Shown: in pieces, positions 1 to 64,000 of the stretch
How positions within the stretch are numbered: position 1 is the first letter of the stretch
Layout: each line of letters starts with the position of its first letter
Assembly: GCA_022496805.1 (NCBI GenBank)
Contig: CM040100.1
Location: 26,193,009-26,257,008 of the forward strand
Direction: 5' to 3'
Length of the DNA: 64,000 nt
Source of the DNA: Pohlia nutans
Lineage: Eukaryota; Streptophyta; Bryopsida; Bryales; Mniaceae
Position numbers and translations under genes: made by a program
The notes under the pieces: model-generated
Databases searched by the model: none
Told to the model about the DNA's origin: nothing
What the model saw: only the letters and a program-made list of their open reading frames with translations

Positions 1-205
1 CTCCCGGGCTCACGCTCCCAGGCTCACATGCTAGCACGCCCGTCCATGTTGAAGTTCCACAAACTCATTGTGTAATTTCAGTTTGTTGGGGGTTTCCGGG
101 TGTCAGAGTGAAAGCTTGTGCAGCACGTTTTTGAGCGAGGATGCGGACCCTCTCTTTTGAAGGGTGGTAGATTCATAACGTTTTTTTAGAGGTCCACTAT
201 TGCAC

Positions 206-310
206 CTCCAAATCTCAAGCATTTGTCAAGGGACCGGAGGAATTGCAAAGCATTTTCTCCAAATCTCAAGCATTTGTCAAGGGACCGGAGGAATCGCAAA
301 GCATTTTCTC
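206..310. repeat. Tandem duplication, 51 bp unit, two copies
   Basis: Two adjacent copies of a 51 bp unit (206-256 and 257-307) containing AAATCTCAAGCATTTGTC are nearly identical, differing by one base late in the unit (gaattg against gaatcg). Nothing coding is seen in it. The rest of 311-1017 is AT-rich with no gene or clear element. Confidence 0.9.
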
Positions 311-1017
311 TAGCTTTAGCTAGGTCAATTAGAGAGTTGAATTATTTTATTTGCAGTTTCTCTACAGTGTAAAGGGTGTGATTCAACAAGGGCTTAAGAA
401 CGTTATGTTTGTGAGAATCTATGTGATTTCAATTTTCTTGTAGAAGGCAACAATTTTTCTCTTAGTTTCAAACTGCGCTACATAGTCTCCTTTCACAAGC
501 TCGCACAGTGACACCCCCAATTGTATTGGAATTACATAACAAAAGTTTACAAATTATGTATATTCAATTTGCACTACACTCTTCATTCTAGTTAAAGTCA
601 TATTTAACTAATTATGGACAATTTCATTCAATTAATGCCCACAAATTATGCAAAAAAATGTAGAAAATGCAGACATATAGGTAACAAAAATTGAAAACAC
701 TTCAATATGAGCAAATTCAAACAAATTTTTAATATACTCATAGAATAGTATCGATGGTCCACCAACACATTTTCCACAAAGAGCAAGTTTCACCAAGTAA
801 AACAAAAGTGTCGGCGGGCATACATTATAATTATAACCAAATTCCTAAACTCTAAACCCTAAACCTCTCAAAACCATATACAAACAATGAGATGATATGA
901 ATCGGAATAGAATCCACGTACAAATGTAATTGAAATCAAACTGAGAAAAGAAGACAACACAACTCCTCAGCAAATGTGGGCCAAAATTATGATATAAAAT
1001 TAGATCTACTACAATGA

Positions 1018-1760
1018 TTAGATACCAAGTAGAACAATCGAGTATGGACTAGCAGCTGATAGGCAGTCTAAGGAAGAGCTCAAAAACTCGGAAAATAAAG
1101 TGAATATTACAAAACCAACGTCTCGGTTGGAGGCCGATAGAGCAAAGACATTCCACTGAATCAAAAATTGAAAAGCTGCACAATTATATTCTAACAATTT
1201 GATTCTAAGTAGGACAATCAAGCATCAGCCAGGAGCCAATAAGTAGCCCTAAATAGCATAGAATATCGGCTGGCAGCCGAGAAGTAGCCCGATGGAGTCC
1301 CGTAAACGTCTTCAAACTGACGAATCAGCTAGCGGCCAACATTGCTAAGTCAGTCCTCTACAACCACTACAAACAAAGTCAAATGACAAGGAGTGATGGT
1401 ATGGTAGAGACGAAATATACAAAGTAAAATCGACAAAGCACAATGACATAGAAAACAGTACAAGTTGCATGGAGTATACTCAAATTGAAAACAAATTTCA
1501 CTCATGATGTGAATAGATGTCTGGACAAGTCCTAGACCACTACGGCCCAATATGAAGATATGATATTACTTATATTCCTATGATCAGACTACAAGTATAT
1601 AGCAAGGTATCAGCCGGTAGCTGATAGGTAGCCAAGTAAAGCATAGGATGTTGGCCGGCAGCCGATGTGGAGTCTGAAGGAGCTTGATGAACGTATATAA
1701 ACAGTTGTATGGGCTGACGGCCAAGAGACCCAGGTCAGTCTTTTGCATCCTATTCAACAT
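1018..1760. repeat. Degenerate repeat with CGGCTG/CAGCCG words
   Basis: About 160 bp at 1202-1360 is repeated, degenerately, at 1580-1745; both read as tatcagcc-gtagc-gataagtagcc then tcggctggcagccga, then a gag-tc segment. The best core is at 1266-1280, with arms TCGGCTG and CAGCCGA around a single G. Weaker relatives lie at 1123-1137, 1651-1666, 4359-4373 and 4509-4523. The short open frames here look accidental. From 1760 to about 2800 the sequence is AT-rich with nothing recognisable. Confidence 0.55.
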
Positions 1761-2814
1761 CTCAATCCATTACGACGCCAACAACGTTCAAATTTGGCAA
1801 ACCAGTTGCAACAGAAGCCTCACAGATAATATAAGAAGCGAGAAGCCCCTTATTGGCATGCAAAGGTATCCTATGCAAAAACATGACAATACTTATGTGT
1901 AAAACTTGAGGAAGGGAAGGCTCCTTTTACCATCAGCGCAACCTCGGGGGGGGGGCACTGGTGAAAATCGTAGAAACAACGTGCGATAAAAAATAAGGTC
2001 TAATATATTCATTATAGATAAATTTTGCAAAAAACGTACATATAATATAGGGGGTTTTAAAATAGTGAAACATGTTTACATGTAAAATACCATCACATAT
2101 AATGCCCTCTTTTATCTAGCCAGTACATGTAAAATAACGTGGAAACAATTACTAGGGGTAGCGGATTTAGGATAGGGTCTGTGCTAGTAGATGAAAAGAG
2201 GTAATTTTATGTTGAAAAAGCTTGGATAGATGACTTCGCAGGCTAGCTGGCTTGAACGTTACTAAACCAACATATTCAATGTGCAGTTAATGTTCTCTAC
2301 CTACGTGCTGGGAGAGAAAAATGGGGTGTAAGAAAAAAATGGACAATAGTTGGGCTCCAAGAAAAAAAATGGGGTATAGTCAAAAGAATTGGTTACTTGG
2401 GGTATAAGGAAAAAATGTAGTATAAGTAAAATAGGGTATTTTTAAATGATTCCCCCCAAAAGTTATAATTATTGATAGGGTGTATTAAAATACAAACATT
2501 TACCTTTATTTTGAAAAAAACCATACCTTATAATCTTTTCTACAAGGTAAATAGTTCCCCAATAAATAGATCCTGAGCGCACGTGCATGCAAAATATAAA
2601 AGGAAGTGCACCCCCCGAGGGCGCGACCAACACTCTCTGGCAACAACAGACTTCCCCTCCTTGGATCTCATAAGAATCCACCATTCCACCTTGAAGTTTC
2701 CATAATTTGGACCAAAGGTTGAGTCAACACACTCAAGCACTCATCTTAGCCACACTAGGAAGTAATGATTGTGGTTGGGGCAACAGAGGAGAAAGTCCCC
2801 AAACAACATGTCAC

Positions 2815-4080
2815 AGAAGGGATTAAAGATCAACTTCGGTCAATCTCTTGATGGACCACAATATAGATAGACATCGACATCATCCTTGGGAGTGATGACC
2901 TCATGATTTTTCAGACCAAATCCAAAATCCGGGGCAGTGCGAGTGTGATCACGAGCCTAGTCAGAAATTGGCCAGAATCTTTTTATAAGTGTAGGAGGAA
3001 CTATAGGCAGCGATTTGTTGATCTCTGCGTAGATCTGATCCGAGTAAGCAACGCATCCAGCCAAATCTTCAGAGTATCTCCTGTTGCATGCCATATCGGT
3101 CTTTCAGAATTCAACATATTTAGCAATACCATTATTAATGAAACATTGCTTCTCCATGCATTCGCTAGCCCTCGCATGCTCTTTCTCAACTTTCAACTTT
3201 ATGGCATTGACCTCAATATTTCCCTATATTGGCTTAAAGGGAACAAGATGAGGGCTTCCAGTTGGCAATCAAGGTCTTCCTTGGAAATCAGCCGACTACA
3301 TTTTGATAGGAGGGCCATGAAGAAGCCATGATAAATCAATCTCGTGTGTTTTATACTGCATTACAAGCCAGCCTCGATCATCTCCATTCTCCTCAATATA
3401 GAACTTAAATAAATACTTATCCCCGAGTCCTACAATCTTGTTGAAGTCATTGCGGTAGAAGTCTTTGACGTAAGATTTGAAATCAACCACTTTCTAGACA
3501 AATTCTGGAATAAAGGCCACCATTTTCTAGGAGTCCATAAATGCATTCATGAGATGTGCAAGAACTATGTGCTCTTCCACTTAATGAGTTTAGACAAGTA
3601 GCTGAAGTGCGCGTCAAAGTCCTTATGAGTATGACCCACAATCACGAATCCAACAGTGACTTCTTTAAAGATGTGTCTAGGTGTGAGCAATGAACAAAAG
3701 GCCATTAAGAATTTATTCTTGTTATCTTTGGCTGAAATATCAAGTTGCCAAAGAGTTTATTGGGTAGAAGAACAGCTGGGTGTCTAGGGCTAGGTAACAT
3801 CTTGTCATGGATAATGCACAAAAACTCTGACGGATTCTGCACAGATTATGCACTCCAATATGCGCATATATTTCGACAGGCTCTTTGATAATTGAGATGA
3901 CGATCTCTATCATCCACTAAAGTTTGCCATTCATCACATCCTTCTGGATATTTGGATATGCATTCAACGAGAAAGCCACATTCGGTGCACTTTGAGAAGT
4001 TGCTCCCAACTGCTTTAACTTCACAATTTATAAAGTGAGCCTTCTGAAGGTGACTGACAATGGATTGCGAAATTGGTTTG
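2815..4080 (-). pseudogene. Decayed DUF7869-like gene remnant
   Basis: Reading the minus strand from about 4080 downward gives a discontinuous but clearly protein-like sequence. It has L-W-Q-L-D-I-S-A-K-D-N-K-N-K (near 3725), VIVGHTHKDFDAHFSYLS (near 3630) and VVDFKSYVKDFYRNDFNKI (near 3480). An N-K-N-K motif followed by VGHTHxDxDAxFS is the pattern I associate with DUF7869 proteins, a family of unknown function often found in repeat-rich genomes. At least two frameshifts and in-frame stops near 3530, 3490, 3300, 3270, 3210, 3110, 2960 and 2850 show it is dead. All of these stops are TAG or TGA, which fits decay of CAG or CGA. The overlapping plus-strand open frame at 2903-3331 is its antisense shadow. 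The family name is from memory of the motif and was not searched. Confidence 0.55.
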
Positions 4081-4105
4081 CGATTACATCACAAACTTAG
4101 GAAGT

Positions 4106-4273
4106 CATGTTTTTGCAATGTTTTACGTATATTGTTGAAATGAACAGGGGTGATTGCATGTTTGTAATATGTCCTTTGTACGTTTTTTATACGAAAAACA
4201 TACGTAAAACGTATGTCGAACGTAATCACTCTTGTTCATTTCAACAACATACGTAAAACATTGCAAAAACATG
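4106..4273. repeat. Foldback hairpin, 50 bp arms
   Basis: Left arm 4106-4155 (CATGTTTTTGCAATG...) is an inverted copy of right arm 4224-4273 (...CATTGCAAAAACATG), with only a few mismatches across a 68 bp spacer. The spacer holds a second small palindrome, ACATACGT-aaa-ACGTATGT. It sits just beyond the DUF7869-like remnant. It could be a foldback MITE or a hairpin RNA source; there is no clear target duplication. Confidence 0.8.
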
Positions 4274-4299
4274 GCTTGCCAAATTTGTAACGTACATTT

Positions 4300-6160
4300 C
4301 TCATTCACATGAAATGAGGCGGCAAGATGACAAGTTAGTTTCTAAAGAGGGATCTCTGTCGGTTGGCAGTTGATACATGCATGAAAAATGACATATAGAG
4401 TCGGTAGAATCACAAAGGAGTCAACAAAGAAAGATGAAAGCATAGTAATCTGGTGTCTACAATAGGAAATGAGTACGGAGTATAAAGCAAAAAATGGCCC
4501 TGAAAGTATCGGTTGCCAGCCAATGCAAAGTGATGAATACTAAGTCCTCTTTGAACTTCAATGGTGAAGCTTTCTACATAAACACCAATTGAGAGATACA
4601 ATTGCGTTCTTGAAAACATCACTAATAGTGATAAAATCTTAGGAGTGAGCATGGTCCTTTAAGGGTTAAAGGTTAAAGATTACCCTTCAGAGCTTAGGTG
4701 ATTACTATTTGTGAAGTGTATTAGTATAATGGCCATAAGGCATCTAAATTTACATTCTAAAAGATGGATCCATTCATTCTCTATAAATTGGGAAGAAAAC
4801 ACAGCAATCAATCACACATGCCCCCAAATGCACCAAAAACCACCATACACCATCATACACTTCTATGTGCAATCATGTATTTATTGCTACTTTTGTGCAC
4901 ACTAACTTTTTCTTTGCAAAGAGTACACTCATTTACCATCATTGCCTAGGGACATGGTGCCAGATTGAACTTGATTGAAAGAGTACATAGGCCAAGGAGT
5001 GTGTAAAAACCATGTTGAAACTGTATAAAAACTTGTCTCAATCTTGAGAATTTGTAAAAAAATTTAAAAAAATTATAAAACACAATAGCTGCTTTTAGAA
5101 AGCTATGGAAGTGCAATGTTGCAGTGAACGTTGATTCAAAAGTTCAAAAAATGAAAGTTCTCTGTACAAGTGTTCGAATCACAAGGGGTCCATGGCAATT
5201 TTGCAATTTCACCATGCATACACCTCCAAATACTTGTTATAATTTCAGATGTACCATAAGATCTTTTATAATTTTTCACTAGAGGATGATCAATCAAGTG
5301 GAGAACATGTTTGTTTGGAACATCTTAACCCTGTAATGCTTGAACGACCAATTTTGGCAAAGTCCTACTTTTAGATGGCTGATTTGGACACTGAAAATGT
5401 TTTTTTTTTTTTTTTTTTTCCCGAGTAGTACTAAGCGAGCTCTTCAAAATGGTATTGCTCCCAATAATATGTAAATTTTATGAAGGATTTTAGAGGCAAA
5501 AGAAGCCCAAAACACCAATACCGCGCAATGACGTCATTGTACCCAAGGCGAAATTTTTTCTCGGGATACATGAATCAGGCTGTTACGTACGTATTTGGAG
5601 TTCTTAATGATGCACATGGATGAAGTTTTTTGGGCCCCCAATGTTGGAAAAGGGGCAGCGAAAATTTCACATGGGTACTGTCACTTTCTACATGTCTGAG
5701 TGTCAGAAGAAGGCCCTTTCTTTATTCAAAAAAGGCTTGAAAATGGGTGCACGAGTTTGGCTCCATCATAACGCCTTTACTGTGAAGTGAGGAAAGTGGT
5801 GGCCGCCACTGCACTCCCTAGAACAAAAGCTATGATATTGAATTCATGAGTGCGAGGGACAACCATTCTCTATTGCATCCCTAAATTTTGAAATTCTACC
5901 TACACATTGGAACAAGTAGCACATACAATGCCTTGAAGTAAAGGCAAGAAAATTCATGACACCACTATATTTTGGTTTTAGAGTTTCCTACACCTACTCT
6001 ATAATCATACTTCATGCATTGTTGTCTCTTCCAACTCGACCTCAACACACAACTAACATTGAGTGTTATGCACAATACATTACAAAATGGGTGGTTCATG
6101 AGAATGGAGCTCGATGTAGAGAGTTTGCATTGTGAGTATGTTGCATTGAGAAATCGTAGT
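4300..6160. other. Gene-free AT-rich stretch
   Basis: No coding region or transposon ends were recognised. A run of about 22 T lies at 5399-5420. At 4650-4672 the sequence cctttaagggttaa looks like one end of a TTAA-type (piggyBac) MITE, but no partner end was found. Confidence 0.5.
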
Positions 6161-6164
6161 TGCT

Positions 6165-6400
6165 AAGCTTGCCAAAGCTGCAAACAGATTTTGCTCCCGT
6201 TACTGATCAAAGCTGCAAACAGGTTCTTCTGGTAGTTGTAATTCTCATTGTCAACGAGCACGTCTACGTATACTGTGTAGCAAGCTTGCGAAAGCTGCAA
6301 ACAGATTATGCTCCCATTACTGATCAAAGCTGCAAACAGGTTCTTCTGGTAGTTGTGATTCTCATTGTCAACGAGCACGTCTACGCACACTGTATATAGC
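6165..6400. repeat. Tandem duplication, about 118 bp unit
   Basis: Two copies (6165-6281 and 6282-6400) begin AAGCTTGC and contain AAAGCTGCAAACAG twice each. They differ at only a few bases. They end 8 bp before the first ATG of the piggyBac-derived reading frame, so they lie in its leader or promoter. Confidence 0.9.
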
Positions 6401-7594
6401 AAGCTGCCATGGACCAAAGTGACGCAGAGCATGAGGCATTGAGTCCTACATCACTGCATGCTCAACTGCGACGAACACGACAGCAGCTTTGTGAAGCTCG
6501 GTTGCAGCTGAGTCAAATAGTTGAGAGATTCCGGTGGGGAACGACAACAATAATGCACAGTTTACAACAAGACGCAGGGGACGCAGTAGGCGTAGCTGCG
6601 GTCCAAGAGCACCTCCGGCTGCAAGTCGGCGCGGCAGAGGCAGGGGTGCCGAAATACTACAAGTACTCGCAGAAGGTACAGTGGCGGAGTCGGCCGCAGA
6701 CACTGCAGTGCGGGGAGGCAAGAGGAGGGGTCGTGGGCGGCAAGCTACTAACTCAGCCAAAAGAGGGCGGAAATCCACAGGCGGTCTCGGCGAGTCCTCC
6801 CGTGGGCACGAAGATCTGGCTGCCGCATCAGTATCGCTCCCAGTTGGGGGAGCACTTGTACAGGGAGACGAAACCGGCACAGCAGAGGTCCAGCAAGCAA
6901 TCGTGGAGGCTGAACCCGCATCAATAACAGCCGATCTGCATGAATCGCACAAACCGTCAGCGACGTGGCCCAGACATGAGGTACGTCCTGCTTCTACACC
7001 ACGCAGTCCATGCGCAACTAGTAGTGGGGCTGTTCGAAATAAGTGTAGAGGGCAGTCACAACGCAATGCAGCAGTTATAGCGGCTGTGAATAGAGTGAAA
7101 TCAGCTGTACGTGTAGAAGATGAGGACACTCCCTTGACCTCTCAATCGGACCCGCCCGATCCCCAAATGCATCCATCTAGTGCATATGAAAGAAGTGGCT
7201 CCGAAATGCAAGAGAGCACAACTAGAAAATTCAGCGTCCAAATCAACAGAGAAGAGTTGATAGTTTCTGTTGATTCGGTCGCGTTGTTCCAGTCATCCAT
7301 CAACAGAAATCTGTTGATTTTTTCTGTTGATTTGGTCAAATAAAAAATGAAAACTAAAAATAAATAAAAAAAGAAAACATTTTTTTCGTTGCTCGAATTT
7401 TTCAGACAACAATTCCTTTTCTTTGGCTGCCCGGCACTTCCGGAATCCAAGCTATATACACACGGTTGCCACTCAGGTTTGAACTCGAGACCTCATCCTT
7501 ATGACTCTACTCACTAACCAATTCACCATCACTAGAACTTGATGAACAATGCATGATTTTTTTCTTACATATACACTTACTATTCCGTGTTTTC

Positions 7595-7953
7595 AAACTC
7601 AGCAGACTTTGGCGGCCATTTTGACATAGTAAATTTTTTTTTTTCAAAACTCTTTAGACTAAGAAAAGCTAGGAAATCAAGTTAAGTTTCATCTCCAAAA
7701 ATCCGTTTGTGATTTTAAGCCTCCATTCAAAAGTTATAGACAAAATTCAGAGAGGGTGTTTGAAAATATCAAAGAAAACATTCCTTGCTACCCCACTCTG
7801 AATTTTGTCTATAACTTTTGAATGGAGGCTCAAAATCACAAACGGATTTTTGGAGATGTAACTTAACTTGATTTACCAGCTTTTCTTAGTCCAAAGATTT
7901 AAAAAAAAAGTTATTGTACTATGACAAAATGGCCGCCAAAGTCTGCTGAGTTT
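7595..7953. mobile_element. Foldback MITE, ~158 bp inverted arms
   Basis: Arms 7595-7753 and 7796-7953 are near-perfect inverted copies around a 42 bp centre. The outer ends are AAACTCAGCAGACTTTGG and its inverse. It has no coding capacity. It lies inside the 7217-9331 CACTA element and next to the TTAA MITE at 7963. Confidence 0.88.
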
Positions 7954-7962
7954 TTTTTTTAA

Positions 7963-8534
7963 CCCCTAAAGGATCGTAAGGCCCCCATGCGGCTTTTAGA
8001 ACTAGAAAGTGAGAAAATTCCGGTTCTTGGGCTCTGAATTGTAGGATGAGCAACAAAGAGACCCTGGCTCTTTTTGAAAGCCAAATCTGTAGGTACTTCT
8101 TGATCGGAAATTCATCAAGTGAGCGATTTTTGGTGATTTTTTTGAGTTGCACGGTGGGTATCTAGGCGTCACTTCAGACCCTCATATCTTTCTCTTTACA
8201 CCTCCAAATTCCTTGAATTTTTTTTCACATGTTTTAAATGATGATTTCTACTCACAATAAAACTTTCAGAATTTTTGGAGCACTTTTGAACAATCCGATT
8301 TCAGCATGTGTACAAAATACCCCAAACAAGTTCCATCAATCTTCTCAACGGTGGCATTTCTCAAAAATTGTGCAATTTTGTTGATCTTTTTTTCATAAAA
8401 AAGCTACGTAAGTCTTCTTTAGTTTCAACGCTGCCGATCGTCAGAATTACCCCACACTAATAAGGCATTGAGCTTGCTACAAGAGCTAGTCAAGAAAACA
8501 AGAGCTAAGTTCAACACCCCCGGTCGTTTAGGGG
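7963..8534. mobile_element. piggyBac-type MITE (TTAA target site)
   Basis: The element is 572 bp, starts CCCCTAAAGGATCG and ends CGGTCGTTTAGGGG, and is bounded by TTAA on both sides (7959-7962 and 8535-8538). TTAA duplications and CCC-starting ends are typical of piggyBac elements. It shares its ends with the element at 19781-20337. It has no coding frame. Confidence 0.82.
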
Positions 8535-11500
8535 TTAAATTGTGAATGATTAAGTTAAAAAAAAATTCAAAGTACATAGAACTTCAACCATGGAGTTTTA
8601 AATGTTGCCCAAATTAGGGTGTTTTAAATGTTTTAAGTGTTTTGAGAGTCACAATTTTGTGCTTTGATGTTTTTCAACTTTGGGGATTATGTTGACAATC
8701 TTGTTTAGAGTTTGTATAAAGAATTTAAAACCTATTGGATCTATTTGTCATGGGTGCCCGAAATTACCCAAAACTCAAAAAACAATCACCTTTTGAAAAA
8801 TAACTTTTTAATTGCAACTTGAATTGATCAAAAAAAATCTAGACATTAACTTAATAGTGAAACACAAGTTTATGAAAAAATTCACATCTTGTACAATAAT
8901 TGTATTCAACAAATATTGTATCAAAAAGGACTTACTCAAAAGTAGAAAATGGTTTGAAATCATGACTCATAGTTTCGAGAGTTAATTAATTATTTGGCAT
9001 CAATATACCAACCTTGCCCTACTGCTATGGTATAATAACATTCCAAAATCTTATAAACATACAAAGACGAGACCATAAATTGCAAAAGATTCCAAATATT
9101 CCTGAAATATTCCAATGGATTATAGAATATTCCAAAAGATTCCAAAAAGATTCCAAATTCACTTAAATTTTGTTGATTTGGTCATTGCACTATTCAAATC
9201 AACAGAAAGTAGGTAACAATTTGTTGATTTTTACGAAAGGTTTAAAAATTAGAGAAATTGGTCATTGCAGTGCCCGAAACAACATAAATCAGTTGATTTT
9301 CTGTTGATTTGGTCACGATTTTCTAGTAGTGGAGTGAAAGCCAAGGCTCTGATAATGAGAGTGGCCCGGAGGAGTTTCAAAGTATTCATGACGACGAAGA
9401 CAGTAATGCAGTACATACGGCAAACGTGGTTGACGAGGAGCTTCCTTCTCGAGATCCTGCCTTGTATGACTTGCAGCCAGTGACATCGTTGGCGCGCCGT
9501 GGAATATTAGCAATACAAGGAAGCCGCCGTGCGGGAAGAGCGCCGAGAGCAATAGCCTGTACACGAAGCAGGCCAGGACGTAGAGGAATTCAGCCGGCGG
9601 ATCAGGCTGTAACTTCGGAGTTGCACAACTGCAGTCAGTGGAGGGACTCGGCTACAACTGCTGTCCGTGGAACTCAGCCGGCGGATCAGGCTGCGACTGG
9701 GGAACTCCGGATTAGTGGAACTGAGCCGGCGGATCAAGTGACCGTTTACACTGAACCTGCTGTAACTGGAGGGATACGGTACATTCCTGCTGACGTGTCT
9801 GCGGCTGTCAGCACTGCACGGGGCCGCGTGGAGGGCATCAGTCAACAGGGCCGAGTGGAGGGCAGCAGTTAATAGGGCCGGGTGGAGGGCGGGGCTCGGG
9901 AGGGTACCAGTGAACGGGGCCGGGTGGAGGGCGGGGCTGGGGAGGGCAGCAGTGAACGTGGGGAATGTAGCCCACAGTCAGGGTTGTCCAGGGGTCCGGG
10001 TAACCAATTAGGACCGGGTTATTCAGTAGGACCCAGATATACCGTAGATGTGAGTAACACCGTCGGTACAGGTAGTACCCTAGGTCAGGGTATGAACGTG
10101 CATCCGGATATCCATAGAAGTCAGGATCCCAACATATCTCCGGTTACGAACGCGGGTTACAGCACAAATGTCGGTCCAGATAGAATCGTAGGATCGGGTA
10201 GTCATGTAGGTGCTACACTTAATTCCAATCCGCGTACGACATGGGGTTCTAGTAGTACACGTGGGGAATGTAGCTGCCAGGGCCGGGGCAGGGGCCGCGG
10301 CCAATCAGTGTGGGCCGACTGATTCGGCATACAACACTGGAATCAGGAGTATACAGTGTATGAGCACGATACGTCTACGTGTAGTGGCCCACGACCGGGT
10401 GTCGTAGATTTTAGTTATCGTTTGTTGCCTTCACCGTTGAGTTTGTTTCACAAATTTTGGCTTGAAAAGAGCATCAGAAAAATTGTGGACGAAACAAACT
10501 CTCGAGCAACATAAGTAATCGATGATGACGGTCAGACTTATGGAGGACCGAATTGGAAAGAACTTGATATAGCAGAGTTCAAAGTGTTTTTGGGAATTGT
10601 GTTGTATATGGGAATCAAGAGGCTTCCTAATATGCGCCTATATTGGGCTCGTAATGAACCTTTGTTGCGGTGTCCCATCATCTCAGCTGATGTCACGCTA
10701 CAGATTCCTTGGCATTAGTTCATGCTTGCGAATCAGTAATGTGAAGCCCACAGCTGACAATAGAGCACGTCCAGGCTATGATAAATTGAGCAAAATCCGT
10801 TGGTTTGCCGATGACGTTCGTGATAGAAGTAAGTCTCTATAGAATATGGGGAAAGAAGTCATGATTGATGAGTCTATGATACGGTACAAAGGGAAATATT
10901 GTCCCATGCGACAATATATGCCTAAAAAGCCTAAGAAGTGGGGCATCAAAGTCTGGAGCCTCACTGATAGTATTAGCAAGTATGTTTGGTCATTTGATGT
11001 CTATACCGGAGCTAGTACATCTATTTACGGGCTGGCACAGAAAGGTACAAAAGGCGATCCTGTTCAAGCCAAACATGTTGTCAAGTCACTTCTATCCGAT
11101 TTACACCATAGAGGCCAAGTGGTATGTATGGATAATTACTTCACATCCATACTATTATTTCTAGATCTTTTGAGATCGGGCATATTTGCCACTGGTACTG
11201 TCAAACGTGATCGCAAAGGCCTTCCAAAGGTTTTATGTGATAAGGGGATCTCGAAGAATCAACGAGGTTATATCAATTGGCACATGCACTACAGTAGAAA
11301 GATTTGTTCTGTAGTGTGGCTTGATAGGAAGCCTGTGCTCCTTTCTACTCACTCTCGCCCTTTAGCGTCATCGGGCACACCGGTGTATGTCTAGCGGCGT
11401 CGAGGTGGTGTGCGCGTGAAAGTTCCAACTTCACCAATGCACAAAGAATACCACAATTTCATGCGTGGTGTTGATGTTGCGGATCAACTGAGAGGCGTGT

Positions 11501-11859
11501 ACACAACATTAACCCGGAGCCACAAATGGTGGCACCGGGTTTTCTACTTTCTCCTAGACACCGTGGTCGTGAATGCTTGGATTGTGCATTCCGAAATCTC
11601 TTATTGGTTGGAGAAAGAGCCCATCACGCATTTGCAGTTCCACATGCAACTTGTACAAGAACTATGTGCTACTAGGGTTGCTGCTAGCTGCAGCTATTCC
11701 ATTTTTGATCCAAACAATGCTAGTGATCATTGGCTGGTCCGCGCCCGGGTCTGCAATTGTTGTGTCGTCTGTACACACAGATCGTCCACTTATTGCCCAG
11801 GTTGTGGAGGCTTGTTAATATGCATAGGTTGTTGCTACAGACACATCCAGGGATGAGGA

Positions 11860-13100
11860 GGATCCGAGAGGGTTGTCTTATCAAAGATGGAAACTTGATC
11901 ATTCCACGTTGAGGTGGTTTGTTTTTTATTTTATTTTATTTTGTTCTTGTTTTGTTTTTTTATTTGTTTGTTTTTTCCGAAAACACCAATTCCCCCTTTT
12001 TCTTTCTATAAATTTCTTCCTCTACAGACATACACATTTACAGTTACCATGTAAAAGTATTGAATTTTCAGAATTAAAATAAATAAATTCTAACCCCTCA
12101 AATGATTATTTTCATATGAGCAGGTGACATGAGAGGAACTCATGGGCCTCTGAGGCATGGCATGGCTCTGGAATTCAAGGCCCCACCCTGTTCCTTGTGG
12201 GCACACTGCAGTGAATGGCAGCTGCCCGGTTGACAAAGGCATCCCGTTCTAACACACGGGCAATTCAGGGAAGGAACCAGGCATTTGCGGCAAGAAGACC
12301 CACGGGCACTTCAGGAAGTTTGGGTGATGGCAGGGCAGCATTTCCTCCTTGTACAGACACTGTTGTCAATATTCTCATCTACCACATGATGTAGCCGTGC
12401 ATTTTGAGTTTTGTTTTTTTCTCTCAAATATAGTACATCGATGCCAACAGTGTACAGGTAATTTTCAACTTCAATGGGTCGAATTTTGTGCCATATCACG
12501 ACATCTATCATGACAATTACTTTTACTGTATTTGAAGTATCCCGGAATGCAAGCTTCTGTTCTCTCTAATCTTGGCTAGGTTCTTCGGGGTTGCAACTGC
12601 TTTTGATTGTAATCATGCTCATGTATAGAATTGGAACTGACACGGTGATCTTATGCTTTCCATTGCTACTCAAATTAGCTTTTTCAATGACCTGCCCACA
12701 AGGTCAACCTTCAAGACCGTTGGTCAATGTGCAATCTTGAACTCCCATTGAATTTCTGTGATTCAACTTTTGCTTGCATAGGCTTCCTTGCTAATCAGAG
12801 CATCTACAGCATCAACTCTTGCCTCAAAAGCTCCATTTTCCACTGAGATATACGCTGTACATGGTTTCAGCACGGTCATGGGATTCACAGGCGGTTCAGC
12901 CCACGGCCATACACTCCGGCTATTAGGGGTTAACAACATTCCATATTGCATAAAGATGGAACTATCTGCAGAAACCTCCCAAAATCTGGCTTCTCTCCCG
13001 AATGCCTCAATGTTTTACAATGCTTACAGAAGACACGTACACGAGGGAGTACAGTTACCAACGCGGAGGTGAATATCAGGCCTGCGTTTGCAATTGAAGA
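11860..13100. other. Gene-free interval before the NLA-like gene
   Basis: A T-rich tract (11915-12000) is followed by unique sequence with no convincing coding region. A sequence ttaggggttaa near 12926 resembles the end of a TTAA MITE, but its partner (ctaacccctc at 12091) does not match well. Confidence 0.5.
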
Positions 13101-13103
13101 AAC

Positions 13104-15263
13104 TCAGGCCCGCATGACTTCACGAAGAATCCTCTCAGATGCCATCTTGGCTTCTCTGAGCTGCTCCTTCCGTTCCTTATGCAATCTTTCTGTCCAGTAA
13201 GGTTTGCATCTGCATAAACAGTAAGAAACTCAATCAATGTGGCTTCTGCTAGGGATAGTTACAACATTATTGCTTTGCCTAAAGGGACCTTTGCAATGGA
13301 CAATCAACACTAGTAAACAAAAATCCTAAGCTACCACCTCTCCCGTGATGATGTTAAAGAGAAATCCATACCTGTTGTGTACTAAAGTTGCCAGCTCTTT
13401 CAATCTTACAGCATTAAGGTACACCCCATCCTGCATGCAATCAAGCCAAATGAAAACTTGCAAGTCAGAACACTCCACAAGTCCTTTGTAGGTAATACCT
13501 ACCAACCATGCCCTCTTATAAGTAAGTTTATATGGAATAAGAGTCATACAAGTAAGTTCATGCCAGATAATTGAAAGAGAGTAGGACACGTCGTCCGTGA
13601 TCAAAATGCCGTTGATCAAAATAGCATTAATGCCAGGTAGCGAGCACACCTTTCTGCACAAAGGACACTTGTGGCTAGAATCGGCAGCTCGGGGACCTTC
13701 GTATGCCAGGACAGAAGCCGCTTGACAGACACAACTGTTGCAGAACACATGCCCGCATCCTAATGCAATCGGGTCAAAGACGGTATCCTGAAGGAACAAG
13801 AGAGCAACATCAGGATTACGGTAATGCCACATAAAAAATCTCTTCGTTAAGGAGAACTCTAGCGGTAAGCATTCCCCGTTCTATAACAAAAGAATCGTCA
13901 GTAAACCACATCATTTCCTCTTCCTAGAGAGAACAGAAGATCTTGTAGCACAAACTTAACGATTAGAATCAAGATCCAAGAAAGCCAGAGAGAGGCTGGG
14001 TTTGGTAAAGAATGGGATAAAGTTTGCCACAAATTGCCCAAATATTGTAGTATGGTGATTAACAGAGCAACTTCACATTTCTAGTAACAGATGAGGTCGC
14101 AAGAATTCTTTTCGACTGATCAGAAGATGGACGTACCAGGCAAATCGAACAATTCAGAACGAACTCGAGTCTTGCTGATTCCAGCACGGTACAGAACAAA
14201 GTGGGCGAGTCACTCTCAAAATCACATGAAAACTCTCCAAGACCTTCAATGACCGGTGATGACATTTCTCGACTGTCTGCAAGATTGAGGTGAAGTGCAG
14301 TTAACTCTAAAATCCAGGGGGACTGCAACAGTTCACCACGCAGGGCCAACAGGCGCTTCTTAAACACACCCCCGTTACTCGATTGGTGAACCTGCAAGGA
14401 TTTCCTTACGCATTTAGAGCTGATCGATACACTCCACAGATAATCTACCATGAGCTGATGAACAAATATCCACACAAAACATCGGCTCCGAAAAGATTGC
14501 TACATGCGCTGTAACAAAGACTGCCCTAAATGGTTTACATTTGGAATGTTGAATTATGTTTGTAAAGCATAGCTGCCAGCAGACCACACAGTAACATTGC
14601 GTCACCAAACTGAATGGAGTCTGGCATACCTTGTCATACTTCTTCAGAATTTTGCGCACTGCGGTAGCATTCAAAAAAGCGTAGCTCACCAAAGAGTGGC
14701 CTTGCTGGATCATGGCTGCGCGATCGAGATTGCTGAACGTGAGGTGAAGAAGGAACTTGCGGAATCCGGATGCAAGATGCAGTTGCAGCAACTCCTGAGC
14801 GCGAGTATTAAAACAGCCTACCACGTCCTCAAGTTCCTCCATCAGCTCCCCGAAAAACCGGGCGCCACAGCCTACACAGAAGAAGGCAATCGGAAAGTAT
14901 GTGAGATCCCGAACAGGTGTGCTTCCTGCACATGATCGGCGGAGAGAGAGAGAGAGAGTAAATGAAGAGGAGAGCAGAGACAAGACACGAACCCGGACAA
15001 GAGAGTGAGCGCTCAGTGGAGAGGGCGAGGGGCAATGTGACGGGCTCAAACAGGGGGTCATGGCGCAGGCTATGATGGGGGGAGTGGTCGAGCCTGTGCA
15101 ACAAAGGAGCGCCCAAAGGAGGCACGGGAGCAGGACTCGTGTGGTGCAGAGGGCACCTCTTCAACACTTTCTTGAGGCGCTTGAATTCCACGTAGGAGCA
15201 TCCCGCCAGACGATTGGGCACCTGGCGCTCAATATACTGCGTGTAGGTTTTGCCAAACTTCAT
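13104..15263 (-). CDS. NLA: SPX-RING E3 ubiquitin ligase, NLA-like, six exons
   Basis: This is predicted to be a 356-residue ubiquitin ligase. Plant NLA proteins bind inositol pyrophosphate through SPX and target phosphate or nitrate transporters. Exons: 15263-14993, 14871-14630, 14391-14137, 13787-13650, 13430-13372, 13209-13104. All junctions are GT-AG and all phases agree. The N-terminus MKFGKTYTQYIERQVP with SYVEFKRLKKVLKR opens the SPX domain. ELMEELEDVVGCFN, ELLQLHLASGF and FLNATAVRKILKKYDK complete it by about residue 171. The RING has C-S-I-C (residue ~253), CGHVFCNSC and CPLC, a C3HC4 pattern. The C-terminus NRCKPYWTERLHKERKEQL matches the family tail. Length is close to the Arabidopsis protein (about 335). 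It is the only intact cellular gene in the window. The start is fixed by the conserved MKFGK. Intron 1 holds a GA microsatellite. Confidence 0.9.
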
Positions 15264-15400
15264 ACTGGGAGTAGGCCGTCAGAAAATGGCGATGGGGCAT
15301 GGCCGACAGTGAGGATCAGCAGCGAAACAGAGTAAGGAAATTGTGCAGCGATGGAACGAGCACACCGACGCTGGAGAGGAAGATGCAAGAGACAGCCGTG

Positions 15401-15463
15401 CGAGGGAGGAAGGGAGGAAGGGAGGGAGAAGGAAGGAAAGGAAGGAAGAAAGAAGGAAGTATT
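15401..15463. repeat. Purine microsatellite (GGAA/GGGA) upstream of NLA-like gene
   Basis: A GGAAGG/GGGAGG purine run lies about 140-200 bp upstream of the NLA-like start codon, in the likely promoter or 5' leader. A second purine run, (GA)n, is at 14941-14958 in intron 1. Confidence 0.8.
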
Positions 15464-15937
15464 AGCGGGAAGCCCGGCCCTACCTTGTCATGATGCCCGC
15501 CCGTAGGAGAAAGTCAAGAATTAACGCTACGTTCACGACGCTACGCTAAGCTTAATAAGGAGGAAGCTTAGAGCATCTCCAACGGGTCTGCCAAGGGTCT
15601 GCCACACTCCAAAAGCGGATGAAAAACACTAAGGGTCCTTCCAAAAAGTCTTTTGACCCTCTATCCTAGCGTGTGTGATAGATGACACTTCAAATTTCAG
15701 TTTAGTTGATTGTATCCCACATTCCATAACATTCAGTAGCCTTCCAAGAAGCTGTCTTTTAATTTCATCCACCTTTATATATGGAGTGACCAGTGTTTTG
15801 TAATTGAATGGACTATTGAATCAAATAAACAATCACAAAACATTGTTGAATTGTGATTGAGTGAGTGCTTTTGAATACTGTTCATCATGGTTGATTGCTC
15901 TTGCTTAATGCCACGTGCCCCCATAGCTACTGACGTG

Positions 15938-15996
15938 ATGTGGAATATCCCACATCATTTCATAGAAGGGATGAAATGATGTGGGATATTCCACAT
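15938..15996. repeat. Perfect 26 bp hairpin
   Basis: Arms 15938-15963 and 15971-15996 are perfect inverted copies (ATGTGGAATATCCCACAT...) around a 7 bp loop. It lies inside the Harbinger-like element. It could form a cruciform or a hairpin RNA; no function can be assigned. Confidence 0.92.
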
Positions 15997-17160
15997 TATT
16001 ATATTGGGGGAAGGCAGCACTCACAAAGGCCACTGAATGTTATGTTCTACCCTTGTGATTGATTCATTGACTATTTAACCTTGAAGCGTGCAAAGAGCCC
16101 CGTAGGGCCATGTTTGATTGTTTTTCGATCAAATTTCTAATTTCAAATGAAATTAGTCCCAACTAAGAATTGTAGGGAATTGTCTTTTACTTTCTAGTCC
16201 AATTTACAGTTCTTCAAAATTGTTAAAACTGCGTTTTTACATCACTTTAAAGCTTGCAGCCCTAAAATTCCAATATACACTGCAAAAAAAGTTTTTCAAT
16301 CAAATTTCTTTGAATTTGAGCTCATGAAGCATACAACCTACACCTTGTTGTTGATCACTATTCTTTACATTTTTTCTTTAAAAAAATCATACTATTTTAG
16401 GCATTATTGTAATGACTATGGCTATTACAAAAGAAAAACTTTGAAAATTCTTATTAAATTCATTTTCATTTAAATGATTATGAAAAAATGAGTGTCAATT
16501 GGTTTAACCCAAAATAACAGAGGGGGTAGGAGCAAAATCTAGATGTGTTATAAAATGTTACTTCTGCAACTATGATAAGGTTTGGTTCAAAAGAGAAAAT
16601 GAGAAGCATGCTGCTTAGTAATTATCTGTATGGCCAAACTTTCAAAAACAATTTTAGAAACTCATTTAATGAATTAACAATCATTTACCATTGGATATTC
16701 ACCAAAATTACAATTTTATTTTTAGAATTTGAAATTTGGTATGATTGGTTAGAACTAGATTTTCTATTCTAGAATTAAAAAAGGCAAAATTTTCAAAGGA
16801 GAGAACATCATCACTTTCCCGAAATAGTAAGTTTTATAACACTAGGACAATATTGAGGTCTTTGTCATTGAAAAATTCCTTAGTGAACCTCAATATTGCA
16901 AATGAAATGCATCAAATAACACTAGAAGGTGATCTCCACCCCCAATTTCGACAAAAAAATAAAAACTTGAAAAATGTCATTTTCTGACTATGGGCAGTTA
17001 TTACTGTTTTGGCTGCGACCAGAAAATGGTTGATCAGTCATTTAGGGATTAAGGATACATTACATTAGAAAAATACCAAAAATATATATAATAAATTTTA
17101 AAATGTGTGAAATTGATGAGGTTTGACCAGATAAATGTAGTGTAGACGCTTAAGAATTAA

Positions 17161-17980
17161 CCCTTAAACGTCAAAGCAAGCCCTATGGGCTTATTTATGA
17201 GAGAATAATGGAGAAAAAAAGTGGATTATCTCAACCGAATTTGAAATGAATTGGTGCTTTGGAAAGCTGATGAAAAAGCAAGGTTAAATTTAGCAAATAC
17301 GCCTAAATTAAACAATTGTGGAACAATCCACAATCAAATGAACAATTGAGGGAAGAGAAGTGCAATAATCGGGTAGCAGTTGTGGAGAGAGTCGAAACAT
17401 TTTTAATCAAAAAAAAAGCAAAAACGTTGGCCAACAGCACCTACTAGCCAACGCGGAAGGCAGGCTGGCCGTTTTTTTTTTTTTATAAAAAAAAAATTAT
17501 AATTTTTTTTTAATAAAAAATGCAATTTTTTTGGGAAAAAAAATCGCAATCTGACGTGGTAGACGGTTGTCCACGTCAGACTGTGATTTTATTACTTTAT
17601 TATTTTTTTGTAAAAAAAATATATTATTTTTTAATCTCGACCAGCTGAATTCAGCTTATCCATACTAGGGGCCTTCTTGAGGCCCCATATCTCTCCTAAT
17701 GGTTGTAGACCTTTGGGAATGCTCTTCGGGCTGCCCTCCAAGAACCCTCTTGATGTTTAACCCTTAAACGTCAAAAGGGCCTGGGTTCATTTAGATAACT
17801 TTGATTGCTTGTCAATGACTCCACAATCTCCTAAATGAGGCGCAAATTTGCAATTTAGATCGCTTTTTTCAATAGCTTTCCAATGCACCAATCCTCGCTT
17901 GATTTGGTTGAGAAAATCTACTTTTTTCCTCAATTATTCCTTTATAACAAGCCTGTGGGGCTTGCTTTGACGTTTAAGGG
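17161..17980. mobile_element. TTAA-flanked foldback MITE, long terminal inverted repeats
   Basis: Ends CCCTTAAACGTCAAAGCAAG and its inverse are bounded by TTAA (17157-17160 and 17981-17984). Homology between the arms continues, imperfectly, for about 170 bp. A second copy of the left end with its own TTAA lies at 17757-17775, so 17761-17980 may be a shorter element or a partial duplication. The centre holds T-rich runs and a small hairpin (TCTGACGTGG / CCACGTCAGA, 17556-17583). It is nested in the Harbinger-like element. Confidence 0.8.
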
Positions 17981-18340
17981 TTAAGGATTAATGTAAACTT
18001 TTGATGTTTAAAGTGAGTTTGAAGGTGGGGAACTTTATGTTGAAGGGCTTTTTAAATATAGATGAGTAATTTTAGCGAGTTGTTTTCAACGTGCATGGTT
18101 GGAGATGCTCTTATGAGAGAGAGCATCTCCACCCATGTTCTGTAAATGGGGCACGCCAAAACACGTTTGAAGGGTTGTCCTCCAATCGGGTTGGGCCCCC
18201 ACCGTTTCCCGCTTGCGCAAATGACCGAAGGACCAAAATGGCAGAACAGGGCCCACTGTGACGTGGCCACCCAGGCCAATCCCAGCTGTCGATCCACATA
18301 CCGGTAATATTTTCATAAATTGTACTAATATGTAAACATC

Positions 18341-18345
<5 letters not shown>

Positions 18346-18400
<55 letters not shown>
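18346..18400. repeat. (TA)n microsatellite
   Basis: About 27 TA dinucleotides in an uninterrupted run. The flanking DNA up to 19780 is AT-rich with no gene or complete transposon recognised. Confidence 0.97.
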
Positions 18401-18401
<1 letters not shown>

Positions 18402-19780
18402 GATTAAAATTTTGGTAAAATGGATTTTTTTAATATTTATGTGATGTATTTTGGAATTTTTTGAGCTAAAAATTGTAATACATACAAAATCATATGTTGA
18501 GTTGGATTTCGGTCATTTGCATTTTAATCATACTAACAATACCATGTTGCAATGTACCGACATTGCATTGGAAACATGAGAATCAATTGGGAACATTAGA
18601 AACATTGGGATAAAATAAGGAACGCTAGGGAATGTGATGCGAAGCTTTGGGGAACATTATGGGAACTGTGGAGAACGATTTGTGAAGATAATGAAAAATT
18701 GAATAAAAGGCATGGATGTGAAATGTGGATGATTTAGAGACATGGTATCGTGACAATGTGTACTTAATATAAGAGATAAACTCATAATCCAATAGCTCTT
18801 GTGTGGCATGATTCTAAAAGAAATTCCTACATTTGTATCAAAAGTCAAAACCTTAGTACAATACAAGGCATTTTTTTTCATTTTTCATGAAGTGCCAAAG
18901 TGGGCATATCAAATGTTATAGTGGTGCTCTATATTTCAACATTCATCCACATTTTGGATAGAAAATGTCACAATAGAAGATATCATATATCCATAATTTT
19001 GTTTTCATCCACAATATGGCGATTTCATTCAAGACACACTTTTTAATTTGAAGTTTTTTGGGAAAAAATTCATGATTTTTGGCCATTTTTTAGCCAGATT
19101 TTTTTTTTCTGGTGCAATCTGGCACTATTTCACCCAAAAAATGCCATGTTACAACATATCATGTGAGTGAAATTATTAGTCACTGTGTAATAATTGATTA
19201 GTTTAAAAGACGTTTTCTATGATTTAAAAACATGTTTGAAAATAATAGTATTTTTGAGGTATGTTTTTGAACATAAAACATCTTGTTTAGTACAAATATT
19301 CGAATTTGGTTAACCCCTAAATTGAGCCCTAAATGTCGGGCCTATGACCATGGAATCATGCTTTACTTATCACACTCAATTTTGCCACTATAAATAATAT
19401 AAGAATTAAATTTTATATTTTTAGAAAATAAAGCCAATTGTCTACTACAATCATGAATTTTTCATAAATTGTGGTGAAATTTTGAAATTACTATGAATTT
19501 TTGAAGTGATTTTAAAGAAAATTCATATCAACTACAAAATGTACTAAAATATTCCGATTTTTTTAATCAAAGATGTAGAATACAATAAAGAAAAGTTCAG
19601 TAAATGAAATCCATTTGTGTATCTAATTATTTTTATTTTGCTACACTGTGCTAATACCTACCGAACTTGTAACTCCTATAAAACACTCAATTTTCAGAGT
19701 TTTTCAAAAATTCAAAGTGGAGTACGTATGAACTAAACTTGGCAAGCTTCATTTTTTTTGTAAAAGCTCAGATTCATTAA

Positions 19781-20337
19781 CCCCTAAAGGACCGCGGTTT
19801 TTCCTGTTTTTGAGCATCATTTTCACCTCTTTCTATTCATTTTCTTGTGAATATTTTTTTTCCTCTTGATAGAAAATACCAAATCAAACATTTAAATAAA
19901 ATTTAAAATTTCCTAAACCAATTTAACAATTTTCCCATGTCTTCAAAGACGGTCAAAAAATATCCAAAAAGACTGCAATTTCATCTTTTCACTTCAAACG
20001 CTATAATCTTGTAATCTGTACGGTCAAATTCTATGAAAAGTTTACCATGTACTCTCTTGGTAATCTATAACAAGATCCTATAGTTAAAGTTGAAAAATAA
20101 TAATTTTTGAGGGTTATTTTGAGCCCTGCCTGCACTGCCCATTCTCCCCAAAAAAACCCTTTTTGCTCCATAACTTCCACTTAAAAAGTCGGAATCAAAA
20201 AGAAATTAGATCCCCATTTTTGTATTGATATACCGAATTCACATGATTTATTTCAAAAAATAAAAATAAAAATTGATACCATGGGAATCTACCCGAACAT
20301 TGAAATGTCCTAGTTAGGACACTTGGTCCTTTAGGGG
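19781..20337. mobile_element. piggyBac-type MITE (TTAA target site)
   Basis: This 557 bp element starts CCCCTAAAGGACCGCGG and ends with the inverse of CCCCTAAAGGACCAAG. TTAA duplications are at 19777-19780 and 20338-20341. It has the same ends as the element at 7963-8534 and no coding capacity. Confidence 0.88.
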
Positions 20338-20341
20338 TTAA

Positions 20342-22620
20342 AGCTCATTTCATGGCCTAAATTTATTTCAAGTAGAAAAAGCAAAAAAATTCAAATTACA
20401 CTACATGGTGAATTGTTAGCCTAGTTTTGTGATTTCCAAAACACAGGAACAAAATAAGTATGGGGGTTCTTTTTAAAGGAAAGGTTAAGCAGTCTATCGT
20501 TGTGTGACTAAAGTTACTATCAAAGTAGAATTTTTGGTTTTAAAGAATAAAATAGCACTCTTATTCCCAGGGTATTGAATTTGGTGGCCAGTCCATTAAT
20601 GTAGTGACACAATGAAGTCCCAGTCCTGCCTAGTATTCTATCAGGAGGTCAAATAGTCTAGTCAAATTGTCAGGTTTGGTCAAATTGTCAAATACATTGT
20701 TATGCTCTATCACCTAGTCAAATGCCAAGATAATATTTTGTATAATATATATATAATTCCTTCTTTATCTGATATTTATATTTAGGTCAAATAGTCCAGT
20801 AATTGCTCTTTTGAGCCTATCTCGTCGATCTCTGAACAAAAATGTCTAAACGTGTATGTAAGGTCAAATAGTCTGGCAGTGGTCAAATTTTCTGGCAGTC
20901 ATGGAATGCAATGCTAAGGTTTGGGAGTTTACCAAATTTTCGCGTCCTTGGATCTTTAGGTCAATTGGTTCAAGCACACGGTTAAAATTCTACATTCATG
21001 ACACACGATCTAATAACTATCTTTCTGAATCTAAAATCTAAAACCAACCCCAAGACAAACAAAACTATGCAGACAAAGTTTATGTTTTTGTTTTGCAATG
21101 AAAGTATAAGTTATACTAAAGTATTAAATAATATTATGTTTATGATTCCTTCATAACATAGGGTTACTTTAACTTTAAACTTTAACTTTTTGAATTACTT
21201 TAAAGAATACACAATTAAATTTGATTTCATGAATCCACTATGAAATCAATGTTAATTTATTTTCTTTTTCTTATATTTATTTTAAGAATACAATTTGTCT
21301 TTGTGCAAATTGATTCTTTCTCAAATAATCAATTTAGAATTTTTATAAACTATGTATGTTATATTTTCAAAGAAGAATGCAATGGCAGTTTCTTGTATAA
21401 AACAGCACTTTGAAAAGTGCTGTAAAATACAAAATTTTGATTATTTTTAAGATTTTTAATTTTGTGTGAAACTAATGATGTATATACATTATTCCATTAG
21501 TTGAACACAAACTCAATTGATACCATTTCGGTATTCCAATTTACCCTCAAACATATCAAATAATTACAGTTTTGGACTAATAATTCCCTCCCCTTAATAC
21601 AATTTCCCACCACACAATGCACACTATATAATACACACGTTTATACTTTCCTTTTTCAAGGAATACAATCAAATTTTCATTCTATCTAATTACTACTATT
21701 CTACACAAAACAAATACCTAAAATGCAATCTAAACTTTTTAGCTATCAACTACCAATGCACCACCTCCAGCTGCTTGAAATATCCTGCACAATCACAGCT
21801 TTCAAGTACAAAAAGGTAGGGTTCAGTGTAATTTCACAACCTTGGTCCTTTTTTTTATAAGGGTTAAGAAACTACAAACTATTTCGCATGAATTGATCAC
21901 TAAATCATGTGTACACTGCAAAAGAGCGGATTTATCAAAAGAGAGTTTGTGAAAAGATGCTTTTCAGCATACTACTCACATCTGTCATTTGTCTGAATAA
22001 AGTGATCACCAGTGAGAGCTGAGCTCTGGACGTTATAGCAAAGAGAGGGACGGTGATCCTGTTTGATTCACATTCATCATATATGGGTAATGCTCCTGTG
22101 TGCTACAGACACGTCATAGCTTTGGAATTTTGACGATCTTAGAACTGATCAAGGCACAAGCACATGCAGATGAAGTGCATGGACCACAAACTTATTGAAC
22201 GCCTTGACTTAATTTTATCACGTAATGAACGACAAAGAACCTTAGCCTGGAAAGTCAATTGACTCAACAACTTTCAAGCTACCAAAAATTTCACTTTTCC
22301 AAAAAAAAATCAGAAACTGTGTTTAATTAAGAAAAATTGATTCTCCTCTGCATAAAATATAATTTAGGGTTTATGTTGACTCTGCACGAATCATCCAGGA
22401 ATCACCACGTTGAATGAGGATTGACTCCGATACTCATACTTTACGTGAGACACCCGTTCATTCAACCTCACAATGTCGATTCAAAAACGCCACAAAAAAT
22501 TTAAAAAAAAAATCAAGTAGGGCTGAAAGAAGAGAATAGGCACCGATGGGGAAGAGTATCAACGACGAACAACACGGGCAGGGAAACAGCCGCTTCAACA
22601 AGATTAGCAGGCCGCCTTCA
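20342..22620. other. Gene-free AT-rich stretch
   Basis: No coding region was recognised. At 20646-20910 a short word close to ggtcaaatagtctgg recurs at irregular spacing (for example 20650, 20787, 20861), forming a loose repeat cluster. The remainder is AT-rich. Confidence 0.5.
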
Positions 22621-22623
22621 GCA

Positions 22624-22774
22624 CACTACAAGAAACAGTGTCCGAATTGATAGAAACATGGTCGAATCAACTCGGCTTTAAGACAGAGTTCTGTCACTTT
22701 GGACAAATTTCTATCAATTCGGACAGTTTTTGTCAATTAGGACGTGTCAATTTGGACACTGTTTTCTTGTAGTG
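22624..22774. mobile_element. 151 bp CACTA MITE
   Basis: The left end CACTACAAGAAACAGTGTCC and the right end, inverse of CACTACAAGAAAACAGTGTCC minus its last base, are flanked by GCA (22621-22623 and 22775-22777). Internal inverted copies of CCGAATTGATAGAAA follow. The length allows only ends and sub-terminal repeats, so it needs a transposase from elsewhere. Confidence 0.9.
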
Positions 22775-22777
22775 GCA

Positions 22778-24150
22778 CTAGCGCTCCGCTTTGCAACAAT
22801 TTGAGCATCCGCTCACACAGCCACCTCGCTCGCCAATCTCCAACACCCTCTCACAAGCCTTTGCCTTTCCTGTCGATGCTCTCTGCACCCTACGGACGCA
22901 AGCTGCTATCGCTTTGACTCCCTGCGTCCACAGCCGAAGAACAAGGCGCTCCGCTTCTGCACCAGCACTTCACTACAACGCTCCGAAACAACAATCAAGA
23001 ACGGAACCAATACAGCACTCCGTTTCTGCCCGTCGTTCAATCACCGTACTTTGCTCCACGCAGTTACACACTTTACAGCACTGCTTATACACACACTCAC
23101 ACTGTCGCTACTCTGGACACTCTCCTCTACTCCCAGTACTCACGGCCAAGAAAACGCAGAGCTCTAAAAAAATTATCAAGAACAGAACACCGTTGCTTTG
23201 AACACTCCGAACTCACAAAAATTTGAAACAGCTATCTCTCCGCTCTGCCGCGTCTCCCACACTTGCAGTTTCTTGTCACCACACTCTGAACTCCGTCTCT
23301 CTCACAGTTATTGTAGTACACGAAACAAAAAAAATTCAGTCTCTCACGAAACACCTGCAATCGCAGATCTCAAAAGCACACCCAGAAGCTTATAATCACC
23401 GCAGTCACACAAAAATATACAAACAAACAATGAGATCAATTAACGAGTGCACACGAAATCAAGAGGAAGAAGATGATTTCTTTATTTCATAAGCAAAAAC
23501 GAACAAGACAATGCGCACAACTGCTGCTCCTGGTAGTTTTTCCAACTACCTAAATACCTGTCGCAGGAACCGTCGTGCCTCATGCCTTTTAGGTTTTCAG
23601 ATCTCCTTTTTACTTTTACTTTTACTTTACTACTTTTACTACATTTTCTTTTTAGATTTCCTACACTTGCTTTTACTTTCTTTTTAACTTTTTCCTACTT
23701 TTTGGATTAAGTGCATCTAATTCTATCATTTTAGAAATTCTAATTTACAAAATATGTCAAATTGTTTATGAATTTTAAAACTAACATCATAGCTTATTAA
23801 AAAGTCTAACTACATGAACCATTTTTACAACTATTTTGGTAGTTGGGACTCATGTAAAATCCCAAAATAGCTTGAATGATATGAATTTAACTTGAAGGCG
23901 TGGCATGACCAAACAAAATCCTTCACAAAAAGAATTGGATGGAAATCATTCATGTAGCAATTGGAATTGAATAGTAAGTTACATTCACAAGCCATATTTT
24001 GGCCTTGCATGCGTTTAGGAATTAAATGATTCAACATCCTAATTTGTGGCAAGTCTTACAATTTTTCACCACTAAAGTGTATTGTTTGAATGCTTTTGAT
24101 AGATTCTACCGGTACTATATGCATGTAAAGTAATATCCCATCAATACATT
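22778..24150. other. Interval without a recognised gene
   Basis: The first 700 bp are richer in C than their surroundings and leave a 136-codon open frame at 22791-23201. Its composition (Ser, His, Thr, Arg) matches no family I know and looks like biased non-coding DNA. From 23500 on the sequence is AT-rich. Confidence 0.45.
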
Positions 24151-24164
24151 AAGGGAGGAAGGTT

Positions 24165-24995
24165 GTTTGTTTTGTTACGTGGAATCCAAGAGCGTGTGTC
24201 CGTTGGCCGCATTCTTTGTACCATCAGAAAGCTCTTGACGAGGAGGGGAGTTAATTTCGTCGCGTTTGAACATATGGTGTGATAGTTATGGATTTTAAAT
24301 CAAATTTCGTCACTACAAATTGAATTAAATTATGAAAAATGGAATATGGGAGATTTTGATGTCCTTCTTGGCATTGTTGGAAAGCTCTCGACGAGTAGAA
24401 ATGCACTGAAGTGTTTCAAGGCTTTTGGATCTACTATGTAAAAGTTATGGAATTTCAATTGAATTTTGTTATTGTAAATTGAAGTTATGGATAAATTATT
24501 CTAAAAAGTAAAAACAAAGCACAAAGAATACGGGAACGCATGGGTATACAGGAATATGGGGAGCACGGGGAGCACTAGGACATGTGGAACATTTGGGCCA
24601 ACAACACAAGGCCATACTACTCTATACATTAAGATATGTCAATTGTTTTGTTTTGTTTGTTACGTCGAGATCTCTCCAACCGTGCACCCCCCGGTCGCGT
24701 TCTTGGTACAGTTGAAAAGCTCTCGACAAAGAAGGATGCACAAAATTAGTTTCGTTGCGTTCGGACCTACAATGTGAAAGTTATAGATTTTTAATTGAAT
24801 TTCGTCATAGTAAATTGAATCAAATTATGAAAAATGGAACATGGGGGTTTTTGATGTCATTCTTGACATTGTTGGAAAGCTCTCGAAAAGTTAGGTGCAC
24901 CAAAATTGTTTTCTGGCTTTTGGACCTATGCTGTAAAAGTTATGGATTTTCAACCAAAATTTCGTCACCATAAATTGAATTAAATTATGGATAAA
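24165..24995. repeat. Direct repeat, ~350 bp copies 480 bp apart
   Basis: 24165-24510 is repeated at 24645-24995. Each copy is built of two related halves sharing GAAAGCTCTCGAC, aagttatgga and a fragment close to aatttcgtca-taaattgaat. No coding frame spans it. Its nature is unknown; it may be a fragment of a repetitive element. Confidence 0.75.
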
Positions 24996-25236
24996 GAAAA
25001 AATAAAACAAAAAATACAATGACCACGGGGAACTCAGGAAGCACGAGAATATACGGAAATATAGGGAACACGGAAAACATATGGACTAACGACAAAGGGC
25101 TACACTAATTTCTATGACTTTCAATTGCTCAATGTATCTATAACACACATTTCGATAACTTTGCACTATTTTCAATCCGGAATTAGTACATGCAATCAAT
25201 TTTGGACGGGAGAATAGTGATGGGGAGGTGGCTAGA

Positions 25237-27160
25237 GCAGCTGGAAATGGGGAGGCCTCCCTAAAAGACAGCTGCTTGCACGAAGCGGGAGCGCGCTATT
25301 CAACTGAACATGGGCAGAGGCGCAATGTTGGTTGGGGAGATCTCCCCACTATATTCATGAATCGGCCTGTGAGGCGGTCTGATTGCCACAGACTGGATAT
25401 TTAGACGGTAGGGAGCCCTCCCTATCCAAGGTCCGTGGATGGGAAGGCCTCCCTACCTTGGTAGAAAGGTACGACAACTAAGTTTTGAACAAAACGCGAA
25501 TGTCCAATGCAGAGAAAATCCCCATTTCTGATTCCCTTGGTGGTAACAATTTCATGTACGGTGTGGATTACATTCCAATAACAAGAGGACTGTATATTTA
25601 CATTGATGAAAGTACAAAATTCCGGCCAGGGTCATTACAATGCATTGCAAAGTTCAGGGCCCACATTGTTCATGCAAACTTCGGGAAGGGAAGGTCTCCT
25701 AAGCTACAAGGTCGTCACTGCGGCCGTCTATTGCGGCGCCTTAGAGCCCTCCAAGAGGAGTCTCACACGATCAGCTGTAACAGGTGGAGTAAACCAGGTG
25801 GGTTTGTTATGTTCAACGAACTCCCGAACATCGCCTGTCCACGCACGCAGATTGACTAGCCACCTCCTCATTGCCACGGGTCCGGGAGGTGCTTTCGGAT
25901 CACTCGAACGGTACGTAAACGGGTGGATTGCATTGCGGAGATCGTTCAAGCAACTCTTGTCGGGCGAGTCGTCGATGAGGACTATGTTCGACGTATTAGC
26001 ATCGGGGCATTGTGCGAAGAATTTGGAAAGGGGATTTAGGAAAATGGGCTTCTCCGGGTTCAAGGGATCTCGATGTTGGGAGCATTCACAAAGGTCCCGG
26101 CCAAATAGCTGGTCCGACCTTATAATGACTTGGGTGAGTGTCTAAAGTTCTTTCTTGTATCGGTCCAATTTTTTTCCCCCACACGCATACCAGAAAACGA
26201 CATCGAACCAGACAAAGCAAAACTGCAGGAAACTGTTCAAGTTCTCCCTCCACCGAATTTTGCCGCAGGCCCCAAAGTCGGAGTCACACAACAGTCCATT
26301 CACATCAAACACGAGAAATATTGTCAAGGGTTGCGAGAGCGAATCCACCTGCGGAAAGTCTGCCATGTGGAATGGAGACGGCAGTGTCGCCTGGTCTATG
26401 CAAGATACAAATGACGGGCTGTCAGAACCAAAGGCCACGCTTGGAACGCATTGTCTTGTCATGGAATACTAGAGTACCGATGGGGAGATCTCCCCATCCA
26501 AAGAGAACACAACACTCATGAAATGAATGACCTAAACATGCACGACACACATCGAGAGGGCAAACATGGTGAAAACATAAGTCATATTCGATAGTTTATC
26601 TGCGGCGTTCAGGATACTAGTCACTACCCCCTTGAAATCCTGTGGACATTCAAATGATTGGTCACATTTTTTGATGCAAGGAGGCCTCCCTGTTGAAAGC
26701 AGTGATTGTCAATGGGGAGGGCTTCCCCACTGACAGTCCATGGAGAGACCTCCCTACAAGAAGTTCATAGGGAGCCAGGCCTTCTAAGTGAAAGTTCATG
26801 AGGAGGCCTCTATACTGATAGCTCATGGGGAAGCCTTCCTACAGGAAGTTCACGGGGAGGCCTTCCAAGTGAAAGTTCCTGAGGAGGCATCCCTACTGAT
26901 AGCTCATGGGGAGGCCTCCCTACAGGAAGTTCACAGGGAGGCCTCCCTGCTTGGAAGCTCTTGGGGAGGTCTCCCCACTAGAAGTTCTTGGGGAGGCCTC
27001 CCGAGTGGAAGTTCATGGGGACGTCTCCCTATGAAGAAATTCATCGGAGGGCTCCCTATCAACGGCAAAAGCAAAAGGATTTGGAAAGACGGAGTGAGGG
27101 AAGGGGGGGGGGCTTACAATCCATTCAGGAGTCCTCCCTTTAACCGAAGAAGGAGGGCTA
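25237..27160. repeat. Interspersed palindrome cluster GGGGAGGCCTCCCC
   Basis: About 18 copies of a 13-14 bp palindrome near GGGGAGGCCTCCC, with variants such as GGGGAGATCTCCCC, lie at 25237, 25337, 25411, 25441, 26478, 26678 and then every 25-30 bp from about 26713 to 27060. In the dense part the spacers are also alike (ctacaggaagttca, ctactgatagctca), giving a minisatellite. The cluster lies between and beyond the ParB-like and FCP1-like parts of the 25.7-27.9 kb gene copy, not inside either domain. Confidence 0.88.
25726..26462 (-). pseudogene. FCP1/NIF-type HAD phosphatase-like domain, one stop
   Basis: One frame of about 245 codons is interrupted by TAG at 26142-26140. The first part has FLVFDVNGLLCDSDF, the position of the HAD motif I, then FLQFCFVWFDVVFWYACGGKKLD. 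The second has NTSNIVLIDDSPDKSCLND, the HAD motif with paired Asp, and RWLVNLRAWTGDVREFVEHN. FCP1-like phosphatases use DxDxT; here the second Asp is Asn (DVNG), as also in the related exon at 58.4 kb, so catalysis is doubtful. It lies just downstream, on the same strand, of the ParB-like remnant at 27.0-27.86 kb and may have been its C-terminal part. Confidence 0.75.
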
Positions 27161-27860
27161 CCTATTTCCTTCCAGACAGCCTGCGCTTGCTTGATTTTGT
27201 CGAAGAGGTCCGGGGTGCTCTCCTTGTCCCAAGCTCGGGAATTAAGAATGTTGGACAGCAATCGAATATGATTCATATCCCGGCTCTAAACCACAATTAT
27301 CTTGTGCTTCCCGTACAGCTCTTGGAACGTGGGGTCACTCGCATTATCTTTGATTACAGCCTCGGATGCCATAATAGTATGTTGGCCGCCGACAATCCAG
27401 AAGTGGTGCGAGGCCATGGCCTTCTGATTTGTAGGCATGGCAGGCACCACTTCGTACTTGGCAGGCTCCGGACCTCAGACCGGTTGCACGGGGATGACAA
27501 TGATGGGGAGCCTTTACACGGTGTTGCGATTCCCAATAAATTGGGCCTTCAACTCGTCCACCCATTTAGGCACAATGCCGCGGTACATTCAAGTGTCCAA
27601 TGCCTTGTGGAAGTTCTCGAGCGGCGCCTTCACGCGCCGCCCTTCCGAAAAATCCACTGCAGAGTTGCCCCAGGGATACAGATGGTCCACCTGTCGTGCC
27701 AAAAACTCGGCGCACTCGGTCAGTGCTCTCGTATTGCTCACGTGTTTCTTCAGGTCGAATTTTTTCTCCAATTTTATGATGACCTCCTCCATTTCCTTTA
27801 GCCTTTGCAAGTCAGGGTTGACGGATTTCCTTATGGATTGCTTGGTGGGAAATGCTAGTA
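27013..27860 (-). pseudogene. ParB/Srx-like domain remnant (GGQHT motif)
   Basis: A single frame runs from about 27860 to 27000 with stops TGA (near 27585), TAA (near 27517), TGA (near 27480) and TAG (near 27290). Between them it reads IIKLEKKFDLKKHVSNTRAL, HHFWIVGGQHTIMASEAVI, then KHKIIVV-stop-SRDMNHIRLLSN and FDKIKQAQAVWKEIG. The order (WIVGGQH, then I-x-VV plus an N-rich helix, then A-VWKE) matches the intact frame at 61.8-63.3 kb (FYMINGQHSVEAS, CFIVWTKDKTILRKISAFYN, ARAVWKSL). G-x-H-(R/S/T) followed by a helix is the ParB/Srx pattern. All four stops are one C-to-T change from CGA, CAA or CAG. Confidence 0.62.
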
Positions 27861-28059
27861 TGTGAGCAGTGAGTAGTGAGCAGTGAGCAGAGATTTTGGA
27901 AAAAAATTCAGGGTTCTGAGTTTTGAAGCACCTCCTATTACCGCGGATTTAGGGTGTAATAAATGAATATTTGTAGTTAATAATTTCAATAAAAGGACCG
28001 ATAGCCGTGGTTTGAAGAGTCTGTTTGCACGTAGTTTAGGGAATTTAGTAGCTTCAAAA

Positions 28060-28620
28060 CAATGAAAACATTCAAAGAATTTGAATAATTAATCCCATTC
28101 AACAATAATGTATGGCATTCAGAACATTGATGCCTAAATCATTGATGCCTTAATTTGAGGCTATACATTCAAATGTGTCAAAACATTTAAATCTCTTAAA
28201 ACATTCAAATGGTTTAGGGTCTCCACGGACACCGATCAAGTTATTGAATATCACCAAAGCATACAATGACATTTAAAACATTCAAATCATAGAAAGTGCC
28301 AAAGCAATCAAAGTCATTATAAACATTCAAAGGATTTGTAAAGACAAAGCATTCAAGATCATTATAAACTTTCAAGGTTATGTAAAGACAATGCAGTCAA
28401 GATCATTATAAACTTTCAAATGATTTGTAAATACAAAGCATTCAAGATCATTATAAACTTTTAAAATAATTGTAAAGACAAAGCATTATAAATTATCAAA
28501 AGAATTGTACAGAGTCAGCATTCAAGATCATTATAAACATTCACGATTATGTAAAGGCAATGCATTCAAGATCATTATAAACTTTCAAATGCTTTGCAAA
28601 TGAAAAGCATTCAAGCCATA
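28060..28620. repeat. Minisatellite, unit about 47 bp
   Basis: From about 28280 there are roughly seven degenerate copies of a unit containing AAGCATTCAAGATCATTATA and aactttcaaatgatttgtaaa. Simpler aaaacattcaaa words precede it. It ends at the stop codon of the ParB-methyltransferase-like gene, so it forms that gene's 3' flank. Confidence 0.8.
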
Positions 28621-28623
28621 CAA

Positions 28624-30285
28624 TCAAATTGATTCTCCATCAGATTCAATAGCACTCACATTGAAATATGAGAGCACTCGTGGATCATATAGTCGATGCG
28701 GTGTGGAAGAGTTAGAGGAACTACCCGAACTAGCATTGGCAAAGGCTGTTGCCAATGCTTCGGCGTATATTGGCAATCCTTGAGGAGAATTGTCAGGAGT
28801 GAGCAAAGTCTGTAACGCGCGTTTACGAATCAAATGGCGCCGTTTTATTGGAGACGGACTTGTCAAACTGCAAATAAGAGGACATCAAATATTAGAAAAC
28901 ATCATCATGCACATGTAGATGTAATAACTTGTACTTGCAATTTGCATTACTTGACCAATGAAACTTACTCACATATTTTGTCAAGGGGCTCGTCAGGAAG
29001 TGTGTCTTCATCGTCATCATCGAGCTGGATTGGAGTGGTGAGAGGTGGAGTTGTACGAATTTGGGGAGCTACGAGTGGTTTTAAGACCTCGTTAAATAGC
29101 TTTGAATCACTTTCAAGAGCTACAATGTGACGATTGCAGGCCCTGGCTGCACGGATAGAAGCACCTTCACAACAGAGGATGGAATGTTTATCAGATTGAA
29201 GTTTGAGAATTAAATGAAATTATACAATCCATAAAATTTCCATAAGAAATACTTGTGGAAGCAGTGAGGTCTGCCACGATACCATCTTTTGGAGTTAATC
29301 CGTGCACAAAAAGCTTCATGAGAGCTTCAGACTTCTCTTTAGGACCACGCCATGGTCTGCCATTGTCCTTTCGCAACAGCTGTGACTCCAATGTAACAGA
29401 GTTGAAAAGGACGTCATTACAAGCCAAGTCTACCTGAGGAACTGATGGATCTTTCGCAATGCTGAGCGGAGGTGGCTGCCTGGCCGCAATGGATGGGACA
29501 TCACGGACCATAAGAACTGCCTTGAACTTCAATGTCTACAAAGAATATTTAATGTTAATATGCCGTAGCTCAAATACAAATAATAGTGCAATAGTAGAAT
29601 GAAATAGAGGAAAAAAAGAAAGTTGAAGAATCTTACATTTTTGGTGGGATAAAGAGGGTTTGCAAGATGAAGATAGTTGATTATAGTCCATTCATCCGCA
29701 ATCTTCATCTTGTAATTCTTGAAGTACAACATTAATTCCTTCCTCACAGTGGGACTATCCGGATAGAAAAGTAGAAATGAACCATCGTCATGAAGATAGG
29801 TATATACAAATCCCATAGTTACCTTGAGAAAATTGTCAACATACTCATTCCAATGTGGAATTTGAGAAGGAGGGTCAGAAACACCAGGGATCCTGAGCCC
29901 GTCTGGGTACTCTGCAATTAGCAAATCAATCCCTGGTTTCTGTAGAAGCTTACCATCAAAGTAGTATTCCCTAGATGCACTAACCTGCATGAGAATGGAA
30001 ATGATCTAGTATTAGACAAAGTGACAAACTAGAGGATGAAAAAGAACCTCAAAAAAACTCAAGAAAAACCAGGAAAATGTAAGATGTAATCACCTTGGAA
30101 AGAAACTGAACAATCTCATCGTATTGAGAAGAAAATTTACTGGTTCTCTTCTTCTCATCTGCCATTCGAACAAAGGAGTCGTTGACAAGAAGATCAAGAG
30201 AAGTATGATTTGAAGAGATTATACCAGGCTTGCTCATCATGGAACCCCGTTTCGGTGGAGAAATGAAAACAACCGGAGTGGTGGT
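28624..30285 (-). pseudogene. 3' exons: methyltransferase-like part of ParB-MTase-like gene
   Basis: Exons 30285-30094, 29984-29637, 29535-29253, 29164-28969 and 28867-28624 join with GT-AG sites and matching phases. They show the order typical of N6/N4-type (beta class) DNA methyltransferases. IDLLIAEYPDG sits where D-P-P-Y would be. YLHDDGSFLLFYPDSP is the following strand. RGPKEKSEALMKLFV then DGIVADLTASTS is the motif I position (normally D-P-F-x-G-S-G). ASIRAARACNRHIVALESDS is the next helix-strand. The key residues DPPY and the Gly of motif I are changed, so binding of S-adenosylmethionine is doubtful. The tail is Ser/Asp-rich with SPIKRRHLIRKR, a possible nuclear signal. The 5' part lies across the CACTA element at 34912-37399. 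Confidence 0.62.
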
Positions 30286-31354
30286 CACTACAAGAAAACC
30301 AGCCCAATGTGACTAGGTTTTATGACTACAATAGGGCATAAACCAAAATGTGACTAGCACTGTTTGTAGTCATTTCGACTTAGTCGCTTCGGACAATGTG
30401 ACTGGGGGTCATATCCGACACTTCTTGTTCCCAATGCTGCGTTCCCACAGTGTTTTGGGACCTCGAAATAGGACCTGCAGTGGGACTTGGGACCATATGA
30501 CTCTATATAGTCATACATTTATGACTACACGTAGTCATCTATATACAAATTATGACTACACGTAGTCATACATTTATCACTACGCATAGTAGTGAGATGA
30601 TGACTGAAATGCGTCATACATTGAGTTGGGAGAATAGGACTCTTTGTAGTCACATCTATTTGACACCCCATAGTCACAAATACTGAAATAGCTTCTGAAT
30701 GCTATGACTAATTGTAGTGAGATATTAGTGACTGCATCAACGGTTTTATCACTACGCATAGTACTGTGGTGGTGACTGCATTAAGTCACACATAGACTTG
30801 GGATAATACGACTCTGTAGAGCCACATCGAAGTGACTATACATAGTCTCCAATGCTGAAATCATGACATGGACATGACTAATTATAGTGAGGTATTAGAG
30901 AATATAGCAATGGTTTGATCACTACGTATAGTGATGTGGTTGTGACTCTATTGCATCAAACACACACGGGAGATAATACGACGTTGTAAAGTCAAATATG
31001 CTTCACTACACATAGTCATCCATATCATTTGATGACTGTATGGAGTCCTTGTATACTCGTTTCTTTCACTACTGGGAATCAAATTTCAATATTAAATCGG
31101 ATGCATCTGACTAGGACTTGACTGTCCGTAGTCTAATGCAAACGTATGCCATGCAGTCGAATCTGCCATTCTTACGGTGCGTAGTCATAGATTTCAGTTT
31201 CAGATTAGGGTGATAATGAGATCCGTTGACTATCACAAGTCAACCGTGCGGTTGTGAGCATTGCGTCACGTCATGCAAATGATTTTCACACATTTCATTG
31301 AAATAGAAAATTCGGTGCTGAAACAGGATGCATTGCAACTGGAACTCGATCAGT

Positions 31355-31670
31355 CTAAACTGCTTGGGAGAAGGACAGATCAATGTCCATGAACTCTGTG
31401 GGCCACAGTACAAAGTGTCCTACTGCTTCTCCTACCAAGGTCACGGGTGGATCATCTAGATCTACGGGTGCAAACAAACTGTAGTCGTCATCTAGGCTTT
31501 TCTGCACTTCTACAGACACGGTTCCTGCAATTATGGTTTTCCCGTGTAGAGAAGCCCCAGCTACATTCTGCACTTTCCCGAGTGCCACAACTTTATCCTC
31601 CTCCCCTTCTTCAATTCCCTTGAGTCTCACAGGGTCACCCTTCTTGAACTCCGGGTCCTCACCTTCTTGT
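31355..31670 (-). pseudogene. DUF8039-like exon carried by the CACTA element
   Basis: The open frame reads VVALGKVQNVAGASLHGK, then VSVEVQKSLDDDYSLFAPVD and GEAVGHFVLWPTEF. In plant genomes this order (GKV, LHG, VEV, then GEAVG-F-WP) is the pattern I know as DUF8039, a domain found with En/Spm transposase-related proteins. The exon probably starts after an AG near 31671, where GEDPEFKKGDPVRLKG is added to the frame. Only this exon remains; the catalytic transposase part is missing, so the element cannot move by itself. The 5' portion is duplicated at 31999-32060. Confidence 0.6.
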
Positions 31671-32359
31671 ACAACCTATAATAATAAAAAAAACACAAAA
31701 CAAGGATCAGTTGGGACTAAATTGCTGCTTTGATACAAAGATGTACTTCTCCAAGGCTCATGGCACTTATTCAAATTCTATGACTGTGAGAAGTCACATA
31801 TTCTAACGTCATTACTAATATCAGTCACGTATTCTAATTTCGTGACTGAATCTAGTCAAGCCTGGTCACTCGTTCCATATGAATGACTACAAACAGTCAC
31901 GAACTTGGCATAATGAATTTCTAAAGAACTAAGGCACAACATTCCAAGAAGTGGCTCATGGCACTTACATGTTCACTTATCGGTGCGTTCATGTTTTTCT
32001 TGAGTCTCACATGGTCACCCTTCTTGAACTCCGGGTCCTCACCTTCTTGTACAACCTATAATAATAAAAAAAACACAAAACAAGGATCAGTTGGGACTAA
32101 ATTGCTGCTTTGATACAAAGATGTACTTCTCCAAGGCTCATGGCACTTATTCAAATTCTATGACTGTGAGAAGTCATATATTCTAACGTCATTACTAATA
32201 TCAGTCACGTATTCAACTTCATGACTGAATCTAGTCAAGCCTGGTCACTTGTTCCATATGAATGACTACAAACAGTCACGAACTTGGCATAATGAATTTC
32301 TAAAGAACTAAGGCACATCATTCCAGGGAGTGGCTCATGGCACTTACATGTTCACTTAT
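31619..32359. repeat. 380 bp tandem duplication inside the CACTA element
   Basis: 31619-31980 is repeated at 31999-32359 with few changes. The repeat includes the 5' edge of the DUF8039-like exon and a segment with several GACTG-AGTCA words. The close match suggests a recent internal duplication. Confidence 0.92.
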
Positions 32360-33239
32360 GTAAAACTTATAGAAACTTTGATATGCAACAAATCATAGCC
32401 TAAACAGTCCTTAGAAACACAAATATATCACTATAATCTTTGCCATTACAATTTTGTAACCTAATCCGCCTAATACATAGATCAAACAAATCCATAGAAT
32501 TATGCAGCCCAAAATCCACGCATGATGTGATTTCACCCTTAGTAGGGGCTGCATACCTTTACTAACACACACAAATGTATACAATCCTACACTAAGACTC
32601 CTTCCACAACACCTCTGCTCCTCTCTAACTTTCCTAACCAAGTTACAAGTGGACAAAATGAGAGAGAAGGTTCAAAAGCCCCTTAAGAAGGAGCCGCCAC
32701 CCTAATCTCCTCTGAAACCCTAGCCGCCACCCTAATCCATAGCTGTAATTAGCTGCAACCCTAATCTACAGTCAATGAAACAGTCAATGAAACAGTCAAT
32801 GAAACACTCGTGATGACTAACTAGAGTACAGTCAATGAAACAGTCATGATGACTAACCAGAGTAAATGAAATAGTCATGATGACTAGAATCTCTTCACTT
32901 GATAAAAAATAAAGTGAGTTTATTTTAGATTTGGTAAATTCAGTTTCAACAGAAAAGAAGGTTTTTTTGAGCTAAGGAGGGGGGGCGGGGGGATCAGCCT
33001 TCAAACAATGTGTTGTATAATGCAGTCATGTTTTTTAAAATGTAGTAAAAAAATGATGTGAAGTTTCGTGTGGACTACAATGATGAGTCCGCATAGTGAG
33101 GAAAGACCAGTGTTGCACTGCCTAAGCTTGCGTAACAATGGTGAACATCAGGGGTTGATGGCACAGATCATCACAGATGATAATGCAACAGTGGCGCCTT
33201 TGTTATCGGATTCCAAGGAACTTTCTAGCAACGAAATGT

Positions 33240-34400
33240 AATTTTGCAATCATTACCAATATAAGTAAAGAAAACTATGCACATGACTACAGTATTTTGC
33301 AATCACTTTGACATCTCAAAATAGTACGGAAAGGTGATCAGTAATAGGTCATTTGTCAACATGGGAAACCAATATTTGGACTCTCTTGCAATTAGTTAGT
33401 AATTGTTTGAAGTTGTATTTATAGGTGTTGCTAAAACGCAATTCATTACTAGTATAAGTAAAGGAAACTGTCTAGATGACTATGTTATTTTGCATTCATT
33501 ACTAATTTAAGTAAAGAAAACTGTCCACATGACTACGTTATTTTGCAATCACTTTGACCTCTCCAAAAAATATGGGAAGGTGATCAATTATAGCCCAATG
33601 TGTCAGCCTGGGAAATCTAAAGCAAAGTTAAGCATACAAGGCATTTTCGTGCATCTGGAAAGTAAGTGGACAGATAGAGCAAGTGCTAATCATGATTTTT
33701 GGACTCTCTTGCAATTAGTTACTAATTTTTGAAGTTGTATTTATAGGTGTTACTAAAATGCAATTCATTACCATATAAGTAAAGGAAACTGTGTCGATGA
33801 CTATGTTATATCGCAGTCATTACTAATTCCAGTAAAGAAAACTGTCCACATGACTACGTTATTTTGCAATCACTTTGACATCTCAAAAAAATATGGGAAG
33901 GTGATCAATAACGGCTTCTTTGTGAGCATGGGAAATCTGTAGCAAAGTTAAGCATACAAGGCATTTTTGTGCATCTGGAAAGTAAGTGGACAGATAGAGC
34001 AAGTGCTAATCATGATTTTTGGACTCTCTTGCAGTTAGTTACTAATTTTTGAAGTTGTATTTATAGGTGTTACTAAAATGCAATTCATTACCAATATAAG
34101 TAAAGGAAACTGTGTCGATGACTATGTTATATCGCAGTGATTACTAATTCCAGTAAAGAAAACTGTCCACATGACTACGTTATTTTGCAATCACTTTGAC
34201 ATCTCAAAAAAGTATGGGAAGGTGATCAATAACGGCTTCTTTATGAGCATGGGAAATCTATAGCAAAGTTAAGCATACAAGGCAATTTCGTGCATCTGGA
34301 AAGCAAGTGGAAAGATAGAGCAAGTGGAATCATGATTTTTGGACGCCCAACCCAATTACTTACTAATTTCTGAAGGTGTATTTAGTAGTGTTTCTAGAAT
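33240..34400. repeat. Tandem array, ~320 bp unit, about 3.5 copies
   Basis: Unit starts at about 33439, 33761 and 34081 are marked by AATTCATTAC; a partial copy lies at 33240-33438. Each unit contains aaactgtccacatgactacg and gggaaggtgatcaataacgg. The array is non-coding and lies inside the CACTA element. Confidence 0.9.
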
Positions 34401-34911
34401 GGTGCCCTAAAATGACATCCTATAATGTTTGCGCGCAGACATGGTAGTGTTGAATAGACAAGCTATTATGTAAGTGAAGATTATGGACCTACTCCTATTT
34501 TACAGCACTCACCCATTGAGCCAACGAGTAGAGGACTTCAAAATCATCTGATTGAAATATATGACTACTATTAGTCAGGTTATTTACTACATGACTGCAT
34601 GTAGTCACCCAAACCAACTCTATTACTACAGTAAGACATACATAAACCATATACCCATACAATCCGACTACATTAGTATGACTACACATAGTAAGCACTC
34701 AGAGCATGACTCTGGGAACCGGGCAGGAGAACATATGTCCCGTTCCCGTAGACGTTCCCACCCAGGTCCTCAAAAATATGACTACTTATATGACTAGTCC
34801 ATGACTGGACCCTCTTAGGACTGATTTTAGACTAAACCAATGACTGAGGTGACTACATAGTTATATGCGCTTAGTCACATCCGGTCACATTGGGCTGGTT
34901 TTCTTGTAGTG

Positions 34912-37399
34912 GGTGGCAAGAGTGGACAGCTTCACACGCTTTGCAGTCGGCTCTAAAGATGACGAAGCCGGGGTCTCTGAGATTGGAGGTCGAATCATTG
35001 CAGATTAGGGTGCAGCGGTTTTATCCAGTTGTGAAGTGACTGGAACAGTAGCCGGTGCTGCAGTAGTCTCAACAACATCCGCATTGCGCTTGAAACCACG
35101 TTTGGATGTTGTGGTTGCCTTCTCTGGAGAAGCGACTTCTTTATCAGGCGTTGCTTCTTTCTTCTTCCGTCCCTTCTTCTCCTTCTCTGTTGGTGGAGGT
35201 TTAGAAACAATAGTAACCTGACCTATCAAAGCAGGCTCTAGTGATACACGTAGGGGGGTCTCAAAAGAAAGCGGCCTTTTAAGGGGGCAGTCTAAATACC
35301 ACCCACAAGTTGGAAAATGTACAGGATCCCAATGTTTTAGAATCCACTCAGTGAGCATGCAATCATCGCTGTCGATGTCTACATAACTGGCAAAAAAAGT
35401 AGGAGTTCTTGCGCATGCCTTTCTTGGAAACAAGATGAACTTGAAATACCTGAATAAAACCCTCCGCATTGCTTCTGTAAAGTATAGTTGATCCTCACAA
35501 TTCTTATTCTTGTGAATTCCTTTTTCTACCGCAAACTCACGGAAGAATGCTATCTCCCACAGTGAAATGCGCATAGTCTCGATGTAGTCAGAAATAGAAG
35601 GAATGGGATCTTTGCCGTCAGGTAAATAATTGATCGATACTCCCATGTCGGTGATTGTAGCATCAAACAATGAAACAGTTTCCACCTCCAACTGCCACAC
35701 AACGAATACTAAAAATTTGATTTATCTGACATTGAAGAATCATCCAAATGATAAGACATAATAGAACATGGAATGTACCTGATCCCACCAAATAGCTTTG
35801 TGAAGCCAATCCGGGAATATTGAATCGTTGAACTTGGGCTTAGGAAATTTCAAAGCTTCTCGAAGCTTCTCGGGTTGGTTCCAACGCACAAGCCACTTCA
35901 CCTTCATAGCTTTGTTCATAGCTGAAGTTGCAAGCATCCATAGTTTCTCCTCTTGCATCTCGGGATCATCATCGTGGCATTCGTAATGAATTTTTACTTG
36001 TTTCAAGAATTGGAAAGTGTGCTTGGGATCTGCGATTGGAAGCTGCTTTTTTAACTCAGAGAGTGAAGAAGTCCTAACCTTATCAATGGCCTTGTCAATA
36101 AACTCATGTATACCTTTGAAGAACCAATCTTCTTGGTTTGGATACTTCTCGTAAAACTTCCGCTGAGCTGTTGTAGCTGCTTCCCCAATTTCTTGCTGTA
36201 TTAAACAAAATCAATTAATAAAGTATAATGAATGATCCAATAGAACTAGAGCATTGAAATGGAGAGATAAATTTATCACAAACATGAAATTTATGGAAGG
36301 GAATCAATTAAGTGAAACGTCTAAGTTACCTTGTAAAGAACATCGTTAAGAGCTTCTGCCGTGAGCGTATACCAAGTTTTTTTGGACCCTTCTGCTTCTT
36401 TTCGGATGCGGATAACTCATCGTTGGAGACTAGGGACTGGATATAAGTGAGAGGTTGTTGTGCAATATTTTGCACACGATACAATTTGTGAACGAGATTC
36501 GTTGTAACATGAGACTTTTGATTTCTCCTGCAAGAAAAAATCCACAAAATGAACAGACAATGAGATTTGCAATGAATTTCGCCAAAGTAGATGTCCAAGA
36601 AGTAGTAAACATAGGATCAAACAAAGCAACTGATGTAGGACGTGAGAAAGGAAGATTACCAATTCACTTCATGAAGGGCTGTGAGCATGCCAACAACATC
36701 ACCATTTACAACCAATACAATACTCTCCACCGCATAATGCCATGTAATGTCATTTCTGTGCTCATTGTTTATGATTGGCAACCATGCTTGGAGGCGGTGA
36801 TTCCCATCCCAAACCATGAACATCTTGCCCGAAAATACTCTCAAGTCATCATCATTATTCAATTCCTCTTCAAACTTTCCATTGACCCGAACCCAGTGAT
36901 CACTCCAAGTTGAAATAATATCTGGTGTAACATCCATAGTCTTGCCCTCGCTGCTTTCAAGTGATACATAGAACACACCATTGCCTTCCAAATACCCACA
37001 AGATACGAAATGCGCAACTAGATTCATAACGTCGTTCTTTAGATATGGCCGCACAACAGGGAGAGATACCATCCAGCACAAGGGAATATTGAGCTTGGAT
37101 TTACTTCGAGGCTGGAACCTGAGTTTCTCTAAACGCGAGGAGGAATTTCCAGTCTCCCTCTTCAAAATGTCGTGAATTTGACATTCCACTTCGCTTCTTG
37201 AAAATCGGCAATTCTGAAGACTCCATAATCTTGCCAAACTTTGAGCAAATGAAACAAACCAGCAGACCTCCACATTAGTTGAAGCACTTTTTAAAAATAA
37301 AATCAAACACTTAACCTTCAAAGCATGGCACCAAGAGTGAATCTCATATAATTTTAAACAATAAACACTTAAGTACATAACCCATTCAAACTTAGACAC
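34912..37399 (-). pseudogene. 5' exons: ParB/Srx-like part of ParB-MTase-like gene
   Basis: The exons read by splice sites are ?-36660, 36537-36330, 36195-35779 and 35691-34912, the last running into the CACTA element. The first ends in a ParB-like domain: IISTWSDHWVRVNGKFEEEL, then VFSGKMFMVWDGNHRLQAW. D-G-N-H-R is the hallmark of ParB-type nuclease/CTPase domains. Later parts (LTAEALNDVLY, DWFFKGIHEFIDKAIDKV, WLVRWNQPEKLREALKFPKP, and a Lys-rich linker) resemble no family I know. Damage: a one-base loss in a run of 7 T at 36377-36383 shifts the frame, and TAA at 35007-35005 interrupts exon 4. A start at about 37240 (MESSELPIFKKRSG) is possible but needs one further frameshift. It continues at 28624-30285. 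Confidence 0.62.
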
Positions 37400-37639
37400 T
37401 TAGCATATTTAAGCATTAACATGCACATATATTATGGTAATAAAAGTGAGATTATAAGACTGGTTTCTGAAAAATAAGATTCAAACAGGGCCAAATCTTA
37501 TATCACCAGGTTCGGTGAAGAACGTTGCATGTGTACCTGTGAAGCCTTTGTGTGCAGCTAATTGGACGACAATGCGTGTAAGACTAATGCTTGTCACTCC
37601 TGCATGCACAAAATGGAAAGCAACATGAGACCCCAGCAA

Positions 37640-39735
37640 CAGTCCCTGAAACCAGCAGTCCAAAAATTGAGTGGATAGAAGGCCCATAAAACAAGTGCCG
37701 GTACCGGCAGTTAAAAAAGAGGTCACGTGAAGACAAAACAAGGCCACAATAAAGCTTGAATCCCCGAGCATTTCCAGACGAATTCCCGCACATTCGTGCA
37801 CCCCAGTACCACAGCAACTCGAGCAGTGCCTAAAACCGGCAGTCCAGATATCGAGTGGAAAGTAAGTGCCGGTACCGACAGTTAATAAAGAAGTCACGTG
37901 AAGATCTCAAATTGCACGAAATGCAGCGCAAGCTTCTCCTAGAAGTTTACCAGAGGCTTCTGTGAGTCGAATGCAATGGCATGAGCCTGTTCACAACGGC
38001 TGCCAAACAAGGAGCTACGTAAGGTGCGGCCATAACCTACCTCGTACTTAGTCAGTAGAACTTGAACAAAACGACAATAAATTCTCTTGGTTGAGAGAGA
38101 TTCTCTTGCTAGATAACCCAACAAAACAAGTGCCGGTACCGGTAGTTGAAAAACAGGATCACGTGAAGTAGGGAGAATCTAGCTTAAATTTTTTGTCAAA
38201 AAAAATAAAAAAAATAACCCACTCACTACACAAGATTAAGAGATTCCGGGACCACAAAAAGAGGGCATTCCTATAAGCATAACATGACACATGTGTGGAC
38301 ACATGGCAATAAAAAAAGAAATACCGGAATGCCGTAGAGTATAGTACAAAGACAAAAATACTGATATACCCGCTCCAGCTCATGGCTTTTGCATGCATGA
38401 TGGCGGCTGGGCTCCATTCCCCATACAAAACGAGCTAGCCAATAGTCCAGAGATCAAGAAACCCCGCAAGAGCGCTAGAGCTATCACATGACGAGAGCTT
38501 CACCGTGTAAGATTGCTAAACACTTGTGCACGCCGCGGCTCATGGACCAACTACGATTGCTGCACTACGTCCCCTCGAAGCTGCTGCTGCTGGTCTGCGA
38601 GTCTAGACTGTCTTGACGACGTATCATTTCTAAACCCATTTTGGCCAGTTTGAATGTTGAAGTTCTCAAATTTGAGAATCAGAAGCTAGCACGGGCTCAA
38701 TTAATATAGTGTATCAGCACTGAGTCTCAGTACTCTAAAATGCGAACACTGAACTATCAACAATCTAAAAGAATCAACACAAGAAGTAAAGCACGTGCTC
38801 AACCTTTCGGAGAGCAAAGTTACAAAAAGTGAGAATGAAACGTTGGGAAGGTGCAGAATGCAGTCTTTATTCAACACGTTGGCATCATACCGATCGACAT
38901 GTAGAATTATGTCAAGAAATATCGTACCAGGAATATATGAACCACCCAAAACGTGATTCAAGAGAGTTGAGTTCTCGCTCAGACGTGACAGGCCGCCGCA
39001 CGGTGTTGAGAACACGGAGCGAGATTCAAGAGAGCTGAGTTCAATCAGAACGTGATTCAAGAGAGTTGATACTCGTTTTTCAAGAGAGCTGAGTTCATAT
39101 CGACATATTCATTGAGCAAGAATTCCGGATCTGAGAGGACTAATTCGAATCAGAGAGTGCATTACAAGAAATTCGAGGACTAAGTCGCAGTGAAAAACAA
39201 GTGCCGGTACCGGCAGTGCAAAATCGAGGTCATGTGAATTGCGAAGATGGAGATCACACTATCATCTAGGGTTGTGCCGGTACCGGCTGTACAAGAGACC
39301 CCAGCCAGCCAACGATGCAAGAATTCTGAATCCAGAAATTGGAGATTTTCAATCTAGAAAACAGGGACACGGAGATTCTTGATCCAGAATCTCGATCCAG
39401 AATTCTTGACCCGGAATTGCATGCCGCGCTGGATTCCGGTCAAACAGGAGATTTTTTATCCCGAAAACAGGGACTGTCTCGACACACAACTGGCAATCAG
39501 ATCTCGACACAAAATACTTGTGTCTGACTAGCCTCACAGTCACTTCATGCTTATCCTTGCTGAAACGAAAATCCTCTCTAGCAACTCACCATAGACTAGT
39601 TGTGTATCCAAACCTTGTTCTCGTTAGAGCGAAATCAAAGAGAGCAAAACTAGTGCCAGTACCGGCAGTGCAGAATCAAGGTGTTGTGAGATCAAGAACG
39701 AGTTCGACGAGAGCAGTGCCGGTACCGGCAGTACT
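37640..39735. repeat. Interspersed palindrome cluster TGCCGGTACCGGCA
   Basis: The 14 bp palindrome, perfect or with one or two changes, occurs at 37696, 37867, 38131, 39202, 39275, 39654 and 39717. At the first three a similar 45 bp context follows, ending GTCACGTGAAG about 20 bp later (TCACGTGA is itself a palindrome). At 39202 it is GTCATGTGAA. Around 37645-37735 and 37820-37905 a larger 90 bp segment is duplicated. The cluster lies upstream of the 28.6-37.4 kb ParB-like gene. Confidence 0.92.
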
Positions 39736-40030
39736 CATGGGGGGCAGCTCATGCGTTTCACAAGGACACTTAGGCGCAAGGACACGGCTCAGATTGGAAG
39801 CTCGGGTGCTCAGATTGGATGCTTAAATTAAGTTTGTCATCGTCACTAGCGTGCCAGGCTGCGTGGATCTCATGCGGGGCAAGCTCATGCGTCATCAGAA
39901 GACACTCAAGCGCAGGGACACGGGGAGATGAATCTTTTGCAGTGAACGACGACACAGTGCTCAAATTGGATGCTCGGGTTTCGAGCCACAAAGAATCTCA
40001 TGAATCTAATGCTCACTAAAGCCGTAAGAA
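38940..40030. repeat. Short direct repeats: ATTCAAGAGAG, GATCCAGAAT, and a duplicated segment
   Basis: ATTCAAGAGAGTTGAGTTC-like words recur at 38950, 39014, 39056 and 39078. GATCCAGAAT-like words recur through 39320-39415. A segment with AGCTCATGCGT and ggacacgg at 39745-39830 is repeated at 39880-39985. No gene is recognised in this interval. Confidence 0.7.
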
Positions 40031-40311
40031 TCACATGAATCTAATGCATTTCGTTGCCCAAAGTTGACCATGTGTCCGTTTCTTCATGCAATTTACTGCA
40101 AGTTTCAGAATTACTGATTAGGAGTACAGAAGATTTGAAGGAGTACTGATGTGAACAAAGATATTAATTTGCAGACGTTACCCTTCTTATAATTTAATTC
40201 AAGGTAACTCAAGTCTTTTACTATAATTTTTAAATTTAAAATCCTTTGCGTGAGAAATTCAAATAAACTAAATACAAGGTAAAGTGGAGGTCCATACAAG
40301 GTAAGGTAAAA

Positions 40312-40407
40312 AATTTCAATAAACTGTAATGAAATTAGAATAACATGCCCAATGAGGTGGTATGGTTTTGATTATTTGAATCTACCTATTTTGGAAAATC
40401 ATGTTTA
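40312..40407 (+). repeat. Inverted homologue of 54565-54660
   Basis: This stretch (aataacatgcccaatgaggtggtatgg ... ctattttggaaaatcatgttt) matches the reverse complement of 54565-54660 at most positions. The two copies flank the retrotransposon region in opposite orientation. The common sequence is probably a fragment of a dispersed element. Confidence 0.75.
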
Positions 40408-40937
40408 TGAGCACTTTGACCGTTGCCGGCCAAAATGTCATATTGTCCGGCCGAGTGGTGGGTGTGTCAAACATACAAGCAATGGACTCCTTTTCTACTT
40501 GGGCGTTTGTGTGGAAATTTTCTAAGTTAAAATGGTGAAACATGGTAAAAAGTGGCCAAAATGAGTGAATGCCAAGAAATTACAGCACACCTAAAAGGTT
40601 GAATTGAACCATTAACAAGCACCTAAATAACCCCAAGCCTTCCACACATTATCCTAGGCATTTAGTGCCCTAAAATGGGCTTAAATTTGAGATTTAGGCT
40701 CTCTAATTAGGGTTTTTAGACCTAAACCTAAAAATTACAGCACAACTACAAACGATCACAAGGACTACAAACGATCACAAGGACTTCAAACTCCTATGAT
40801 TGGGAGGTTGTTTGATTCTTAAGCCTTGCAAAAACACCCTAAACCTTATAAAGCATTCTTGAACTTTAAACAACACAATTTCAAACAATTAGGGTTTTTT
40901 GGGAAAATTTGGGCAGCGCTTCCGCGTTGTGCCCAAT

Positions 40938-40974
40938 AACCCTAAATTTAAACCCTAAATTTAAACCCTAAATT
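40938..40974. repeat. Three CCCTAAA-containing 13 bp units
   Basis: AACCCTAAATTTA is repeated three times. It contains the plant-type CCCTAAA word but is too short and irregular for a telomere array. The surrounding 40030-41757 has no recognised gene; 41300-41757 is GC-rich and carries an open frame of doubtful meaning. Confidence 0.8.
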
Positions 40975-41757
40975 ACACACAAAAATCCCCAATTGGCCAG
41001 GTGAAAATTGGACAGCGCTTCCGCACTATACCCTTCACCGGACCAATTTCACACAACACACACCACAATGCAATCCCAAAACAACCAAGTACAAGCAAAT
41101 CACAACAATATGGAAATAATAAAGAGATACACACAAATATTTTTTAGGCAACTAAAGTCACCAATTAATAATCAAACAAGTTCTTCCTAATGATCTACTC
41201 ATCCATCAATGCCTAAATTCTAACAAAACAAATTCAAATTGAAAATAGGGAGGTGGGAAAACGTCCCCTCCGTAATGTCACACTGTAAAATTCCATAATA
41301 TCACGTTGAAGCAGGGGTCTGGACCATGATCGAGGCTGGCTTCGGCTTCTACACCCTTGACACCGCCGCTGTTGCTCCTCGTCGCCGCTGCTGCCGAATG
41401 CGCCCTGTTCTTTTGTCGCTGGCTACGCGATCACGGACTGCCGAATTGAGTCGCCTTCGTCTTGGCCGCTCCTCCGATCTCCCTGCTCTGTCTTGCAGTT
41501 GCGCTCTGGCCTCTGTCGCTGCTGGGATCCTATGCTCCCCTGTGGTCGTCCTCGCTCGGACTGCTGCAGATGTCCCCAACTCGGTCGCCGCGCAGTATTT
41601 GTTGATTCACGATTCCGCCTTGCTTGCTGTCGATGCTGCGCCGATAGAGCCCAAGTTGTTGCTCTACAACATAAATTAACGAACTCAAAGGAGCTCGAAG
41701 CGCAGAAGGTACACAGCGATGATGAGCGTCATGCCCGGCTCTCCCCGTGCACGCCCT

Positions 41758-42300
41758 TGTTAATCGAATATTTGGTAGATATTCCCTTAGGCTAAGTCTA
41801 GGCTAGTCTATACCCAGCATGTATAGACCCGGCAGGTGATACTGAGTAGTACAGGCTGGTACAGACTGGTCGACCCGACTTTTCCAGTCGACCAGTCTGA
41901 CACATTGTCAGACCAGTCTCCTATATGTACTTTCCCTCTCGTTGTGAGAGGGGTTGCTATATATTCTGTACATCTTTTTGGCAGCCTCAGTTGTACTTCG
42001 TTCTTGTCTTAACTCTTCTTGTGCGCACTAGTATGTTAGACTACTGCTGTTAGACTACTGCTGTTTCTTGCTCTTGTATCGCTCTTTGTAGTTGTATCTT
42101 GATTAGTTGCAGTAGTCTGTGGGTATGCAGGGGTCGACTCTCTAGCATACTGGTGCTTTTTCCTATTCGACAGTACGTTCTCCTTTGTAGAAACCTCTTA
42201 CTACTCCCCTCAATCTCTAGCGACCAGTCTAGTGGAGAGTAGTCTTGTGAGGAGTAGTCTCATTCGTTTAAGGTCGGTTCCTAGAAAAACTCCCTTAACA
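41758..42300 (+). repeat. 5' LTR
   Basis: 543 bp, starting TGTTAATCGAATATTTGG and ending CTCCCTTAACA. It differs from the 3' LTR by T/C at its seventh base, by tatatattctg against tatacattctg, and by gtacttcg against gtaattcg. The sequence directly after it, tttggcgactatgc, is in primer-binding-site position, but I cannot name the matching tRNA. Confidence 0.96.
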
Positions 42301-42707
42301 TTTGGCGACTATGCAAAGTTCAGCTCAGAAACCAGCCTTCCTGTACGTCTAGCCAGTAGTCAGTCCGGTCGGCTATCGCTAGACGCTTTTTACGTCCCTG
42401 GGAAACAGCAGTAATCTGCTTCCTACAAAAAAATTGAGCAGTTCTAAGCAAGCTACAAGGTACGGTTACATCCAAAAAACGCCTCAAAGATCCATATGTG
42501 ACAGTCGGCCAACGTAAGGATCAGTCGATAATGTTTCTGACCAGGAATCTGTAAGAGCAGTCTGTGGAAGAGGTTTACGGTACCAAAAGTGCAACCGACT
42601 AAACCCACACAAAAGGCTAGCTAACCAGATCTCAGAACCCGACTCCCACAAATCCAGATCTAGATCCAGATTCAGATCTAGATCTAAAAAACTGCCACGT
42701 CATTACT

Positions 42708-45198
42708 ATGACAGGACCGCGTACACGTGCCACCGGCTCACCCTTGCCACTCGAACTGACTACCGACCAGCTTACTAACCCCCGTTTTTACAGAGAATGG
42801 AGAAATTTGCAGTCGGAAATGAGTCCACCAGCAGTAGTACGAAATACTTCCCAGGAAATGGACACCCGACCGATATACGACACGAGGCGGCAAGTCGCAC
42901 CATTGACCTCTACCGACCCGTCACTACAACACTACCGGGAATTCACACAAGGAATGATGGATAACCCAGAAGGTGCCATCTTCCATGAGACTTCCGTACC
43001 AATGGGACGCGGAATTGCGAATCTCCCGACCCGACCCCTGGAGATACCACCGACTAGGTATACCTCGACCCAACATTATACCCACCCGACTGTGGCGCTA
43101 CTCCAACCCGCCTTCTCCACGTCGAGTCCCACAAGAGCCACTGGACCTACCGGAACGACCAGCCAGTGCGCGTCACAGACTGGTATTGTACACGACTGAC
43201 CCTACTATCATTTCTCATCAACGGCAGGTAGAGATTAACCAATTACGTCGTAGTCGGGAAGAATTAGACTCCCGACTTGCATGTCTCTTATCAAACCACG
43301 ACCCGACTTTAGAACAAGGCTACTTGGAGTCTCAGCCCAGTCGACCGGACCAGTTACCTTCATTTTACCAAGAACATAGTTCGCCTGGTCAAATGAATAG
43401 TCGACCAGAGACACCTGTACCCGAAAATCAGTACCCGACTAACCCAGACGACTTTGAGACCGACTTAGCCATGAGGATTAGAGAAATCTTTCACTCTAAC
43501 CGAGGCGATGACCTAGTAACATCTCGACCCATACTACCGACTATTCGGACTCACACTCATGAGCCGAATATTCTGATCCTAGACCAGTCGACACCAAGAA
43601 CTACGACTCCTCGAGTATCAACACCCAGAACTGGTCTTACCCCTAGTTATCAAAGCCAGCCCACACTAGGCATTCCCATTCACCAAGACCATCCATCTTT
43701 TATACAGGCCCAACCTATGCCTTTACCACAGCCCACTTATAGTCGACCGATAGTCCCCCAGCCTCAAATCCTACCGACCGCCCAGCAGTACCGACCCACA
43801 CTACCCTTATGTGCATCTTGTGGTTCGTACGGTCACTACACTGACCAATGCGCGATATACAACCCCCGGTCGATACTATACTCGACTTCTGCAGTACATA
43901 TACCACCTCTACCTTCCTACCCGACAGCAGCAGCCCCATCTCGAACGACTGCTCGTAAGCCGGTAGTCATGCCTACCTTCAAGGAAGGTAAGTGTGCCAT
44001 AACTCATGTAAATCGATTTCTCAATGGACTTACTTTGAATGGCGAAACAGATGAGGTGATTACTATTGCATTATTTGGGAACTCGTTAGTCGATGCCAGT
44101 AACTACAACTGGTTTACTACCCAACGAGCGTCATACCCACACTATGACCTACATTCCATAGTTGATGCCTTCAAACATCGATACCAAGAGATCGACAATG
44201 ACGACCAGGCGTACCTACGCTTCCGAAGTCTTAAACAAGACGCGAAGGAGTCAGTTGACGACTACTACGAGCGGATGATGAAACTGGCTAGCCAGTTTGA
44301 GGTCCATCCGGCTGATAATTTTTTACTAAGCAACTTCCGAGCTGGTTTGTTGAAGTATTTGTAGGTAGCCACAGTCGGACTGTCCAGATCGACACTAGCC
44401 CAGGCCAAGAAGTTGGCCAAGCTAGCAGAAAGTGGACTACCCAAAGAACCCGACTGGACTAGTACTACCGATCGCGCTGGAAATACCAAGAAGGTATTCT
44501 GCACCAGATGCAAAAAGACCGGCCATACCAAACGCGATTGCTGGCTCAACCCGGTGAGCGAGATTGGCAAAAGGCGTGCAGCGGCAAACACGACAGTCCC
44601 GGTAGCAGCAGCCACACCAGTGTCGACTACACCTGAATCGAGAGGTCGACCGCCTAGAGATGGCACACCTCGACGCCTATTCCCATGCTCTCTCTGCAAA
44701 ACCCTCGACCATCCGACCCACATGTGTCCCATGCTCAAGGATCCGAAGGTGGTCAAATTCCTTAGCCAACAGGTAGAGAACAAGCCCAATCCGTCTTCAG
44801 TCATCATCGAAGAACTACCGAACACTACGGTTGGCGTCCTGACGGTCGCAGCGATTACCCAAAGCCAGTCGACCTCAGAGCAGTCGACTGCTTACGAACC
44901 TCCGGAGACGACCAACTGGACCACCCAGGAACTACTCCGTGATCAAATGATGCAGGAAGTTCGCCAACTCCAAGTCGAGTTGGAAAATACGCCTTGCACT
45001 AAAGACCCAAAGTCGATTGAGGGCTCACCCTCACTCGACTGGGACGCGGATGCATTACCGCAGCAAACGATCACCCCTGGAAAGGAGTCAACCCAACCAA
45101 CTTCAGCCACGGTCGACCAGGACAACATCGCATTCGGTACTATCCAGCAGCAGATCCTTGATCAGCTACAGGACTGCAAACTGCAGGTCTCAATCTGA
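42708..45198 (+). CDS. gag: gag of the gypsy element (frame interrupted)
   Basis: This encodes the capsid/nucleocapsid polyprotein. A start at 42708 gives a Pro/Thr-rich leader in one frame; the main frame continues from about 43190 after a one-base shift. A retrotransposon gag core lies at about 43960-44370 (FKEGKCAITHVNRFLNGLTL, LRFRSLKQDAKESVDDYYER). TAG at 44362-44364 interrupts it, and the same frame resumes with LAQAKKLAKLAESG. Three CCHC knuckles are visible: CASCGSYGHYTDQC (43816), CTRCKKTGHTKRDC (44502) and CSLCKTLDHPTHMC (44689). TGA at 45196-45198 separates it from pol in the same frame. These stops may be read through or be mutations (CAG and CGA are plausible ancestors). Confidence 0.85.
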
Positions 45199-48100
45199 GA
45201 GTTACTACAGCTATCTCCGACTCTCAACACTCTCGTTAGGGACCGTCTAACTCATCCCGGACAAGGGTCGACTACCGAGTCACGATGCTCAACTACGGAG
45301 GATGTAACAATAGCTGCTACAGCCGTGATCGACAAACATATGCCGGAAATCTCGGTCTCAGTGAGCAAGAACATGGTGGACGACGTTCTAATTGATGGCG
45401 GATCCGGAGTCAATGTGATCACCGAAGACGAACGCTGGCGACTAGGACTCTCCAAGCCCTCTCCCGCGCCTTTCAACCTCAAGATGGCCAACGGCACCAT
45501 AGCAAGGCCCAAAGGATTGATAAGGGACGTGAAAATTCATATTCACGGCATTCCCTACATCGTTACCCTTATCGTCATCGACTGTTCGACAGTCAAGTCG
45601 GACTACCGATTACTACTCGGTCGACCATGGCTCCGACACGCCAAAGTCATACACGACTGGGGCAACAATGAGGTTCAGATTATGGGCAACGGTATCGTCA
45701 AGACCGTCAAGATCAATCGACAATTAGGATACGAGGCGGTTACACCACATGCACTCGTTTGCTACAACTTCGCCGAAGGTATCACAGACGAGGAAGAGGA
45801 AATCTTGATGGCCTCCAACCCGACCCTTCACACAGTGGGAACAATCGACTGGCATTTCATAGCTACAGAGTCGACAGCCGACCAGACTAGAGTCGACTCG
45901 ACTACTGCATTTCCTACAAGTACTCAACAGAATATCCAACATACGCCGGGTACGATGTTGGTGGACGAAACACCCATACAAGACAAGCTGCGTTTCATGG
46001 ACATCGCCCATTGGAACCACAATGAGGAGGATCGACTCGACCAGGTCAATGTCGGTACCTCTACCGACCCGAAGCTGTTGAAGTTAAACGCCAACCTGAG
46101 CCCTAGCCTCAGAGCCAGCGCCGAAACCCTGTTTAAGGAGTTCATCGATATCTTTGCCTTTTCTTACGAAGATTTGCGAGGCATACCGGAACACATAGCG
46201 ACTCACCGAATCGAGCTCGACCCGACTATCTCCCCCAGCCACCATGCACGCTACCGCATGAACCCGAATTATGCGCAAGCCGTTAAAGACGACCTAGAAC
46301 GACTCTTAAAGGCAGGATTCATAGCACCAGTCGACCAGGCTACATGGCTATCACCCATAGTCGTGGTTCCCAAAAAGAATGGGAAACTCCGCATATGTGT
46401 TGATTTCCGTCGACTGAATGCGGCCACCAAGAAAGATCCGTACCCCCTCCCGTTCACGGACGAGGTACTCGACGCAGTTATAGGCTATGAAGCCTATTCC
46501 TTCATCGACTGCTTCTCAGGCTACCACCAGGTACTGATCCACCCGACCGACCGACCAAAGACTGCTTTCATTACGGAATGGGGTGCGTATGTATGGGTTG
46601 TTATGCCATTCGGATTGAAGAATGCCCCGCCCACCTACCAACGCATCGTCAATCAGATCTTCAAAGACTACTTGGGAGATTTCATGAAGCTGTTCTTAGA
46701 CGATTTCAGTGTCTACAGCAACATCGACTCCCATCTACCAAAACTCAGACTAGTCTTCGACCGATGTCGACAGTACGGGGTAAGCCTCAACCCAGAGAAA
46801 TGTATCTTCTATGTTCCTTCTGGTGTGATTTTAGGCTACATTGTCGGTAGAGAAGGCAATTTTCCATATTCGAAGAAGATCCAGGCCCTAGTCGACATGC
46901 CGACCCCGAAGGACGTTAAGGCGATTCAGACGTTCAACGGACTAGCCCAGTTCAACCGATGCTTCATCAAAAACTATGCTGCCATTATGGAACCCATCAC
47001 CAAGCTGACTAGGAAAGGCGAAACGTTCGAATGGACACCAGCTTGTGAGATAGCGTATCAGACTATCAAGGCCCGATACCAGACTGCATCGATTCTGATT
47101 GGGGTCGACTGGTCCCTGGACTTCCACATCCACACGGACGCATCCGACATAGGAGTCGGCGCCATGTTGGCACAGAACCCGACTGGCCATATCGACCAGC
47201 CGATAGCCTATGCTTCCCGACTACTCAACAAAGCGGAGAAGAACTATACAACAACCGAGAAGGAAGCACTCGTGATGGTTTACGCCATCAACAAATTCCG
47301 ACATTACCTACTCGGTAACAAATTCACTTTCTATGTCGACCACTTGGCACTCCAGTACCTGATCAACAAACCACAGGTATCGGGTCGACTGGCACGCTGG
47401 CTACTACTTTTTCTCGAATTCGATTTAACCGTGGTTTATAAACCAGGTAAAACACATGGAGTTGCCGACGTATTATCACGAAATGAGGGGGCAGAACCAG
47501 CAATAGGCGTACCCGATCAGTCAGTCGACGCCCAGCTTTTTTCTACTGAACCCGACTGGCTACACCCGATAGTCGACTACTTGACTACCAGGACCTTTCC
47601 AACTCACATGACGAAGGAAGCTCGCAAGCGCATAGCTCATAAAGTTATTCCGTACCAAATACTCGACGGCCAACTATACCGACTCGGCAAGGACCACCAA
47701 CTTCGCCAGGTCCTAACCGGTAGCCAGCCTACCACCATCCTCCAAGAACTACACAAGGGCAATGCAGGAGGCCATTTTTCGCATGACATCACTGTGAGAA
47801 AGATACTAGACGCTGGATACTGGTGGCCGACTTTACACCAAGATACTGTTCGGTACTGCCAGACGTGTCATGAATGCCAGATGACAGGCGGCCTCCCTAA
47901 GACAGTCTCCTCAAAGCTCGTCACCCAACTACCAGCCGAACCATTCATGAAATGGGGACTCGACTTCATTGGCCCAGTCAAGAAGACCCGACATACAGCC
48001 TGTCGATACATTTTGGTGGCTACCGACTATGCCACCAAGTGGGTCGAGGCTAGAGCTCTCCGTGGAAACACCGCCCAGGAGACCACACAGTTTCTGTACG

Positions 48101-49278
48101 AAACAATCCTTACCCGGTTTGGATGCCCACTTCACCTAGTCAGCGACCAAGGTACCCATTTCATCAACAGCACAATTCGCAACCTTACCGACCACTTTTT
48201 ACTCCAACACACGACGTCCACGACATACTACCCGCAAAGCAACGGCCAAGCAGAGTCGACCAACAAGGTCATAGTCAAGATGCTCCAGAAACTAGTCAAC
48301 GAAAATCGGACCGACTGGGATCTACAGCTCCATACTGTCCTCTTCGCGTACCGGACAGCATACAAGGTCGTCACGGGTCACACACCATTCCAGTTAGTCT
48401 ATGGACTGACACCATTGATGCCTACCGAGTACATCATCCCGACCCAACGGTCGACAACGGCTACCGACTTCACTCCCCGGAGAGTACTCGCAGCCCGCGT
48501 CACCGACCTGGAGAAACTTGACAAGACCCGACTGATAGCAGCCATAAACCATGGCACCGAACAATGGAACCGAGCACAGTGGGCCCAGAACAGAGGCCAG
48601 TCGACTGTATACAATGTAGGCGACTACGTCCTTTGGCATCCGAAAGGTACGAATGTCCATGCTGGTAAATTGCGCAGCAAATGGTTCGGCCCCTATCGAG
48701 TGCAGTATACGCTCCCCAACAACACTGTTCTTCTAGTCAGCCTTCAGTATTTTGACCCCGACCCGGTAATAGTCAACATCAACAAACTCAAACCCTACCG
48801 AGTCCTCGAAGATCATATCTCAGCCGACTTGTCTAGCCCACTCACTAGCAAATCCGAGATCCGGTCAACACTAGACCAGAATGAAGACGAACCAAATCAA
48901 CACCAGTCCACCCATCTAGCCATAGTATCCGTCAGCCTACTCGACTGGGCGACCCGACTAGTCGGCCTGGTTGGTCAACCCGACCGGTCAACCCGACTAG
49001 TCAATTTGACTAGTCAACACGACTGGTCGACCCAGTTGGTCAACCCGACCGGTCAAACCCTAGTACAACCGCCACATTTATGGCTGCCGTCCCAACCTAT
49101 CCCATCAGTCTTGAATTCTAAGCCGGTTGCTCAAGTATGTAACACCATGGCCACTGCCCTCTTCTCCCCTCTTGCTCCTTCCGCTTTCTACGCAGCTCCT
49201 CCTCCTTCCGACCGCTATGCCGCAGCTCTAGCCTTATGCATCCTTAGCAAACGTTCTAGGAAACCGAGAGTAGTCTGA
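45199..49278 (+). CDS. pol: pol of the gypsy element
   Basis: One open frame (first ATG 45325, 1317 codons; open back to the TGA at 45196). Protease: VLIDGGSGVNVI, the plant-type active site, near residue 24. Reverse transcriptase: WLSPIVVVPKKNGKLRICVD near residue 340 and catalytic KLFLDDFSVYSN near 457. RNase H: HIHTDASDIGVGAMLA near 602. Integrase: zinc-binding H-H-C-C (HKGNAGGHFSH to CQTCHEC, near 812-850) and catalytic D, D, E in GLDFIGP (879), VSDQGTHF (940) and GQAEST (975). A GPYRV/KLKPYR segment follows. The last 130 residues, rich in repeated D-W-x-T-R-L-V units (48940-49060), are not a chromodomain. F-L-D-D-F in place of Y-V/A-D-D is seen in several plant gypsy lineages. Confidence 0.93.
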   Translation, partial: ELLQLSPTLNTLVRDRLTHPGQGSTTESRCSTTEDVTIAATAVIDKHMPEISVSVSKNMVDDVLIDGGSGVNVITEDERWRLGLSKPSPAPFNLKMANGTIARPKGLIRDVKIHIHGIPYIVTLIVIDCSTVKSDYRLLLGRPWLRHAKVIHDWGNNEVQIMGNGIVKTVKINRQLGYEAVTPHALVCYNFAEGITDEEEEILMASNPTLHTVGTIDWHFIATESTADQTRVDSTTAFPTSTQQNIQHTPGTMLVDETPIQDKLRFMDIAHWNHNEEDRLDQVNVGTSTDPKLLKLNANLSPSLRASAETLFKEFIDIFAFSYEDLRGIPEHIATHRIELDPTISPSHHARYRMNPNYAQAVKDDLERLLKAGFIAPVDQATWLSPIVVVPKKNGKLRICVDFRRLNAATKKDPYPLPFTDEVLDAVIGYEAYSFIDCFSGYHQVLIHPTDRPKTAFITEWGAYVWVVMPFGLKNAPPTYQRIVNQIFKDYLGDFMKLFLDDFSVYSNIDSHLPKLRLVFDRCRQYGVSLNPEKCIFYVPSGVILGYIVGREGNFPYSKKIQALVDMPTPKDVKAIQTFNGLAQFNRCFIKNYAAIMEPITKLTRKGETFEWTPACEIAYQTIKARYQTASILIGVDWSLDFHIHTDASDIGVGAMLAQNPTGHIDQPIAYASRLLNKAEKNYTTTEKEALVMVYAINKFRHYLLGNKFTFYVDHLALQYLINKPQVSGRLARWLLLFLEFDLTVVYKPGKTHGVADVLSRNEGAEPAIGVPDQSVDAQLFSTEPDWLHPIVDYLTTRTFPTHMTKEARKRIAHKVIPYQILDGQLYRLGKDHQLRQVLTGSQPTTILQELHKGNAGGHFSHDITVRKILDAGYWWPTLHQDTVRYCQTCHECQMTGGLPKTVSSKLVTQLPAEPFMKWGLDFIGPVKKTRHTACRYILVATDYATKWVEARALRGNTAQETTQFLYETILTRFGCPLHLVSDQGTHFINSTIRNLTDHFLLQHTTSTTYYPQSNGQAESTNKVIVKMLQKLVNENRTDWDLQLHTVLFAYRTAYKVVTGHTPFQLVYGLTPLMPTEYIIPTQRSTTATDFTPRRVLAARVTDLEKLDKTRLIAAINHGTEQWNRAQWAQNRGQSTVYNVGDYVLWHPKGTNVHAGKLRSKWFGPYRVQYTLPNNTVLLVSLQYFDPDPVIVNINKLKPYRVLEDHISADLSSPLTSKSEIRSTLDQNEDEPNQHQSTHLAIVSVSLLDWATRLVGLVGQPDRSTRLVNLTSQHDWSTQLVNPTGQTLVQPPHLWLPSQPIPSVLNSKPVAQVCNTMATALFSPLAPSAFYAAPPPSDRYAAALALCILSKRSRKPRVV

Positions 49279-49314
49279 CAGCGTTGACTAGCCAAGAGAG
49301 CTCGTAGCCCGACC

Positions 49315-51953
49315 GTGCGAGGAATAGACGAGGGTAGAAACAGTAGTAAACGACCACGCACATCGTCCCTACGGCCGACAGTGAGAGAGCCGACCTCAAC
49401 TTCCCGGCCATTTTCTTGTCGTTGTGTGCGCAGATCTTCAATCAACCGGTCGATGACAAAGAGCAAGGCGACCGACCGAGGACAGCGTTGTCCCTGGGCG
49501 TCCGCACCACCCAGATACGACATCCAGATTCGTACGAAGGAAGGGCTCTACAAAACCCTAGCCTTTCAGACGATGCGGCCGATTCGCGAGTGGCGGGAGT
49601 ACGCCAACACCAACCCGATTGAGGCAGAATTTATGAAGGCAATCGGGGTGTCACAGTTCGTATCACTCGACTGGGACAACAGCAAGCGCGCGCCTCGAAT
49701 GGAGATGATCGAGGAGTTCGTCAACGCCGCTACAGTTGACTCCAAACACAAGAGGATCGAGGCCCGTGTACGAGCCCAGTCGGTCATCATCGACCCGACA
49801 GTCATCAACCGAGTGCTACATCTCCCATTCGTTGTCTGCATGGAGCCAATTCCACACGCGGAGTTCCCACCGGGTCGACTGGAGGAATATACTGCGACCC
49901 CCAAGACTGCCGAAGGGTTCAGTATCTGCCACTGCAAACCCGAACACCACAAGCGACTGACGGCGTTCATTCAAGGCCTCGGGTTCAAACGCAAAACTAC
50001 ATACATCAGCACGGAAATGATCGAGGTAGTCTGCACGGTCGAGGCTCTTATCGACCGAGGGCTACAATGGGACTGGGCGACTTGGATGTTCAATTCGCTC
50101 GCCATCGACATCAAGACGATGCAGAGCCAGAAGACTACCATCTGCCCTTCAGCCGAGGTATTAGATTTCCTCCTTAACACTCACTTTCCTAGTACTGAAC
50201 AGGAATATATGCACCATACTGTCCCCCAGCAGAACACCAACGACCGACGGCGGCAGTCGGAGAAATCGCAAAACAATTCCCGGGGACCCGACTATATCCT
50301 ATTCCAACATCGGCGACCCAGCACACCAATCGACCAGGGCGAAACATCGGCGGCACAGCACACCAGACGACAGCCCTCACCCGACCCGACAGCACCCGCG
50401 GTCAACACTGGCAGCCCACCACCAACTGATAGAAGGGAGACACGCCTTCAACGCAAACGAGACCGAGAGCGGAAAGAGAAACGAGCAAAACGGGGTAAAC
50501 TCGCCCCGTTGAGCGCCTTCGCAGCACGCAACATCGACTTGACTACCTCCGACAGTAAAGCCCACTCGACTCAACCGCCGTCCCCAGCCAACATCCCCCC
50601 CCCCCCCCCCCCCCCGACACACCTGCACCATCATTATCCAACTTCGAGCCATTCAACCTCGAAGCAGCCTACAACCCGACACCAGCTGTCGAATTTTGCC
50701 AGCCTCCGCCGGTGTCACCACCACCCCGACCCCCGACGTCACCTGGGATCAGTCGACCAACACCCGACTCACCACAGAAACAAGCGGCGTCGTTATCCAA
50801 GAACTTGCGCCAGCGGATGAACGAGGTACGAGGGTCAGTAACTCGACTCGAAGACATCGGCTCCAGAGTCGACAGTCTTTTGTTAGAGGCTGTTCAGTCG
50901 AAGGTTACCCTCCAAGCGGAGCTCGACCGCACCCGACTGGAACGCAGTCGACTGGCCCACGACTCTACCTTCAAGCAGCAAGTCGACACACTGACTGGTG
51001 CACTCGCCAGCACAGAATCCGAGCTGGCGAATGTGCGCAACACGCTCAACACCGTCACCGAGGAGAAGCACCAGAGCGACAACACAGTAACCGAGTTGAC
51101 AGTCGACCTCCAAGCCAGTCGAGAAGAGCTGCACACTCATCAGAGCGAACTTGCAGTCATACGAAATCAACTCGAGTCGGTACGATCCGAGGCAGCAGCA
51201 GCCCACCGCAGTCTTCAGGCAGCTCAGGCAGAGGCAGTCGACTGCAACAGACGACTAGACCAGTATTTGAAGGACAACGAGGAGTCGTCTAAAAAGTACA
51301 TCGCCAGGGAGCTCACCCTCCACAAACTTCGAGTGCGTAAGTACCGTCTCCGACTGAAGGCGAGGAACCGAATCAAGATCCTACTTCATACCCTCAGCAA
51401 CGACGGCCACCAACTCAACATGTACCGCCGCCAACTCGACCAGCTACAGCTCGACCACCCCGACTTGGAGCTCCCACCAGTCGACAAAGACGAAGAAGAA
51501 GATCAGAGCCAGCACGAACCCGACCATTCACTTTGGGAGAACCAATCGACTGACGATGACGAGGTAGTGACTACTGATGTCAAGCTGAGTGAGGACGACG
51601 AGGACGCAGACGACAGCGAGTCGACCAACGACGATGAAGATAGAGAGCAGCAGCAGGAGGACCAGCAGCCAACACAACCCGACCCACAGGAGGAAGAGCA
51701 GCACCAACCACCAGAACAGCCACCACCGACTACTGAAGACAAGCGCCAGCCTCCACCACCACAGCAGCAAGGCGACCAGCTCTCTGCACCCGACCAGACG
51801 ACTCCAGCCAGCACACCAGTTCCAGTGGACACCAGAGTCGACTCACCATTCTCGTCACAACATTCCATCGGCTTCGACATATCAGGGTTATCCGGGTTAC
51901 TTGTAGGAGTCACCTCCCCCATGTCCCAGGACTCCAGCGAGATGAACCAGTGA
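49315..51953 (+). CDS. Extra ORF after pol: globular domain, linker, coiled coil
   Basis: This is encoded as two frames, 49315-50820 and 50712-51953, joined at a run of 21 C (50595-50615). One or two bases of slippage there would make a single protein of about 880 residues. The first ~290 residues are globular (REWREYANTNPIEAEFMKAI, RVRAQSVIIDPTVINRVLHL). The E-F-x-N-A ... V-R-x-x-x-V-x-I-D-P-x-x-I-N-R-V-L-x-L-P pattern resembles the 'putative plant transposon protein' domain. A Pro/Ser-rich linker with a basic patch (RKRDRERKEKRAKRGK) follows. Then comes a long heptad-rich coiled coil (about 50800-51470) and an acidic Gln/Pro-rich tail. No signal peptide or membrane helix is seen, so it is not envelope-like despite its position. 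Confidence 0.75.
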
Positions 51954-52087
51954 CGAGTCGACAGTGTTAGGCGGTCGACTGCTCGAAGTAGTACTCACCA
52001 CGGGTAATTTTGTCACTCCTCGTGACCTTTTGTTTTTTCTATAGTCACCTACCGGGGTAGACTAAAGTCCACAGGAGTGTACTTAGC

Positions 52088-52102
52088 TTAGAGGGAGGGC
52101 AA
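52088..52102 (+). promoter_or_regulatory. Polypurine tract next to 3' LTR
   Basis: The purine run agagggagggcaa ends directly at the first base of the 3' LTR. This is the usual primer for plus-strand DNA synthesis in LTR elements. Confidence 0.85.
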
Positions 52103-52645
52103 TGTTAACCGAATATTTGGTAGATATTCCCTTAGGCTAAGTCTAGGCTAGTCTATACCCAGCATGTATAGACCCGGCAGGTGATACTGAGTAGTACAGG
52201 CTGGTACAGACTGGTCGACCCGACTTTTCCAGTCGACCAGTCTGACACATTGTCAGACCAGTCTCCTATATGTACTTTCCCTCTCGTTGTGAGAGGGGTT
52301 GCTATACATTCTGTACATCTTTTTGGCAGCCTCAGTTGTAATTCGTTCTTGTCTTAACTCTTCTTGTGCGCACTAGTATGTTAGACTACTGCTGTTAGAC
52401 TACTGCTGTTTCTTGCTCTTGTATCGCTCTTTGTAGTTGTATCTTGATTAGTTGCAGTAGTCTGTGGGTATGCAGGGGTCGACTCTCTAGCATACTGGTG
52501 CTTTTTCCTATTCGACAGTACGTTCTCCTTTGTAGAAACCTCTTACTACTCCCCTCAATCTCTAGCGACCAGTCTAGTGGAGAGTAGTCTTGTGAGGAGT
52601 AGTCTCATTCGTTTAAGGTCGGTTCCTAGAAAAACTCCCTTAACA
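52103..52645 (+). repeat. 3' LTR
   Basis: 543 bp, TGTTAACCGAATATTTGG ... TTAACA, with the same length as the 5' LTR and three differences. It is followed by the second GCCCT target copy. Confidence 0.96.
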
Positions 52646-53435
52646 GCCCTGCACCTTCGCCATCTTCACAGTGCCGCCCTCAGCTGTGGTACTGCGCCTT
52701 ATCGTTCCGCTTTCGCTGTGATCCACAGGGCCGCCTCGTGAATCTGACCTAGAGTGCAATCTCCGCGATACCTCCGGAGCCTCAATCGCAGTTCAATTGT
52801 CTCGCCAAATCCGCCGCATCCACGTCGTTGCAGCTAGAAACTCCGTCCTTCTGGGTGAATCTCCCCGCTGTCGCCGCCAAGACGCCGCTCACGCTCTCGC
52901 CGCGCCACTGCCGCCTGTCGATTAGCCGTTGTACAGAGATCCTTGAGACTCTTTGCTCACCGTCGCCTATTCCTGCAGGTCCCAAGCCCAACAAAATTCC
53001 TTCCCAAGTCCAAGCACACAAGCTAATCTCTACAGTCAATCTTTTAAAATCTCCACTCTAATATTTTAGGATTTTTTACAACTCCTTTCCGTCTCCCAAG
53101 ACCTACACTATTATTTTATGATTTTTCCACACAATTTCTCCCAAGAAATTCCTAAACCAAAACCCAGATCTAGATCTAGAACACTAACGTCTCTCTCTCC
53201 ACAAGCTCACGGAACACACCTAACTAACTGGTCGGCTTATCGACAAGGGTGGGATTCAAAATCCCACACCAAAGCTACATCCATCCAACCTAAAAATCAT
53301 CCAACGAATTGTCATCCACAAAAACCCTAGTTCAACCGCCCACTAAACTCCCTCTTCACCCAAAGAACACAAGGAGTCTAATTCTTCCACTACTAGCTAC
53401 AAGGGAAATACTAACCCACTTAGTCCAATAGGTCC
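52646..53435. other. Flank of the retrotransposon, no recognised gene
   Basis: The first 400 bp are GC-rich, like the DNA before the 5' LTR, so the element split one GC-rich segment. Short open frames exist on both strands but none resembles a family I know. Confidence 0.5.
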
Positions 53436-53439
53436 AAAT

Positions 53440-54080
53440 AATACACTAAATTAATCAACTAAATAATGGGATAAAAGAATAAACTAAAAAGGTAGAGTAA
53501 ATAATAAGCTAAAAGAATAATATAAGTAATAGGCTAAATGATAGACTAAAATAATAGGCAAATAATCAACTAAAATAATGAACTAAAAGAATAGACTAAA
53601 GAATAGGCTAAAAAAGATAGAATAATTAGTAGGCTAAATTAATAGAATAAATAATAGGATAAAATGATAGAAGAAATCGTAGGCTAAAAGGATAGAATAA
53701 ATAAAAGGCTAAAAGGATGGACTAAAAGGATAGGATAAAATAATAAAATAAAGTAACAGACCAAAAGAATAGATCAAAGTAAAAGGCTAAAAGAATAAAC
53801 TAAAATAAGAGACTAAATTAGTGAACTAAAATAGTAGACTAAATAATGTACGAAAATAATAAACCAAATAATAGACCAAATAATAGACCAAAATAATAGG
53901 CTAAAACAATTAGACTAAAATATTAGGCGAATAATAGACTAAAATAATAACCCACAAGAATAGACTAAAATAAACTAGTAGAATGTACTAATAAATTAGA
54001 CTAAAAGAATGGATTAGAATAATAAGCCACAATAACAGATCAGAACAATATAATAAAATAATAGGGCAAATGGTTCAAAC
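53440..54080. repeat. AT-rich minisatellite (AATAGRCTAAAA-like unit)
   Basis: Dozens of degenerate copies of an 11-16 bp unit such as AATAGACTAAAATAAT or ataggctaaaagaat fill this stretch. It has no coding capacity. Confidence 0.9.
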
Positions 54081-54307
54081 GCCCAAAATCCAACGATTAA
54101 ATAGTTAGAAATAAATAAACAACCAAAATTACTAGACAAAAAGGTATCATAAAATAGGGCAATCAAAACCAAACCTAAATAGCTCACAAAGCAGGAAATT
54201 GTCTAATCGGCTAAAATGCCCCGGTTAGACAAATAGAAAATGCAAAATAACTCAAAACTCTAGCGGTAAAGGTTTACCGCCAAAGTGGACAGTCTCGACG
54301 GTTCACA

Positions 54308-54567
54308 ATGTTTGAGGTCTCACTTTTTGAACTAAGAATAAAACTTGACATGAACCGATTGTGTTATTTAAAAAAAAAATCATCTGTCCGGATCTCATCT
54401 AGATTGGACGATTTTCATCCACCAAAATTACTCTTGGTTCTTGTGCAAGTTGACTATTCTTTGAACGGTTTGGATCTTCAAAATAGGTTATTATGATTTT
54501 TTTTTAAATAACACAATTGGTTTATGTCAAGTTTCATTCTTAGTTCAAAGAGTGAGACCTCAAACAT
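54308..54567. mobile_element. Foldback MITE with ~74 bp arms
   Basis: Arms 54308-54382 and 54494-54567 are inverted copies. They start ATGTTTGAGGTCTCAC and run to a poly-A/poly-T stretch. The spacer is about 110 bp. The element abuts the homologue of 40312-40407, which suggests it inserted next to or into that dispersed sequence. Confidence 0.85.
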
Positions 54568-55405
54568 GATTTTCCAAAATAGGTAGAATCAAATAATGGA
54601 AACCATACCATCTCGTAGGGCATGTTATTCCAATTTCATTGCATTTTTGAGAATTTCAAGAGAAAACCTTTTAAAATTAAATAAAAAATAAAAATAAAAA
54701 TATGATGCATCCAACCGTATAGATGTGATCTTCACATTGACATTTACAAGTTTTATTTGTACATCTACTCCATTATAGGGTTTTATCAAGCATTTTATAG
54801 CGCATCCTTGAAAACAATGTTGAATTGGGACATTAAAGGATTAATAAGGGTTGATGTTAGTCAAAAAAGCTTGGTGGACAAACCACCCAAGGAAACATAT
54901 AGTGGAGGTTCTTTATATTAAGGAAAGTCAATTAATCTATTGTAACGTAATTAAAGTCACTTATGAGGTAATTTTCTATTGTAGTTTGATTATGGCTAGG
55001 AACAAAGATAAATTAACCCTTTGGATATAGGTATAGGATACACTCTTTATCCTATCTCTAGTTTCTGTCCATGACTTTTGGATGCAACAATACAAATATG
55101 CAGTCCCTATCTTATCCTAGTGTGTTGGCTTATAAACAAAGGCAACTTTTAGCCTGAAGGGATTACAAAACATATAGCTCAAGGCACGAAAATAACAATT
55201 TCTTGTTGCAATTGCTCAAGGCATAATCTCACAAAGTTTGCTTATAGCATCACTCATTCATCACTCAACCACATGTCAAATATTAAATTATTGCTTATAG
55301 CATTATTTTTATTCAATTGCTCAAGGCTTTACAACATCAGGCTACTGTCTTTAATATTCTCAACCACCTGCACATATTGCTTTCAGCATACACAAAAGAC
55401 TTAAT

Positions 55406-56044
55406 TGCTTTAAGCTTGACCAGTTCATTCATCAGAGGTACAACAACACAGCTTATTGCTTATAGCACTAACATACTACAATTAGCTTTAAGCTTCCTTA
55501 CTTCAACAGGTTATCAAATAATTCTCTCTTTCTCAACTGCCTCAACTTTGGAGTTCATAAAATCATTGCAATTACTATTGCATACACTCATTCATTCACA
55601 GCAATTATCGCTAAAGCATATGTTCTAATTATACTGAACAATTGCTTTAGAGCAGTTACAACCACTAAATCAATTGCTCAAAGCCTTAATCAATTTCTTA
55701 CACAGGATCAACTTGTGGTTACATACACACAAATTCCAACAACTTAAACAATTGTTTTAAGCATACACACACATTTGCAAATGCTACTTTAGAGCCACTA
55801 CAGTTTCCTTGAGCAAATAAATACTTGTTAGCTTTAAGCACATACAGTCCCTAACTATGCTTTAAGCAGACTCCAGTTACTGCCAAACACACATACACAA
55901 ATTGCTTTAAGCACTGAGACAACAAAATGGCTTTAAGCCTTAACAACTAAATAATTCCTTTCACAGGAAGTACAAACACTTGCCCAATCACTGGGACTTA
56001 ACAACTTCACCAACACACAAACTATATCAAAAACTGCTTTAAGC
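55406..56044. repeat. Interspersed GCTT-T-AAGC words
   Basis: GCTTTAAGC, arms GCTT/AAGC around one T and often extended (TGCTTTAAGCA, GGCTTTAAGCC), recurs about eight times at irregular spacing among related words such as ttgctcaaggc and ttgcttatagca. The interval 54660-56540 holds no recognised gene. The cluster lies downstream of the 57.7-63.3 kb gene. Confidence 0.7.
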
Positions 56045-56553
56045 TTTCTATTGCAAAACAAGAGTCTTTACATAGATTTAAGCAAAGTATGCTTGCATTA
56101 AAGAATTGGAGCCAGATCTCACATCTGATACCGCTCCAAGCTCAAAAATAATGAGAGAGAGAAAGAGAAACATAACTCTTTTAATACTAAGCTACAAGCT
56201 CAAAGTAACTTCAACATCATATTCATTTAATTGAGAGTATACTCTGAAAATGAGAGTTCTGATGTGTCACAATATCCATGAAATTGATTCGAATATGCAA
56301 CACAAATGGAGTGAAAAAGTTACTTTGCAAGAGAATTCAGGTACTGGCCATTGAAATGTAACGTAATATATGTTTATTTATAGAAATTGCATAGAGCAAT
56401 AGACAATTCTTGAGGAATTGCTGCTTTACATTATGAGAAGGAGCTACAGTAAAATAGCATTTAGGTACAAGATACACAACTAAACTACGGTTTTGTACAT
56501 CACTACAGGATACTACGTCTGTATAATAATCGCACATACAATGCCAAATGGTA

Positions 56554-57440
56554 TCATGAATGCGATCGACTCTTAAGTTCAGCTATTGCCTTCAACTTAA
56601 GTTCAGCTACTGCCTTCAACATCTGAGGACTACGACTATAGCCAGAATTTATAGAACATCGTTGTTGCGCAATCTCTCGCCTCTGTTGCGCCAACATCCG
56701 TTGCTCCCATGCATCTCGAGAAGGAGCGAAGCTCTTTCTGGGCAGAAGTCCGTCTTGTGACTGAATCTGTCGAAGACCCTCATTCAATGAAGGGTGTCAA
56801 GTACGCAAGGGTGCACAAGGAGATACATCAACACGGGGTAGTGTAGGTGGAGGCGGGTCTGTTGATTTCCCGATAGGTTTCGTAGATTTCCGGTTAGGTA
56901 TTGAAGATGCTCGAGGACGTGGCAACGGTACAGGATTCACAGCCCAAGAGTCAGATACATTCATTTTCAATTTAGATGCTCTACCTGCAGACTACATCCA
57001 AGTAATAGATGTATGAGTCTATGTTGACATCATATAACTATTAGAGTAGGAGATGCAACAAATGAATGCGTAATGAACTTCACGCGTACCTCAATCATGA
57101 TGAGATCCTCCTTCATCTCAGACGCATCGTAAAGCTTCCTCTGTGGCGGTCTTACAGCACTTGACCGGTTATGCGGCGAAGATGTAAAGGTTCGTGATTT
57201 CAGGGGCAAAGGGGAATTCACAGAATGTGGCCTTTTACTACCATTGGGAGGGCTATCTACAACACCATCATCAATTGGCAAGATAGAAAAGTCCATTGTC
57301 GATTGCGCAGTAGCTGCCGAATACATGATATGCCCCAATCCACTCTGCGAAATTGCGTATTGCCCGTAGTCCAAAATCGAATCAACAGAAGCAGCGCAAC
57401 GGTTATCAAAATCATTGCCCATATCCGAGCAAGAACGCAA
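56554..57440 (-). pseudogene. Low-complexity exons downstream of the ParB-MTase-FCP1-like gene
   Basis: Two stretches look protein-coding on the minus strand. 57440-57070 includes MGNDFDNRCAASVDSILDYG and a Ser/Pro/Arg-rich part, ending near a GT. 56990-56554 starts after an AG, contains NVSDSWAVNPVPLPRPRASS, and passes a TGA near 56796 before REIAQQRCSINSGYS. Intron phases between the two do not match, so the joining is unsure. They could be tail exons of the upstream gene beyond its TAG at 57663, or a separate gene. No family is recognised. Confidence 0.35.
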
Positions 57441-57662
57441 TACCTGGATACGAATAGATTTCAGAGGGAGGCCTCAACAACAATAGAGTTATTGTGCAAA
57501 TGTCAAATCAGCTCGACTCGAGTTAAATGTAGTCAGCTATGAATATGCAACAACCAAATCTAAAGCAAGAAAATTATAAATGAGAGAATACTCACGTATG
57601 ATGCTATGATTAGCAGTGCACGCAAGCAGCCAATATAGAACTACAAAAACCTTCATCGACGA

Positions 57663-58448
57663 CTAGACTGTTTGCGAGCTCTCTATGACGCTCATGAGTT
57701 CATCATATTCTCGTGTATTGGGTTCGTCAATGAGCATCCGACGCCCAATGTTATCTTCTCTGCGGAAAGACAGCAAGCCCTGACCACGGCATTGATGTAG
57801 CCGTTGAATCCAAGGAAGGAGCTCGTCAACCAAGAATCTATCAAAAGCATTATGATGCGACCACGACATAGGCAGAACAACATTCTCAGGTTCATTTAGA
57901 ACGTGCTTCTCACGGCTATCGTCAACGATGACGGTGTTTGAACAATTAAACTTTGAATTCGGGGGTTCAAACACTTTGTCCAATGGTTTAAGGAACAAGT
58001 CCTTGTTGGTTCCCTTCACTTTTAGGTTCGACAATTTACCCTGAGATCCACGACATTTGATAACACCGCATGAATCCTGCCCGAGGATATGCAACGGGGG
58101 TTGTAGACCCTTGAATAAGTAATCGCAAATCAACTTAGTTGTGGAAGTCGCCATGGAACTCCATACGGAGACATATGCGACAAGCGATAACTCACAAAGG
58201 AACTCAAGGCAGTGCGGACGAACGTAGACAGCCTTGGGACCAACTGCCGCGGGTAGAACGGAAGAATGTGGTTGCGAGATATCATTGTACACTTGGTCCT
58301 TCGTCATTTGTCTCCATTCCAAACAGACACAAATAATACCATTCAGATCCACGATGACATTGAGCCACCTGCCTACCACCTTATATAGAATCGAATGAAT
58401 GACAGGCTCCACTGCTGCACCTACCGGACTTTGCAATAGACTGGTCCC
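57663..58448 (-). CDS. FCP1/NIF-type HAD phosphatase-like exon of the fusion gene
   Basis: This last exon (261 codons plus TAG) contains VGRWLNVIVDLNGIICVCLE (motif I position), AVYVRPHCLEFLCELSLVAY then VSVWSSM (motif II position) and CSNTVIVDDSREKHVLNEPE (motif III/IV). FCP1-type enzymes dephosphorylate Ser/Thr, classically on RNA polymerase II, using DxDxT. Here the motif is D-L-N-G-I, so the general acid Asp is Asn and activity is doubtful; the copy at 26.4 kb has D-V-N-G. The exon joins the upstream exon in phase (AAGCCT/GGGACC), supporting one transcript, but a separate gene is not excluded. Confidence 0.72.
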   Translation of the reverse strand, partial: GTSLLQSPVGAAVEPVIHSILYKVVGRWLNVIVDLNGIICVCLEWRQMTKDQVYNDISQPHSSVLPAAVGPKAVYVRPHCLEFLCELSLVAYVSVWSSMATSTTKLICDYLFKGLQPPLHILGQDSCGVIKCRGSQGKLSNLKVKGTNKDLFLKPLDKVFEPPNSKFNCSNTVIVDDSREKHVLNEPENVVLPMSWSHHNAFDRFLVDELLPWIQRLHQCRGQGLLSFRREDNIGRRMLIDEPNTREYDELMSVIESSQTV

Positions 58449-61400
58449 CTGTTCAGAAGGGGACAGAGAAATGTGCAGACAGTTAAGGATTGCACTGTCA
58501 CATTTTTAGACTGACCCAATTCATTGCAACAAAGAATACGAAATCCCAACCAAGATCCAGAATCAACAACAGCAGCGCCCAATGAAACGAAAGCGATCGT
58601 CTTGAACAGAAAGACTTACAGGCTTCTCTGAATGAGTCGTCATCGATGACGGATCGGGGACGACGACGGTGGATGGGAGCGGAATGTGGACCTCGAGGAG
58701 AACAGCGTCAGGAATGTCCGACACATTTTTGTTGTCCATACACATGACCTCACAATCACTTGACTCAATTGGACAAGTAGATGCTAGGTAATCACGTTCT
58801 ACCGCGATGGTGGACACTGGTCCTTGGATTTGATCGACAGCAGGCAGACGCTGTGGACTACTCACATGCATCGGGGACGCAGCAGGTGATGGATTTTCAC
58901 AAGGGATACTCAAAACAGTGGCAGAGCCTGTGCAATGCGAAAGTGAAAGAACATAATATGTAAGAAGTAGCCTTATATTTTACTTTGTAAAAATGAGCAA
59001 CATTTACAAAAAAAAAGTAGCATTTACAAAAAAATTCAGCATAATTGTTTTAACAATATTGTCATGTCCTGCTTTAGATATGCACTAACAAAACTACTAT
59101 ATCCTGATGCTGGAAATCCCCGTGCCACTGGAAAAGAATTTCAGCTCGAGTCGAGTTAAATAAAAAAAAAGGATAGACCTGGTGGCACATCTGACGACTC
59201 GAGTTCCATCGGATCACTGGGAATGTCTTCGTTTGGATCCAAAGCTGAATTTGGACTCGGGTGATTCTCAGCTCTTTGATCCCCTTGATCTGGTTGTGGA
59301 GTAGTAGATGGTGGGGCAGGTGAGTCACTCGAAGTCACGAGAGCGACCGTGGCAGATGGAGTGAGACGAGGTGCAGCTCCACTGTCGGAGGAGCTCGCAG
59401 GACGATTGGTAATAAGTAGTGGCCCGACATGACCAATCGTCGAATCGAGCATCTGCAACGGTAACGGCCCAGTCGTTGCTTCAACGTAAGTCTTTACGAT
59501 TTGAGGGATCTTGTCCATCATTGTGTTCAGCCGATCATCATACTCCTTGTGAGCTCTATCCCTTTCTATCCGATCCTTTTCCATGATATCCATCAGACGC
59601 TTGTTCTGACGCTCCTCCATCGCGATCATCCCTTCTGTTAGTTTTTCCATAAGTGCAGTAGCAAGCTGAACTGCTGGCTCTTCCTTACGTTTCTTCTTCC
59701 CAGGCCTTGAAACAGGAGAGGGATCAGGCAACGAAGAATCAGACGACCCGTGAGTGTTTCCACTTGGAATCGGCTGCGAACTGGATCCGTGTCCGGTACG
59801 GGGCGTCACTGGATTCTGTGACACGGGAGGATCGACGTCATCCTCCTCCTCCGATTCACCTAGCTCAATGGGTTTAAAGCTGTCCGTGCCACGATTGTTT
59901 TGGTAAGACAGTCGTGGCCTCTTCCCCTTGCCGGATGAGGAGCCTTCTTTATCACCTTTCTTCAGATGTATTGTCTCATCAACTATGTATCTAGCTTCGA
60001 AATCCCTCCTGTCTAAATTCAAGACCTTCTCAGACAAGTCTAAGAAGGCATCCGTCTCGCTGCTTGGCCCGATGATATAGTTTTCCAACGAATTCATCTG
60101 GATTATGCAAACAACACTAGATTAGAGTATAGTACATTGAGCGAAATAAATCAAGTTGGCATGAGTTCCATATCACTATCTGGACGGATCAACTCGAGTC
60201 GAGTTGAATGGAGCGATACTACACATTGAGAGCTGGACAACATTTAACTCGACTCGAGTTGAATGGTAAGTTGTGATACAGAAAATATTTAACTCGACTC
60301 GAGTTGAAAGTTTTGGGATTCGGTGTGTACCTAGGCAGCACATGACAATTTGCCCCCACCAAATACTGTGAGGATTGCGTCCCCTTCTCTGCAAAACAGG
60401 TCCAATATTTGCAAGTAGAACTCCATTCGCAGCTCCGTGTTGTAAATTCGATACTCCAATTCGTTGTAACCACCTGCTGTGTTGAATACCGGAGTGTATG
60501 GAGCCTCGAACACACTTGGCAGATTCTTGAGCCTCAGCTTCAGGCCCTTCTTGAACATGTAGATAATCTGCACATTAGTGTGTGCACGTTTGCTGCTCGA
60601 GGGATGATCTTCTAGCCGCTCATATTTTTCCGGAATATAATCCGCAAACTTCACCGTGCACTTATCACCATATTGAGATGCATGCAGGTGAGCCAGAATT
60701 TTTGCCTGTGCCCTTTATTACAGCAGATCCAGATCCAGATCTAGATAGCCGTCACACAGGGATCATCGATCAATGATAGAATAGAGAGGATGTTGTAAAA
60801 ATAAGGCGAGTCACTGGACGAGCCAGCCTGTTCAAGCACACCAGGAAGATTTCTGAAGTCCATGATCGCCACCTTCATCCTCTGGGAGGTTATCTCATCC
60901 CATGCGTCTGAGCTCCATGGCGCTATGATATCCTCGTCCAAATTGAAAGGCGTGAAGTTTGCTTTGCCGCTTGGAATCTGAAACTTTCCCTTGTTTGCGA
61001 GGAACACCTTGAAGAATTCAGCCGCGTAGGGAGACAGATCAGCAATGGTCTTGTTCTTGTTGCAGGAAAGTTTGGCTGCTGTGAAATATTCGTCACCTGG
61101 AGCGGATAGCAGGACATTGAGTGCGGCTTTAGTAATCATGTATTGCTTCTTGAATCGCTTCCAGTTGTCCTTTTTGAACTCGCCGTTGGAGCTGAAGAGA
61201 GCGAGGTCTGATCTCATATTGTGTATCTGCCTCTTCACGATCTGCTTCCTCTTGCATCGCTCCAGCCAGTCCTTGGCGCTATAACAATTCGGGTGAACAC
61301 CCATGATCTTCTTCATGGTCACTTTGGAGTATGCCTCCTCCCTCTTGGGGTCTGGCCTGTTGAGCACGTGCTCGGCAAGCCTTTTCAGTTGCGCTTTGTT

Positions 61401-63259
61401 CAGATTTCCCAACCACTTGAAGAACTCTCGGGTTATAACGCCATCTCGTTCCGGATTCCAGCTGCTCAGTTCCTTGAACTTCTTCCCCGTGTCTGGATCC
61501 ATTAGCTCTCCATGGGATTGCGCAGAAATGAGTTCGCTCCACAGGCTGTAGACCTCCTTGGACGCGGTGATGATCTTAAGCTCATTATGAATGGCCAAAT
61601 CTTGCTCTCTGGCCTTCTTTCCGCTCAATGCTTTCTGGGTCTTCTTGACGTAGATCATTGCAAAGCGGAGTCCCACCGCGTCCATGAATTCCTGTGACAT
61701 TCATTACGAGAAAGCTTAGATCACAGAAACAACTCGACTCGACTTGAATTCATTTCACACATGGATGGAATTCAGCAGACACCATTCAACTCGAATTGAG
61801 TTGAACTGCATGTATACCTTGTACTTCTCCGCCGTCTCAGTTTGCTTCTTCGTCCGTCGCACAGGTAAGGCCCTTCCTACTTCTGTAGCCTCTTTTGGAG
61901 GTGTGGGGCAGTTTAGGCTCTTCCACACGGCCCGGGCACCTATAATGTTTGTGGCCCATGTGGGCTTGAATTGTTGGAAGTGATTGACCCTGTTATAGAA
62001 GGCCGATATTTTTCGGAGGATCGTCTTGTCCTTAGTCCACACGATGAAGCACTGCCACTTCTGGAATTTCGTGAGGACCTTCGCATTTATTTCTGGCATG
62101 GTTCTCATGCGCTTGGATGCTTCTACGCTATGCTGGCCATTGATCATATAAAATTGACCATTTGCTATCTGATCCCAACTTGTTGGTTTCTCGTCCAATC
62201 CAATGGGAATTGCGCAGAGAGTAGGTTTCTTGTCCTTGTCCGACATTTCGACGAGGAAGTGCATTATTCTCTCTACCAATCTCTCCTCCATGCCCCGGAC
62301 ATTCATCTCTGCCGGTGGAGTCTGGAGTTGGTCGATGGAAATCTCGAATGACTTGTCGATACCGAATATATACGAGTCTGTGCATTGTGACCAGTAGCTC
62401 TTGTACACCTCCATAGAGGTTTGGTAGTCAGTCTTCTTCTTGTCAAAATCTTTGGGGATATCGATCAAAGCAGATTCCATGCTGGCATTTTCTTGCTGTG
62501 ATGGCTCCCCTTCGTCAGCTAAAAGGGACTTCCGAGTCTGAACAGCCCTCAAGTTTCTTGGTGTAGCAGGCTGCCTTGAGGTTTGCGATGCCGAGGGCTT
62601 CCGTTTCCTGTTTCCACTGGTCCCAGTCTCAAGGGTTTTATACAGTAGCGATTCTTGACTTCCACCCTGGCTACTGAACTCCCTGCTCAGACGTAGTGGC
62701 TGCATAGCTTTCTTGGTGATGTCTAGTTTCAACCGGAACACCTCAATAGCGGTGAGCAGACTCCTGAGGCGTGGTGCTAGTATAAAGGTAGGGTGTTGGT
62801 CTCCGATTGGCGTCCTATACCGATAGATATCAGCATGATGCTCTATGTCCTTTACGAGTTTCTCATAATCCGTGTTGACGAGGCTCTCAATGTGTGGGGA
62901 TATGTTGAAGGGGACCTTCTCCGACTGCATCATGTACGTGAATCGGTACTTCAGGTCACTTCGTGGATCTTCGTTGACGCAAGTGACGCACACATATCCT
63001 TTGGGACCAGGGTTGATGTCCACGACCTCCTCGTAAAGGGATACTGGTAGAGTGGCCGGTGAGTTCTTGTATTTGTTGTTGAGTGCAAGCTTTTCAGTGG
63101 TGGGAACCAAAATAAAGCTCCACCATTCCACATTCTCTGGGTCCTGAAACTCCCAGCACTCGCCATATGTAGCCTCGTCGCTAAATTCCTCTCCATCTAC
63201 CTCTGGTGTTATGTAGCGCTTGAAGAATGCGGCAAGTCGAGCTTGTTGGTTCTCTGCGT
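57663..63259 (-). CDS. ParB-like / methyltransferase-like / FCP1-like fusion gene
   Basis: Exons read by GT-AG sites and matching phases: 63259-61818, 61691-about 60741, about 60715-60331, 60097-59179, 58927-58620, 58448-57663. The ParB/Srx-like domain has NGQFYMINGQHSVEASKRM (near 62140) and FIVWTKDKTILRKISAFYN. KVAIMDFRNLPG (near 60865) sits where a methyltransferase has DPPY. EGDAILTVFGGGKLSCAA (near 60360) matches motif I, followed in the next exon by LENYIIGPSSETDAF. A charged, coiled and Pro/Ser-rich linker leads to an FCP1-like domain. The start lies upstream, because the first exon opens after an AG. Breaks: TAG and a frame change at a GATCTG-like repeat (60743-60720), and TAG at 60333-60331 where CAG would fit. 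Bacterial and phage proteins that join ParB to N6/N4 methylases are known; the FCP1 fusion is not known to me. Confidence 0.6.
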
Positions 63260-64000
63260 CTGAACCAACACACATTGAGTATAAGGATACAGGTCTATTG
63301 TAATCTTCACATTATTATTTGAATGTATGCTTTGTAATTCAACTCGAATCGAGTTGAATATGTTTGTGGAGATTAATATGTTTGAGTAATTCAACTCGAA
63401 TCGAGTTGAATATGTTACTGTATGACGTTTGCCTTAGATTCAGTAATACAACTCACACTTACGGTGTTGAGTGGACTGGTACTGATATTCTAGTCGTCAA
63501 TTCAAGTCGAATCGAGTTGATTGTACTATCTTGGATTTCTCCAGGAATGTTGTGTTTTTATTCATATTGGAATTTGTCTTAGAAGGTGTGTCCTTTAATA
63601 AGTAATTCAAGTCGAATCGAGTTGACTTGTGTTTGTATGTTAAATTTTATATTTGTTGAAGTGATGAAGTTTTACATAGACAAATGTTATAAGAATACTT
63701 ATGGTTCCTGATTTTTTGAGTTGGTTGCTCTAAGCAGCATTTTCAACTTGGCTCGTGTTGAACTAATCTAGGCTATTGAATGTGTCCGAGAAATTCAACT
63801 CGAATCGAGTTGAATTATGTGGTTGGTCTGAGGTTTTTGTTTATATTTCTATCTTGAATCAGGAAATTCAACTCGAATCGAGTTGAATTGTGCTATCTAC
63901 CTGTGGATTTCTGCGCTTTTCGTCTTCTAAATGATCATCTTCTATAATTTCATATCTTTATTGCTCTCGCGTGTTATCAAAATCATTTCAACTCGTATCG

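What the first reader, a model, noticed from the sequence alone, without database searches (positions are those of the whole stretch)
25237..64000. Each ParB-like copy lies in its own field of short palindromes
The 25.7-27.9 kb copy has GGGGAGGCCTCCCC, the 28.6-37.4 kb copy has TGCCGGTACCGGCA in its 5' flank, and the 57.7-63.3 kb copy has TTCAACTCGA/TCGAGTTGAA in its introns and flank. Each word is confined to one locus and spaced irregularly. ParB proteins bind palindromic parS sites, and CACTA transposases bind sub-terminal repeats, so these could be cognate binding sites that changed with each copy. Equally, they could be tiny locally spreading palindromic elements. I know no described system of this kind.
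Basis: partly seen in the sequence, partly recalled or inferred. Interest (0 to 1): 0.9.

Follow-up and report, generated by a model that had tools for sequence, protein, structure and literature searches.

The report
Moss jumping genes carrying private palindromes
In a genome that is likely that of an Antarctic moss, giant DNA transposons carry dozens to over a hundred copies of a short palindrome that differs from one transposon family to the next, and a ParB-like protein encoded by each family is predicted to bind its own palindrome and would thereby single out its own DNA, perhaps to escape silencing.

Summary
The palindrome fields are real, but the words are not local: the genome (Pohlia nutans, judged by scaffold length) holds 289, 2187 and 492 exact sites of the A, B and C words. 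Fields A and C belong to families of giant DNA transposons. A: 16.1-16.9 kb, 24-bp inverted ends, 4-bp target duplications in 3 of 3 copies. C: 22.7 kb in one complete copy, 26-bp ends. Both families have a DUF7869 gene (predicted transposase) and, opposite, a ParB-like gene with an NIF-type phosphatase exon. A copies hold 107-132 near-copies of GGGGAGNNCTCCCC (about 2-3 expected), almost none in conserved exons. Words sit with their own ParB type: 9 of 14 listed A clusters, 17 of 23 listed C clusters. Eight diverged loci picked by ParB-like protein alone have palindromic sites; seven exceed all shuffles. I infer binding by the ParB-like protein, working like Arabidopsis VANC anti-silencing. 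ParB-methyltransferase genes on Sola-1 transposons are published (Ectocarpus); the listings I saw report no cognate palindromes. Against: no binding data; no profile library confirms ParB; field B has no known transposase; a fourth word (Z), 237 sites, lies away from all listed such genes in 50 of 50 places compared.

The parts
25142..27850 (.). Deletion relic of transposon family A: left terminus AACACACATTTCGATAACTTTGCA at 25142, then pieces matching E1 921-2409 and 6613-8065
   Evidence: blastn 82-90% to intact copy E1 in the main blocks; terminal inverted repeat with 3 mismatches at 25142; right end not found
25249..27030 (.). Family A palindromes GGGGAGNNCTCCCC, 13 sites at <=2 mismatches (25249, 25334, 25410, 25441, 26482, 26714, 26742, 26854, 26908, 26935, 26963, 26990, 27017)
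   Evidence: for exact 12-mers; 20-bp perfect palindrome GATGGGGAGATCTCCCCATC at 26479
25707..26417 (-). Broken NIF-phosphatase-like exon of the A relic
   Evidence: tblastn 78% to A_NIF of E2, E=5e-127
27016..27873 (-). Broken ParB-like exon of the A relic (VGGQHTIMASEAV box)
   Evidence: tblastn 73% to A ParB-like of E2, E=9e-131; box
29191..30005 (-). Locus B: two exons that I read as DNA-methyltransferase-like
   Evidence: ORFs; exon 29529-30005 belongs to a large family, 150 scored of 1496 candidates; no Pfam match, so the methyltransferase reading is by eye only
36656..37399 (-). Locus B: exon with a ParB-like box (WDGNHRLQAW)
   Evidence: alignment A1; by motif only, no database match
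37696..39730 (.). Locus B palindromes TGCCGGTACCGGCA at 37696, 37867, 38131, 39202, 39275, 39654, 39717
56212..64000 (.). Transposon family C copy, left end at 56212 (CAACATCATATTCATTTAATTGAGAG); runs out of the window to about window-coordinate 76.2 kb
   Evidence: terminal repeat with 3 mismatches to the F2 end; blastn to F1 up to 76197
57663..58505 (-). NIF-type (FCP1/SCP-like) phosphatase exon of C; DLNG in place of the usual DxDG
   Evidence: PF03031 E=1.2e-13, 51.5 bits, cut-off 21.8; active-site remark from the translation, canonical motif recalled
59156..61700 (-). Further exons of the C gene (59156-60121, 60331-60714, 60741-61700)
   Evidence: ORFs; conserved in F2 at 40-69% identity
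61755..63311 (-). ParB-like exon of C (FYMINGQHSVEASKRM)
   Evidence: 85 matches in the genome, 48-100% identity (83 scored of 1091 candidates); 23% to A type, E=4e-11
57507..64000 (.). Family C palindromes TTCAACTCGANTCGAGTTGAA: 57507, 59140, 60188, 60243, 60288, 61728, 61785, 63338, 63390, 63501, 63606, 63742, 63794, 63867 and 63987, the last running to 64007; more at 64045 and 74421-75196 outside
   Evidence: repeats D9, D14, D19
2627..4073 (-). Relic of another DUF7869-type predicted transposase gene; no palindrome field nearby
   Evidence: tblastn A_tp E=3e-33, A_tail E=1e-12; no palindrome word occurs more than once in 0-12 kb

Best explanation
In this genome (likely the moss Pohlia nutans) the palindrome fields A and C belong to two families of giant DNA transposons that have a DUF7869 gene (a predicted transposase) and, on the opposite strand, a ParB-like gene, and the palindromes are likely the sites at which each family's own ParB-like protein would bind. 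Shown here: the elements, their gene order, the family-specific words, their number and noncoding placement, their co-location with the matching ParB type, and arms that are alike more often than expected. Inferred: a dimer of the ParB-like protein reads the palindrome; coating of the element by it brings the attached domain (an NIF-type phosphatase domain in A and C; a part that I read by eye as methyltransferase-like in B and Z) to the element's own chromatin; the result is element-specific protection from silencing, in the way of the VANC proteins of Arabidopsis VANDAL transposons; and the sites multiply by tandem amplification and change with the protein. Locus B would be a third, more distant case; its transposase is unknown.
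For: Three A copies (E1 16,877, E2 16,852, E3 16,062 bp; about 97% identical outside the tandem arrays) share the 24-bp end AACACACATTTCGTTAATTTTGTA and are flanked by 4-bp duplications ttac, acca, aaat. E2 carries PF25273 DUF7869 at E=1e-46 and NIF at 2.6e-9. Sites GGGGAGNNCTCCCC at <=2 mismatches: 114, 132, 107 in E1-E3, Markov means 1.9-3.2; the same halves in direct orientation 7-10; 1 of 132 sites of E2 in conserved exons that make up 37% of it. C-family copy F2 has perfect 26-bp ends; F1 and F2 encode homologues of the A DUF7869 protein (35-39%, E=3e-63 and 35%, E=5e-46). Listed A-word clusters with A-type ParB within 15 kb: 9 of 14 (8 of 8 with two or more words); C-word clusters with C-type ParB: 17 of 23 (14 of 18); none near the other type among those compared. 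Eight further loci chosen by ParB-like protein only (six C-related, one X, one Y) have palindromic sites; in seven of the eight a word-free count exceeds all 50 shuffles in at least one stretch. C-type arms are of the same kind in 106 of 144 sites, 76.3 expected if independent. VANC precedent: PMC5735166, PMC10398659 (passages). Element-class precedent: PMC12477816 (passages).
Against: No binding, expression or methylation data. No profile library recognises ParB: Pfam, NCBIfam, a PHROG ParB match at E=0.15 outside the box, nothing significant in the PDB; the AlphaFold model is useless (pLDDT 34). The transposase changes along with the ParB-like gene, so the data do not say which protein reads the sites. 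The exact Z word has 237 sites, and 0 of the first 50 listed places lies within 20 kb of a listed ParB-like or DUF7869 hit, so palindrome arrays also exist apart from such genes. One of two loci chosen by DUF7869 alone, L046, showed no field in the 1.5 kb read; the Y locus does not exceed its shuffles in the word-free count (2, maximum 5; 3, maximum 3), and one of six control stretches does (6, maximum 5). 5 of 14 A clusters and 6 of 23 C clusters have no listed ParB nearby. C-type sites with unlike arms are common in some loci (5 of 6 in L037), and sites within arrays are not independent. The NIF domain reads DVNG/DLNG, which may mean it is inactive. F2 has no clear 4-bp duplication. No single C copy was shown with every part: NIF was seen in the window copy, the transposase homologue in F1 and F2, both ends in F2.
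Confidence: 0.45

Rival explanations
1. The palindromes are transposase binding sites, like the sub-terminal repeats of other DNA transposons: the DUF7869 protein, or the HTH-like protein part encoded just before it, reads them to pair the ends, and the ParB-like gene is a passenger.
For: Sites occur near both ends of A copies: 3-4 in the first and 2 in the last 700 bp. The upstream ORF of the same strand has an HTH-like stretch (weak HTH_29, E=0.1). The transposase diverges with the family, as the word does.
Against: Most of the 107-132 sites per A copy are internal, between the recognised exons and in the long region between the two genes, which end pairing does not need. C sites are concentrated beside the start of the ParB-like gene and of the opposite gene.
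Confidence: 0.25
2. The palindromes are small selfish repeats or satellite units that amplify in noncoding DNA of large transposons for mechanical reasons (slippage, hairpins, recombination) and are read by nothing.
For: Tandem arrays of 26, 27 and 138 bp (A), 34 and 62 bp (C), 64 bp (B), about 60 bp (Z). The exact Z word lies away from listed ParB-like and DUF7869 hits in 50 of 50 places compared. The Gypsy element and the CACTA-type insertion show mild palindrome excesses of their own.
Against: In A the palindrome is what different arrays have in common while unit length differs. The same halves in direct orientation are rare (7-10 against 107-132). Arms are alike more often than expected. 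Sites avoid conserved exons but also occur singly between exons and near the ends.
Confidence: 0.2
3. The palindromes are binding sites of host transcription factors or host silencing factors and make up the element's own regulatory DNA.
For: Noncoding placement beside two divergent gene starts.
Against: Words differ between A and C, whose genes are homologous, and follow the element lineage, which a shared host factor would not produce.
Confidence: 0.1

Closest known systems
Sola-1 transposon with ParB-like/DNA-methyltransferase accessory gene (Sola1-1_Ec32 of Ectocarpus; PMC12477816, passages)
   Same: Giant DNA transposon (21.5 kb there) with a ParB-like accessory gene on the strand opposite the transposase; authors propose that such proteins bind and modify their own transposon. 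Z has this layout and an open frame of at least 1038 residues with a ParB-like box.
   Different: The passages read report no binding sites. A and C carry an NIF phosphatase domain; no methyltransferase was recognised in them. Host here is a moss. That DUF7869 is the Sola-1 transposase is inferred from layout, element size and the 4-bp duplication, not compared by sequence.
VANC anti-silencing system of VANDAL (Mutator-like) transposons of Arabidopsis (PMC5735166, PMC10398659; passages)
   Same: Transposon-encoded protein reads a short motif accumulated as tandem repeats in noncoding parts of its own family; related families use different motifs.
   Different: VANC motifs are 8-9 bp and not palindromic as printed; VANDAL belongs to another superfamily; anti-silencing is shown there and only supposed here.
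Bacterial ParB-parS (recalled)
   Same: A ParB-type protein recognising a palindrome present in several copies on its own replicon.
   Different: Only a GxH..xA-type box is shared; no profile match; no ParA seen; no partition role implied.
CACTA/EnSpm sub-terminal repeats (recalled)
   Same: Family-specific short repeats near transposon ends.
   Different: A and C have a DUF7869-type predicted transposase and A has 4-bp duplications; PMC10741241 (passages) gives 3-bp duplications and CACTA/CACTG ends for CACTA.

Membership tests
Sola superfamily | 4-bp target-site duplication (PMC10741241) | tested here: met
   A copies E1, E2, E3: ttac, acca, aaat, 3 of 3. Not evident in the one complete C copy, F2.
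Sola superfamily | DDD transposase related to known Sola transposases | not testable with these tools
   No Sola reference sequence at hand; DUF7869 match E=1e-46, with HDG, LDN and HEDID visible in the translation.
Sola superfamily | Inverted ends of 11 bp or more, element mostly 2-9 kb, some over 15 kb | tested here: met
   A 24-bp ends and 16.1-16.9 kb; C 26-bp ends and 22.7 kb in F2.
ParB/Srx-like superfamily | Profile match to ParB families | tested here: not met
   Pfam, NCBIfam, PHROGs, PDB: none significant.
ParB/Srx-like superfamily | GxH(R)xxA-type box after a hydrophobic strand | tested here: inconclusive
   VGGQHTIMAS (A), INGQHSVEAS (C), VDGQHILHA (Z), DGNHRLQAW (B); motif definition recalled.
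ParB/Srx-like superfamily | ParB/Srx fold | tested here: inconclusive
   AlphaFold on four window sequences gave pLDDT 34; no fold search run.
VANC-like anti-silencing system | Family-specific short motif, tandemly amplified, in noncoding regions | tested here: met
   For A and C.
VANC-like anti-silencing system | Element-encoded protein binds the motif and removes methylation | not testable with these tools
   Needs binding and bisulfite data.
CACTA/EnSpm | CACTA/CACTG ends, 3-bp duplications | tested here: not met
   A starts AACACACA with 4-bp duplications; C starts GAACATCA.

The most novel reading that the evidence does not exclude
These transposons run a eukaryotic parS-like addressing code: a ParB-like protein loads at its family's palindromes, spreads over the element and carries a phosphatase or methyltransferase that rewrites local chromatin, while protein and word co-evolve so that each family shelters only itself.
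Probability: 0.2. Interest if true: 0.9.

Novelty: new variant of a known kind. Interest (0 to 1): 0.72.

Why it matters
A published idea, that transposon-borne ParB-like proteins bind and mark their own DNA, lacked a target sequence in the passages that I read. Here are concrete candidate sites, dozens to over a hundred per element, with family-specific words and tens of diverged copies in one genome, so that protein-site co-evolution and self versus non-self recognition by a transposon can be tested directly by binding assays and methylation maps. It would also be a further instance of VANC-like sequence-specific anti-silencing, in a moss and in a different transposon superfamily.

Tried and rejected
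CACTA origin of the fields: rejected for A and C by ends, duplications and transposase. A 28-bp perfect inverted pair of CACTA type lies inside locus B (30286-30313 / 34884-34911) and is a separate insertion.

'Confined to one locus': rejected by genome counts.

'DUF7869 without ParB' as a clean negative control: failed as a control. One of the two loci (Z) proved to carry a field and a divergent ParB-like gene, and 33 of 39 Z-type loci have a listed DUF7869 hit within 20 kb, all 33 divergent. The other locus (L046) had no field in 1.5 kb; where that stretch lies relative to its gene is not known.

Z as a clean positive: not accepted. 0 of the first 50 listed places of the exact 20-mer (237 sites) lies within 20 kb of a listed ParB-like or DUF7869 hit, although the degenerate array itself (L045:601-1501) recurs next to Z genes: by my reading 8 of 14 matched places outside the tandem blocks on C6 and C86 lie within 15 kb of a Z-type ParB hit.

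My first palindrome ranking dropped words with two-letter arms and so missed GGAGG; corrected. Sites are counted by start position, so overlapping frames two bases apart count twice (3, 4 and 2 such pairs in E1, E2 and E3).

Not answered: genome count of the X word and a search with the B ParB-like exon. Not made: a genome count of the Y word, and a comparison with bacterial ParB sequences.
Full report
WHAT THE WINDOW IS. The window is G000:C16:26193009-26257008 of a 697.8-Mb genome in 332 contigs. The longest contig seen is 52,153,166 bases, equal to the maximum scaffold length printed for the Antarctic moss Pohlia nutans (698.20 Mb; PMC9247546, passages). I take it to be that moss.

CHECK OF THE OBSERVATION. 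All three fields exist. The exact 14-mer GGGGAGGCCTCCCC is absent from the window; its 12-mer core is there four times among 13 near sites. The top 10-bp palindromes occur 5 (A), 5 (B) and 10 (C) times; the most for any word in 30 shuffles was 1 in each stretch. In the same scan the Gypsy element gave CAGTCGACTG 4 times (shuffle maximum 2) and the CACTA-type insertion AATCATGATT 3 times (1), so weaker excesses occur elsewhere. A word-free count of near-palindromes exceeded all 50 shuffles in A, B and C, and in one of six control stretches. Genome-wide the words are far from local: 289 sites of the A word, 2187 of the B word, 492 of the C word; reversed-word controls 0, 1 and 0.

FAMILY A. I fetched seven places that hold the exact A word (a choice biased towards that word). 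Three of them, E1-E3 on contig C2, are full copies: about 97% identical outside the tandem arrays, 16,877, 16,852 and 16,062 bp, ending in AACACACATTTCGTTAATTTTGTA and its complement, with flanking duplications ttac, acca and aaat. The left half carries, on the minus strand, exons for a ParB-like protein and further exons ending in an NIF-type phosphatase (PF03031, E=2.6e-9); the right half carries, on the plus strand, an HTH-like ORF, DUF7869 (PF25273, E=1e-46) and a tail ORF. DUF7869 is 'unknown function' in Pfam; that it is a transposase is my inference from the element and from the aspartates in HDG, LDN and HEDID. The window stretch 25142-27850 is a deletion relic of A.

SITES IN A. Of the form GGGGAGNNCTCCCC at up to two mismatches there are 114, 132 and 107 in E1-E3 against Markov means of 1.9-3.2; four permuted palindromes gave 0-14 and the same halves in direct orientation 7-10. 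The more distant relatives gave 282 (E5, a 37-kb stretch), 72 (E6) and 62 (E7). In E2, 1 of 132 lies in the conserved exons, 37% of the element, and 16 of 132 in all coding-like frames, 52%. They lie near both ends, between exons, and in arrays of 26, 27 and 138 bp.

FAMILY C. Downstream sequence shows that the window copy runs on to about 76.2 kb in window coordinates, with more palindromes at 74.4-75.2 kb and an ORF homologous to the A HTH-like ORF. Other copies have the same layout. F1 and F2 encode homologues of the A DUF7869 protein (35-39%, E=3e-63; 35%, E=5e-46); F2, whose ParB-like protein is 60% identical to the window's, has perfect 26-bp ends GAACATCATATTCATTAAAATGAGAG and spans 22.7 kb, without a clear duplication. 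The NIF exon was seen in the window copy; no single C copy was shown with every part. The window copy starts at 56212 (three mismatches in that end); I found no homologue of the A transposase in its right part. A and C proteins are homologous but far apart (ParB-like 23%, NIF 36%), while their words share nothing obvious.

LOCUS B. Its ParB-like box and its methyltransferase-like exons are by eye only. One exon is in a large family (150 scored of 1496 candidates). Of the four B-word clusters on C1 among the places listed, two have that exon within 4 kb in the list, a third at 43 kb, the fourth not. No homologue of the A transposase was found in the window near B, and the ends of B were not looked for.

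WORD AND GENE TOGETHER. Among listed places, A-word clusters with an A-type ParB hit within 15 kb: 9 of 14, and 8 of 8 of those with two or more words; C-word clusters with a C-type hit: 17 of 23, and 14 of 18. No A cluster was near any of the 85 C-type hits; no C cluster was near the 12 A-type hits given for contigs C1 and C2 (the A-type hits of other contigs were not entered). Only the places that the tool printed could be used: 50 distinct A places and 100 C places.

LOCI CHOSEN BY PROTEIN ALONE. Six C-related copies at 50-62% identity (L035-L040) and one each of two distant types X and Y (27-33% to A) were fetched without knowing their DNA. All eight have palindromic sites. A word-free count exceeds all 50 shuffles in L035-L041, that is in seven of the eight loci (L037 barely, 4 against 3); it does not in L042 (the second X stretch: 1, maximum 3) nor in the Y stretches L043 (2, maximum 5) and L044 (3, maximum 3), whose sites are mostly imperfect. 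The 62% copy keeps TTCAACTCGANTCGAGTTGAA; the 54% and 51% copies have TTCAGCTCGANTCGAGCTGAA; the 55% copy has both; the 50% copy has further paired changes such as TTCAAGTCGATTCGACTTGAA. Over nine C-type stretches the two arms are of one kind in 106 of 144 sites, 76.3 expected if independent; sites within arrays are not independent, so this is a description and not a test. X has CATCGGGAGATCTCCCGATG, Y variants of CATCGGGCGATCGCCCGATG, and the window A relic GATGGGGAGATCTCCCCATC: one 20-bp frame. These three words were picked as perfect palindromes, so that their differences are paired follows from the choice.

CONTROL THAT TURNED. Two loci were chosen by DUF7869 alone. One (Z, C3:1264070) has an array of GGTTAGGCATATGCCTAACC-like sites (14, 10 and 4 in three stretches) and, divergent from the transposase, an open frame of at least 1038 residues with VDGQHILHA and KMRAVWKQFGSP. 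In 33 of 39 Z-type loci a listed DUF7869 hit lies within 20 kb, always divergent (0.009 per locus expected by chance). But of the exact Z word, 237 sites, 0 of the first 50 listed places is within 20 kb of a listed Z-type, A-, C-, X- or Y-type ParB-like hit or DUF7869 hit; the nearest is 24 kb (the hit lists are themselves capped). The array DNA itself recurs near Z genes in 8 of 14 places outside tandem blocks (my reading). So palindromic arrays of this kind also exist apart from the genes that I could list. The second locus (L046) showed none in 1.5 kb.

WHAT IS KNOWN. [quoted passage not shown] PMC10741241 (passages) gives Sola 4-bp duplications, some elements over 15 kb, and presence in the moss Physcomitrella. 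PMC5735166 and PMC10398659 (passages) show that VANC proteins bind motifs in tandem repeats of noncoding parts of their own family, with other motifs in related families. Searches for ParB with transposon terms and for DUF7869 listed no paper that by its title or abstract start deals with palindromic sites of such elements; one search listed only 10 of 1602 and 10 of 11, subscription papers are not held, and the two references cited for algae were not read.

VERDICT. The fields are real and, for A and C, are parts of giant Sola-like transposons. The most likely mechanism is self-recognition by the element's ParB-like protein, by analogy with VANC. What is shown is sequence pattern; binding, spreading and anti-silencing are inferred. 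Which of the two element proteins reads the palindrome is the open point.

Noticed in passing
window 30286-34911: CACTA-type insertion with perfect 28-bp inverted ends CACTACAAGAAAACCAGCCCAATGTGAC inside locus B, with its own TATGACT-type repeats at 30496-31016.
   Followed up: no
window 41758-52402: Gypsy-like LTR element: 300-bp repeats 99% alike at 41758 and 52103 around a long polyprotein ORF at 45199-49278; 13-bp-spaced repeats at 48934-49059.
   Followed up: no
window 10843-11853: Two ORFs that look like a piggyBac transposase (by eye, not searched).
   Followed up: no
G000:C6:19539924-19903345: About 360 kb with copies mostly 16.3 kb apart that match the Z palindrome array: a transposon-like unit apparently turned into a macrosatellite.
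   Followed up: no
G000:C1:12295815-12309446: At least 13.6 kb of a 64-bp-register array of the B word TGCCGGTACCGGCA (the listing stops there).
   Followed up: no
G000:C15:16852093-17084162: X-type ParB-like gene repeated at 43-49 kb spacing (16852093, 16901401, 16945247, 16994542, 17040232, 17083542).
   Followed up: no
G000, e.g. C4:26199699-26202958: The exact 20-bp palindrome GGTTAGGCATATGCCTAACC, 237 sites, often in pairs about 2 kb apart and in 60-bp register, away from listed ParB-like and DUF7869 hits; its carrier was not identified.
   Followed up: partly
window 57663-58505 and L007:1352-2077: The NIF-type phosphatase domains read DLNG/DVNG where DxDG is usual (motif recalled), so they may be inactive or bind without cleaving.
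   Followed up: no
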